From Halichondria panicea (taxonomy: Eukaryota > Porifera > Demospongiae > Suberitida > Halichondriidae): a stretch of DNA of 64,000 nucleotides. The notes under the pieces were generated by a model. That model saw only the letters and a program-made list of their open reading frames with translations. It searched no databases and had not been told where the DNA came from. Where the stretch lies: NCBI RefSeq assembly GCF_963675165.1, contig NC_087388.1, positions 6,047,651 through 6,111,650 of the forward strand. Direction: 5' to 3'. A program made the translations under genes and the position numbers. This document shows positions 1 to 64,000 of the stretch, in pieces (the first letter of the stretch is position 1; every line of letters begins with the position of its first letter).

Positions 1-2373
1 TCAGCACATTAGTAAGTATATGCGTGCTATTTTAGCCCACTGGTACCACTTTAACCCATGTGTATGTGTGTTACACATGTGCTAATTGACCCAACGTGTG
101 TTATATAAGCACAGTAGTAAACTACATGTGTGCTATTTCAGCACTGGTATTACAGCAATAGAATGTGGTATATTACGGTTTATAATCAAGTGTAGTGATA
201 ATTGTAGTGATATTTGAGCCATTTCTGAGAGTGAGTAGCATCACTAACTTGATTAGTAAATTATTATGGCATGTGAGCACTGATCTAAGTCAACATAAGA
301 AAGTTTGGATCATGTCTAATTATAGATATCTTGCTGACAGGTGGTACAGTCTTTATCCTTCATAAAAGAGCAAGAGAAGACCATTGAGTTCTCATTTATA
401 AAGTATTTTGTTTGTTGGCTGTTTTAAATCTTTTTTTAGCTTTTCTATATAAAGCCCAGTGCAGAAGTTGCTACGCGCATGCGCAGTTTCTAGTTGCTAT
501 AGCTCCTTCGCAGCTGGATTCTAGAACAAAAGCAGAAGAGTCAAAAGCAGTCTAAAGGATACCACCAAGGACCAAGAGTTGTTTAAAAGCTGAAAGAGCT
601 GAAAGAGGATGGTGCCAAGACCAGGGTAGCAAGTGGTGAGTTTCTCCAGACAGTTGTTCTGGCTAGCTGTACACAACAGTACAAAAATAATAATACCTAT
701 ATTTATACTTCGCAGCTGCAGCTTGTAGCCTATACTACTAAGATACTACTAGGAGACTACACTATAGAGTGTCTAAAATAAGGAGGGACCAGGAGTTAGT
801 TAAAAGCTGAAAGAGGATTGTTTCATGACCAGACTCGACTGCATGGAGTAAAGCAAGTGTTTTTCTAGGTGAGTTTCTCCAGGCAGTTGTTCTGGCTATA
901 GCTGTTGACTGAAAATGATAATACCTACCTGTTTGTATTAATGGCAGGCATTGACGGAAAAAGGCTATGGTTATTTGTGGATGACTTTGACGAGCTGTAT
1001 ATATAGTTCCAACCCAGTGGACAGGCTTCAGCACCTTGTTCATGTTCACACCCAACTGTACTTCGGCACTCAACTAGATATGGTAAATCATTCTATTTGT
1101 ACTATAAAATTAGCGACCCATTCCATAGCAGTGCATATATCCATTCCACGTGGCTATAATAAAATTAATTGTACAGCTCCAATGGTAGAACTATAATTAT
1201 ACTTGCCAGTTTTAAAGCATTCCCTTTTGAATACGTTTGCGTAGCTGATTAGTTAGCATGTGTGTGTGAGCGACCATAACCAACCAACAAGCTAAAATGT
1301 ATGCTGCTACTGCTGATACATATTGGGTACAGATATATAATAGATAGATCACAATTAGTCTTGGCTCTATAACAGTAATATTCGAGGCAACCAGGTCACT
1401 GTAGCGTTGTTAGCTCCACCCTATTCTAAGAACTATAAACACTCTTTTAGAATAATTATTCTAACAATTGTATAGCCTCGATTTCATGCCGCGCGTTGTA
1501 ATTCTAACCTAAGCGCCAGAAAATATGTACCGTGTGAGGTGCAAAATTTTGTGTTTTTCGAGGCCAAGTAAAAACTGCACCCACTGGTATTTCATTCTTG
1601 GTAGGTGGTTTCCTGTCATTGAAACATTACAACTGCGAGCATCTATTCTGAAGGCAAATAGCACTCGCGAAATGTTCTCGATATACATGTACGGTACTCG
1701 GTGCTCAAATTGAGCAAAGCAAAAATTGGGACTTGCCCCTTTATTGTAGGTAGTAGGGAGACACTGTGTGTAATTATTATGTGCCTTTTATTTAAACAAA
1801 AGGTGATTGCGTATGTTTTGATAGCCCATAATTATGACATAAACAACAATTGGAGTGGCATGGTCATCACATCAATATACATAATTATGTTGCATGGTCT
1901 TCATTTGTCTCCATTTCGATCCTTTGTAGGCATGGCTCTATCCTGAAATTTCATCACCGAAGACGATTGCCAAGAAGGCCGTACCTGCCTCTGCATGTTG
2001 TAGCTTCTAACACTTTATAACGAAGAAGCAGACAATGGTACTTATAATTTGCTGCAACAATACTCTGTACTCATGCAGGAGGGCATACTTTATGTTCCTG
2101 TACATTTTCAATCACTTTTTCTGCTGTTTCATCGAATGTATATACGTATAATTTAATTGCACCTCCATTTATCTTTTCACAGTCACATGCCAACAACGTC
2201 ACTGTTAATAATTTATTGCATGCTACATACGTGCTGGTTTAACACAAAAATCAATGACACGGGTGCTGTTTTAACATTGATATCAAGTAACACGTGTGTA
2301 TAGTGTGCTATTTTAGGAGACATTCGAACGACACGCTACCACGGGTTAAAATAACACGTTTGTTTTTACAGTG
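1..2373. mobile_element. Partial mobile element truncating the M1 gene
   Basis: The right end, at 2373, lies inside an ankyrin exon: the minus-strand reading follows the family consensus up to the Leu-Ala of the first repeat, then enters unrelated sequence beginning CACTGTAAAAACAAACGTG. Both this end (2230-2373) and the left part of the window (about 25-150) carry several copies of a loose word, GTGCTATTTTAGC, mostly in the same orientation, like the subterminal repeats of a DNA transposon. The left terminus is outside the window or not recognisable. No transposase was seen. The superfamily is not assigned. Confidence 0.5.
445..900 (+). repeat. TATA-like box and duplicated leader-like unit
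   Basis: A TATA-like word (CTATATAAAG, 445-454) is followed by two diverged copies of an approximately 110-bp unit, about 561-666 and 779-897. Each contains an AAAGCTGAAAGAG stretch, then a donor-like GGTGAGTTTCTCCAG and CAGTTGTTCTGGCT. It looks like a promoter with a duplicated non-coding first exon. The following stretch (about 940-1081) begins after a plausible acceptor and briefly reads IDGKRLWLFVDDFDELYI before a stop. No full gene can be built here. Confidence 0.3.
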
Positions 2374-4210
2374 AGGCAAGATGGAGGAGGGTTATTCCAT
2401 CACTGTCCCTGATTGAACTGACATCAACTGTCGGATCAAGCCCTATCAGTAAGGCTAAGGCAGAAGTCGGGTCATCACCATCTTGGCCAAATGATTTTAG
2501 CAGCTTCTTTGTTGAATTACCTTCTGCCTGTAAAGTGTATGCGTTAGAATAGAATACGGATACATTGTTTAGAAGTACAGCTAGCTGCATTAGAGTATAA
2601 AACAAGGTACTTAGCACTTTAGTATACAAGTCTAACGTGAATATAGTTATTACCTTCAATATTACTTTTTGACCAATTTTGACCTCAATGAATCTTTTTT
2701 CTTTCAAATACTGCATATTTTTAGGACTCAAGTGGCAGTAAATATGCTTAAAACATGCTGGAACTCGAAATACCAGCTCTGTACAGCCTTCTTGAACATT
2801 CTTTAAATTTAAAAATTGATGTGGTATTATTTCTTCCCAGCATTTCATAAAAACTAACTTCAAGCGTTGAATTTGATCGTGAGTGATTGTTTTAAAGTCA
2901 ACATCGATCTTACATGTTATCTCCGTTGATTCAATGTGAGACGGTTGAGGGCCAAAGTCATCAACAAATAGAAAACATTGTCGATTAACATATTGCTGAA
3001 ACAAATGCTCGTATCTCAGTAATGCTTGATCATCATCCTTACATGGGAAAAGAAATTCTTCTCTTATTGCGGAAATGAGTGAATAATTGAACCAAGAGCA
3101 GAAATTATTCTGTAAGAAGAAAGACAATTCGCTAAAGCTGGTAATATCATGGAACAGAATTTGTTCAGAAGGTTTATGAAAAATTGGGTTGAAATGCGAT
3201 TCTCGTGGTGTTAAAAGCATCTGGACGAACTGTTTTACTTTAATAACATTATATTTTGCTTCCAGATTCGTAATCGTGTTTTTGAGTAAGCTACAAAACT
3301 TGGTATGAATGTTTTGTCTTTCTTCACGTAGGGCCGCCATGAACATACTATAAGAGATTTCCTTCTTTGACATTCTGTTTTCACTACAAGGAGTATCACG
3401 AGTGCATCTTTTAATTTGAGGTGGCTTGGAGCTTAAACACTTATCTCTGCCAGTGACATGACCCAAGATGGTACACTTTCCACAGTCGCATTGGAAGCTA
3501 AAGAATTTCCAATCTGTATTAAAGTCAGAAGCCGTGGGTGATTCAAATCCAGATGAGCTTACACTGACGGATCTTGGTTGTAACGCTTCACCTGCTTGAC
3601 CTCCGTTATCTGCAATGACGAAGTGATCATTTATTGGCTCACTATACTACAATCATGGTGGTACAAACTATTGCATATACATGTAGTTTCATCAGCCATT
3701 ACAAACCCAAACAGCTGGGGAAGAGTTGTAGCAGGTTTATGTATATTAACACTCATGCATCATAAAAATTGGTCAGTTAACAATATCTTACGGGTATTGG
3801 CTGTATACATAGAGTTGGGTTTTCATAATGCAATCTAGGATTGATACTTACATATACAACCTACCACTCTCTTTGATTTTTGGAGTTTGATCACACTGTT
3901 GATTTTGTCTCTGTATTAGCAGTGCATCATTGAGTTTTTGCACTGCAGTTTTCGTAAAACTACCAGCTCTTTCAAGAGCACTAACGAATGAATGGAAAAT
4001 AAATGGATCGTTTTCTATCTGGAGTTTCACAGATTCCATTATTCGCCGGGCTTTGTCACCATCATCATGAGAGTCATTCCTAAGATAATCTTGATTGGCT
4101 GGTGCTAGAATCTTTAATCGATCGCTGACATCTTTAGGAGACTGCTTAATACAAGTAAGAAGACTGCTGTGACAATCCTTGAATGCTTTGTACTCAGCTG
4201 AGTCAGACAT
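2366..4210 (-). CDS. M1: CARD - conserved domain - ankyrin protein, truncated by a transposon
   Basis: Three exons are seen on the minus strand: 4210-3865 (CARD), 3609-2654 and 2527-2366. The phases match (1, then 0), giving about 485 residues. The CARD (about residues 8-105) has the family pattern YKAFKDCHSSL ... DKARRIMESV ... FHSFVSALE. Exon 2 carries a C-x-C-x2-C motif, then a conserved domain with FNYSLISAIREEF, FLFVDDFG and GCTELVFRVP. Exon 3 begins an ankyrin repeat (SDGITLLHLA) and ends where the element at 2373 starts. The paralogue M2 continues with ankyrin repeats, TM and ectodomain, so this copy has lost its membrane part unless the rest lies to the left of the window. Promoter: a CACCC-type box at 4252-4266. 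Confidence 0.7.
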
Positions 4211-4251
4211 GATGCTTGACAGTTAAAGTGAACAATAAGCTTTTAGTGAAT

Positions 4252-4266
4252 GAGCCCCACCCCCAA
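4252..4266 (-). promoter_or_regulatory. Conserved CACCC/GC-box upstream of the M1 CARD start
   Basis: In gene sense it reads TTGGGGGTGGGGCTC, ending about 42 bp before the ATG at 4210. The same 15-mer, with at most one or two changes, precedes the other type-A CARD genes (7463, 23896, 51718). It resembles a KLF/Sp1-class CACC box; function is inferred only from conservation and position. Confidence 0.5.
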
Positions 4267-4270
4267 TCTT

Positions 4271-4705
4271 ATAGCAGAGCCTGAGGTGGTACTCACTAAT
4301 GGGCAAAATTATTCATGGTTATTTAATTAAGTAACTAAACTGTCGAAACTGTCTCTGCCATGTATGACCATGCAGGTTATTAATTCAGCCAGTATACAGA
4401 GATGTGTGAGTCCCCCTCTGTATACATGTATACACACATTACGTATAACTCTCTGCTAGAAATATACTGTTGGGGTTGTAGGGTACTTGACATTGTCATA
4501 GTTCTTTACATGAGGTGGTCGTGTGAATAATATTTATTGGTGGCTTCCTCTGCGTGTTGTTCTTTCCCAAAAAGAGCTATTCATTACAAAGGATATAAGG
4601 TCACATGTCATTGCAGTCATGAGATTAAGTGTGAGAGCTTATTCACTGCTACACCTGCACTGCACATGCATGTTGCATAAAGGCTCCGTATGAATTCAAT
4701 GTATG
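4271..4705. other. Intergenic block shared with other CARD gene neighbourhoods
   Basis: No gene is seen. Parts (about 4370-4690) match stretches at 12.77-12.85, 40.43-40.52 and 50.76-50.85 kb, for example GTGAGAGCTTATTCACTGC. It is therefore a remnant of the spacer that separates head-to-head CARD genes. Confidence 0.4.
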
Positions 4706-4972
4706 TTTAAACGTGAAAATTAGAAGCAAAAAACAACGAAAGATCGTTTTCTATATCCTTACTCCTTACTTATTGTTTGCTTTTTCGAATGTGCTTACTA
4801 GATCTACTGCATGTACGATGACTATTCACTTGTTGGTATTTACCATTGTGGCACAAATTAAACACTTGATAATTATAATCCATCCACTTTTGATGGTCTT
4901 AAGCACACAGAAACTTAGTCCTAATTCTTCTAATGATTCATTCATAGATGTTGAAATCAAGGGAGTAAATGA
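4706..4972 (+). pseudogene. Relic of a P-type TM-ectodomain exon
   Basis: The reading runs from a basic juxtamembrane stretch (KIRSKKQRKIVF) through a hydrophobic segment to ATTCACTTGTTGGTA and TCATTCATAGATGTTGA. These follow the same order as the P3 exon at 43.5-43.85 kb and the P4 exon at 57.0-57.27 kb. It stops where the next relic begins. Similarity is judged by eye at roughly two bases in three. It is not expected to be functional. Confidence 0.45.
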
Positions 4973-5062
4973 TCACTGACATCTTTAGGAGACTGCTTAA
5001 CAGTAAAAACACTGCTCTGACAATCGTTGAATGCTTTGTACTCCGCTGACTTTATAGACATA
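4973..5062 (-). pseudogene. Relic of the first part of a type-A CARD
   Basis: In minus sense it reads SAEYKAFNDCQSS, then after a small deletion KQSPKDVSDHLLP, the N-terminal CARD pattern of M1 and P4. It is directly abutted by an oppositely oriented ectodomain relic, so an old rearrangement joined two family fragments here. Confidence 0.55.
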
Positions 5063-5149
5063 AATGCTTTACAGCTAATAATATTATTAATCTACGTTTA
5101 ATCTTACGAGATCTAGACTACATGCAGGAAGGAAGTGAATCCACATGTA

Positions 5150-5852
5150 ATTGTATATATGGAATGTTATCAGTGACAATAATACCCACCAGAAAATGCT
5201 ATCCTAAATATGCTGACACTGCAAAAAGGACACTGAATTTACTGAAGTTGCGGAATCAGACCCACAAAAACTTGCCCTCCAGAAAATCATACCCAAAAGT
5301 TAAACAGAGAAAATACACCCATGCACAAGAATCATTACCCTCGAGGAAATCACACACAAAACAGACTCTCCAGAAACAATACCAAAATCATAACCTCCAA
5401 AACGTTACACTACCGCCCCCTAGTTGCAAGCCATGCCCCTTCACAGGAGGAAGGAGTTGTTCTCTGTGCCAGTGTTGGCGCTACCAATCAGATTGTAGAT
5501 TTTGAAACGTCATCGTCCACCTAGTCATATCTTAAAACCACACCCACGCTGATAGCTAAATTCCATGCACAGGTAAAATTCCACTGGGACAACTTTAGAC
5601 CCTTCTTTCCGTAAAGGGGTGTGGCTGGCAAGACTAAGGGGGGTGGTGTGACGTTTGGAGGGTATGATTTTGTGCACAGGTATAGATCTTCTCGAGGGTC
5701 TGTTTTTGGTGTGTGCATGGGTATGATTTTCTAGAGGTACGTTTTTGTGGGGGGGGGTCTAATTCTGTAACTTCAAATTCAGTGGCCTTTTTGCAGTTTG
5801 GGTAGAGTTTTCTGGTGGGTATTATTGTCATTTATAACATTCCATATAATTG
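5150..5852. mobile_element. Foldback element with long imperfect inverted arms
   Basis: The left arm (about 5150-5460) and right arm (about 5590-5852) are imperfect reverse complements. Left TGGAATGTTATCAGTGACA pairs with right TGTCATTTATAACATTCCA, and the AATACCCACCAGAAAA blocks pair further in. Arms contain A/C-rich runs, including a poly-G stretch near 5750. No transposase. It ends about 80 bp before the CARD-only gene at 5930. Confidence 0.6.
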
Positions 5853-5929
5853 AGAGGTGTGTGCTTAGCCTTTGTCATATCTTTGGTTAGAAAGGGAGTG
5901 GTTTCCAGTCTATTATATTTACTGGCATC

Positions 5930-6256
5930 ATGTCTGAGACAGCCGAGTACAGAGCATTCAAGGACTGTCACAACAGCCTTTTTACTTGTGTTAAGCAGTC
6001 TCCCAAAGATGTCAGCGATCATTTACTCCCATTTGAGATCCTAGCACCAAATGATCGAGATTATCTCAAGAATGACACTCATGATGACGGTGACAAAGCA
6101 CGACGAATACTTGATGCTGTGCTGCTCCAGATAGAAAACGATCCACGAGTTTTCCAATCATTCATTAGTGCTCTCAATGCAGCTGGTAATTTTACGAGGG
6201 CTACAGTGCAAAAACTCGACTATGCACTACAGAGACGAAGTCGGTGTGGTGGATAG
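5930..6256 (+). CDS. P0: CARD-only protein
   Basis: A single uninterrupted reading frame of 108 residues that is almost entirely a type-A CARD: YRAFKDCHNSL near residue 7, KQSPKDVSDHL near 23, DKARRILDAV near 52 and FQSFISALNAAG near 70. It ends QRRSRCGG plus stop, whereas paralogues splice on at this point. CARD-only proteins in animals act as decoys or adaptors in death-fold signalling; that role here is inference. The CACCC box of its paralogues is missing, replaced by the foldback element upstream. It could also be a decaying first exon of a longer gene. Confidence 0.6.
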   Translation: MSETAEYRAFKDCHNSLFTCVKQSPKDVSDHLLPFEILAPNDRDYLKNDTHDDGDKARRILDAVLLQIENDPRVFQSFISALNAAGNFTRATVQKLDYALQRRSRCGG

Positions 6257-7462
6257 TGCACAGCCACTTAACTTGTACTTAACTTTGATTGCATGCGTAG
6301 AATAATTATTATTATAGCTGTATTACACTTGTTTAGTGTTAATTGGAGATTATTTGATTGGACCGTAATTATAGAGATTCTATATATGGCCTAAGAGTAA
6401 GTAAACTTTGTGCTTCGTGTACATAATAAAAACAATAATTATACTCATTGTTGTAAAGAGGGCCTGCGAATCTCTGTTCCTATACCAGTGCATGCATTGC
6501 ATGTTCTTTGTGAGTCAGTGTGTGTTTCCCTGTGATCTCTCATTTATATCTATATAATTATTATAATACTTGCTCGTCCTCTAGCTATATAGCTATTCCT
6601 AGACAGGCCATGCTCTGACTCTGATGCTGCGGCAGCATGTGTATAACATACTTTTTTGCATAAGTTATTAACTCACATTGCATGAAAATCGCTATATACA
6701 CATAATTAGCTACATAGAACATTGCTAGTTCTTTTAATTAAGAATTTGATATCAATAATACAACTTAAACTTCTTAGTATACCCCAAAAAGAGCTATTCA
6801 TTACAAGGTCACATGTCATGCGCTGTAATGAGATTGAGTCAGTTGTTTGTGATTGAGTGTGAGAGTATAGTCTCAAGGCCAGACTCCCCCTGGCTACAGC
6901 AATGTACCAGATGCCACACCTGGGATGATTAGAAGACATTCATTAGCTGAACATGCACAAACACAACTCCCCCAGAGGATAATTAGAGACATTCATTAGC
7001 TGAACATGCACAAACACAACTCCCCCAGAGCCACTATAATATTATTCACAGGAAACCAGCTGCTTTTTTAGCAGGGAGTTATACCGTGGCACAGTGTGTG
7101 TACATAGAGGTACTCACATATCTCTGTACTGGCTGAGTTACCTACATGGTCATGCATGGCAGAGACAGATTCGGGATTTCTATTATTCTTTTTCATTCTT
7201 CTCGACCAGTCGAGATTTGCCGACATCTCCTCTGATTTTTACGAGCAGTGAGGTTGAGGGAGTGTGTGGGGGCGGGTAGTGTGTGGGCGTGGAGAGGGTT
7301 ATGATGCAATATACAGTGACCACACAATCCATCGGCTACTTGAGTGGTACAAAAGTCGCTTTGAGATTGGGCCAATGAATGTTAGTACAGGAGGGGTTGT
7401 GTAGGGTATAAGAGATCATGAATAATTTTGCTCCAATAGTCAGGTTATCGTACCACCTCCCA
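6257..7462. other. Intergenic stretch with remnants of the CARD-pair spacer
   Basis: Nothing convincing is coded. From about 6780 to 7400 it resembles the spacers at 12.8-13.6, 23.1-23.8 and 50.7-51.6 kb, including GCCGACATCTCCTCT near 7218 and GGGGGCGGGTAGTGTGTGGG near 7268. A 37-bp stretch (CATTCATTAGCTGAACATG) is tandemly repeated at about 6938-7030. Confidence 0.4.
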
Positions 7463-7477
7463 TTGGGGGTGGGGCTC
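7463..7477 (+). promoter_or_regulatory. Conserved CACCC/GC-box upstream of P1
   Basis: TTGGGGGTGGGGCTC, 47 bp before the ATG at 7525, followed by the conserved leader ending CTGTCAAGCATC that also precedes the other type-A CARD genes. Confidence 0.5.
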
Positions 7478-7524
7478 ATTCACAAAGCTTCATAAAGCTT
7501 ACTGTTTATTTACTGTCAAGCATC

Positions 7525-8625
7525 ATGTCTGACTCAGATGAGTACAAAGCATTCAAGGACTGTCACAGCAACCTTCTTACTTGCATCAAGCAGTCTCCTA
7601 AAGATGTCAGCGATCGTTTATTCCCATTTGGCATCCTAGCATCAAACGATCAAGATTATGTCAAGAATGACACTCATGATGATGGTGACAAAGCACGAAG
7701 AATACTTGATGCTGTGCTGCTCCAGATGGAAAATGATCCACTGGTTTTTCATTCATTCATTCGTTAGTGCTCTTGAAGCCGCTGGTAGTTTTACGAAGGC
7801 TACAGTGAAAAAACTCATTGATGCATTACAGAGACAACATCAGCAGTGCGATCAAACTCCAAAATTCGAAGAGAGTGGTAGGTTGTATAAATATAAAAGC
7901 TTTCAATCCTCAGATTGTATTATGAAACCCAACTCATGGATTACTATGTATACAGCCAATACCCGTAATCATAATATCCGTAAGACAATGTTGCATGACT
8001 GTCTGCAGTTGAGTTATGCTAGCATTATTGATAGGTGTTCATCATACGTAACTGCATGTGGGACTGTCCCACCTATAACTATTGAAGTTAGTGACATAAA
8101 AACCTATTTTTATGATGCCTTTAACTGACTGTAGCTATACTATAGGGACTCGGAATTATGAAAGAATTGAAGCCCATATCTAGAGTCAGCGATATATATG
8201 GAAGCATATCCATCAAATGACTGTTGTATACCTCTAAATCCATACCGTTTCACCTTACAGCTGGTTAAGCAAAAGAAGAAATCAGACTACATGCACTAAT
8301 TGATAGGGAAATTGGACAATGTGACGTGCCACACTTGGCTGGTTTATTTGACGATGTTGAGCTATATCTTGATTGTTGTGGACTGACCCCTGGCGAACAG
8401 ACGACTGTGAATGAAAAAAAACATAGTTCTGGTAATCATGTGGCAATGATCAAGTGCTTGACAATCTGGAGAACAACAAATCCCAAAGCTGCCACATTCC
8501 GAGCACTACTGGACTTTGTAGTGTGCCTTAGGAAAGGCGAAACTGCTCGCCAAATCCGTCAGTATCTGCAGGGGCGGATCCAGGGGTATGGAATAGGGGG
8601 ACCATTCCCCCCTCATTTCTCCTAA
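7525..8625 (+). pseudogene. P1: CARD - Death domain gene, frameshifted and cut by a MITE
   Basis: Exon 1 (7525-7877) encodes a type-A CARD, but a 4-bp ATTC slippage near 7755 shifts the frame, giving FHSFIR-stop instead of FHSFVSAL. Beyond it the pattern resumes (EAAGSFTKATVKKL). Exon 2, from a likely acceptor at 8269/8270 in matching phase 1, reads a Death domain: LFDDVELYLDCCGLTPGEQ, then CLTIWRTTNPKAATFRALLD and RQIRQYL. The last helix runs into the MITE at 8569. The pairing of CARD with Death domain is like an adaptor. A relic of the same Death exon start is seen near 52,420. Coding status is doubtful because of the frameshift. Confidence 0.6.
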
Positions 8626-8708
8626 GAACCTTCATCTATCAGCTACACTAAAAACTTTTTTTATATTTGTGATTTCCCCCCCTACCAAAATTTCTGGATC
8701 TGCCCCTG
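8569..8708. mobile_element. MITE with CAGGGGCGGATCCAG termini
   Basis: The 140-bp element begins CAGGGGCGGATCCAGG and ends TTCTGGATCTGCCCCTG, imperfect inverted termini of about 17 bp, with a pyrimidine-rich middle. It interrupts the Death-domain exon of P1 after RQYL. A clean target duplication is not evident. Confidence 0.7.
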
Positions 8709-9410
8709 GTCTGCGTACACCCTATTGCACTTACCGTACAATATAATAGATACAGTTGTTTGCACTTGTAAAGCGCTTAAGTGTTACACTGCTGCCAACT
8801 CAGATGCTCTCATTAATACTTTTATTCTTCTAGTATAATTATTGTGTTGTTACTGTGTTTTTATAGAGACCATTGTCGAGATTGATTATTTTTGATCTCT
8901 TGATAATAATATCGACACATTGCAAGCAGCACAGTATAGTTTTACAAAGCATCAAAGTCTTATTATAGTGACATTATTTTGTTCATTGCTAAGTGGTATG
9001 AAGTTGGTTTGATTTCTCGGTAATAGATGGGCTGACGGAGGGGAGGTGCTGATGAAGGAGAGATGGTGAAGATTGATGAGATAATCTAGATCTAGAAGTG
9101 TATGGTGTAACAATTTCACCGAGACAATAAAAGAATGTACAAGGTCCTGGTACATTCTATTAAGCTCAGAGTCCCCCCCCCCCCCCCCCTATATAAATAT
9201 AGCTGTTGGGGTTGGAGGTGAGCTGGTGGAAGCCTCCATTGAACGGGAGGGGGGGAGAGTCAAGCTAAGGCAGAGAGATAACACATTCTAATTATGACAA
9301 GTCACTAGTAATTCCCAGGACAATTCCTTGCATATAGAGGTATGCATGGTTGTGCACACACGGAGGCTGTACATTGTGCTCAATAAGGAAAGTAGTACAA
9401 ATATATAGAT
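8709..9410. other. Stretch without recognised gene
   Basis: No supported coding region. Contains a long poly-C run near 9172-9190. Confidence 0.4.
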
Positions 9411-11600
9411 ACTGACCCTATAGTACATAACTATTGTGCTGCACATGCACGTACAAGTGCATATCATTGTTATATGTACCCTGTACTCCCCCTATGCAAT
9501 GAGCCTTCTTCATTCCCAAAAAATGTGACATAATAATTATATATGACGTAGACATAAGACGGCAATCTTCTATTAAATATCCACTATCAGCGAAACCGAT
9601 CAATCCATAATAATCACAAAAGATTGCAGGAGTGTTTACGATATAGAGAAGATTGCCGTCTTATAAATACAACTGACACGAGCATGATTCTCGGTGTTAT
9701 CTTATGATAAGCCATTTTTGTAGTTATGTAAAAGTAATGATCTTTACCAAAAATGGACATTGATGCCTCAATATAATTACCGATTGATGCTAAAATTATT
9801 CAAAAATTATTCTGAGCATAATTTATCATGATCAGGCCCAATGTTGCGCGTAGTGATGTAGCCAAGATGTGAAGACATGTATAGCAACTACCGTATAAGG
9901 TGAAATTTTCGAGGGGCTTAATTTTCGTGGATTTCAGGGGTTAGCAATCCTACACGAAAATTAAGTCCACGAAAATTGTTCTTTAATTAGAATTATCTTC
10001 TATAACGTGCAAAGATTAAAGGCGTGGCTTCCGGTAAGCAGTCATTTCCATGAACATTGTGCAACGAAATGCTTTTAGAGGCCATGATAATGCATTCCAC
10101 GAAATATAAGTGCCTCAAAAACTTCGCGCTATACTGTATATATATAGTTGCTATGCCAATTTTTAAACAAAACAGTTAGTCGGCTATAATTTAATATAAT
10201 TATATATGAAAAGTATGGGCATGTAACACAATATGACATTTCCTTGTATAAATCATTGACTCACATGGCATGAAAATCTCAGTCTAACATATATAATTTT
10301 AATGTATACATAATTATAGTATATACAACAGTATCTTAGCAACTACCATGAAGTTGAATATTGCACACACCAAAGCAAATAAGTTTGGAGTGCTCCGTTT
10401 GCCATTGCTGATACTCACACCCTCAACACTCACACCCTCAACACTAGTACGATTAACAGGAAATACTAGAGCAACAATACACAGTTCATCATTGTCCTCA
10501 GCCATAGTGATACTAGTAGATAGTGAAATGGTACAGCGGTTGATGTTATTGTCATAAAAAATGACGCAGGATTTCTCACTAATCGCATGGATATTATACT
10601 GGTGAGAAATTCCAGAGATGCGTAGATTGATGGTAGTAGGTACAATAGTGGTACAGATCACCAGACCAGCGTATAAATAGGAGTTTTTATCGACCACTAT
10701 TTTTGTAGACAGCTCGTCTCGATTGAAGCAAAAGTCAACGATAAAACCAGTTTGTATACCAGTTTTAAGAAACTCGATATATATTTCCAGGTCATCATAT
10801 ATCACTAGAATAACTGGGCAATCACATGAGCTGGACACAATACCTTGAGATGGGGTAATTGAATATGTTAGACTGGACCCATCCAAATAATAACCTTCGT
10901 CAACGTGTTGTATTGGTCTAGTTACGCTCAGAGAGATCGATTTATCCACAGCAATACGGTCAACATCCAGTTCTTGACAATCTTTGACTGTGAAGACAAT
11001 GAGAGATCCGTGAGAAAACCGGATTTTTTCGAATACAGTGAAAGTTATCGAGTCATATGCATGCTTGATAAACGAGTTAACAAAGATTATATACCCCCCA
11101 GGCAGTTCGTATATGCTGTTTACAGTGATGCTTAGGTTTTTTTCTGATACAGGAAGGACAGTAGTCATGTCTGCTACAGCAATTGCAGGAAACACTAAAG
11201 AATCGTCAGAAACATTAGTTGGCGGAGTTGATGTTGTCCATGGAGATTCAGAAACAGTAGTGTATATGATGGGTGGAGGTGAAGTTGATGTATCAGAATG
11301 AGATAGCTCTAGTGTGAGAACAGGCAGTAAGACTGCTAAGACCACCACTGTTAGTACCACAATGACGACCAATAAGATTATTATCGTCAACAGCCACGAC
11401 CATTTGCAACGCCTTGAATGCTGAAGAAAAAAGTTGAATACATGTATACATTCAAGTTTAGGCTTACCATTGTCACCAGAGACTGATCGCCAGTGCTGGA
11501 TATTTCCCCATGATTGGATGTGTCAGCTTGGCTTGCGTAATCTGCATACATCAGTGCATGTTGTAAATAGAATTGGTCCCTCGGTGCATTAACTTACCTG
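9411..11600. repeat. Duplicated block (copy at 58,041-59,998)
   Basis: The stretch from CTGACCCTATAGTACATA onward, through spacer, MITE remnants and the DD gene A ectodomain and linker exons, matches 58,041-59,998 in the same orientation. The copy here keeps about 250 bp (around 9680-9980) missing from the other. Each copy is followed by an M-type gene, so the duplicated unit was DD gene plus M gene. Confidence 0.7.
9891..10136. mobile_element. MITE, CCGTATA-type
   Basis: Starts CCGTATAAGGTGAAATTTTC and ends with the complementary GCGCTATACTG, flanked by TA. Inside are CACGAAAATT words and TTCCGGTAAGCAGTC. Related copies lie at about 16,449-16,646 and, without its left part, 58,385-58,550. 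Confidence 0.55.
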
Positions 11601-12081
11601 TAGTGGGATCAAGCTGACTTCTCTGATCCATCTCACTGATGTTGGTCATTTCCATTATGCTACCTTAATTAATAAAATAATTATGATCAAAATTATTGTT
11701 ATACAGGTACCACTAACCATTTGTTGAACTCAGCCTGTACCCTTTAGATACTGTGTGTCCAGCATGTCCACTAAGACGTCTTTCGACCACCTTAGCGAGA
11801 TCATTGTGCCCAACACTAGAGCGTGAGAGAGCCTCAAACACGTCTGTCCAGTTTCTCTCACCACCTTTTAGCCACTCTGATAAACCCTCAAGATAGCAGT
11901 TATCAGGATCTTCATGAGATCTTATATTGATAGTTTCAATAGTAGTATTATTAACTTGCAGAGCTAACAACATCTGCTTCCATTTAGCTCTAGCTTGAAA
12001 TGTTGCTTCATAGACTCCACTAAGATCATTCAAAGTTATTAGATTTTGGAGTCCTTCACGATGGTTAGAGCGATTATGCAT
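10314..12081 (-). CDS. Gene A: Death domain - TM - ectodomain protein
   Basis: Four minus-strand exons: 12081-11718, 11663-11598, 11541-11468 and 11420-10314, with compatible phases (1,1,0), giving 536 residues. The Death domain (about 18-105) has ARAKWKQMLLALQ, DNCYLEGLSEWLKGGERNW and ALSRSSVGHNDLAKVVE. A Ser/Gln-rich linker leads to RRCKWSWLLTIIILLVV, a single long TM segment near residues 180-205 with no preceding signal peptide, so the Death domain should be cytosolic. The ectodomain has SSSCDCPVILVIYDD and a conserved Cys set; the last 22 residues are hydrophobic. A MITE-broken CARD exon lies upstream, so the original start may have been there; the ATG at 12081 is a choice. Confidence 0.7.
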
Positions 12082-12590
12082 ATACCTGCTGAGTTAGCTT
12101 GATCCACAGCTTCTAATTCCTTGTACTTACACAGTAAAAACAGATTCGTTATAATAACATAAAACATCTCAAATAAAATGCATCATTTGAAATTTAATGT
12201 AGAAATGACAGAAATTTATGTCATTTCTACATTAAATTTCAAATGATGCATTTTATTTGAGATGTTTTATGTTATTATAACGAATCTGTTTTTACTGTGT
12301 ATCTGTAAGCACTACAATTAAGGAGGAGGTCATCATGTCGCTCATTCCTTTCCCTAAGTATTGCAATGAATTTATCATAAATTCCCGGAAAACTTTTGAC
12401 TTTTGCCTGCAATTCTAGTACTAGTATCCTGGGTTTTGCCGTGTTTGTTTTGTCCAGCTGATTGATTTCCTGATTCGTTTCGTATGGTTTTGGAACAAAA
12501 CTCCAAGGTTTCCTCCTGGATCTGAAGCAAAGTCAGCAACTAGCTGCTCGTTGCAACTCACCAATACATCGTAACCAATATTTGTTGTCA
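12082..12590 (-). pseudogene. Type-B CARD exon of gene A, broken
   Basis: Minus-sense MTTNIGYDVLVSCNEQL begins at about 12590 and follows the intact copy at 22,897. After FQNH a short deletion shifts the frame to a stop at about 12421. Further downstream the coding similarity continues to the ELEAVDQ end but is split by the palindromic MITE at 12130-12299. In the relatives this exon would be the 5' end of a CARD-Death-TM gene. Confidence 0.65.
12130..12299. mobile_element. Perfectly palindromic MITE with TA target duplication
   Basis: Two 81-bp arms (12130-12210 and 12219-12299) are exact reverse complements by inspection, around an 8-base loop. Termini are CACAGTAAAAACAG; the flanks are TA on both sides (12128-12129, 12300-12301). 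The empty site is visible in the CARD exon at 22.6 kb (CTTGTACTTATCTGTAAGC). Exact arms and intact TA point to a recent Tc1/mariner-type non-autonomous insertion. Confidence 0.85.
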
Positions 12591-12596
12591 TTATAT

Positions 12597-13860
12597 TGCA
12601 CCTCTCACAGACCTGCCATGCAAGTGTAGCATTCTTGTAATAATGTTGTCTCAATAATATAAATACCTTAATTTAATACTTGCATGCAGTCTTTGCCAGA
12701 TTGATATAGAGATTCTAATGGAGTAGCTAAATTAATGAAGTAAGTTGCAGCTAGCATTGTCAGTACATGCATGCAGTCATGAGATTGAGTGTGAGAGCTT
12801 ATTCACTGCTACACCTGCACTGCACATGCATGTTGCATAAAGGCTCCATGTGGAATGCACAATTCAATAAAAAGTTAGGACATGTCTCACAGTCTCACTA
12901 ATACTCTAATACTCCTAGCTAGCTGACAACGTCCAATTAGATTGTTCGATTCTTGAAACTCTTCTGTACACACTCTTTTAAGCTTTGAATAGAGACGTCA
13001 GTTGAGGTGGGGTCCAAGTTCACTCTGACTGAATTTCTTTGTCAAATTATTATTATGATATATACAGACACCGCGAAGTGCTTTTCAAGACCTGAAAACG
13101 ATTGATGTGTGCATGACTGTGCAGATAACTTGCTACAGCAGATGCCACACCTGCATGGGATGATTAGATCATTAGCTGAATACTCCCCCAGAGCCACTAT
13201 AATATTATTCACAGGACCACCATGCTACAATAAAGGACGTGACAATGTCAACTTGTCTAAATCAGTATCCCTACAATGCCAACAGTATTTTTAGCATGCA
13301 GGGAGTTATACACAATGTACGTGTGTAAATATACATAGAGGTACTCACACATTTCTGTACTAGTCGAGTTACATGGTCATGCAAGGCAGAGACAGTTTTG
13401 GCATTTCTTTCCTTGATGCTTTTACTTATTTGGTTTGTCTTCTTGACCAGTCGAGATTTGCCAACATCTCCTCCTTTTGTTGCTAGCAGTGAGGTTGAGA
13501 TGGAGCATGTGGGGGCGGGTAGTGTGTGGGCGTGGAGTGGGTTATGAGATGGAACAGTGACCGTACTGGCTGCTGAAGTGGTATGAAGTTGTAAAAACAT
13601 TATTAATTCTTTTGAAAATGTACTTTTGAGAGCCTACTCTTTCACCTGTCAACTCGTCTTTTGACAAATACTTCCTAATGCATATTCTTAGTAAAAACAG
13701 AGAAAAATCTGAAAACGCTAATATAGCTACCCGTCTATATTATAATTATATTAACCAGAGATCTAAAATTATTCTCTCATTTAATTTTTGCCGCACAAAA
13801 CTATTCCTATGAATGATTTGAGCTGCTTTAGTGTCGCTGAAAATGGTGTTGACGTCTCTC
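12597..13860. other. Spacer block with a decaying exon-like reading
   Basis: Shared with spacers at 6.8-7.4, 22.9-23.8, 40.2-41.2 and 50.6-51.6 kb. In minus sense, about 13,600-13,345 reads open: GGDVGKSRLVKKTNQISKS, then ALHDHVTRLVQKC before a GTGAGT donor. The other copies keep only pieces of this with stops. Another minus piece near 13,030-12,940 (and better at 23,393-23,290: FKEHVQKFQKFLRIEQSDW) looks exon-like. Possibly a dead gene that once sat between CARD genes. Confidence 0.3.
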
Positions 13861-13866
13861 GTGTCA

Positions 13867-14189
13867 TAGCCTCGATTCCAGGCCGATTAAAATACGTATT
13901 TTAATCGGCCTGGTCTCGAGGTTACTTCTGTCTTAAAACTAGTGTTCAAGCTTTCTAGACCAACGCAATAGACGGCATAAGCCACAAATTCACAGAACTC
14001 AGTCATACAGATAAAGTATTATGGAACATATTATTCTAGTAAACAGACTAATTTCCGATAAAATTTACTAAGGTTTTACGTTCGTAGTGTGATTACCCAT
14101 AATTATTCTGGGTAATTTGAAGCGCATGCGCACTATCACCCCTGCAATAGGTACCAGGCCGTATTTTAATCGGCCTTGAATCGAGGCTA
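13867..14189. mobile_element. TAGCCTCG-ended element with 9-bp target duplication
   Basis: Begins TAGCCTCGATTCCAGGCCG and ends CGGCCTTGAATCGAGGCTA. It is flanked by the same 9 bases on both sides, CTCGTGTCA. An internal short palindrome repeats the terminal motif. 323 bp, no coding. 9-bp duplications suggest a Mutator-like origin (inference). Confidence 0.8.
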
Positions 14190-15056
14190 CTCGTGTCACT
14201 GCAGCTATGTGCAGGAAGGCTAACTATACCTGCTGCATAATTTCTCGGGGTGTGTAAAAACGAAGAGCTAGTTGTTACACACTGCCTTTCCCTGTATGGA
14301 TGTTTTTGCGGAGACTAAGCTTAGATAGTAAAAAAAGTTGAAACTGCCTTCAACATGCAACATAAGAAAAATCTGGAAATTGCCTCCGACATGCCACACT
14401 AGAATTATTACACTGAAGCTGTCACAGTGGCAGCCTCTTCAATACTAACTTTGTATCTCGCAGTCTTGCATTGGAATGAAACTCTATATGGGTCTGTTTT
14501 TTCGTGCATGGGCTTCCTTCCACCCACGCGTATTTGGCTGTTGGCGCTAATCTAGGATGCAGCTTTGCGAAATTGTACAGCACTGATGATAAAGTCAGCA
14601 TGTGTGGAATTTGTCTGCGTGACATTCGCCTTGGTCATGTTATTTTTCAGTCACACCTGAAGTTACCAACAATGGGTATACTAGCTGTTCAAGAGTTGAT
14701 CTATGACTATAAACAAAAAGTATACATGTGTACGTGCAAAGTTTCATGTTCATGCTGGGAGGGCTTCGTAGGGGGTTTATTGGGTTTGTCAAATAAAATT
14801 GCCCAGAGGAGAGTCCTTTAGAATAATGGAGTAATGAGTATAGTTGCCGGGGTACTAAATAGGAAGAAAATTTAAGCATGCATGATGGGACAAGCCTTAT
14901 TTCTGACTGACATGCAAGTACATGCGTAGGTATATAGGTATTTGCGATTTTATTCTTGCGAAGTACGTAAGATAGTGATGCTCGCATAATTATATTATTG
15001 ACTTGATACATCGGTAATTATTATTTTCAACAATACAGAATACACAGTACACTGGA
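14190..15056. other. Stretch without recognised gene
   Basis: A plus-strand reading at 14,504-14,821 (105 codons) and an overlapping minus reading exist, but neither shows a domain or splice context. Left unassigned. Confidence 0.3.
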
Positions 15057-18000
15057 CTAATAAAAAAAAATAGTATAACTAATATATAAAATTAACAAAG
15101 TAAAAACTATAATAAAACATAAATATAACATTATGTATAGACACAATTTGAGTGGATTCGAGTTACAAAACTTATGATGTGACTGTCGGCTGTAACAGAT
15201 TCGAACTGATCTGTTGGTTTTCAGTTTCTTGCAATAATTGTAAAAGATTGGCAGTAAAAGCCACACAAGAAAGAGCATAATTATCATTAGCCACGCAACA
15301 AGTAAATTTATTGATGAGAAGGTTGAATAGGAATACTGGAGTTCTGCTTTCCTTACAACATCACTAGCATTTCGTTTGGAAACAACTCCTACGATACACA
15401 ATTCTGGTGTGTTCACAAAACTGTTAAAGTTGTGATTGCACTCTGTTGTAGCTGTGGATGTTATTGAGCAAAAACTTGTGAAGGAGCTAGTTGAGTTTTC
15501 CTCCTTCCAACCATTGATACGATAAGTTATGTTTTCCATGACATGTGAGTTGGCTTCAAAATGGACACCAACAAAATAATAGCCCTTTCCTGCAAGCATG
15601 ATACTGATCGAGAAATTACTATTTTTGATGCAGTACTCCATATAGGTGAACGTCCAAAATCCATTGTGCAAAAAGGATTCATATTCGTCAACATTGTCAA
15701 AAACCACCAAAACTACTGGACATTCTGAGCTGTTATAGTCAGCAGATACTTGAATTTCTAGCCTCAAAAAGGTGTTATATTGTGTGTAGAGCTCATAAAT
15801 TGGGGTATTTTCTTCTGGAGTGAGAACCCCTTCCTCGTATATTGTGGTATTTTCTTTTCTGATATCATCACAATTGCTGATGTTGAAGTAAATCGGAATA
15901 ATCTGAGTATTAGTGATCTCGTTAATTGTTAGTTGCGTTACATTCGGTCCGACTCGAGCTATAGGTAGTACTGACTGCTGGATCAGTTGAGTGATATGTA
16001 CTGAACCATGATTGGGTTTTGGGCTTAATAATATCGTGGAGAACAATGCAGAAGCAGAAGATAATGCAAAGAGAGTAATAATAAAAAAGAATAACAATAA
16101 GTTAAATGTTCTCTTTAGGCTTCCATAAGTAGTCAGAGTACAGCATCGACAAAATACCTATAAAGGTCCAATGAAAAAGGGATGAACATTAATGAGTTTT
16201 ATGTCTCAATGCAATAGCTTATACGTTACCCTGGATGTCCAAACATCACTGTGGTTGTTAGCAAAGTCGAGGCATCTGGCCATTATGGTATCCCGCTGCA
16301 TGTGCAGATAATAGAGATATCATGCACCATGCAGCATTTAGGTAATCGAACAGCTAAACAAGTACAGTTTAGATCATGCACACAGTGCAATTTGATTGAT
16401 CACAACAAAGTGTCAAAGGTTCATTAAGAAAAATACCATGAACTCACTATACTGTATATAGCGCGAAATTTTTGCTGTTTTCTTGGGTTAGCAATCCTAC
16501 ACGAAAATTGTTACTAAAACGTAAAGGCATGGCCTGTGAATGTTTCCGGTATAAGCAGTCAACCCCCATGAAATATTTATTCCAAAATGCGTTTAGAGGC
16601 CAATCCATGAAATTCAAGTGTCTGGAAAATGTTGCACTATACGGTAATTAAACTGTGGGAGAACCATAACCGCATTAACTATGGTAACTACTTCATGCTG
16701 CATCTAATTCTTACCTTATGTTTTTGTTTTGAATCAGTAATTATAAGGTCAACCTCAGAGTTTGAATCATTGGGTTGTGTGCGGAGTTCCTTTATGATTT
16801 CTGAACCTCGTGACAAGGTAGTAGATTGCCGCTGGAGAGAAGTCTTTGCAGGAGAACGAACATGTGGAGAACAAGAAACCACATCATTGTATGTGGGAGG
16901 ATCTTTTTCAGGAATTGTAGACAGTTGAGGATTTTTAATATACTCTGATTCAGAAGCTGTTGTCTCATCAATTGGAGTACATCGTTGACTCGGCTCTGAA
17001 GTATCATGTCGAAGATTTCTTGATTGTATGGTATAGCCATACCTTTCAGCCCGACTTTGATCTGTGCATGTGTGCACGAATAATTATATTATACACATGC
17101 ATGCAGTGCATGCATTCGTAAAATATAGTGCATGCACTCACTGCATGTGAGTATGTATATATGCAAGAGTATATCTATATACCTTTGATTATGTGAACCT
17201 ACATGATAAGCTGGCACTGACTGCTGATGAGAGAGCATCCACTGTAGATGCACTAGTCATTGAATTCAAACCGTCCTCCTGAGTACTTGTGGTGTCATCT
17301 GTGAGCAAAATATACATATTACATGCATGCATGAATACATATGCGGTCAAACCTGCACTGGGAGACATTGGCAATGCATCTGCGTTAATGCATATGGGTT
17401 TGTCTGACTCATAAACACTCATGTTTGCAAATATTTCATCGCACTCGACCAGCACTCTCAAAACGTTTCGATGTTGCTTTTGATGTGCAATGTCAAAAGC
17501 AGTTAATCCAACGTTATTTCTAGCGTTGACATCACTGAGCTCAAGAAGATATTCGGCAGCTCCTTCGTTGTTGAATCGAGCAGCTGTGTGCAGAGGTGTG
17601 TCTCCATCTTCATTCACAACTGAGACATTATGATGGTGTGTTTCGACCAATTGGGTGACTAAGAGTCCCCATTTTGACCAATCCCAGCGACAGGCAAGAT
17701 GGAGAAGGGTCATTCCATCACTGTCCCTGATTGAACTGACATCAAGTGTTGAATCAAGCCCTATCAGTGAGGCTAAGGCAGAAGTCGGGTCACCACCATC
17801 TTGGCCAAACGCTTTTAGCAGCTTCTTTGTTGAATCACCTTCTGCCTGTAAAGTTTAAGCGCTAGAATACATATACATTGTTTAGAAGTACAGCTAGCTG
17901 CATTAGAATATAAAACAAGGTACTTATGTACCACTTCAGTATGTACAAGTCTAGTGAATATAGTTATTACCTTCAATATTACTTGTTGACCAATTTTGAC

Positions 18001-21000
18001 CTCAATGAATGCATTTTCTTTCAGGTGCTGCATTTGTTCAGGACTCAACTGGCTGTAAACATGCCTAAAATAAGCTGGAACTCTAAACACCAGCTCTGTA
18101 CAGCCTTCTTGAACATGCTTCAAATTCAGAACTTGGTGTGGTAGTAGTTGTCCCCAGCAATTCACAAAAACTAACTTCAATTTTTGAATTTGATCGAAGG
18201 TGATTGCATCAAAGTCAACATCGATCTTACATGTTATCTCCACTGATTCAATGTGAGACGGTTGAGGGCCAAAGTCATCAACAAATAGAAAACATCGTCG
18301 ATTAATATATTGCTGAAAGAAATGCTCATATCTCACTAAAGATGGATCATTTTTATTCGAGAAAAGAAATTCTTCTCGTATTGCGGAAATGAGTGAATAA
18401 TTGAACCAAGAGCAGAAATTATTCTGTAAGTAGTCAGACAATTCGCTAAAACTGGTAACATCACGGATCAGAATCTCTTCAGAAGGTTTGCGATAAATTT
18501 TGTTGAAATACGATCCTTGTGGTGTTAAAAGTGCCTGGACGTACTGCTTCACTTTAGTAATGTCATATTGTTTTTCCAGATTCGTAATCGTGTTTGTGAG
18601 TAAGCTACAAAACTTCGAATGAATGTTTTGTGTTTCATTATGTAGGGCTGTCTTGAACGTACTATAAGAGATTTCTGTGGATGATACTCTGTTTTCACTA
18701 CAAGGAGTGTCACGAGTGAATCTTTTAATTTGAGGTGGCTTGGAGCTTAAACACTTATCCCTGCCAGTGACATGACCCAAGATGGTACACTTTCCACAGC
18801 CGCATTGGAAGTTAAAAAATGTCCGATCTGTATTAGAATCAGAAGCCGTGAGTGATTCGATTCCAGATGAGCTTGTACTGACAGATCTCGGTGTTAATTC
18901 TCCACCTGCTTGATCTTCGTAGTCCACTGTGGCAGAATGCATCTTGTCATATTAAGCGAATGGAGGCACATGCAATAAAATCTCACTATAATTGTAAGTG
19001 GTACCAAGGGCGTATAAAGAGAAGAGAGCATGCAACTACAATCTATCATATTATAAATGGACGGAGGCGTATGTCTAAAATAGACAAAATTTATTGTATG
19101 TGCACTTTATACTCTTCGTCTATTCCCTAGTGGGCGGTTGGCTAAATACCTGCTGACTCATCAATAATATGACGCATGTATACACAGTATACATTACGAG
19201 TTGCATGCGCCCTCTCTCTTCTTATGTATAGGCCCTTGATGATTAATTTATAGTTGCACTTACTGGTTGCAACAATCCTCTGTGGTTCTACTGGAACTTC
19301 AGTTTCTGCATGCAATTGCAATACAAAACTCATACACAATTTATAGCGTAAACTGTAGCTATAATACTGCATATGAATTACACCATGAGTTCAGTACGCA
19401 ACTCCAATAGTATATGGAATGCCAAATAGGTCTAAAATACATCCCACTCATTCGGATGTCCCACATGCTACATCAATCTTTACCCGCGGCCATGCCCAAC
19501 TAAGAACAGTTTTATATACAGTATTATCAAATAGGATTGAGGAGAGGGTAGCCGATAGATGTCAAGTAGCCGATAGATGTCAAGTAGTGTATACGTGGGT
19601 AGTAGTGTGGGACACCCAAATGAGTGGGATGTGTTTTTGGCGTTCCATACAATAGACTGTACACAAAAGGTATTCAGTCTGCCTAAGACCCCCATTATTT
19701 GCAAGACAAGACAACATACCACAAATATTTCATAAGGATGACATCATAAAACAGTGTTTCATATAGCCTTGATTCCAGGCCGCAAAGAGAAAGGCAGCCT
19801 GGTATACCTATGCGCATGCGCGAAATAGTTGACAGCAATTTCATCATAATTATACAAATTCTAAAAAAAACGGACAAAGTTACAAAAAGGAAGAATACGT
19901 ATGACAATGTGACCACAATGGCAGCTTTCAGAGACACTTAATCAAAGTAGAATAATTATGCTGCAGCAGTGTTGCTTCTTTTAGCTCTGTTTATCAAAGA
20001 GAGAGTTCAAGAAGGCCTCCCAAACAGCTAGAGCTGCCAGCTGGGAAGAGTGGTGCATGGGCTCTTTAATACATCAGTAGATCTTGAGTGAATAACTTCC
20101 TGAGTGTCAAGCACGTTAAAGCTTATTAAAAGCTTTCAGGAATGATCATTAGCTTCTTTATCTTCAGCAATGACTATCTTGTCGAACATAAAGGCAAGCA
20201 GAAGACTTGCCTGGTCCATATTACCACAGCCTCATCAGGGGACCCACAGGAACACATCATGCCTTTCCTATAACATCTGTAGACTTACAGCGTAGGGTGT
20301 CGTTAAGTAGAGACTTGGCTTAATACAATAAAGGGGGTAAGAACTCAGTCGTCTCTTTGCACAATACTTCTAAATAAGTTCTATGTAACGGACTGTAACT
20401 TCAGAATACAAACAGTATACGGTTTATTTTACTGACAGTATCCACAAATACACGGACTACCCCGGCCCTTTTTGGGGTAATGTACGCGCATGCGCCAGTG
20501 GCGTAGCTAGGATTTTGGGAAGGGCAGGGCTCAAATCCGTTGAGCAGGGCCAGAGCAGGCGCTGAATAGCAGCAGTAAGCATGCGCAGTAGATGGCCCTG
20601 CCTACATTTACATTTCCATTGAATGACATCATTCTAGTAACTACGCATTTGGAGTTGATGAAGCACAAAAGGGGGGGGCTCTAGCCCCGTCAGCCCCCCT
20701 CTGCCTATGCCACTGTGTGCCTACTAGGTATAACAGGCCGCCTTTTTCTTCGTGGCTGGAATCGAGGCTATGTTTCATAATGATACCCCGAAAACTCTAC
20801 CAGATTGTAGTGAAGGGTGATTTTTTTCTAAATTTCCAAAGCTCATAACACTGAACTCGAACTTGTTTCTAGGAGATGAATTAGGAATGTGTTGACTCAG
20901 CAAGTTTAAGATTAGTGTGAGCAAAAAGTCAAAGTTAAGCTCTTTCTGAATAGTCTTTGTGGTTGGTGGAACTCATGGCTAGCTGCATATCTCCAGATGT

Positions 21001-22897
21001 GAAAGGAACCATGCAGTGACTGCCAGTCTCTAACGTATCAACTAGTGTATCTGATGCATGTGATGCTTTGCAGCAAGCTAGAAGGCTTGAAGTCATTCAC
21101 GATGTGTTCTATGCTATTGCCAAATTGTGTATTAATGTCAAAGTTTGTGTAACTGCTTTGCAAACACGTTCATTTGTATGGCATTTACCTTATTTAAACC
21201 AATTTTTAGCTTGCTACATTGATGGTGAACAGCTTGCTCAAAAAGTCAATGTATTTATTGTATGTTAACCTGCATGTCTTCTTGATACATATTTCAACTA
21301 TCAGAAACAAAGAAAAACGGTATATGCAGCTGTTTGCATAGACCTTGCTAAATCAGCTCATTGCATTACCATGCACAAAACCATAAAATCACCATACAAT
21401 GTTGCTATGCAAACAACATGTAGTCCTAAGCAATGATGGCTTCTAGCACTTGTATGGTACTTTTAAGGCTACAAAAATGGCTAATGCGAGACCCTCGAAA
21501 ATTACCCGGTATATATATATAAGGTGGTATCAAGTAAATGCTCTATCTACTCTTGGTGGTATGGAAACTCGTGAGGATCTGAAGTGGAGAATGAGCTGGG
21601 ACTAGCTTGCATGCATATGCCAGCAGATAATTATGATATACATGTATAGCTACTAATCTGTCCACTGAATGTATGGAAAGCAATGTGAAGGCTGAAGAAA
21701 CTGTTAGTACTGCAAAGGACCTCAAACACTGACAGATCACAAAAGATAGTTTAAGCCTGCTGCTTATACGAGAAATGTGAAATATGTTCGGACTTGTTGG
21801 TCAAAACCGATATACCACAGTGAGCAATCAGCTTCTTTAGCGTAAACATTTTTCGTTCAGCATGCAAGTCTCAGCACAAGGTGTTGATAGACCATTCTCT
21901 CCACTTCAAATCCTCCCGGTTCTATGAGTTTCCAATAGTCTAGTTCTAGAAGCCACCATTGCTCACTTTTACATGTACATGTCTAGCATAGCAACATTGT
22001 ATGGTTTTGTGGTAATGCAGTGAATGGTTTTGCAAGGTCTGTGCAAACAGCTGTATTCATGAGCAACTTGTAGCACTTCTTCCTGTCTTGGTTGGGGTCT
22101 TAGGGCAGACTGATTGTCTGACCTAGGCACAGATACTCACTATTGTAACTGCAACTAGTATAGGACTATGTTATTCCAGGAGCCCATGCAGAAGGAGCAG
22201 CTGACTACGGGGATCACGTTTTGTAAGTGGCTATATACGGCTGCATTTCCATATAAATATGTGCAGAGTCACTAAGTGGTTGAATCCCTACACGTGTTAT
22301 ACCGCAATACAGGGCTGTGGTTTGTAAGCACTTAGTCGCTTGCATAAAATTACGAAACATGATCCCCGAGGTGTAAAAATTACGAAACATAATCCCTGAG
22401 TGTACGTTGAAGTTTAAACTTCAATGCAACGTACACTCAGGGATCATGTTAGCCGCTCCTTCTCATAATTTATTTATGGGCTCCTGGGCCTTTCCTACTG
22501 GCAGTTGTAAATGAATAACATTAGTGATAATTATGAATAAACTCTAGATTACACACATACCTGCTGAGTTTGTTTGATCCACAGCTTCTAACTCCTTGTA
22601 CTTATCTGTAAGCGCTGAGATGAGGTCATCATCATGTCGCTCATTCCTTTCCCGAAGTATTGTAATGAATTTATCATAAGTTCCCGGAAAACTTTTGACT
22701 TTTGCCTGCAATTCTAGTACTAGCATCCTGGCTTTTGCCGTGTTTGTCTTGTCAAGCTGGATTTCCTGATTTGTTTCTTCTGATATCAGATGGTTTTGAA
22801 ACAAAACTCCAGCGTATCCTCTAGGATCTGAAGCGAAGTGAGTAACTAGCTGCTCGTTGCAGCTCACCAATACAACGTTACCAATATTTGTTGTCAT
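15057..22897 (-). CDS. M2: CARD - conserved domain - ankyrin - TM - ectodomain protein
   Basis: Eight minus-strand exons: 22897-22561, 19305-19264, 18926-17971, 17845-17353, 17298-17203, 17061-16715, 16295-16230, 16157-15057. All junctions are in phase and total 3,438 nt (1,145 aa), which supports the model; the join of the first two exons across a 3.3-kb intron is the weakest. Order: type-B CARD (1-112); C-x-C-x2-C motif near 168; conserved unassigned domain with FNYSLISAIREEF, FLFVDDFG and GCTELVFRVP (to about 445); three ankyrin repeats (DGMTLLHLACR, DGDTPLHTAAR, VGLTAFDIA); Ser/Thr-rich linker with PPTYNDVV, a PPxY motif; Cys-rich FCRCCTLTTYG before a TM near 800-822; ectodomain with SSECPVVLVVFDNVDEY and ELCIVGVV; then two more hydrophobic segments. 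No signal peptide, so the N-terminus should be cytosolic. An alternative start would be the ATG at 18942. Confidence 0.75.
16449..16646. mobile_element. MITE, CCGTATA-type, in an M2 intron
   Basis: Runs from ACTGTATATAGCGCGAAAT to GCACTATACGGT; shares TTAGCAATCCTACACGAAAA and a TTCCGGTATAAGCAGTC word with the copy at 9,891. It lies in the intron between the PPxY exon and the next M2 exon. Confidence 0.55.
19764..20770. mobile_element. 1.0-kb TAGCCT-ended element with 9-bp target duplication
   Basis: Starts TAGCCTTGATTCCAGGCCGC and ends GGCTGGAATCGAGGCTA; TGTTTCATA flanks both ends exactly. No transposase reading frame. A second element is nested at 20496-20715. Sits in the long first intron of M2 and accounts for about a third of it. 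Confidence 0.8.
20496..20715. mobile_element. Nested MITE with CAGTGGCGTAG termini
   Basis: Begins CAGTGGCGTAGCTAG and ends CTGCCTATGCCACTG; the outer 10 or so bases are inverted repeats (CAGTGGCRTAG). The termini are hAT-like. A target duplication is not clear. Confidence 0.6.
21322..22065. mobile_element. Foldback element with about 120-bp inverted arms
   Basis: Arm at about 21322-21460 (CAGCTGTTTGCATAGACCTTG ... CAATGTTGCTATGC ... GATGGCTTCTAG) is matched in reverse complement at about 21945-22065, with small gaps. The middle shows no supported gene. Confidence 0.55.
22176..22487. mobile_element. MITE with CCAGGAGCCCAT termini
   Basis: Left CCAGGAGCCCATGCAGAAGG and right end GGGCTCCTGG are inverted, with further pairing of GAAGGAGC/GCTCCTTC and of GGATCA words. 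A second internal palindrome (AGTGTACGTTGAAGTTTAAA) lies near 22,410. Located in the first intron of M2. Confidence 0.65.
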
Positions 22898-23895
22898 TTT
22901 GCACCTCTCACAGACCTGCCATGCAAATGAAGCATTCTTATACCAATGTTGTCTTAATATTAATAACTTACTTATACATGCAGTCTTTGCCAGAGTGTAG
23001 ATCGATATATAGAGATTCTAAGTTGCAGCAGCTAATCTCTCTAATGCTTCATGCACACTGGCACCAAATTCTTACTAGTATATCCCCAAAAAGAGCTGTA
23101 TTATAGTTTCTCATTACACTTCACAGGGTAGAAGATCTATGTAAGTTAAGGTCACATGCATGTCAGTTTTATGTATGCAGCCATGCATGAGATTGAGTGA
23201 CCACTGTCCCACACACATGCATGCACTGCACATACCTGTTGCATAAAAAGGCTCCATAATTATGGCACAATTCAATTAAGACATATAAGCCTAGCTGACA
23301 ACGTCCATTCCAATCGGATTGTTCGATTCTTAGAAATTTTTGGAACTTCTGTACATGCTCTTTGAATAGAGACATCAGTTGAGGTGGGGTCAAAGTTCAC
23401 TCTGAGGTGCTTGTAAAAACCGAAACATGATGTATGCATGACTGTGCAGATATAGTTGCTACACTACAGCAACATACCAAATGCCAAATGCCCACCTGGG
23501 CTGATTTAATTAAAAATTTAATTAATAAATTAAAAATTAATAACAAAAACGACATTTATTAGCTAAACATGCACAAACACAACTCCCTCATATAGCCGCT
23601 ATGAATATTATTCTCAGACCTAGTCTACAACGCCAACAGCTAGTATTTCAGGGAGTTATAGCAGCACAATCAATGTGTGTACATACAGGTACTCACACAT
23701 CTCTGTATGCTGGCTGAGTTACCTGCATGGAGGCTTGAGTGGTACAAAAGTTGTTTGATTGGACAGATAAATGTTAGGACAGGAGGGTTGTGTATGGTAT
23801 TATAAGAGCTATAGTTACTTAATGATCATGAGATCATGAATAATTTTGGTCCAATAGTCAGATTATCACACTACTTCAGGCCCTCTGCTATAAGA
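22898..23895. other. Spacer between head-to-head CARD genes
   Basis: Matches the spacers upstream of the type-B CARD starts at 12.6, 40.2 and 50.5 kb. Contains the exon-like minus reading FKEHVQKFQKFLRIEQSDW (about 23,360-23,300) but no complete gene. Confidence 0.35.
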
Positions 23896-23910
23896 TTGGG
23901 AGTGGGGCTC
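23896..23910 (+). promoter_or_regulatory. Conserved CACCC/GC-box before a dead CARD
   Basis: TTGGGAGTGGGGCTC, one change from consensus, 46 bp before the ATG at 23957. The leader (TTGTCAAGCATC) is conserved too, although the CARD behind it is broken. Confidence 0.45.
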
Positions 23911-23956
23911 ATTCTCATGCACAAAGCTTAGTATTGTTCACTTTTTGTCAAGCATC

Positions 23957-24155
23957 ATGTCTGAGTCAGCAGAGTACAAAGCATTCAAGGACTGTCACAG
24001 CAACCTTGTTACTTGCACCACACAGTCTCCTAAAGATGTCAGCACTTCCTTTTGAGATCCTAGCACCAAACGATCTGCCTTGATCGCACTGTTCTTGATT
24101 TCGTCTCTGTAATGCATCATTGAGTTTTTGTACAACAGCCTTCGTAAAACTATGG
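23957..24155. pseudogene. Type-A CARD relic with an internal inversion
   Basis: Plus strand reads MSESAEYKAFKDCHSNL ... KQSPKD-like, then TTTGAGATCCTAGCACCAAA in a shifted frame up to about 24,076. From there the minus strand carries the end of the CARD (FTKAVVQKLNDALQRRNQEQ). The middle of the domain is lost and the 3' part is flipped, so this cannot encode a CARD. Confidence 0.75.
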
Positions 24156-25358
24156 AGTCCAATCAGATTGTTCAATTTCTGTACACACTTTTTGAATACA
24201 GTATAGACTCTCGCTATTCTGGCTCTCTAAAGTATGGCCACTTCGATATACCGGTCATTTGGTTTGGCACGGATTGCTATAGCTCCTAATTGTATGCAGT
24301 TGCTAGGATATGCCCATGCAGTGGTACCACTGTGATAATTCCCTCTGATATTTCTCCAGACATAATTATTTGGTAACAATAAAGACAGCATTGCTGTTTA
24401 TACGAATAAAGATCAAATAGTTTGATACCATCAGGCATGCATGTACAGCACAAATAACTCCATATCGAAATAACAATAGAACATAAAATGAGTGGGCATA
24501 TTTGTAGAGTGGGATGTCATTTTCAAATTCAATGGACATCAAAGGAAGGCGAATATTTCCTGCCATATATATGTAAACTACTTTGTTGCTTTGAAAACGT
24601 ATATATAGAAACCAGCATAGAAACCCTTGCTGCATATAGACCTATACATTAGTTTTGTTTGCAGTTGGTGAACGATACAGTATTGTGTATATATTTTGTG
24701 GGTATTAATGTTCGCGGTTCGCTGATTAAGCATATACCGTGAACATTTATGCCCACAAATTTAATATTGCATGCATGCTGCAGAAAGGCTGCTATTCTGT
24801 GAAAATCTTTCTAACGGTTAATCTGCGAAAATTGATATATACCCGAAATATACCCGCTAACGGTATGTAATACTGCATGGAACCATCCATGCATGTATGC
24901 TGCATAGCAAACTTCCCACAGGAACCATAAATATCTTAGAAAGAGTCCCTATATAAAAGCATCTTTTGCAGTTTTGGGTGGAGGTCTCAAAAGGTCAGCA
25001 TATTGCAGTCTGGACAAGTGACCTTTTTGATATATGAAGCAAATGAGTTTCAAGGCAACAAAGTAGAAGTTACATAATTTCATGTACAACTAATAGCTAC
25101 ATAATAATATTATTATTGTAAAAATTAAACAAAAATGTATACAAATCACTGAAACTAATTATTGATGTTCGAACATACAATGCGCATGAAATAATTATTA
25201 TGGCATGGGTATTGGCCAATCCTGTACTGTAAGGTAGGGTCATTGATTTTCCTTAAAAGCAACTCCTACCAGTGCCTGCATGAGCGCATGTAAAACTGGA
25301 TGTTGAATTCAAAATAACAGAGTTCACAATTTACTGAAACTGCAACTTTGGAATCAGT
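24156..25358. other. Stretch with transposon ends, no gene recognised
   Basis: Near 24,196 TACAGTATAGACTCTCGCTA resembles a pogo/Tigger-type terminus, but the matching right end was not found. A second element is at 24,676-24,866. No coding region is supported. Confidence 0.35.
24676..24866. mobile_element. MITE related to the one at 53,965
   Basis: Contains GGGTATTAATGTTCGCGGTT and ends ATATACCCGCTAACGGTA, matching the GTTCGCGG and ATATACCCGCTATACGGTA words of the 53,965-54,234 element. The left terminus is diverged. Confidence 0.5.
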
Positions 25359-26625
25359 ATGGCTGCTGTGAATGTGGTGAGCAAATAGCTATATACGTTT
25401 GTGTAAAATGTATTTCTACATAATTATATCTACGCAGATCAAGCTGACACTGGTTCTTCTTGCTGGTGTATGTCTTATACAACAATTAGCCAATGGTGCC
25501 AGAGATCAGGAAAGCTTTAAATGTCTGGCTGAAAAAATATCAAACTTTAGTGAGGCGGCATTCAAGGAAAGCACATTAATTTATTGCTTATTAATTTTGT
25601 TTTACTTTATGCTTATAATATTTATAGGTTCGAAATCAAACATGCTGCTACGAAGATGAAACTCTAATATCAAACTTTACTGAGACAATCGAGGAATGCA
25701 GGAATGTCACATTAGTATGTTAATAATTCATCGTATAGAATTTACTGATCATGCATGCATATAGCCTCATTCCCAGGCCGATTTATCTCGCTAAGTCAAC
25801 AACTAGATCTAGTACTTTAGAGACAAATCGGCCAAGCTGGGAACGCATATATTGAATGTTTATATTATATAGGAGACAAATGAAACTTCATTTATCAACG
25901 GTACCAAACTAGACGGCCTTTCCTGTCTGGCTGAAAGGATACCAAGCAATAACATAACATTCCAGGATTGCAGGACTCTCGGAATAGTATGTGAATTATA
26001 TTTCGAATTTGTCATGTATATAATTATAATGCTTTATTGCATCAAGAGGGACCAAACACAATTCTGCAATAATGCCACATGTCTAACGTATTTCTCATCA
26101 GCCTACGAATACTGTGACCTATGCAATCCATTTAAGTTAGGTAAGCCCATGCATGCATCATAAAATAATTTTCATTATATCAATTTGTACAGCATGCACT
26201 GAAACAAACCGAAACTGTTACAATTGGAGGTATGATAACTTGACATGCTTGTTTAAGGAAGCTGCTAGGGATTGCTTGAAAGAGTGCCAAAGAAAAAGAT
26301 TAGTGAGTTACTAGCTATGTTTAAATATCAGTAACATACCTTCAATAGGAGGAAGGTATCGGAGCGTACTGTCTGGATAAGAGCTGCTATTTTGTTGAGG
26401 AAGCCTACAACAAGTGCGGGTTTGCTTGGTATGGGTGTAATCCTGTTCGAGAAAGTAAGTGGAAAATTAAATGAAACATGTAATTAACTATAATTTTAAA
26501 CAGCTTGCAATAAGCATTTCAAATCTAGTTCTGTGCTGCGTCAACAATGCAGCAGTGGAGGAAAACCAGTCACTACAATAACAGCTGTTATGATTCTGGT
26601 CATTTGCTCCGTGCTCATGATTTAA
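25359..26625 (+). CDS. Secreted, probably GPI-anchored Cys-rich repeat protein
   Basis: Eight exons: 25359-25376, 25438-25578, 25628-25714, 25873-25986, 26047-26140, 26193-26302, 26349-26454, 26504-26625. They sum to 792 nt (263 aa) in frame. The N-terminus MAAVNVIKLTLVLLAGVCL is a clear signal peptide. Related short units follow, each with CLAE/CLDK-like cysteine pairs (FKCLAEKI, LSCLAERI, LTCLFKEA, AYCLDKSC) and several N-glycosylation sites. The C-terminus is CSSGGKPVTTITAVMILVIC then SVLMI, a hydrophobic tail with small residues before it, as in GPI signals. Exon 2 lacks a GT donor at the expected place (TTA followed by ATTTAT); reading through gives an 80-residue form ending in a hydrophobic tail instead. 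Unrelated to the death-fold family; function unknown. Confidence 0.65.
25762..25855. mobile_element. TAGCCTC-type hairpin in an intron of the Cys-rich gene
   Basis: TAGCCTCATTCCCAGGCCGA is followed by a hairpin whose other side is TCGGCCAAGCTGGGAA. It belongs to the TAGCCTCGATTCCAGG family by sequence, but the right terminus is degraded. Confidence 0.5.
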
Positions 26626-27944
26626 GGATATGCATGCCCAAAATTTGGAAGAACAGTTCAAAATTACTGTAACAATAAAATATCTTAGCATTGTGCATGC
26701 ATAAAGAACTATAGTATAGACAATTTAGTCGTTGGCATACATATTTTAATTACATATTTGTACTTTGCTGAACGGGGAGCATTAATTTCATAGTTGAATG
26801 CCTATATATACAAGTTTCCAGGAAGTGCACCAAGTCTTTATAATAGTTAGTAAGAAGTTTCTATGATTTAGAAGCCCAAAGGGCTGTTTGTAGTATCCCA
26901 GACATAGTGAGGGTTCTAGCAATAAAATAGTTGATCTCAGATCCGGAGATACTATAGAGCAACAACACACAGTTCCTGAGTCGTATACATAGTGATAGTG
27001 AAATAGTCAGCAACAACTGGAAGTTTCTGGCTCATTGCTTCGAGTGACTATGCTACTCACTTTCTAGTGTCACTGAGATTGTTAGCATCATTTCCTACTA
27101 TAGGCTATGATAAAACAGTAACTTATGCTACCCTCAAAAGCAGTACAAATTAGTCATACAAGATCACTAATTATAGTATCAGCAAACTAAACCCTTAATT
27201 AAGCTATATATAGCTATATATAGAAGTTGCATCATCAGTGTTTCCGGACATGACAAGTAATGAAGGGTATATATACTATCATTGATATCCTAGACACACT
27301 ACTACCTCTGGCTAACAATAACTGGTGCATCACTGCCTTGTTGCTATGTATATAATTATTACTCAGCACATGGCCTAGTGCATAGGTTATATGTAAGCAA
27401 GTAATAAGACTAAATCTACATGAAATGTGGAGTTGATTTCCACATGCACACACAGTGACACAAGCCCAATAATATATTATTACGCTTACTTGCAGACCAT
27501 AATTGCATGCATTTAGGGGGGGGGTTATTAAGAGGGTAGTGGGGCCATTTCTTTTGTTGCTTGCTTCGTATAGGGAATGTTCTGAAGGCAAAAAAGTAGT
27601 CATGCCTTGAGGCTTATATGGGTTATATGTGACCAAGAGGCATTCAGTGTTTTAGATTAGTAATTTAATAACCATCTGGTACCTGGTTTATGAATTACCA
27701 TATTCAGCATGTAGCCACATAAGATAGCGTGGGAGTCAGTAGATGCAGTGATTCATGTGCTACTGCATATCCGCCATGTATATGTGTGTATAGTCTAGAT
27801 CTAAGCAAAACGATTCAAGCATAGTGACATCATGCATGCATGCACTCAGTTTTGTTTGTATAAGAGTAATTGATTCACATTGTATAAGCAATCACAATCA
27901 TCATGCATATAATACAATAATTATATGATAAACTACACAACTGT

Positions 27945-29557
27945 TTATCCTGAAACTGAAAATAATAATGTTATTGCACATAACAAAATAAAGAAATTAG
28001 AAGTGCACTGTTTGCCATGGTTACCAGTAGTAGTAGCACTAGAAATAGGAGGAGCACTAGTAGTTGGTCTCGGAGGTACTATGGCAACAACACACAGTTC
28101 ATCTTTTTCATCAGTCATACTAGTAGATAGTGAAATGGTACAGCGGACGATGTCCTGATAAAAAATGACAGTGCACGTACTCAAAGATTTCTCCCCAATC
28201 TCATGAATATTATATTGGTGAGAAATTCCAGAGATGCGTAGATTGATGGTAGTAGGTACAATAGTAGTACAGATCACCAGACCAGCGTATAAATAGGAGT
28301 TTTTATTGAGCACTATCTTCGCAGACAACCGACTTCGGTTTAAGCAACATTTGAACAGAAAACCAGTTTGTACACCAGTCTTCTCATTCAGAAACTCGGT
28401 ATATATTTCCTGGTCATCATATATCACTAGAATAACTGGGCAATCACATGAGCTGGACACAATAGCTTGAGATGGGGTAATTGAATATGTTAGAATGGAC
28501 CCATTCAAATAATAGCCTTCGTCAACGTGTTGTATTGGTCTAGTTACGCTCAAGGAGATCGGTTTATTCACAGCAACACGGTCAACATCCAGTTCTTGAC
28601 AATCGTTGACTGTAAAGTCAATGAGAAATCCTCGAGAAATCCGGTTCTTTTCAATTACACTGAAACTTATCGAGTCATGGGTACTCTTGATAAACGAGCT
28701 AACAAAGATTGCTGACATTTCAGGAAATTGATATATGCTGTTTACATTGATGTTTAGGGGTGATGCAGGAAGAACAGTAGTATTCATGTCTGTTGTAGAA
28801 AATGTAGTCTCTTCAAAACCAGTAGTACCAGTAGTGGGCGGAGTTGACGTATCAGAATGAGATAGTTCTAGTTTGAGAACAGGCAGTAAGACTGCTAAGA
28901 CCACCACTGTTAGTACCACAATGACGACTAATAAGATTATTATCGTCAACAGCCACGACCATTTGCAACGCCTTGAATGCTGATGAAAAAAGTTGAATAA
29001 ACAATGTAATGCTACTTTAGGCTTACCGTTGTTACTAGAGACTGATCGCCAGTGCTGGATATTTCTCCATGATTGGTGTCAGCTTGGCTTGTGTGATCTG
29101 TATTCAGTGCATTCATGTTGTGAATAATTATATAGAAGTGTCTATAGAGTTAATATACCTTTGGTGGGCTCAATGGAACTTCTCTGCTTCACTGAATTGA
29201 TGTTGGTCATTTCCATTGTGCCAGTGAAGATGAAATCAGTCTGTACTCTGTATTTCCGGTAGCTTTAGTAAGACGTCTTTCGACCACCTTAGCGAGATCA
29301 TTGTGCCCAACGCTAGAGCGTGAGAGAGCCTCAAACACGTCTGTCCAGCTTCTCTCACAACCTTTTAGCCACTCTGATAGACCCTCAAGATAGCAGTTAT
29401 CAGGATCTTCACGACATCTTATATTGATAGTTTCAATAGTAGTATTATTAACTTGCAGAGCTAACAACATCTGCTTCCATTTGGCTCTAGCTTGAAATGT
29501 TGCTTCATAGACTGCACTAAGATCATCTAAAGTTATTGAGAGTTTGGAGTCGGCCAT
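27945..29557 (-). pseudogene. Gene B: Death domain - TM - ectodomain, junction broken
   Basis: The Death exon starts MADSKLSITLDD at 29557 and carries the whole domain. After SSSL it runs straight into the next exon because the intron and flanks were deleted, and stops at 29207 (116 aa). Downstream exons 29097-29027 and 28979-27945 are open: HSRRCKWSWLLTIIILLVV, then an ectodomain with SSSCDCPVILVIYDD and the usual Cys set, ending in a hydrophobic tail (NFFILLCAITLLFSV). As it stands only a soluble Death-domain protein could be made from the first ATG. Its twin F keeps the intron but is broken elsewhere. Confidence 0.65.
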
Positions 29558-29663
29558 AACAATGATTATAGCTAAAATTAATGATTCACTGTTTCTCTCA
29601 GTATGCATGTGGTTGGCTAACTGTACACAAAGATGTATAAAAAAGGGCATGCATCAGATACAA

Positions 29664-29680
29664 CACAAGCCACACCAAGG
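29664..29680 (-). promoter_or_regulatory. CACC-type element upstream of gene B
   Basis: In gene sense CCTTGGTGTGGCTTGTG, about 107 bp before the ATG. The same word, with small changes, lies upstream of C (about 32,195-32,215) and F (47,452-47,468). It recalls the TTGGGGGTGGGGCTC box of the CARD genes. A TATA-like TTTTTTATACATC follows closer to the start. Confidence 0.35.
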
Positions 29681-30278
29681 CATAACCAGTATACAGTGGC
29701 CCAGATGGTCACCCGCCACTGCTATGGCCACTGCTATGGCTACTGCCAATTGCAAAGAATCACCATGCATATGGCAGCCCGGCCCCCTTATCTCCTGGCG
29801 GTATACCAGTCATGCAGGTGTTCACATCAATCAAGTTAACGCTGTATATACTTTTAACTTTGTTTTGCATGCTTGCCCTGCTGGGAATGTTCTGAAGCCT
29901 GCTAAGGTAGTCATATACTTGTTAATGTATATACTGCTATACATGCATATGTACTTGGTATATAGGTATCCAAGCATGTAGCCGTAACTTATGGCTACAT
30001 ATAATTTATGGCATAAGATAGCGTGGGAGTCAGCAAACGCGGGGAACAGCATGTAGCCATAGGATAGCGTGTGGGAGTCAGCACACGCAGGGGATGCATA
30101 GTCTATAGATAAGCAAAACAGTTTGTGAAACCACTTATAGGAGTATTATAATCAGGATACTTAGACATAGTTATTTTGTTGCTCACTGACTCACATTGTA
30201 ATAAAAGCAAATTGCTATAAATTATACTTACAACTATAATTAGTATACATTATAATGAGCTATACCATAATTAATTAA

Positions 30279-32080
30279 TTAAACTGTAAATAATAGCGTT
30301 ATTGCAGATACTAAAACAAAGAAATTAGCAGTGCACTGTTTGCCGTTGTTAGGGGGAGTACAAGTAGGAGCAAGAGGAGATAGTCTCGGAGATACCAGAG
30401 CAACAACACACAGTTCATCGTTTTCCTGGTACACATTAGAGAGCGAATTTATAGTGCAGGTGTTGATGTAGTGATGGATAACGGTGCACCTGCTCAAGGA
30501 TTTCTCCGCAATCGCAAGGATATTATATTGGTGAGAAACTCCAGAAATGCGTAGATTGATGGTAGTAGGTACAATAGTAGTACAGATCACCAGACCAGCG
30601 TATAAATAGGAGTTTTTATCGACCACTATTTTTGTAGACAGCTCATCTCGATTGAAGCAAAAGTCAACGATAAAACCAGCTTGTATACCAGTTTTCTGAT
30701 TCAGAAACTCGGTATATATTTCCAGGTCATCATATATCACTAGAATAACTGGGCAATCACATGAGCTGGACACAATATCTTGAGACGGGGTAATAGAATA
30801 TGTTAAACTGGACCCATCCAAATAATAACCTTCGTTAACATGTTGTATTGGTCCAGTCACATCCAAAGACAACGACTTATTCATTACTGTACGGTCAACA
30901 TCCAATTTTTGACAATCGTTGATCGTGAAGTCAATGAAAGCCCCTCGAGGCAGCCAGCTCCCTCCGAATATAGATAAAATTAAGGAATCGATTGTATGTT
31001 TGATAAATGAGTCAACGAAGATTGCTGACACTTTAGGCAGTTGATATATGCTGTTTACATTGATGAGTAGGTCTGATGCAGGAGTCGTGCCACCTGCTAC
31101 GGTGACGTCTATTGAAGCTGTATGAAATATGCTCTCTGTTGGAGTAGATTCAGAAACAGTAGTGTATATGATGGGTGCAGGTGAAGTTGATGTATCAGTA
31201 TGAGATAGCTCTAGTTTGAGAACAGGCAGTAAGACTGCTAAGACCACCACTGTTAGTACCACAAAATACGACCAATAAGATTATTATCGTCAACAGCCAC
31301 GACCATTTGCAACGCCTTGAATGCTGAAGAAAGTTGAATTAAATTCGCATTCATTCTGACACGAAAATGTATATAGCTCTGTCAATTGTCTGTCATGCAT
31401 GCACAGCCACAGCCACATGCATCTGCACATGCACATGAGCACATGACAGTAACTAGTTTAAGCTTACCATTGTCACCAGAGATTGATCGCCAATGCTGGA
31501 TACTTCTTCGTGATTGGTGTCAGTTTGGTTTTCTGCATTCATGCAATGTTGTTATAAAATTAAGTGGCTCTTGATAGTTTGGAGTGTATTTATATACCTG
31601 TAGTGATATCAAGCTGACTTTTCTGTTTCACCTCACTGATGTTGGTCATTTCCATTATGCCGCTATCAGATGCTTAATGGAGTATATTATAATAATGATT
31701 GTAACTCCGAGCAGGTATATGTACTAGCACTAACCATTAGTAGCCAGTGAAGATGAACTCAGTCTGTACTCTGTATTTCCGGTAGTTTTAGTAAGACGTC
31801 TTTCGACCACCTTAGCGAGATCACTGTGCCCAACACTAGAGCGTGAGAGAGCCTTAAACACGTCTGTCCAGCTTCTCTCTTCACCTTTTAGCCACTCTGA
31901 TAGACCCTCAAGATAGCAGTTATCAGGATCTTCACGACATCTTATATTGATAGTTTCAATAGTAGTATTATTAACTTGCAGAGCTAACAACATCTGCTTC
32001 CATTTGGCTCTAGCTTGATATGTTGCTTCATAGACTGCACTAAGATCATCTAAACTTATTGAGAGTTTGGAGTCGGCCAT
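30279..32080 (-). pseudogene. Gene C: Death domain - TM - ectodomain, frameshift in TM
   Basis: Exons 32080-31735 (MADSKLSISLDD, full Death domain), 31672-31598, 31532-31468 and 31323-30279 have matching phases except for one extra base in the TM exon: GTCGTATTTTGTGG where paralogues have GTCGTCATTGTGG. This shifts the frame inside the membrane segment; the ectodomain is otherwise complete (CDCPVILVIYDD, hydrophobic end NFFVLVSAITLLFTV). Its duplicate G lacks the extra base and is fully open. A sequencing error is an alternative explanation. Confidence 0.65.
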
Positions 32081-32727
32081 AACAGCTAATGTTTGAGTTA
32101 CAAAAGGTTTACTGTTTCTCACATAGTTTTTTTGGAATGATTGTGGTTGGCTCACTGTACACAAAGCATGTACACAAAAGGGTATCAGGTACAACACAAG
32201 CCACACCAATTAAGGCACAACCAGTATACATACAGTGGCCCAGATGGTCATCTGCCACTGCTATGGCCACCACCAATTGTACACTATGGCAACCCCTTAT
32301 TTCCTGGCGGTACCAGTCAGGTGTTGACATCAATCAAGTTAACGCTGTATACTTTACTTTGTCTTACTTGCCATGCAGGGAATGTTCTGAAGCCTGCTAA
32401 GGTAGTCATACTTTTAAATAAATAAATCTAGTTAATGTACTACTGCTACATAATATGTATCCAATCACTTATTGCATAAGATAGCGTGGGAGTCAGCACA
32501 CGCGGGGGGTGGGGTTATTTATTTTATGTACCGGTATTATGTATTATAGTCTATAGATAAGCAAAACAGTTCGTGAAACCACTTATAGGAGTATTAATCA
32601 TGAGGATATTGGATATATAACTTGAAGTTGTTGCTAAGTCACTGACTCACATTGTTAAAAGCAAATCGCTAAAAGTTATACGTACAACTATAGTATAATT
32701 ATGAGCTATATCCAATTATAACAATAA

Positions 32728-34500
32728 TTAAACATGCATGTACATTATTGCGGGTACCAAAACAAAGAAATTAGCAGTGCACTGTTTGCCGTTGTTAGGG
32801 GGAGTACAAGTAGGAGCAAGAGGAGATAGTCTCGGAGATACCAGAGCAACAACACACAGTTCATCGTTTTCCTGGTACACATCGAAGAGCGAATTTATAG
32901 TACACGTGTTAATGTAGTGATGGATAACGGTGCACCTGCTCAAGGATTTCTCCGCAATCGCAAGGATATTATATTGGTGAGAAATTCCAGAGATGCGTAG
33001 ATTGATGGTAGTAGGTACAATAGTAGTATACAGATCACCACACCAGTGTATAAATAGGAGTTTTTATCTTTGTAGACAGCTCGTCTCGATTGAAGCAAAA
33101 GTCAAAGATAAAACCAGTTTGTATACCAGTTTTCTGATTCAGAAACTCGGTATATATTTCCAGGTAATCATATATCATATCACTATAGTAACTGGGCAAT
33201 CACATGAGCTGGACACAATAGCTTGAGATGGGGTAATAGAATATGTTAGACTGGACCCATCCAAATAATAGCCTTCGTCAACGTGTTGTATATAGGTCTA
33301 GTCACATCCAAAGATCGACTTATTCACTAATGTATGGTCAACATATAATTTTTGACAATCGTTGACCGTGAAGTCAATGAAAGCCCCTCGAGGAAGCCAG
33401 CTCCCTCCGAATATAGATAAAATTAAGGAATCAAAGGTATGTTTGATAAATGAGTCAACGAAGATTGCTGACACTTTAGGCAGTTGATATATGCTGTTTA
33501 AATTGATGGGTAGGTCTGATGCAGGATTAATTAGAGTTGTGCCACCTGCTACGGTGACGTCTATTGTATAATATAGCTGTACGAAATGTGCTCTCTGAAT
33601 TAATTGTTCATGGGTATTCAGAAAAAGTAGTGGGCGGAGTTGATGTTGGCAATATAATTATATATGATGGGTGGAGGTGAAGTTGATGTATCAGTATGAG
33701 ATAGCTCTAGTTTGAGAACAGGCAGTAAGACTGCTAAGACCACCACTGTTAGTACCACAATGATGACCAATAAGATTATTACTAGCCTCGATTCCAGGCC
33801 GCTGAGAAAGGCAAGGGGCTGGAGTCGAGGCTAGATTATTACCATCACCAGCCACGACCATTTGCAACGCCTTGAATGCTGATGAAGAAAGTGAATTTCG
33901 CATTCACACGAAAATGTATAGCTCAGTCAATTGGCTGTCCTACATGCACAGCCACATGCATGAGAGTAACTTACTATTGTCACCAGATATTGATTGTCAA
34001 TGCTGGTGTGCATGCATGTCAGCTTGTTTTCATGATCTGCGATAATAATAGAGTTAACTTATGTTTTTTGTATTACTTGTAGTGATATCAAGCTGACTTC
34101 TCTGATCCACCTCACTGATGTTGGTCATTTCCATTATGCCGCTATCAGATCCTGAGATATAATTGCATGCAGGTGTATATAATACATACATCCATGGACT
34201 AACCATTAGTTGCCAGTGAAGATGAACTCAGTCTGTACTCTGTATTTCCGGTAGCTTTAGTAAGACGTCTTTCGACCACCTTAGTGAGATTACTGTGCCC
34301 AACGCTAGAGCGTGAGAGAGCCTCAAACACGTCTGTCCAGCTTCTCTCACAACCTCTTAACCACTCTGATAGACCCTCAAGATAGCAGTTATCAGGATCT
34401 TCACGACATCTTATATTGATAGTTTCAAATAGTAGCATTGTTAACTTGCAGAGCTAAGAACATCTGCTTCCATTTGGCTCTAGCTTGAAATGTTACTTCA
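32728..34500 (-). pseudogene. Gene D: decayed Death domain - TM - ectodomain copy
   Basis: The Death exon (about 34500-34206) has lost its 5' end and has an extra base before ETINIRCREDPDNC. The ectodomain exon contains several indels (for example an extra TA near 33,028) and is interrupted in the TM region by the 51-bp element at 33783-33833. Only the last part (32,943-32,728) stays open. Clearly non-functional. Confidence 0.75.
33783..33833. mobile_element. 51-bp TAGCCTCG element with 9-bp target duplication
   Basis: TAGCCTCGATTCCAGGCCGC to GGAGTCGAGGCTA, flanked on both sides by GATTATTAC. Paralogous TM exons show the uninterrupted site (AAGATTATTATCGTC). It consists of little more than its two termini, yet has a proper target duplication. 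Confidence 0.85.
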
Positions 34501-34676
34501 TAGGATTATTGGTGATTATTTATATCTATAGCTACAAACTGATCCTTTGCATGTGAATGCATGTGTTGCAATTGACCCAGTATAAACAGAGCCCTAATTA
34601 AAGACACAACACAACCATCATGCAAATCATTTTGCCCCCAGCGGTGGGAGTTAGCTTCGATTACAGGCCACCGGCG

Positions 34677-34726
34677 TAGCCTCGAATCCAGGCTGATTAT
34701 TTTTAATCGGCCTGGATTCGAGGCTA
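34677..34726. mobile_element. 50-bp TAGCCTCG palindrome
   Basis: TAGCCTCGAATCCAGGCTGA pairs with CGGCCTGGATTCGAGGCTA around a short AT core. No clear target duplication; a fragment of a related terminus lies just to the left (CTTCGATTACAGGCC). Confidence 0.6.
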
Positions 34727-34777
34727 GCGCGACAACTCCATTATTTCACACGCCCACTTTCTAAGGTCTCTGGCCCC

Positions 34778-36171
34778 TAGCCTCCTTCACAGCAGCCTCT
34801 CCTTTTTCTGTTCTTTGTCACACGGTCAATAAGATAAAATACGGTAAGAATTGGAGGAACAAAGAAAGAAAGAACGAACCGTCTAAGAAAAAGGAGAGCC
34901 TGTCTCGCTAAGTCGCGTGACGGTGGCACAGTGGTGGCACAGTGAAAATGAGCGTGGGGTTTCAGTAGATGGGCGGAGCCTGACAGATAACAAAGCCACA
35001 GGATGCCTACGCATTGTAGACTTCATATGCAAGTCTGGAGATAATTATTATCATAGACGATGGCTTTAATACCTAGCATAGTGAAGTCTGAAGACTAAAG
35101 GTCTATCTTTGAGCCTATCCTCAAGCCTCAAATTGAGGCTTGAGTTATTATTGAGCAGTCTAGTCTAGAAACAGTGTAAAATGACATGACAATGTTGCAA
35201 GGTTATGATCTCATGAGTACTGACAGAGTGACTAAACTATACTAATTTGTGTGCATGAGACAGTTTTCACAGGGGCACGAGCACCAATGTCGAATTTTCC
35301 CTTAGTTTAATACATGTAATAGATTGAAGATCGATAGGGTCCTGTCAATTCCATAGTCGTGTAATCCTATTGTAGTAGTATTAGAGGTTCTGCTCCTTTT
35401 GGAAACTTTCTGGCAGTAGAACCAGCTCTATAGTGGATACGGAAATAATACCTGCAGATAAGCACTCAGGTCTACATTGTCTGCTGTAATTTGAAACACT
35501 CGACTGGGTCGAACGTGAGGTCTTGAGAGTGGGAGCACATTGAGTTTGATAATGTAGTCTGTAGTTCTGCTGTAGTTCTACTGTAATTATCCGAGGATAA
35601 AATTGGTTGCCCTTGCCCTTCTAGTTTGGATAGTGTGATTGTTCCAGGGCAATCTTCTTCTTCTTCTTATTATGACTTGGACTAAAACATTCCTTCTGAT
35701 GACATGAAGGGATCTGTCAATTTTGGCATGTCAGAAGTATTGCTGTGAGTTGTCCAGGATCTGGGATAGGTTCCTTCTTTGCCCAGGTCCTTTTGACAAG
35801 TGCTATTATCAGATACAGTAGTACTCTAGCCTTTCATGCTTCATCTTGTAGAGCTAACTTCTACATACTGTGTTCTGTAGCTTCACACACTCTTTGCCTC
35901 TAGTTCCTGGTAAATACGCTCTAAGTACTGTGTCACAGTGTGTGGGAGGACAGATATTGCGGTTTACTCTTGCCCACGCTCAATTAAATTTGGCTACGTC
36001 AGTAGCAGATCACAAGACTTAGCGGGGCAGGCCTTCCTTTTTCTTAGTGGCTTCCTTTTTTCTTTCTTTGCTCCCTCCAATTATTCCCGTACGGTGTTAA
36101 TTAATAAATTATTGTGACAAACAACAGAAACAAAATTATAACTGAAAAAGGAAGGCCTGCGAAGGAGGCTA
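34778..36171. mobile_element. 1.4-kb TAGCCTC-ended element with 9-bp target duplication
   Basis: The ends TAGCCTCCTTCACAG and GCGAAGGAGGCTA are inverted, with arms of about 200 bp (CTCCTTTTTC, AAAGAAAGAAA and CTAAGAAAAAGGA words recur). TCTGGCCCC flanks both sides exactly. The interior has no supported reading frame. Its right end is 88 bp before the ATG of P2, so it directly borders that promoter. Confidence 0.8.
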
Positions 36172-36201
36172 TCTGGCCCCCCCCTTCTCTACTGCAGCAC
36201 A

Positions 36202-36215
36202 AGCCCCACCTCCAA
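36202..36215 (+). promoter_or_regulatory. CACCC box (reverse orientation) before P2
   Basis: AGCCCCACCTCCAA, the reverse complement of the TTGGGGGTGGGGCT box in front of type-A CARD genes, ending 44 bp before the ATG. Confidence 0.45.
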
Positions 36216-36259
36216 AAGTTAAATGTTTGTTTGTCTAAGTTGATCTAATACCACAATTT

Positions 36260-39200
36260 ATGGCCGAATTGAACAAAGGTTATGAAGCTCTTGTGAGCTG
36301 TCATGAAATGCTGGTCTCTGAAATTGCTCAAGACCCAAAGCAGATGGCTGTCTCATTATTCCAGCATCGCTTTATATTAGAAGATACGAAAGCTAAAATC
36401 AATGAGCTAGACCGAACCAGAAAAGATAAAGCGATATTGCTAGTGGACGACATTGAAAACAAAGTTAAGTCTCATCCAGAGTTCTACGAAACATTTCTAC
36501 TGATTCTCGGTGAAAACGAATTACTATATTGCGACCTTGTAGAGTCACTCCTACAGCAGTATGAAAAGTATGGAAGGATTGAACCTGAGTCAAAGCATGG
36601 TAATGTGTAAACTAAGGCTCTGCTTAATATTATAACCCGCAGCAACTCGGGTATAGTAGTTGTATATTCTGAATCTGTTCACCTGAATGCGATAGCGCTG
36701 CGTTTGTACCATGGATATAGCCTCAACACAAAAGGTAGTTTTTAATTTGGCAGATTTTGCTTTTTTGTCAAAAAAGTGAGCAAATGCTAAGAAGTTAAGA
36801 AGCTAAGAAGCTTGAATCTGCACGGTTGGCCTAAATGTACATACGGCTTTGACTCGAGGCTAGCTATGGACTTACACTAAATCCCAAATTAACACGAGGG
36901 TTGTACTTTAGTGGTTTAGTTATTGATATCAGTATGTGCAAAGCTATTAATTTTGAATCTATATAACAATCATAACCAGCTCCAATATTTATAATCATGT
37001 AGGCAGGGCCCGAGGGAATTATGTCATCCAGTGCAATATATGGCATGTTGCACGAGGGCGCCTGCAAGCAATAACTATACTGCATGACTGTATCTATTTC
37101 TACGTACAGATCCTCTAGCCTCAGGCCAGCGCAAAAGGTCATTGCCATCAGATGTAGAAGTTGAAACTCTGTCAAAGCGTCCAAAGAATGATGTCACTGT
37201 ACAAGGTATGCATGATCTATAATAATATTATATATATAGATCTCCCATTATTAATACATGTAAGTATAGATACTTACATGTAATAACATTTAGTGCTGAT
37301 CACATGATCTCCAGCCAATCAGCTTATCTGAAAGTAGTCAGGTGACCATGGATTAAATAACTTAATCCACACTTAAGTGTGCTTTAAGTTGGTTTGTTTA
37401 TGCACACTTTTTATCAAACAATCATAATACAAGCAGATTGAATCTGATTGTCATTATAATTATAATAATAATACAAGCAGATTAAATAAGTACACAAGCA
37501 AAGCTGAAAGTATGAATGTTATTGTTTCGACTTGTTTCATGTGTAGTAAGTGTACCGAATTGCTGACTTGACCATAGCACCGCTTTTTCGTCTGGAGAAA
37601 TAGGCTCAGCTTGCTTCGGAGATGTACATACCTGTACCTAAGCCAGATCCATATAATTGGTTCATCAAAGATGCTTCGAATATCATAGCTTTCCAAAAGA
37701 GCAAACCAGATACTCATTGCCATATAGTTTGCGCACAAAGTTTCCCATCCAGTAAGCCAGATCAGCTGGAGGCATATCCAGTAGTGGGATCGGGACTGTT
37801 GGTCAGCAGGAGAAATAAGTCGAGAACATGCCCAGTCAGTCCAGATAGCTTTAGATCGTATCCTTCTTCTTTGCACCAGTTACTGGATCTACAAACCTAC
37901 TAAAACTTGCTATTACGTCTAGCTAGCTAGCTAGCCACCAGCAACTGATTTAAAATGTAGCTAGATCTAGCTGCCATGAGGCTAGAGCTCACGTGACAGC
38001 ACTAAATCCTTTAGAACACACCTAGCCAAGTCACGTGTTTTAATGCTGGTGCACTCGGATGGCCTCTCGGTTACGTAATGCACTCGGCTGCGCCTCGAGC
38101 ACCACGTTAACCTCAAGGCCATCCTCGGCATGCAGATTAAAACACTTAATCTTGGCTAGGTGTGTTCTAAATAATACATAGATACTTACATGTATTGTGT
38201 ACACAGTGTTTACTTCCTCTGCCCCACAATGACAACAGAACTCTTACAACTGCCCAATTCTATTTACCATACATTTTTTAGTGTGTAACTTGTTGCCCAA
38301 TGACGTCAAACTCTTCTGATTGGTCAAGTTTTTCCCTATAAATTGTAATGAAGTGTTTTGAGTGAATCTTAGTGAATTCATTAGTTTGCTGAATTTTAGG
38401 TTTTTCTTCCCACAACTAGGTAGTGACCAATTAATGAGTATTGGGTGGGAGGGTGGACCATAAGTCCCAAAAGCAGATTTCTTCCACTGCATTTACACAC
38501 AGTCAAGAGTAGATAAGAGTAAGAGTGTTGAACTCCTGTAGTAATCGTGGAACCGCATTTGCCTTAAATTGCGTCATTACTGTTGTCACTATTCAATTAA
38601 TGAGGCCGCAATCAACATGTGCAATAAGTGTTGCCAGGAGTACATGTGCTCCTGGTGTCTAACATAACAAATTAGACTATCAAGTGATGACGCAATTTAA
38701 GGCAAATGCTGTTACTAGCAGTTCAACACTCTTACTCTTATCTACTCTTGACACAGCAGTGCAAATGCCATATTATATTGCACTGCATGGTATGGTTGCT
38801 ATGGTAGTGATGCAACATGCCATATACAGAGCACTGTATACTATTGCTTTGATCTGCCCACTCACTGGGCAACATATTATGCAATTACAGTTGATACATT
38901 TGAAGAACGATTGCTAAAAACCTTTCGAAGTGGAGAATTTGAACAAGCTATTGAGATTCTATCCCAGGCTGAAAGTCAATCCATTGATCTGAGAGACGTG
39001 TCTGATGCAGACGGCAAAACTCTCCTTCATCTTGCATGTCGCAAAAACTGGGTAGACTGGTATCACATTGTATATAGGCTTGTCGAAAAGTACCATTGTG
39101 ATGTTGCAGCAGTGGATGAAGATGGGAACACACTCCTTCATGAGGCATATCAATGCGGCAATCTTCCATGCATAGATTACCTGCTTACCTTACCAACTTG

Positions 39201-39495
39201 TAATCCTGATGCAATTAACAAGCACGAGCAAACAGTACTGAGAATGGCCCTGGAGGTAAATGATGAACTAACTGTAAGAAAACTTCTAGAAACTGGGCGA
39301 GTCGATCTTGGACAAAGTAGGTCATACGTTCAAAAGTTGCTTGCAAAGAATCCCCAATCACAACCACAAAGTCACGATGGCTCAGCTCCTCTTCAGGGAA
39401 GCATTCAAGTTGGATCATCATCCCTTACTCGCTCTATCCTCCAATTAGCGGAAATATTTATTGATGAAGTGGTAAACTACAATCCTTCTAGCTAA
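36260..39495 (+). CDS. P2: CARD-like - basic linker - ankyrin protein without TM
   Basis: Exons 36260-36599, 37110-37205 and 38891-39495, all joined in phase 1, give 346 residues. Exon 1 is a type-C CARD-like helical domain (GYEALVSCHEMLVSE, TRKDKAILLVDDIENK, FYETFLLILGENE), clearly related to type B. Exon 2 is a basic stretch (SGQRKRSLPSDVE, LSKRPKND) that could act in nuclear import. Exon 3 holds ankyrin repeats (DADGKTLLHLACR, DEDGNTLLHEAYQ, KHEQTVLRMALE) and then ends (DEVVNYNPSS). Introns contain three small elements (36718, 38010, 38503). It lacks the membrane module of its relatives. Use of exon 2 is inferred from phase and splice signals. Confidence 0.65.
36718..36862. mobile_element. 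TAGCCTC-ended element in a P2 intron
   Basis: TAGCCTCAACACAAAAGG at the left and TTTGACTCGAGGCTA at the right. Weaker match to the TAGCCTCG family; target duplication not clear. Confidence 0.5.
38010..38172. mobile_element. MITE with TTTAGAACACACCTAGCC termini
   Basis: Left arm TTTAGAACACACCTAGCCAA and right arm TTGGCTAGGTGTGTTCTAAA are inverted. The pairing continues imperfectly through GTGTTTTAAT and GGATGGCC words. Located in a P2 intron. Confidence 0.7.
38503..38751. mobile_element. MITE with 5-bp target duplication
   Basis: Arms TCAAGAGTAGATAAGAGTAA and the reverse complement at 38,720-38,751. Pairing continues imperfectly to GCATTTGCCTTAAATTGCGT. CACAG flanks both ends. 249 bp, in the last P2 intron. 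Confidence 0.8.
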
Positions 39496-39848
39496 TGTTT
39501 GTTCTAGGAACTGCATGCAGCTGAGCTTTGATATTGGAGAACTGGGTCTAGATTATGTTTTCTGTTTCTGTATATATACGAGAGTGTGCAATGTTGAGTA
39601 TTATACACGTTACAAGTTACAAGAATAAAGTGTCTACGAAGTATGACTGTATCGTTAACGGTGAAATTTGCGGATTTCCACAAGAAATTATATCATTTGT
39701 GTTTCCATAGTTATTATCATATCAAGATCAAAAATAATATATGTATATACTTCCACGATGGTCTCCATAATTATATATAGGAAAAACATAGAGCTAATAG
39801 CTGTGTCTGAGTTGGCAGCAGTGTAATTACTATATCTATGTACCAGTA
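39496..39848. other. 3' flank of P2, nothing recognised
   Basis: No coding signal. A short MITE-like remnant (GGTGAAATTTGCGGATTTC) lies near 39,660. Confidence 0.3.
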
Positions 39849-40199
39849 TTATGTCTGTCTGTTACAGCTTCTAACTCCTTGTACTTGATCCACAGCTTCG
39901 TACTTATCTGTAAGCACTGATAAGAGGAGGTCATCATGTCGCTCATTCCTTTCCCGAAGTATTGCAATGAATTTATCATAAATTCCTGGAAAACTTTTGA
40001 CTTTTGCCTGCAATTCTAGCACTAAAATCCTGGCTTTTGCCGTGTTTGTTTTGTCAAGCTGGATTTCCTGATTCGTTTCTTCTGATATCAAATGGTTTTG
40101 GAACAAAACTCCAGCGTATCCTCCCGGATCTGAAGCGAAGTCAGCAGCTAGCTGCTCGTTGCAACTCACCAATACATCATAACCAACATTTGTTGTCAT
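39849..40199 (-). CDS. Type-B CARD-like protein, single exon
   Basis: 116 residues: GYDVLVSCNEQLAADFA, FQNHLISEETNQEIQLD, KARILVLELQAKVKSF and FIAILRERNERHDD match the CARD exon of M2 throughout. The end differs: after TDKYEAVDQ a local repeat of the VDQ/ELEA region leads to a short unique tail and a stop, and the splice donor of the M2 exon is gone. It may be a stand-alone CARD protein or an orphaned exon. Confidence 0.55.
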   Translation of the reverse strand: MTTNVGYDVLVSCNEQLAADFASDPGGYAGVLFQNHLISEETNQEIQLDKTNTAKARILVLELQAKVKSFPGIYDKFIAILRERNERHDDLLLSVLTDKYEAVDQVQGVRSCNRQT

Positions 40200-42177
40200 A
40201 TTGCACCTCTCATAGACCTGCCATGCAAGTGAAGCAATTCATTATAATAATTATGTTGTCTCAATAGATTAATGACGTACCTTATGCAGTTTTGTCTGAA
40301 TGTAGAAGTTTTAAGCGGTTTTGCAGCTAGTCTAATGCTATATACATGCACAAATTCTTAAGTGTATCCCCCATGCAAAAAGAGCTCATAATTATAGTAT
40401 TCATCAGGGAGTTATAAGGTTACGTGTCATGCAGCTCATGAGATTGAGTGGCTGGATTGAGTGTGAGAGCTTACTCACTGCCATGTCACACATGCACTGC
40501 ACATACACGAAAGGCTCCTGGAACACACAAATAATAAAGACATTTCTCAGCCTATCAGCAGTATCACTACACAATATTCTTAGCTGACAACGTCCAATCA
40601 GATTGTTCGATTCTTGAAACTTCTGTACATACACTATAGATCCACATATCTGACGTCAGTTGAAGTATAGGGTTAATGTTCACTCCGAGCCTGATGCTTG
40701 TCAAAGCCAAGTCTGTATATAGAGAAACACAGTGTGTGCATGACAATACTTTACAGTTGGTACAAGCAATTACACTACACAAAGAAATGCTCCAACACAA
40801 ACATTTGTAGACTCCTCCATGCCGGCATAGATCATGCACTCATCATGAAATATGATTTAAGATTACCGTGGGCACACTAACATTTAACAGGGGAGGAAAT
40901 GTGATATCCTTACCATATGGAACTAACATTAAGATAAAGACTGTGATTCCGTACATACTGTGTTGTGTAGTCCATAATTATAATTATTCGATTTTAAAAA
41001 CCTGACAAGTATATTAATGTCTAAACCATGCATTAGTCCTACAAGGCCTACAGCATTTTTAGCAGGAAGTTATTATACATACATAAATTATAGTATACAT
41101 GTGTATACACACACACATGCATATCTGCATGTGCATTAGCTGAATTACCAGATCACTGATGGCATGCAGATATACAGTTTTGAAAGTTCTTTCTCTTTTG
41201 ATGCTTTTGCTTCTCACTGTTCTCAGATTACATGGAGCCGGGAGTGGCTCATAAAGTAACACGATACTGGAGTGCATAGTTTCGAAGCCTAATATTAACG
41301 TACTTTAAGTATTATGCCTGTTAATTGAGCAGCATGCAGCCTGGAGCTAGTGCATGAATACACTCTTCATACCACTCTCCTGAAACCACATGCCTTAGAG
41401 TGCATGCATGTGTATACCTAGAGCACTAAAGTGCAAACCCTCGGCTGGTGACATGACATGATTATAAAGAAACCAGAAGAGTGATATAATACAGCAATGT
41501 AGTGATGAATATCATGTATGGCTTAACTGTCTAGCACAGCAATTCAGGAGCTAAACTAGACTGGAGGCATGCTAAAACATTTGAGAACAGGGTTTTAGTG
41601 GCACATATATAGATATTTGCACTGTGGACTAGGGTCACAGCAAAGAAGCCTGGATTCTCATGCAGAGAAGTATGGCTCCTGGAATAGGATCCCAGAGTCA
41701 GCTCAACCAGACACAATTCTAGCTTTCTATTGTATCGACCCTGTTCCACATAAAAATAATGAGTTCATAAGCTACTGTGTAACAAGCCAGAACAAAACTG
41801 TACATGTAGATTAGTCTCATGGAGGGGCTGATCCATGAAACTACATGTAGATAGGCAGAGGAGCAATAATTACGTCGTATGTTTTTGCTGAGAGTAATCA
41901 GAGGCTAATTACTTGAGCTGCACCGCACCTGTTGTACCTCCTCTGGGTAAATATAGGCTTGGTTCCTGTCCTCCTTCAGGGAGGGCAGCGATGCCCGTCT
42001 AGGTTTAGCCATAGATACGGTTTAGCTCGCCTTTTCTGCAAAACAAAGACTTATTTGCAAAATCTGCCAAATTTTAAGCCTTAGATTTAATACTACAAGT
42101 TTCCCTACATACAAATTGTGATGCCTAAGAGTCACCAGGTAAGCCAAACTGAGCAGTGACAGACACAGACACACAGC
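40200..42177. other. Spacer with CARD-pair block remnants
   Basis: 40.2-41.2 kb matches the spacers upstream of other type-B CARD starts. 41.3-42.1 kb shows nothing recognisable. Confidence 0.35.
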
Positions 42178-42546
42178 GGCGTGAGAGAGCCTTAAACACG
42201 TCTGTCCAGCTTCTCTCTTCACCTTTAGCCACTCTGATAGACCCTCAAGATAGCATGCAGTTATCAGGATCTTCACGACATCTTCATGATGTTGATAGTT
42301 TCTAGTACAGTGGAACCTCCGTTAACCACCTCCGAATAAAGGCCAGCTGCTATATAACAGCCAGGCACCCAGGTCCCAAATGAACAGTTTGTGTACAAAA
42401 CAACCCCTCAACAAAGGCCAAAACATTGTTCCCCAAAGGTGTCCGTTATAGAGAGGTTCTACTGTATTATTAACTTGCAGAGCTAACAACATCTGCTTCC
42501 ATTTGGCTCTAACTTGAAATGTTGCTTCATAGACTGCACTAAGATC
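42178..42546 (-). pseudogene. Relic of a Death-domain exon, split by a MITE
   Basis: Minus sense shows ARAKWKQ-like, NYLEGLSEWLK-like and DVFKALSR-like pieces, with indels (including a 4-bp ATGC insertion at 42255-42258). It is interrupted by the element at 42308-42465. No linker, TM or ectodomain exons follow. Confidence 0.75.
42308..42465. mobile_element. Pogo/Tigger-like MITE
   Basis: Starts CAGTGGAACCTCCGTTAA and ends AGAGAGGTTCTACTG, flanked by TA on both sides. Termini of this CAGTRGAACCTC form are typical of pogo/Tigger-class elements. Confidence 0.75.
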
Positions 42547-42755
42547 ATTTAATTAATTTTGCTAATTTTTGAATATTGTCTAGAGCTACATGGTTCACTG
42601 ATTCTCTGTATGCGTTGACCCAGTGTACACAGAGCCCTAATCAACACAAACATCGTGCATATAATAATGTTTTGCCCCTATTTAAATATTTGTTTGCTTC
42701 GATTTAAGGCCGCCAAAAGACCGTATTTTCATTGCACCTGCCGTTTTTGCAACAC

Positions 42756-42770
42756 GAGCCCCACCCCCAA
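42756..42770 (+). promoter_or_regulatory. CACCC box (reverse orientation) before P3
   Basis: GAGCCCCACCCCCAA, 46 bp before the ATG at 42817; the exact reverse complement of TTGGGGGTGGGGCTC. Confidence 0.5.
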
Positions 42771-42816
42771 AGTTATTGTTTGCTAGTCAGAGGTGCAGCT
42801 ATGTTGATTTAATACC

Positions 42817-44502
42817 ATGGCCAAATTGAACATAGGTTATGAAGCTCTTGTGAGCTGTCATGAAAAGCTGGTCTCTGAAATTGCTCAAGACCCAAAGCAG
42901 ATGGCTGTCACATTATTCCAGCATCGCTTCATATTTGAGGATACAAAAGCTATAATCAATGAGCTTGACAGAACCAAAAGAGATAAAGCTATATTGTTAG
43001 TGGACGACATTGAAAGCAAAGTCAAGTCTTATCCAGAGTTCTACGAAACATTCCTGTTCATTCTCGGTGAAAACAAATTGCTGTATTGCGACCTTTTGAA
43101 ATCGCTCCAAGAGGAGTATGAAATTATTGAAACCGAGTTTAAAGAAGGTAATTTGATTGCATAGACTAGGACTTGTGTGTAGACTATGTGTCTACTTAAT
43201 GCATAGCTACTAAAAGTGTGTGCACACGCTACTAGATTATGTACAGTCATGTGATCACTCATTTAGCCCCAGTTTATATTTTATTTTGTGCAGGATATGA
43301 GAGCAATCCATTAAACCTGCTACAACCATTTTCTATGCCATTTTGATTGTGGTTTTCACAGTATTTAGTATAGGCTTTGGGGAGCTGTTGTAAGATATAT
43401 TACATTAGTATACAGTGCTGAAATTGTGTGTTTTTATACCTGATCCATTAGAGCACCCTCCTAATGACACTGAAGTAGGAGCGGACCTCAGAGCAAAAAA
43501 CCAACAAAAGATTGAAAAGAAGGAAAACAAAAGGAACACTCTATGTCTCATCTTTTTGTTTGGGGTAACCTTATTGGGTGTAATGAGCACTTTTGGTTTA
43601 GTACTGCATTACAACAATCGGTATTTGCTCGTTGGTACTATACCAGTGTGGCATAAATTCACCGGCAATCTGTGCCACTGATTGGAATACTTGACAATCC
43701 ATCAACTTTTGATAGTGTTAGATTCTCAGAACCAACCAACGGAACAGACTTTGTTCTCATTAGCTTCTATACATTGAGGAATTGCTCTTTTTCAGCTGCA
43801 TTTATAGACGTCGAGATCAACGAGATGGTGATTGTAAACTTTGGCTCCTCAACTGACAAGAGCAAAGCTGTTACTGAGTTGTATCTGGCGAGAAATACTA
43901 CAATTATTGTAGATGTCATCACTGACGTCATCCCAACCTATGCGACCAATCATTGTGTTGCATTTCTCCTTGTTTATGATGATTTTAGCAACTATATAAA
44001 CTTTGTTTCCAATTCTGAAGAATTGAAAAATAATTTTTATCACAAAGAATGTATTGTTAATGAAGATTCACAAACGATGAATATATCATTCAACACCCCA
44101 TCGTACTACTATATTGGTGTTTATACAGATATTCCGACTGAAGCTACTACTTTCTCTTTACACTTTCTTGGAACATTTTTTCAATATAACATTTCAAACA
44201 GGAACGCTGGTTGCTCTATAGACTCTATTGTTGCTTTTTTAAGCTGTGAATTTTCTCCAAATACTAACTCCATGTCCAAGGAAACTTGTATTGTTGGTTC
44301 TGTACCACCTAGTATTACATCATTAGGAATAAAAGGATCAAGTGTAAACTTTTACACTGCTGTCGTTTCAGCCACAAAACGTCTGGTGTATTCTAGTCTT
44401 CCTTTAATTATTGTTGTTTGCATTATTTGCACTGTGATTTCCATCTATTGTTGTTGCTGGTGTTATCAAACGAAGACCAAAGACCGTTATTTTGTACACT
44501 AG
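42817..44502 (+). pseudogene. P3: CARD-like - TM - ectodomain, no ankyrin, frameshifted
   Basis: Exon 1 (42817-43147) is a type-C CARD-like domain. An exon starting 43416 reads the family linker PLEHPPNDTEVGADLRA and goes directly into KKENKRNTLCLIFLFGVTLL, a TM segment. The ankyrin cassette is therefore absent. Relative to P4, two extra bases near 43,645 shift the frame and give a stop at 43,681. From about 43,672 the ectodomain is open again to 44,502: NHCVAFLLVYDDFSNY, PSYYYIGVYTD, ETCIVGSVPP, a second TM and a Cys-rich tail. A vestige of the GYES linker exon (43,294) has a stop. Without the frameshift the layout would be CARD-TM-ectodomain-TM. Confidence 0.65.
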
Positions 44503-45648
44503 TTAACATTATTATGCATTGTATATTGCTTATGTTGAATTGGTTCATGAATGTAATTGTATTCTTCAATTGGTAACTTATGACATGAATTAGTATTAAA
44601 TCAAGTTATCTAGTGACTGTTAATTCTCAAAGCATATGTCTCATCTTGTCTATACAGTAGGCCTATCACTACATTTCAGAGTCATATAGTGATAGTGAAA
44701 TAGTCAGCAGCAACTGGAAATTTGTGGACTAATCTAAGTTTCTGGCTCGTGACTATGCTACTCACTTTCTAGTGTCACTGAGATTGTTAGCATCACTTCG
44801 GCTATGATAAAACAGTAACTTATGCTACCCTCAAAAGCAGTACAAATTAGTCATACAAGATCACTAATTATAGTATCAGCAAACTAAACACTTAATTAAC
44901 CCTAATATAGCTATATATAGAAGTTGCATCATCATGCAGTGTTTCCGGACATGACAAGTAATGAAGGGTATATATACATAGATATAATATCATTGATATC
45001 CTAGACACTCTACCTCTGGTTAACAATAACAGGTGCATCACTGCCTTGTTGCTATGTATAATTATTACTCAGCACATGGCCTAGTGCATAGGTTATATGT
45101 AAGCAAGTAATAAGACTAAATCTACATGAAATGTGGAGTTGATTTCCACATGCACACACAGTGATACAAGCCCAATAATATATTATTACGCTTACTTGCA
45201 GACCATAATTGCATGCATTTAGGGGGGGGATTATTAAGAGGGTAGTGGGGCCATTTCTTTTGTTGCTTGCTTCGTATAGGGAATGTTCTGAAGGCAAAGG
45301 TAGTCATGCCTTGAGGCTTATATGGGTTATATGTGACCAAGAGGCATTCAGTGTTTTAGATTAGTAATTTAATAACCATCTGGTACCTGGTTTATGAATT
45401 ACCATATTCAGCATGTAGCCACATAAGATAGCGTGGGAGTCAGTAGATGCAGTGATTCATGTGCTACTGCATATCCGCCATGTATATGTGTGTATAGTCT
45501 AGATCTAAGCAAAACGATTCAAGCATAGTGACATCATGCATGCATGCACTCAGTTTTGTTTGTATAAGAGTAATTGATTCACATTGTATAAGCAATCACA
45601 ATCATCATGCATATAATACAATAATTATATGATAAACTACACGACTGT

Positions 45649-47345
45649 TTATCCTGAAACTGAAAATAATAATGTTATTGCACATAACAAAATAAAGAAA
45701 TTAGAAGTGCACTGTTTGCCATGGTTACCAGTAGTAGTAGCACTAGAAGTAGGAGGAGCACTAGTAGTTGGTCTCGGAGGTACTATGGCAACAACACACA
45801 ATTCATCTTTTTCATCAGTCATACTAGTAGATAGTGAAATGGTACAGCGGACGATGTCCTGATAAAAAATGACAGTGCACGTACTCAAAGATTTCTCCCC
45901 AATCTCATGAATATTATATTGGTGAGAAATTCCAGAGATGCGTAGATTGATGGTAGTAGGTACAATAGTAGTACAGATCACCAGACCATGCAGCGTATAA
46001 ATAGGAGTTTTTATTGAGCACTATCTTCGCAGACAACCGACTTCGGTTTAAGCAACATTTGAACAGAAAACCAGTTTGTACACCAGTCTTCTCATTCAGA
46101 AACTCGGTATATATTTCCTGGTCATCATATATCACTAGAATAACTGGGCAATCACATGAGCTGGACACAATAGCTTGAGATGGGGTAATTGAATATGTTA
46201 GAATGGACCCATTCAAATAATAGCCTTCGTCAACGTGTTGTATTGGTCTAGTTATGCTCAAGGAGATCGGTTTATTCACAGCAACACGGTCAACATCCAG
46301 TTCTTGACAATCGTTGACTGTAAAGTCAATGAGAAATCCTCGAGAAATCCGGTTCTTTTCAATTACACTGAAACTTATCGAGTCATGGGTACTCTTGATA
46401 AACGAGCTAACAAAGATTGCTGACATTTCAGGAAGTTGATATATGCTGTTTACATTGATGTTTAGGGGTGATGCAGGAAGAACAGTAGTATTCATGTCTG
46501 TTGTAGAAAATGTAGTCTCTTCAAAACCAGTAGTACCAGTAGTGGGCGGAGTTGACGTATCAGAATGAGATAGTTCTAGTTTGAGAACAGGCAGTAAGAC
46601 TGCTAAGACCACCACTGTTAGTACCACAATGACGACTAATAAGATTATTATCGTCAACAGCCACGACCATTTGCAACGCCTTGAATGCTGATGAAAAAAG
46701 TTGAATAAACAATGTAATGCTACTTTAGGCTTACCGTTGTTACTAGAGACTGATCGCCAGTGCTGGATATTTCTCCATGATTGGTGTCAGCTTGGCTTGT
46801 GTGATCTGTATTCAGTGCATTCATGTTGTGAATAATTATATAGAAGTGTCTATAGAGTTAATATACCTTTGGTGGGCTCAATGGAACTTCTCTGCTTCAC
46901 TGAATTGATGTTGGTCATTTCCATTATGCCGCTATCAGACCCTTAATAGAGTATAATATAATGATTGTAATTGCGAGCAGGTATAGCACTAACCATTAGT
47001 TGCCAGCTGCAGTGAAGAGGAACTCAGTCTGTACTCTGTATTTCCGGTAGGTTTAGTAAGACGTTTTTCGACCACCTTTGCGAGATCATTGTGCCCAACA
47101 CTAGAGCGTGAGAGAGCCTCAAACACGTCTGTCCAGTTTCTCTCACCACCTTTTAGCCACTCTGATAGACCCTCAAGATAGCAGTTATCAGGATCTTCAC
47201 GACATCTTATATTGATAGTTTCAATAGTAGTATTATTAACTTGCAGAGCTAACAACATCTGCTTCCATTTGGCTCTAGCTTGAAATGTTGCTTCATAGAC
47301 TGCACTAAGATCATTTAAAGTTATTGAGAGTTTGGAGTCGGCCAT
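45649..47345 (-). pseudogene. Gene F: Death domain - TM - ectodomain, ectodomain frameshift
   Basis: Exons 47345-46994 (MADSKLSITLND, full Death domain), 46941-46867, 46805-46735 and 46687-45649. All junction phases are right, but an ATGC insertion at 45988-45991 shifts the ectodomain after NSYLYA; all other copies have AGACCAGCG there. The remaining ectodomain continues in another frame to 45649. The Death exon also has an in-frame QL insertion (AGCTGC). The truncated product would keep Death domain, TM and about two thirds of the ectodomain. Confidence 0.65.
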
Positions 47346-47451
47346 AACAATGATTATAGCTAAAATTAATGATTCACTGTTTCTCTCAGTATGCATGTGG
47401 TTGGCTAACTGTACACAAAGATGTATAAAAAAGGGCATGCATCAGATACAA

Positions 47452-47468
47452 CACAAGCCACACCAAGG
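47452..47468 (-). promoter_or_regulatory. CACC-type element upstream of gene F
   Basis: Same word and distance as in gene B (CCTTGGTGTGGCTTGTG in gene sense). Confidence 0.35.
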
Positions 47469-48068
47469 CATAACCAGTATACAGTGGCCCAGATGGTCAC
47501 CCGCCACTGTTATGGCCACTGCTATGGCTACTGCCAATTGCAAAGAATCACCATGCATATGGCAGCCCGGCCCCCTTATCTCCTGGTGGTATACCAGTCA
47601 TGCAGGTGTTCACATCAATCAAGTTAATGCTGTATATACTTTTAACTTTGTTTTGCATGCTTGCCCTGCTGGGAATGTTCTGAAGCCTGCTAAAGTAGTC
47701 ATATACTTAATAATCGAGTTAAGTACTGCTATACATGCATATGTACTTGGTATATAGGTATCCAAGCATGTAGCCGTAACTTATGGCTACATATAATTTA
47801 TGGCATTAGATAGCGTGGGAGTCAGCAAACGCGGGGAACAGCATGTAGCCATAGGATAGCGTGTGGGAGTCAGCACACGCAGGGGATGCATAGTCTATAG
47901 ATAAGCAAAACAGTTTGTGAAACCACTTATAGGAGTATTAATCAGGATACTTAGACATAGTTATTTTGTTGCTCACTGACTCACATTGTAATAAAAGCAA
48001 ATTGCTATAAATTATACTTACAACTATAATTAGTATACATTATAATGAGCTATACCATAATTAATTAA

Positions 48069-49845
48069 TTAAACTGTAAATAATAGCGTTATTGCAGATA
48101 CTAAAACAAAGAAATTAGCAGTGCACTGTTTGCCGTTGTTAGGGGGAGTACAAGTAGGAGCAAGAGGAGATAGTCTCGGAGATACCAGAGCAACAACACA
48201 CAGTTCATCGTTTTCCTGGTACACATTAGAGAGCGAATTTATAGTACAGGTGTTGATGTAGTGATGGATAACGGTGCACCTGCTCAAGGATTTCTCCGCA
48301 ATTGCAAGGATATTATATTGGTAAGAAATTTCAGAGAGGCGTAGATTGATGGTAGTATGTACAATAGTGGTACAGATCACCAGACCAGCGTATAAATAGG
48401 AGTTTTTATCAACCACTATTTTTGTAGACAGCTCGTCTCGATTGAAGCAAAAGTTAACGATAAAACCAGTTTGTATACCAGTTTTCTGATTCAGAAACTC
48501 GTTATATATTTCCAGGTCATTATATATCACTAGAATAACTGGGCAATCACATGAGCTGGACACAATATCTTGAGATGGGGTAATTGAATATGTTAGACTG
48601 GACCCATCCAAATAATAGCCTTCGTCAACGTGTTGTATTGGTCCAGTTACATCCAAAGACAACGACTTATTCATTACTGTACGTTCAACATCCAATTTTT
48701 GACAATCGTTGATCGTGAAGTCAATGAAGGCCCCTTGAGGCAGCCAGCTCCCTCCGAATATAGATAAAATTAAGAAATCGATTGTATGTTTGATAAATGA
48801 GTCAACGAAGATTGCTGACACTTTAGGCAGTTGATATATGCTGTTTACATTGATGGGTAGGTCTGATGCAGGAGTCGTGCCACCTGCTACGGTGACGTCT
48901 ATTGTAGCTGTATGAAATGTACTCACTGTTGGAGTCGATTCAGAAACAGTAGTATATACGATGGGTGGAGGTGAAGTTGACGTATCAGAATGAGATAGCT
49001 CTAGTTTGAGAACAGGCAGTAAGACTGCTAAGACCACCACTGTTAGTACCACAATGACAACCAATAGGATTATTATCGTCAACAGCCACGACCATTTGCA
49101 ACGCCTTGAATGCTGAAGAAAGTTAAATTAAATTCGCATTCATTGTCATGCATGCACAGCCACATGCATCTGCACATGCACATGAGTACATGAAAGTAAC
49201 TAGTTTAAGCTTACCATTGTCACCAGAGATTGATCGCCAATGCTGGATACTTCTTCGTGATTGGTGTCAGTTTGGTTTTCATGATCTGCATTCATGCAAT
49301 GTTGTTATAAAATTATGTGGCTCCTGATAGTTTGGAGTGTATTTATATACCTGTAGTGATGTCAAGCTGACTTTTCTGCTTCACCTCACTGATGTTAGTC
49401 ATTTCTATTATGCCGCTATCAGACGCTTAAGGAGTATAATAATGATTGTAACTCCGAGCAGGTATATGTACCACTAACCATTAGTAGCCAGTGAAGATGA
49501 ACTCAGTCTGTACTCTGTATTTCCGGTAGCTTTAGTAAGACGTCTTTCGACCACCTTAGCGAGATCACTGTGCCCAATACTAGAGCGTGAGAGAGCCTCA
49601 AACACGTCTGTCCAGTTTCTCTCTTCACCTTTTAACCACTCTGATAGACCCTCAAGATAGCAGTTATCAGGATCTTCACTACATCTTATATTGATAGTTT
49701 CAATAGTAGTATTATTAAGTTGCAGAGCTAACAACATCTGCTTCCATTTGGCTCTAGCTTGAAATGTTGCTTCATAGACTGCACTAAGATCATTCAAAGT
49801 TATTGGATTTTGGAGTCCTTCACGATGGTTAGAGCGATTATGCAT
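48069..49845 (-). CDS. Gene G: intact Death domain - TM - ectodomain protein
   Basis: Exons 49845-49479, 49425-49351, 49285-49215 and 49112-48069 join in phase to 1,557 nt, 518 residues. Death domain about 20-105 (ARAKWKQMLLALQ, DNCYLEGLSEWLKGEERNW, SDLAKVVERRL). Linker HENQTDTNHEEVSSIGDQ. TM RRCKWSWLLTIIILLVV and onward at about 176-200. A Thr/Ser/Pro-rich stalk precedes the ectodomain (SSSCDCPVILVIYNDLEIY, NSYLYAGLVICTT, DELCVVALV). Ends in a short hydrophobic segment (NFFVLVSAITLLFTV) with nothing after it. Its upstream CARD exon is broken by a MITE, and a 30-nt stretch between them may be a tiny intron. The start at 49845 is chosen as the first ATG after that. Confidence 0.7.
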
Positions 49846-50548
49846 ACCTGCTGAGTTTGCTTGATCCACAGCTTCTAAGGCCTTGCAAAGTCAATTTGTA
49901 GTTTCTCAGGCCCTGCGCTTGGAAATTGACAGCTTTACAAAAAAGTTAAATATCACGTGACCTCAAATTAAAGGCACTAAAAGAAAAGAAAAGGAAAAAT
50001 GTTTATGGGTTTTTGATCATGAATAATTATAATTATGACTAAAATTAATTAATGAAAATTATGCACTTCTGCTTATTAAGGAAGTTAGGGGTGTGTTTTC
50101 AATTAAAATTCTATGAATATCATTATCATTAATATTTATCAAATGTCTCTTGCTATTTTAGAAATAATAGCTTGAGAAACTACAAATTGACTTTGCTTGG
50201 CCTAACTCCTTGTACTTCATCCACAGCTTCTAACTCCTTGTACTTATCTGTAAGCACTGATAAGAGGAGGTCATCATGTCGCTCGTTCCTTTCCCGAAGT
50301 ATTGTAATGAATTTATCATAAGTTCCCTGAAAACTTTTGACTTTTGCATGCTTGCAATTTTAGCACTATAGTATTCTGGCTTTATCCGTGTTTGTTTTGT
50401 CAAGCTGATTGATTTCCTGATTCGTTTCGTATGGTATTAAATGGTTTTGAAACATAACTCCAGCATTTCCTCCCGGATCTGAAGCAAAGTCAGCAACTAG
50501 CTGCTCGTTGCAGCTCACCAATACATTGTAACCAACATTTGTTGTCAT
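49846..50548 (-). pseudogene. Type-B CARD exon of gene G, broken
   Basis: Reads MTTNVGYNVLVSCNEQL from 50548 with the family pattern to DKARIL, then indels (+2, and +4 as ATGC at about 50348) bring a stop at 50366. The pattern continues (VKSFQGTYDKF-like) to a MITE at 49879-50202, behind which ELEAVDQANSAG runs into the Death-domain exon of G. Confidence 0.65.
49879..50202. mobile_element. Tourist/Harbinger-like MITE with TAA target duplication
   Basis: Terminal inverted repeats of about 30 bp: GGCCTTGCAAAGTCAATTTG at the left, CAAATTGACTTTGCTTGGCC at the right. TAA lies on both sides (49876-49878, 50203-50205). 324 bp, no coding. Sits inside the coding part of the type-B CARD exon. Confidence 0.8.
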
Positions 50549-51717
50549 ATTGCACCACTCACAGACCTGCCATGCAATAAATGTATAGCATTCTTATACC
50601 AATGTTGTCTCAATACTTACAGTCTTTGCCAGAGTGTAGATTGAAATAGAGATTCTACTGAGGTTTTAAGTTGCAGCTAGCTTCATATGCACACTGGCGT
50701 AACATTTTTAATTAATGTATCCCAAAAAGAGCTATAGTATTCATTACAGGGGATTTTTCTTTTCAGTACATGCAGTCATGAGATTGAGTGTGAGAGCTTA
50801 TTCATGCACTGTTACACTTGCACTGCACATGTTGCATAAAGGTTCCATATGGAATGCACAGAATTCAAGTTAAGACATCATGTCTCAGCCTATCAACAGT
50901 ATTATAACACTCCTAGCTGACAACGTCCAGTCAGATTGTTGGAACTCTTCAGTCTGTACACATTCTTTGAATAGAGACGTCAGTTGAGATGGGATAAAAG
51001 TTTACTCCAACGGAATTTCTCTGTCAAATTATGTATGCGGACACCGAGGTGCTTGTCAAGACCGGAAACACGATCATGGCTGCATGTGCAGATAACTTGC
51101 TACAGCAGATGCCACACCTGCATGCATGGGATGATTAGAATGACATTCATTAGCTGAACAAACACACAACTCCCCCAGAGCCACTATGAATATTATTCAC
51201 AGGACCACCATGCTACTACGATTTTAATAAAGAACGTGACAATGTTAACTTGTCTACACCATTATCCCTACAACGCCAACAGTATTTTCAGGGAGTTATA
51301 GCAGCACAGTGTGTGAACATAGACTCACACATTTCTGTACTAGCTAGCTGAGTTACCTGGTAATGTGGCAGAGACAGTTCAGTGCAGGATTTCTTTCTCT
51401 TTGATGGCTTTTGCCTCTTCGGTTTGTCTTCTTGACCAGTTGAGATTTGCCGACATCTCCTCTGTTTGTTACTAGCAGTGAGGTTGAGATGGAGTGTGTG
51501 GGGGCGGGTAGTGTGTGGGCGTGGAGTGGGTTAGGAACAGTGACCGTACAATCTCTATTGGCTGCTTGAGTGGTACAAAAGTCGTTTGATTGGACGAATG
51601 AATGTTGGAACAGGAGGGATTGGGTATATACCAGAGTTAGTTTTAACTTAATGAGATCATGAATAATTTTGCTCTAATTAGTCAAGTTATCACACCACCT
51701 CAGGCTCTGCTATAAGA
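50549..51717. other. Spacer between head-to-head type-B and type-A CARD genes
   Basis: Type-B CARD leaves to the left (50548), type-A CARD of P4 to the right (51785). The block matches those at 12.6-13.6 and 22.9-23.9 kb. The exon-like GDVGKS reading is present near 51,460 but has stops. Confidence 0.4.
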
Positions 51718-51732
51718 TTGGGGGTGGGGCTC
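51718..51732 (+). promoter_or_regulatory. Conserved CACCC/GC-box upstream of P4
   Basis: TTGGGGGTGGGGCTC, 52 bp before the ATG, followed by the shared leader AAAGCTTATTGTTCAC and CTGTCAAGCATC. Confidence 0.5.
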
Positions 51733-51784
51733 ATTTTCATAATAATAATGCTAAAAGCTTATTGTTCACTTACTGTCAAGCATC

Positions 51785-54700
51785 ATGTCTGAGTCAGCTG
51801 AGTACAAAGCATTCAAGGACTGTCACAGCAGTCTTATTACTTGCATCAAGCAGTCTCCCAAAGATATCTGTGATCATTTACTCCCTTTTGAGATTCTAGC
51901 ACCAAACGATCGAGATTATCTCAAGAATGACACTCATGATGATGGTGACAAAGCACGACGAATACTTGATGCTGTACTGCTCCAGATGGAAAATAGTCCA
52001 CTGGTTTTTCATTCATTCGTTAGTGCTCTTGAAAAAGCTGGTAGTTTTACGAAGGCTGGTGTACAAAAACTCAATGATGCATTACAGAGACAACATCAAC
52101 AGTGCGATCAAAGTCAAAGAATAGAAGAGAGTGGTAGGTTGTATAAATATAAATCCTAGATTGTATTATGAAAACCCAACTCATGGATTACTATGTATGC
52201 AGCCAATATCCGTAAGACATTGTTAACTGACCTATTTTTATGATGCCTATACTGGACTATAGCGGGTTCCGAATTAAAGAAGCGTATGAAAGGATTGAAG
52301 CCCAGATCTAGAGTCAGCGATGCATGAAAGCATACCCAACCAATCAAATAACTGTATAATTATATTATAGACTCTATATAATTATATCTAAATCTACAAC
52401 AATTTTCACCTCACTAGTCTAGCTGGAATTAAAAGGAGAAATCAGAGTACACTAATTGACCTTACGTGCCAATGTGTATATAGAATAGTGTATAGAGCAA
52501 TCTCACTTCACACTCTGTATAGTAGTTGATTTTAATAATTTAAGGCTTACAAAGGCTTGCATTTCACGTGAGTTGAAAAGTGACTTAAGTGTGTGAAAAG
52601 CAAATTAATCTCAGTTCACTGATTTTGTATATACAGGATATGAGAGCTATCCAATAAACCTGCTACAACCATTTCCTATGCCGTTTGGATTTGTCATGGC
52701 TGACGAAACTATATCAGGTACTTTCTTTATAATTATAAAGGCTCTATTTATAATAGGAACTGTACTGTAACACAATAGTGGTACTGGCTTCTTTTCTTCA
52801 TACATGTACTGTACTACTATATACATAGGCATTCTTGAATTACCCTCCGTGGATGATAAAGAGACACTACCTAATCCATTAGAGCACCCTCCTGATGACG
52901 CTGAAGTAGGAGCAGACCTCAGAGCAGCTGCAACAAGTCGACAAGAAGCCCCTACTGGTATATATGTGAATGGAATTAACAGTTGTGCTATAATGTGTGT
53001 TTACTAATTGCTACAGTTGATACATTTGAAGGACGATTGCTACAAACCTTCCAAAGTAGAGAATTTGAACAAGCCATTGAGCTTCTATCTCAGGCTGAAA
53101 GTCAGTACATTGATCTGAGAGGTGTGTCTGATGCAGATGGCAAAACTCTCCTTCATCTTGCATGTCGTAATGACTGGATGGACTGGCATGGCATTGTGTG
53201 TAGCCTCATCGATAAACACCATTGCGATGTCACAGCAGTAGATGAAGATGGGAACACACCTCTTCATGAGGCATATCAATGTGGCAATCTCTTATCAGTA
53301 AAGTATCTGCTTAGCTTACCGACTTGTAATCCTGATGCAGTCAACAAGCACGAGTACACTGTGCTGAGAATGGCCCTTGAAAAGAATGACAGAAAATCTG
53401 TAAGAAATCTTTTAGCGACAGGACGAGTCGATCCTAGGAAAGGTAGCTCATGTGGTCATACATATCCAGAACTACTTGCAATAAATCAGCTTCAACCACA
53501 ACCACAAAATTACGATGGCTCAGCTCTTCAAATGGTGACTCAGTTCGCAAAATGTATGGAGAGTAGCAAATGCAGTATTTGCCCGCCTTTCACTTCTTAT
53601 TGCTTGCGAGATACCCTCCATAAAATCTTGAAGAATCGTGATCAAGTTTCAATCCCTAAAATAGTAGATTGTATTAAAGAGAACATGTTGCCTCTTCCAG
53701 CAAACCCAGACGAGATTCATGATTTGCTTGTGGATATTCAAAGCTTGTCAGACGAGTTTAACATATGTACTAATGAATTAGGGGAACTTCAAGTTCAAAG
53801 AAGAGACACAGCTTTAAGTATGTTACAGTAGCTCTATTGCATTATAACTATAACTGTGTCATAATTATGTATACAGGATATGAGAGCTATCCAGTGAGCC
53901 TGCTACAACCATTTCCTATGCCGTCTGGATTTGTCATAGCTAATGAAACTATATCAGGTACTTACCGTATAGCGGGTATATTTCGAGGGTACAAATGTTC
54001 GCGGTTTTCGCGGATTGAGTCTGTACCGCGAAAATTTATACCCACGAAAATTTATGAATAGTAGGCGTGTTCAGTATTATGGATTCGAGGCTAACGGTGT
54101 GGCGGTACAGCTGCATGTTGATGTGCGCATGCGCCAAAAGGCTGGAACTCAGACCACGAAAATAAAATCTGCGAAATCCTTTGTAGAGGTCCATCCGCGA
54201 AAATTTATACCCTAGAAATATACCCGCTATACGGTATGTTATACAGAAGGCTATGTATAGGAAATTATAACTATGCTGATACAGCTCTTGTGCCAAATAT
54301 AGTTAGCTATGATGCAGTGCTAGTATCTCTTCTTTTCTTGTGTAGTTCTTGAGTTACCTACCATGGGCGATGGGGATGGAGAGACACTACCTGATCCATT
54401 AGAGCACCCTCCTGATGACGCTGAAGTGGGAGCGGACCTCAGAGCAGCTGCAATAAGTCGACAAGAAGCCCCCACTGGTATGTGACTGTAGTACTTGTGC
54501 GATAATTATGACGGATGTATTAACACAATTGCAGTTGATTCATTTGAAGGACGATTGCTGCAAACCTTCCAAAGTGGAGAATTTTACCAAGCCATTGAGA
54601 TTCTATCTAAAGCTGAATATCAGTCCATTGATCTGAGGAGTGTGTCTGATGCAGATGGTAAAACACTCCTTCATCTTGCATGTCGCAAAGGCGGAGTAGA

Positions 54701-57700
54701 CTGGAAGAGCATTGTGTGTAGCCTCATCGATAAACACCATTGCGATGTTGCAGCAATGGATGAAGATGGGAACACGCCCCTTCATGAAGCATATCAATAT
54801 GTCAATCTCTCAATAGTAGAGTACCTGCTTAGTTTACCGACTTGTAATCCTGATACCATAAACAAACAGGAGTACACTGTACTGAGAATGGCCCTTGAGT
54901 TAAATGACAAAAGGACTGTGAGAGATCTTCTAGCGACAGGACAAGTCGATCCTAGAAAAGGTAGCTCACGTGGTCATACATATCCAGAACTACTTGCAAT
55001 GAATCAGCTTCAACCACACAATTACGATGGCTCAGCTCTTCAAATGGTGACCCAGTTTTCAGAGTGCATGGAGAGTAGCAAATGCAGTATTTGCCCGCCT
55101 TTCACTTCTTATTGCTTGCATGATACACTCCACAAGATCTTGAAGAATCGTGATCAAGTTTCAATCACTGAAATAGTGAATTGTATTAAAGAGAACATGT
55201 TACCTCTTCCAGCAAACTCAGACAAGATTCATGATTTGCTTATGCATATTCAAAGCTTGTCAGACGAGTTTGACATACGTACTGACGAATTAGGGGAACT
55301 TCAAGTTCAAAGAAGAGATACGGCTTTAAGTATGTAGCTCTATATTGTGATTATATGTCCATATAATTATATACAGGATATGAGAGAAATCTGCTACAAC
55401 CATTTCCTATGCCGTCTGGATATGTCATGGCTGATCAAACTACATCAGGTACTTTCGTTATATCGAAGGCTCTATACAATTGTACTGTATGATATAACTC
55501 CTGCGTCAAATGTAGGCAGTCATGCATATATACACATGCAGTGCTGGTTTCTCTTCTTTTCTTGTAGACATTCTTGAGTTACCTACCACGGACGATGGAA
55601 AGACACTACCTGATCCATTAGAACACCCTCCCGATGACGCTGAAGTGGGAGCGGACCTCAGAGCAGCTGCAACAAGTCGACAGAAAGCACCTTCTGGTAT
55701 GTTTACAGTATACTTGTGCAATATAACGGATATATTTAAACAATTGCAGTTGATTCATTGCTGCAAACCTTCCAAAGTGGAGAATTTGAGCAAGTCATTG
55801 AACTTCTATCGCAGGCTGAAAGTCAGTCCATTGATCTGAGAGGTGTGTCTGATGCAGACGGCAAAACTCTCCTTCATCTTGCATGTCGCAAAAACTGGGT
55901 GGAATGGCACCACATCGTGTGTAGCCTCGTCGATAAACACCATTGCGATGTCGCAGCAGTGGATGAAGATGGGAACACACCCCTTCACGAGGCATATCAA
56001 TGTGGCAATCTCTTATCAGTAGAGTACCTACTTAGTATACCGACTTCTAATCCTGATGCAATCAACAAACACGAGTACACTGTACTGAGAATGAGCCTAG
56101 AGGCAGATGACAGAAAAACTGTAAGAGATCTTTTAGCGACAGGACGAGTCGATCCTAGAAAAGGTAGCTCACGTGGTCATACATATCCAGAACTACTTGC
56201 AATGAATCAGCTTCAACCACAAGATTATGATGGCTCAGCTCTTCAAATGGTGACCCAGTTTTCAGAGTGCATGGAGAGTAGCAAATGCAGTATTTGCCCC
56301 CCTTTCACTTCTTACTGCTTGCGTGACACCCTCCATAAAATCTTAAAGAATCGTAATCAAGTTTCAATCACTGGAATAGTGAATTATATTAAGAAGAACT
56401 TGTTACCTCTTCCAGTAATCCCAGATGAAATTCATGGTTTACTTCTTGCCTTGTCAGACGAGTTTGACATGTGTGGGGAGCCTACTAACAATTTTGGAGG
56501 AATTCAAGTCAAAAAGAAAGGTATTAAAGTGGGTATATATTTCATGTGCACAGGCATGTATAGCAATTGTTACACGCTTATAATTATATTCCACAGGAGC
56601 TAGATCTGCAGCAGCACACTTTCAACATGATATTCAACAGCAGAGGGCAGGGCAATCTCCTGGGAATTTCGAATTGCTTGCAGCTAGCAGCTTCACTGAA
56701 GTTGAGGTGCCAGCTGCAGCCAAAAATATCACTGAAGATGAAGAAACACCTGACTACCACTCCGATGCAAGTGACGCAGTGCCCCTTTTGCAACAATCAC
56801 ATACAGAGGTATATAATACCAATACTAGCTATGGCAAAAAGGCAAAAAGGCATACTAAACGAAATTCTAGCCACGCATCTTCTGATAGGAGCTTAGTACT
56901 TTAATACGTGTACATTTTAGAACCTATATTTTCTTAAACAGGTGCAGAAATCAACACGAAGTTGTAATATAGATGAGTCCGACGTTTACTGTGCATATAC
57001 AATGTGCTTATTTTGTTACTTTTGTTGGTTTGTTGTCTTCTTGATTCTCGGAATATGTGGTGCAGTATTGTACAATGGCTATTCATTTGTTGGTACTACT
57101 GATGTGGTACAAATTCACCGGCAATCTGTGCCACTAATTGCTATTCATAATTTATCAGCTAATTTCATTCGGCTCACAGAGATCAATGAAACAGACTTAG
57201 TCCCCATTAGCTTCTACATGTTAAACGATTGCTCTTCTAAAGATGTATTTATAGACATTAAGATCAATGAGATTGTGACTGTAAGCTTTGACTCTCCGAC
57301 TGACAAGAGCAAGGCTGTTACTGAGTGGTATCTCCTTGGAAACACTACACTTACTGTAGATATCACCACTGTTGTCATTTCTAACTTTTCAACCAATCAT
57401 TGTATTGCGTTTTTTCTTGTTTTCGACAGTGTCAACAAGTTCTCAAACTTCATTTCAAGTTCTTCTTTAGATAAAGAATTCTATTACAAAGAATGTATTG
57501 CAAATGAAAAATCACAAACGATGAATATAACATTCAACAAACCATCATACTACTATATTGGTTTGTACACAGACATTCCCACTGAAGCTACTACTTTCTC
57601 TTTACACTTTCTCGGAACATATCTTCAATATGAAATTTCAAACGGGAACGCTGTCTGTACTATAGACTCTCTTGATAATTTAAATTGTGATTTTTCTCCA

Positions 57701-57922
57701 AATATACTAAATACCAACCAGCAAAGTTGTATTGTTGGTTCTGTTCCACCTATATATACTGATACACCATTTGGAGTAAAAAGAGCAACTGTAGCCCTTT
57801 ACACTGCTGCTAACTCAGACGCAGCAATAGATGCATATTTTTTTATTCCTCTGTTATTGTCTGTTTTCTCATTTTGTACTGTGACTATATGTTTTTGTTC
57901 CAAACTTTTTTATGATAGTTAG
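51785..57922 (+). CDS. P4: CARD - triplicated ankyrin cassette - TM - ectodomain - TM protein
   Basis: Twelve exons: 51785-52133, 52637-52717, 52829-52957, 53017-53817, 53877-53957, 54346-54477, 54535-55329, 55377-55448, 55568-55696, 55750-56520, 56597-56808, 56942-57922. Total 4,533 nt, 1,510 residues, every junction in phase. Order: type-A CARD (1-116); three copies of a three-exon cassette (117-453, 454-789, 790-1113), each with a GYESYP-like linker, a PLEHPPDDAEVGADLRAA linker, and an exon with ankyrin repeats (DADGKTLLHLACR, DEDGNTPLHEAYQ) plus a helical domain with SSKCSICPPFTSYC; acidic linker (about 1114-1184); TM near 1204-1228 (CYFCWFVVFLILGICGAVL); ectodomain with NHCIAFFLVFDSVNKF, PSYYYIGLYTD and SCIVGSVPP; second TM near the C-terminus. 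No signal peptide, so both ends should be cytosolic. The first intron contains a relic of the P1 Death exon. Confidence 0.8.
52637..56520 (+). repeat. Internal tandem triplication of a three-exon cassette in P4
   Basis: Units 52637-53817, 53877-55329 and 55377-56520. All exon borders are phase 1, so units can be added or lost without frame change. Corresponding introns are alike in size (59/57/53 nt and 111/about 118/119 nt once the MITE of unit 2 is removed). Units are closely similar in coding sequence, suggesting recent unequal exchange. Confidence 0.85.
53965..54234. mobile_element. MITE with TA target duplication in a P4 intron
   Basis: Left CCGTATAGCGGGTATATTTC and right GAAATATACCCGCTATACGG are inverted repeats, flanked by TA. 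The inside is rich in CGCGAAAATTTATACC words. 270 bp. It accounts for the longer second intron of cassette 2 compared with cassettes 1 and 3. Confidence 0.85.
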
Positions 57923-58690
57923 TGATTTATGATTCATGTTTTGAAATTATTGATCTCGCTAATATTGGCCTTATAACACGGACAATATTTTTAATTTATA
58001 CTTATAATTATATACGATGCATATGAATTAATATAGATCAGTACTGACCCTATAGTACATAATTATTGTGCTGCACATGCACGTACAAGTGCATATCATT
58101 GTTATATGTACCCTGTACTCCCCCTATGCAATGAGCCCTCATCATTCCCAAAAAATGTGACATAATAATTTTAAGACGTAGACATAAGACGGTAATCTTC
58201 TATTGAATATCCACTATCAGTGAAACAATCAATCCATAATAATCACAGAAGATCACAGTTCTGCGAAAACACTTCTAAGTGTTTACGATATAGAGAAGAT
58301 TGCCGTCTTATAAATACAACTGACACAAGCATGATTCTCTTATGACAAGCCATTTTTGTGATTATGTAAAACTTAATGTAATTGTTCTTTAATTAGAATT
58401 ATCTTCTATAAGTGCAAAGATTAAAGGCGTGGCTTCCGGTAAGCAGTCATTTCCATGAACATTGTGCAACGAAATGCTTTTAGAGGCCATGATAATGCAT
58501 TCCATGAAATATAAGTGCCTCAAAAACTTTGCGCTATACTGTATATATAGTTGCTATGCCAATTTTTAGAACAGTTAGTCGGCTATAATTATGAAAAGTA
58601 TGGGCATGTAACACAAGGGGACATTTCCTTGTATAAATCATTGACTCACATGGCATGAAAATCTCAGTCTAACATATATAATTTTAATGT
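57923..58690. other. 3' flank of P4 and start of the 9.4-kb block copy
   Basis: From 58,041 it matches 9,411 onward (see that block). Includes a MITE remnant at about 58,385-58,550. No gene. Confidence 0.5.
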
Positions 58691-58693
58691 ATA

Positions 58694-60000
58694 CATAATT
58701 ATAGTATATACAACAGTATCTTAGCAACTACCATGAAGTTAAATATTGCACATGCCAAAGCAAATAAGTTTGGAGTGCTCCGTTTGCCATTGCTGACACT
58801 CAAAGGACCAACACTAGTAAGATTAACAGGAGATACTATAGCAACAATACACAATTTTTCGTTGTCTTCAGTCATAGTGATACTAGTAGATAGTGAAATA
58901 GTACATTGCTTGATGTTATTGTCCTATAAAATGAAGCAGGATTTCTCACTAATCGCATGGATATTATACTGGTGAGAAATTCCAGAGATGCGTAGATTGA
59001 TGGTAGTAGATACTAGGTACAATAGCGGTACAGATCACCAGACCAGCGTATAAATAGGAGTTTTTATTGAGCACTATTAAATTTTTTGCAGACCACCGAC
59101 TTCTTCGGTTTAAGCAAAATATGAACAGAAAACCAGTTTGTATACCTGTCTTCTCCGCATTTAGAAACTCGGTATATATTTCCAGGTCATCATATATCAC
59201 TAGAATAACTGGGCAATCATGAGCTGGACACAATATCTTGAGATGGGGTAATTGAATATGTTAGAATGGACCCATTCAAATAATAGCCTTCATCAACGTG
59301 TTGTATTGGTCTAGTTACGCACAGGGAGATCGGTTTATTCACAGCAACACAGTCAACATCCAGTTCTTGACAATCGTTGACTGTGAAGTCAATGAAAGAT
59401 TCGTGTGAAAACTGGCTTTTTTTGAAACAGTGAAAGTTATCGAGTCGTATGCATGCTTGATAAACGAGTCAACAAAGATTATAGACCTCCCAGGAAGTTC
59501 GTATATGCTGTTTACAGTGATGTTTAGGTTTTTTTCTGATACAGGAAGGACTGTAGTCATGTCTGTTTCAGCAATTGTAGGAAACACTAAAGAATCGTCA
59601 GGAACAGTAGTGGGCAGAGTTGACGTTGTCCAAGGAGATTCAGAAACAGTAGTGTATACGATGGGTGAAGGTGAAGTTGATGTATCAGTATGAGATAGTT
59701 CTAGTGTGAGAACAGGCAGTAAGACTGCTAAGACCACCACTGTTAGTACCACAATGACAACCAATAAGATTATTATCGTCACCAGCCACGACCATTTGCA
59801 ACGCCTTGAATGCTGAAAAAAGTTGAATACATGTATACATTCAATGCAATGCTAGCTTAGGCTTACCGTTGTCACTAGAGACTGATCGCCAGTGCTGGAT
59901 ATTTGCCCATGATTGGATGTGTCAGCTTGGCTTGTGCGATCTGCATACATCAGTGCATGTTATAAATAGAATTGGTCCCTCAGTGTTAACTTACCTGTAG
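58694..60000 (-). pseudogene. Gene H: TM - ectodomain part of a DD gene, broken
   Basis: Minus-sense TM exon starts about 59812 (RRCKWSWLVTIIILLVV, then a Thr/Ser-rich stalk) and follows gene A closely, but small indels split the ectodomain at about 59,420, 59,225 and 59,015. Linker exons are recognisable at about 59,940-59,867 and near 59,998. No Death exon follows: upstream sequence is a fragment of a P-type gene on the other strand. Confidence 0.7.
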
Positions 60001-60011
60001 TAATAACCAGG

Positions 60012-60101
60012 TATTGAAGATAAGGTGACACCTGACTACTCTAGTGCAAGTGAGGTACTACCGATTTTGCAACCTTCAGATACTGAACATGAGGTTTATA
60101 A
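60012..60101 (+). pseudogene. Relic of the acidic linker exon of a P-type gene
   Basis: Reads EDKVTPDYSSASEVLPILQ and TEHEVYNT, matching EDEETPDYHSDASDAVPLLQ and HTEVYNT of P4 exon 11. It abuts gene H in opposite orientation, marking a rearrangement breakpoint near 60,003. Confidence 0.65.
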
Positions 60102-60103
60102 TA

Positions 60104-60248
60104 CCGTAATCGTTCTAATTATAGAACCAATAAAAAATTATTATTTTTCTACAATGTACGAAAAAAATTGATTTTATATGGTAGTATACGGGCGTTATAA
60201 AAAAGGGCGTCCTAACCAAAGCTGGTTCTATAATTAGAACGCCTACGG
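60104..60248. mobile_element. MITE with CCGTA...GTTCTAATTATAGAACC ends
   Basis: Left CCGTAATCGTTCTAATTATA and right TATAATTAGAACGCCTACGG are inverted, flanked by TA. About 145 bp. Confidence 0.75.
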
Positions 60249-60672
60249 TAGGCAGTTTCGCATTCCAGCACCATTTTTTAACCACTAATAATAAGTAAAA
60301 GTTCATCAACTTCTGCGCAATGCACAACTGGCCACGTGGACAATGTTCTAATAAAGCGAATGGGGCCAGTAAGTTTAAAATCTTGGCTGAAAACTAGGTG
60401 TCATAAACGAGCATGTTGGCATTAATTATCGGATTAGAAACTTTCGGATCTCGGAGCGAGTTGTGAGTATAATAATAGCTGCTCAGGACGCAATCTTTGA
60501 CCCCGAAATTTTCTTAGTAACGAGCTTTTATTTTCTCTTGCGCAAAAGCGCTCAGAACCCATTCATACACACCGTGAATACTAAAAAAAATACACAGAGA
60601 TTCCATAAAATGTTAATGATCTAAATATATTCTATTTTGGAGCAACTCTATTCGTTTTTTCTTAATTTACTT
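60249..60672. other. Stretch without recognised gene
   Basis: No coding or repeat signal noted. Confidence 0.3.
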
Positions 60673-63600
60673 TTATATCAATGTCAGTTCTAAAGTTTTG
60701 TATAATTCACGTCGATTGGGAAGCACAACTGATCCCTCTGAGTCTTTTTTCAGTTTCGTACAGTACTTCAGTTTCTTACAACAATTGTAGAAGATTGGCA
60801 CTAAAAGCCACAGAAGAAATGATGTAATTAGTAGTAGCCACAAACCAAGCAAAAATAATAATGCCATTGATGACAATATTGAATACGAATACTGGATTTT
60901 TACTTTCCTTACTACATCACTAGCATTTCGTTTGGGAACAACTCCTACGATACACAATTCTGGTGCGTTCACAGAACTGTCAAAGTTATGATTGCACTCT
61001 GTTGTAGCTGTGGATGTTATTGAGCAAAGGCTTGTGAACGAGCTAGTTGAGTTTTCCTCCTTCCAACCATTGATACAATAAGTTATGTCTCCCATGACAT
61101 GTGAGTTAGCTTCAAAGTGAACACCAAAAAAATAATAGCTATTTCCTGCAAGCATGATACTGATCGAGAAATTATCGTTCTTGATGCAGTACTCCATATA
61201 GGTAAACATCCAGTTTCCATTGTTCAAAAACGATTTATATTCATCAACATTGTCAAAAACTACCAAAACAACTGGACATTCTTGATCTGAGCTGTTATTA
61301 TAATCTGCTGATAATTGAATTTGCAACCTCAAAGAGGCGATATATTCTGTGTAGAGCTCATAAATTGGAGTATTTTCTTCTGGAGTGAGTATTCCTTCCT
61401 CGTATATTGTGGAATTTTCTTTTCTGATATCATCACAATTGCTAATGTTAAAGTAAATCGGAATAATTTGAGTATTTGCTATCTCGTTGATTGTTAGTTG
61501 CTTTACATTCAGTCCGACTCGAGCTATAGGTAGTACTGACTGCTGGATCAGTTGAGTGATATGTACTGAACCACCAAAGCTGTTTGATTCTTGGCCTAGT
61601 ATGAGTATTGCGGTGAAGATTGTTGTAACAGCAAAAATGAGTATAAAGATAGTAATCATACAAAGGAAGAAGAATATTTTCTCCTCTCCTTGCTAGTAGT
61701 TAGAGTGCAGCATCGACACAGTATCTAGGTCCAATGAAAGAGGATTATTTACATGAGGTTATGTCTCAAACACTGCATGCAATAGCTATGTAAATCACCT
61801 TGGACATCCAAACGTCACTGTGGTTGTTAACAAAAAAGTCAAGGCATCTGCATGATATCCCGCTGCATGTACAGATAATAGAGATACGTATTATAACCAG
61901 CATTTATTATACTGACTACTAAAGATTAGTTATTTGTCACACATCAGTTGTGCAATTCAATTGATCACAGCAAGGTGTCTAACAATTAAGGCTTTATAAA
62001 TATAAAACTATTACACACACCAGGAACTTAATTGTGGAAGAACTGCACAAAATTTATCTACCTGTTTTGAATCAGCCATTATAAGACCATCCTCGCCAAA
62101 CGCTTTTAGCAGCTTCTTTGTTGAATTAACTTCTTCCTGTACATACATGCAATGCCATGGTTTAGAAGTATACAACTATAGCTGTACAAGGTACAGAACA
62201 AATAAGACATGTACACTATGCACTTTAGTATTGTAAACCTAACGTGAATATACTTATCACCTTCAGTAATACTTGTTGACCAATTTTGACTTCAATGAAT
62301 GCATTTTCTTTCAGGTCCTGCATCTGTTTAGGACTCAATTGGCTGTAAAAATGACTAAAATAAGCTGGAACTCGAAACACCAGCTCTGTACAGCCTTCTC
62401 GAACATGCTTCAAATTCAGAACTTGGTGTGGTAGTTCTTGTTCCCAGCATTCTATAAATACTAACTTCAATTCTTGAATTTGATCGTAGGTGATTGTATG
62501 AAAATCAACATCAACCTTACATGTTATCTCCACTGATTGAATGTGAGACGGCTGAGGGCCAAAGTCATCAACAAATAGAAAACATTGTCGATTAACATAT
62601 TGCTGAAACCAATCCTTGTATCTCTGTAAAGCTTGGATCATTTTCCTTCACTGGGAAAAGAAATTCTTCTTTTATTGTGGAAATGAGTGAATAATTAAAC
62701 CAAGAGCAGACATTATTTTGTAGGAAGTCAGATAATTCGCTAAAGCTGGTAACATCACGGAAGAGAATCTGCTCAGAAGGTCTACGATAAATTGCGTTGT
62801 AATGCGATTCTTGTGGTGTGAAAAGCATCTGGACGAACTGCTTTATTTCAGGAACATCATACTTTGCTTCCAGATTCGTAATCGTGTTTTTGAGTAAGCT
62901 ACAAAACTTCGTGTGCATATATTTTGTTTCTTTACGCAGGGCTGTCATGAACATACTATATGAGATTTCCGTGGCTGATACTGTACCGCTATAAGGAGTA
63001 TCACGAGTGCATCTTTTAATTTGAGGTGGCAATTCAATTCTTGGTCATTCAAAGTCATCAACAAATAGAAAACATCGTCGATTAACATAATTATTGCTGA
63101 AACAAACACTCATATTTGTGTAATGCTTCATCGTCCTCATATGGGAAAAGAAATTCTTCTCGTATTTCGGATATTCGTGAGTAATTGAACCAAGAGCAGA
63201 AATTATTCTGTAGAAACTCAATTAAATCATTAAAGCTGATAGCATCACAGAGCAAAATCTGTTCAGAAGGGCTACGATAAATTTGGCTAAAATACGAACC
63301 TTGTGGTGTTAACAACTTCTGAACGTATTGCGTGAGATCATATTGTTCTTGTTTTTCAAGATTTATAATCGTGTTTGTAAGTAAGCTACAAAATTTCGAA
63401 TGGATTTTGCGAGTTTCTTTATTTAGGGCTTTCATGAAGAAGCTTACAGAAATTTCTGTCGGTGATACTGTATCACTACAAGCAGTATCACAAGTGCATC
63501 TTTTAATTTGAGGTGGCTTGGAGCTTAAACACTTATCTCTGCCAGTGACATGACCCAAGATGGTACACTCTCCACAGCCGCATTGGAAGTTAAAAAATGT

Positions 63601-63829
63601 CAGATGATCAGAAGTCGTGAGTGATCCAGTTCCAGATGAGCTTGTACTGGCAGATCTTGGTATTAACTCTCCACCTGCTTAAGCGAACATTTATTGGAGG
63701 CACATGTAATTAAATCTCACTCCAAGATAATTATGTACAATTGTATGACTTTATAATTATTATCCTTTAATTTATAGTTGCACTTACTGGTTGCAACAAT
63801 CCTCTGTGGTTCTACTGGAACTTCAGTTT
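60673..63829 (-). pseudogene. M3: decayed CARD-less M-type gene
   Basis: Minus strand: a 42-nt exon at 63829-63788 identical in layout to that of M2; a first conserved-domain copy (63677 to about 63050) that hits a stop after CLFQQ through a 4-bp TAAT insertion; a direct switch into the beginning of a second copy (PPQIKRCTRDT, about 63,032) with its own frameshift near 62,640; then an ankyrin exon cut after STKKLLKAFGEDG and fused to the end of the PPxY exon (LIMADSKQ). TM exon near 61,705 has a frameshift before MITIFILIFAVTTIF. The ectodomain (61,659-60,673) is open: QECPVVLVVFDNVDEY, ELCIVGVVPKRN, TM and a charged tail. The CARD exon would lie beyond the window. It is a pseudogene unless started at 61659. 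Confidence 0.7.
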
Positions 63830-64000
63830 CTGCATGCAATTGCAATACAAGTGTGTTTTTGGCTTACGGTATATGCATGCATATTTTATAGCATAAACTA
63901 CTGGTTACAGCTACTGCATGGATCACACACACATAATTATACCACAGAAAATTTTTGTTGTTAAATGCTCTGAGATTGATTCTAACGCAATCTGGCTAAA
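63830..64000. other. End of window, intron-like
   Basis: By comparison with M2 this should be the long intron before the CARD exon. Nothing recognised. Confidence 0.3.

What the first reader, a model, noticed from the sequence alone, without database searches (positions are those of the whole stretch)
10314..63829. One membrane-anchored ectodomain family combined with three death-fold architectures
Seen: the C-terminal module with D/N-C, C-P/I-V/A-x-x-L-V-x-F/Y-D, Y/F-x-x-F, C, Y-Y-x-G and C-I/V-V-G/A-x-V-P is present behind (1) a Death domain (A, B, C, D, F, G, H), (2) CARD + unassigned domain + ankyrin (M2, M3) and (3) CARD + ankyrin cassettes (P3, P4). Established: CARD and Death domains assemble signalling platforms by homotypic contacts. 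Inference: this is a receptor system in which a common extracellular sensor feeds alternative cytosolic adaptors; tandem birth-and-death evolution suggests immune or self/non-self recognition. I know of no named family with this order and could not assign the ectodomain to any known fold.
Basis: partly seen in the sequence, partly recalled or inferred. Interest (0 to 1): 0.85.

Follow-up and report, generated by a model that had tools for sequence, protein, structure and literature searches.

The report
Cluster of two-membrane-span death-fold receptor genes
A probable sponge genome carries one 305-kilobase cluster of about fifty related genes and gene pieces that put the same cell-surface-like domain next to different internal death-signalling modules; it looks like a diversified receptor family, but only in sequence so far.

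Summary
Confirmed and extended. The C-terminal module behind Death, CARD+"unassigned"+ankyrin and CARD+ankyrin exons is one homologous family: between-group profile comparisons 97-98% (E 1e-10 to 1e-13), reversed controls under 1%. It is a cysteine-containing loop flanked by hydrophobic segments, N-terminus predicted cytosolic. Merged by hand, 49 copies or pieces lie in one 305-kb cluster on C12; one relative on C6 has Death, M-domain, ankyrin and ecto exons in order. Ecto clades P, M, D are each monophyletic among 37 rows; upstream modules vary beyond three arrangements (by proximity). Two Death-type genes of the window (10 and 48 kb) join by GT-AG introns into open frames of 527 and 503 aa; other copies are broken. 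The "unassigned" domain ends in a TRADD-N-like part; Death-like/TRADD-N/ankyrin proteins are published for Amphimedon (PMC8195603). A link of the ectodomain to APD1-4_M proteins is suggestive only. Median dN/dS is below 1. Structure predictions failed. Best reading: receptors that seed death-fold signalling; new variant of a known kind.

The parts
10314..12081 (-). DD10 (script label A): Death exon 12081-11741, exon 11659-11598, exon 11541-11468, TM1-stalk-ecto-hydrophobic C-terminus exon 11420-10314; open model of 527 aa, start codon uncertain
   Evidence: matches
12284..12591 (-). CARD-beta exon upstream of DD10, frame-broken
15057..18951 (-). M2: M-domain (helical part, then TRADD-N-like part 18249-17962), ankyrin ORF 17854-17189, linker ORF 17083-16688, TM1-ecto-TM2 ORF 16157-15057 (this ORF holds a third hydrophobic segment behind TM2)
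   Evidence: ORFs, Pfam ankyrin, tblastn, hydropathy; no whole splice model made
22553..22897 (-). CARD-beta exon, open; nearest CARD found upstream of M2, assignment uncertain
2366..4222 (-). M1: CARD-alpha 4210-3884, M-domain 3532-2645, start of ankyrin; the next M-type ecto on this strand is outside the window at C12:6045476-6046129
27945..29653 (-). DD28 (script label C): Death ORF and TM-ecto ORF open, no acceptor of the second exon recognised
30279..32209 (-). DD30 (script label D): Death exon open; frame broken inside TM1 (189 aa model)
32595..34513 (-). DD33 (script label F): broken Death and ecto copy
45649..47441 (-). DD46 (script label G): Death exon open; frame broken inside the ecto (437 aa model)
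48069..49845 (-). DD48 (script label H): Death exon 49845-49514, exon 49415-49351, exon 49285-49215, TM1-stalk-ecto-hydrophobic C-terminus exon 49112-48069; open model of 503 aa, start codon uncertain
50201..50551 (-). CARD-beta exon upstream of DD48, frame-broken
58792..59851 (-). DD59: broken Death-type ecto copy; no Death exon found by the searches made
60673..63678 (-). M3: partly doubled, broken M-domain; TM1-ecto-TM2 ORF 61692-60673 open
36239..39495 (+). CARD-gamma ORF 36239-36610 and ankyrin ORF 38752-39495; no ecto of their own before the CARD of P3
42808..44502 (+). P3: CARD-gamma ORF, linker and TM1 ORF 43409-43681, ecto-TM2 ORF; frame break between TM1 and ecto
51755..57922 (+). 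P4: CARD-alpha ORF 51755-52159; three ankyrin plus helical cassettes (52980-53831, 54492-55337, 55740-56603); TM1-ecto-TM2 ORF 56921-57922
   Evidence: no whole splice model made

Best explanation
A tandem family of membrane receptors in a probable sponge. The N-terminal CARD or Death domain (in some members with TRADD-N-like and ankyrin parts) sits in the cytosol, a first span crosses the membrane, a disulfide-bonded, probably mostly-beta domain of about 220 residues is exposed outside or in the lumen, and a second hydrophobic segment follows. Binding or clustering of the ectodomain would bring the cytosolic death-fold domains together and seed homotypic assembly, leading to caspase or NF-kB type output. 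Shown here: homology of the ectodomains, hydrophobic segments on both sides, the cluster, varied upstream modules, open splice models for DD10 and DD48. Inferred: topology, disulfides, ligand sensing, death-fold assembly, output, immune role.
For: Homology of the three groups and of the C6 gene. Hydrophobic segments flank the ecto; basic residues lie on the predicted cytosolic side, e.g. HSRRCK before TM1 in the Death type, RKRNLVR after TM2 in C6. Conserved cysteines. N-glycosylation sequons 139 against 94 in shuffles over 29 related, hence not independent, ectos. Death identity: the five window exons against nine Pfam-Death hits of the same genome 81% E 1.2e-5, with relatives 75% E 2.5e-5, with three bridge sequences added 96% E 1.2e-9 (the bridges lift this), reversed 0.7-3.3%; a relative at C3:8275393 matches the window exon (E 2.3e-9) and Pfam Death over cut-off. 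CARD: 36260-36607 over the Pfam cut-off (E 3.7e-5), four others E 1e-4 to 1e-3 below it; NOD1 CARD at E about 0.01 in the PDB search. C6 exons Death, M, ankyrin, TM-ecto-TM in order on one strand within 3.9 kb. Open models for DD10 and DD48.
Against: No transcript, location, ligand or signalling data. Structure predictions useless (pLDDT 36 and 43). Window Death exons reach only E 0.12 in Pfam or no match, and PDB search with their profile gave four designed proteins and a ribonuclease. In the CARD PDB search the best hits were Sin3 proteins (E 2e-4 upward), ahead of the CARDs. Most window copies are broken. DD28 and DD48 end in a bare hydrophobic tail without basic residues, which may be a GPI signal; M2 has a third hydrophobic segment; Death-type ectos have no sequon excess. 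No full splice model for P, M or C6.
Confidence: 0.6

Rival explanations
1. Polymorphic self/non-self (allorecognition or aggregation) locus: the ectodomains recognise partners between individuals and the death-fold parts trigger rejection.
For: One dense cluster of near-identical and diverged copies. Death-type ectos differ more between paralogues than their Death exons (median dN 0.19 against 0.05), although dS differs too (0.28 against 0.10), so the ratios are 0.68 and 0.52.
Against: One genome only, so polymorphism cannot be seen. No gene-wide dN/dS above 1. Sliding windows: 1 of 16 above 1 in the D set (near the C-terminus), 0 of 14 in P, 0 of 14 in M; 5 of 16 in a three-sequence D subset, too small to weigh.
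Confidence: 0.15
2. Membrane-anchored regulators or decoys: tethered death-fold domains that hold or titrate soluble partners, with the ectodomain mainly structural, as in double-anchored tetherin (recalled comparison).
Against: Conserved cysteines and constraint in P and M ectos; M-type and C6 continue into a basic tail behind TM2.
Confidence: 0.15
3. The ecto exons and the death-fold exons belong to separate neighbouring genes and only look fused.
For: P-type loci have kilobases between CARD and ecto; M2 has no adjacent CARD; the one CARD-M-domain beside a P-type ecto (C12:5929007-5934047) has a broken ecto.
Against: Death and ecto keep the same order at 1.2-1.4 kb in nearly all Death-type loci; same order in the C6 locus; 5 of 11 Death-type loci examined give open four-exon models.
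Confidence: 0.1

Closest known systems
Death-like plus TRADD-N plus ankyrin proteins of the sponge Amphimedon (NCOA6-clade TRADD-N expansion, PMC8195603; passages seen, not the whole text)
   Same: N-terminal Death-superfamily domain, TRADD-N-like part with a Gly-Cys turn, ankyrin repeats, large expansion, variable C-terminus
   Different: The passages seen name no membrane-spanning ectodomain for Amphimedon (its figures and source data were not seen); here a TM-ecto-TM module follows, and Death-type members have no TRADD-N-like part
Crassostrea virginica TRADD-N receptors (PMC8195603; passages seen)
   Same: Extracellular domain, membrane span, Death-superfamily and TRADD-N parts, lineage-specific expansion
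   Different: There the ectodomain is N-terminal with one span; here it is C-terminal with hydrophobic segments on both sides. The two ectodomains were not compared
APD1-4_M proteins (PF16041; plant E3 ligases by Pfam title; genes on C8 and C17 of this genome)
   Same: TM1-ecto-TM2 layout, similar order of features by eye, weak profile match
   Different: Match below the Pfam cut-off; no death-fold part in the open frames read
TNF receptors and NLRs (recalled)
   Same: Death-fold signalling output
   Different: No TNFR, NACHT or LRR domain appeared in the Pfam scans of the window pieces

Membership tests
Death domain (PF00531) | homology to established Death domains | tested here: met
   Profile-profile 75-81%, 96% with bridges, reversed 0.7-3.3%; relative C3:8275393 matches both queries. 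The window exons alone do not reach the Pfam cut-off (E 0.12 or no match)
CARD (PF00619) | significant profile match | tested here: met
   1 of 5 window CARDs scanned is over the cut-off (E 3.7e-5), 4 below it at E 1e-4 to 1e-3
TRADD-N | profile match to TRADD-N models | tested here: inconclusive
   TRADD-like_N in 3 of 12 scanned (best E 0.0043), NCOA6_TRADD-N in 2 of 12 (best E 0.024); the window member M2 matches neither. Whole frames: 2 of 10, below cut-off. No PDB hit
TRADD-N | tiny residue plus Ser (occasionally Cys) in the beta2-beta3 turn | tested here: met
   Cys in 14 of 14 rows, Gly in 13 of 14 (L050 lacks it); Gly-Cys in 12 of 12 of the subset without L042 and L050; motif as described in PMC8195603. 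That it lies in that turn is inferred, no structure
APD1-4_M ectodomain (PF16041) | Pfam match over cut-off | tested here: not met
   7 of 28 members at E 0.1 or better, best 0.0011, 19.6 bits against cut-off 25
APD1-4_M ectodomain (PF16041) | loop between two membrane spans | tested here: met
   hydropathy of C6, M2, M3, P4 and of the APD1-4_M genes L021, L025
APD1-4_M ectodomain (PF16041) | profile-profile relation to APD-like genes of this genome | tested here: inconclusive
   All ectos together against L026+L028 48% E 1.8e-4 and against APD+L026+L028 55% E 1.2e-4, best of 40 shuffles 19.9-20.0 against 35.7-36.8; but against APD alone 1%, and P, M, D or C6 alone against L026+L028 only 0.1-1.8%

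The most novel reading that the evidence does not exclude
A previously unreported animal receptor class in which one TM-loop-TM sensor domain, built on an APD1-4_M-like beta domain, is exchangeably wired to Death, CARD, CARD-ankyrin and TRADD-N-ankyrin outputs within a single fast-turning-over locus, serving as a sponge self/non-self or microbe recognition complex derived from a single-copy Death-TRADD-N-ankyrin-ecto gene like that on C6.
Probability: 0.25. Interest if true: 0.85.

Novelty: new variant of a known kind. Interest (0 to 1): 0.6.

Why it matters
If true, it ties the published sponge TRADD-N/Death-like expansion to a membrane sensor and gives one concrete locus, with about 49 ecto copies or pieces and one unclustered relative, in which polymorphism, expression and signalling can be tested. 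That such clustered surface receptors with death-fold outputs are otherwise unknown in sponges is my recollection, not a search result.

Tried and rejected
AlphaFold of the ecto (8 window sequences) and of Death (5) gave mean pLDDT 36 and 43; no fold search was run on them. PDB sequence searches: no hit for the ecto or the TRADD-N-like part; chance-like hits for Death, the M-domain and its helical part. Ecto search in viral contigs and in bacterial and archaeal genome contigs: no relative; eukaryote proteomes could not be searched. Gene-wide positive selection rejected: pairs above 1 are 1 of 119 (P), 0 of 21 (M), 0 of 43 (D), 3 of 43 (Death); pairs with dS of 0.01 or less or undefined were dropped before the count (1 of 120 P, 2 of 45 D, 2 of 45 Death). 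C6 splice model: first junction good, the best-scoring second junction made a stop, so no full model is claimed. The CARD-M-domain beside a P-type ecto at C12:5929007 is kept as juxtaposition only, its ecto is broken. APD1-4_M membership not claimed; ectos of one group alone gave no match to L026+L028, and the first comparison of APD with L026 alone gave 0.65%. Whether the combination is in print was looked for only (listings and starts of abstracts) and in passages of PMC8195603 and PMC12909245; absence from print is not established. Dropped from the count of 49: the C6 copy, weak hits C4:704349 and C1:14021206 and overlapping hits on the same places; split pieces of broken copies were merged by hand. 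Rows L042 and L050 were left out of the TRADD-N-like subset.

Full report
What is there. The window is C12:6047651-6111650 of a 131-Mb eukaryote genome in 39 contigs. tblastn with module queries places 11 ectodomain copies in the window: seven of D-type (- strand; Death exons or their remains beside six of them), two of M-type (- strand) and two of P-type (+ strand).

One family. Profile comparison: P-M 98.1% E 1.2e-13, P-D 97.0% E 9.2e-11, M-D 97.4% E 1.4e-11; reversed controls 0.1-0.4%. The alignment of 28 rows has 7 invariant columns, four of them cysteines, and two more cysteines nearly invariant. A tree of 37 rows (the copies I fetched, not all copies) makes P (18), M (7) and D (11) each one side of a branch with support 99-100.

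Where else. Searches of the own genome with one member of each group, and with the C6 copy, place the convincing matches in one stretch, C12:5.874-6.179 Mb, and one at C6:5882387-5883031. Merged by hand, the cluster holds 20 P, 8 M and 21 D copies or pieces, the P on + and the M and D on -. The C6 locus has, in order on one strand, Death, M-domain, ankyrin and TM1-ecto-TM2 frames; its ecto is closest to M (99.4%, E 5.9e-22) and related to P and D (97.4%, 97.6%). It may resemble the ancestor; the root was placed on it by choice, so this is inference.

Architectures, by proximity. Same-strand modules upstream of each of the 49 ectos within 12 kb: Death alone 10; CARD-beta plus Death 4; one CARD plus M-domain before an M ecto 6, with two CARDs 1, M-domain alone 1; CARD-gamma alone before a P ecto 4, two CARDs before a P ecto 3; CARD-alpha or -gamma with one to three helical cassettes 10; CARD-alpha before divergent D ectos 2; CARD-alpha and M-domain before a P ecto 1 (ecto broken); no module 3; other mixtures with Death 4. 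Ankyrin exons were not mapped over the cluster. Proximity is not proof of fusion.

Splice models. For the Death type a shared pattern of three GT-AG introns (phases 2, 1, 0) was read from an alignment of 10 loci and tried on 11. Open from Death to the end of the ecto: 5 of 11 (DD10 527 aa, DD48 503, L032 510, L035 503, L031 483 with a shortened Death part). Not open or not completed: DD30, DD46 and L034 meet stops, DD28 lacks an acceptor, DD33 lacks the second donor, L033 lacks the first donor by the pattern used. The first donor (GTACAG) is not a strong one and the start codons of DD10 and DD48 are uncertain. No transcript was available.

Identity of the cytosolic parts. CARD: (with Sin3 proteins ahead of CARDs in the PDB list). 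Death: weak in Pfam, linked by profiles. The M-domain has a helical part and a C-terminal part of 92 profile positions with Cys in 14 of 14 and Gly before it in 13 of 14 rows. TRADD-like_N and NCOA6_TRADD-N are its two most frequent Pfam matches, in 3 and 2 of 12 scanned, best E 0.0043 and 0.024. PMC8195603 (passages) reports 357 Amphimedon TRADD-N proteins, the majority of architectures with 1-3 Death-like domains before it and ankyrins among the most common parts behind. The cytosolic order is therefore already known.

Ectodomain. Hydrophobic segments flank it in C6, M2, M3 and P4; M2's frame has a third; Death-type exons have a strong TM1 and a weaker C-terminal hydrophobic tail. Seven of 28 members show weak PF16041 matches (the five seen in detail are P-type). 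The same genome has 12 PF16041 matches over cut-off, 10 on C8 and 2 on C17; L021 and L025 of these have two spans. L026 (PF16041 E 0.51, below cut-off) and L028 (found with L026, E 1.9e-18) act as bridges: all ectos together match them at 48% E 1.8e-4 and APD genes match them at 54% E 1.3e-4, above 40 shuffles; but ECTO against APD alone is 1% and single ecto groups give 0.1-1.8%. I take this as a lead (about 0.6), not an assignment.

Evolution. Median pairwise dN/dS 0.52 (P, 16 sequences), 0.34 (M, 7), 0.68 (D, 10), 0.52 (Death, 10): constraint, not gene-wide positive selection. Sliding windows exceed 1 in 1 of 16 (D), 0 of 14 (P), 0 of 14 (M) and 5 of 16 of a three-sequence D subset. Near-identical copies, e.g. 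M-domains at C12:5889486 and 6065612 (100%) and P4 with its twin at 5984038 (99%), fit recent segmental duplication; two haplotypes joined in one contig are not excluded.

Mechanism and verdict. Best reading (0.6): surface or luminal receptors whose clustering seeds death-fold assembly. Known: death-fold outputs and their TRADD-N-ankyrin coupling. Apparently new, within the searches named in Tried and rejected: their coupling to a C-terminal two-span ectodomain and its clustered diversification with varied N-terminal modules.

Noticed in passing
C1:15.49-17.36 Mb and C6:0.00-0.80 Mb: Many Death exons related to those of the window, in arrays.
   Followed up: no
C8:5481986-5610812: Ten APD1-4_M matches close together; frames read include glycine-rich N-termini and two spans.
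   Followed up: partly
C12:6078010-6081181 and 6122166-6125335; 5978719-5984727 and 6099435-6105440: Repeated blocks about 44 kb and 121 kb apart with near-identical modules: segmental duplications or haplotype joins.
   Followed up: partly
L040 (C10:4389800-4391300): An M-domain relative continues into a kinase-like match (Pfam E 3.9e-4, below cut-off).
   Followed up: no
L001:182-1325: Open frames just upstream of the C6 gene read like a UBA5-type ThiF enzyme (recalled from the sequence, not tested).
   Followed up: no
window 25381-26163 (+): Two short open frames with cysteines and hydrophobic stretches; not matched by the module queries, otherwise not examined.
   Followed up: no
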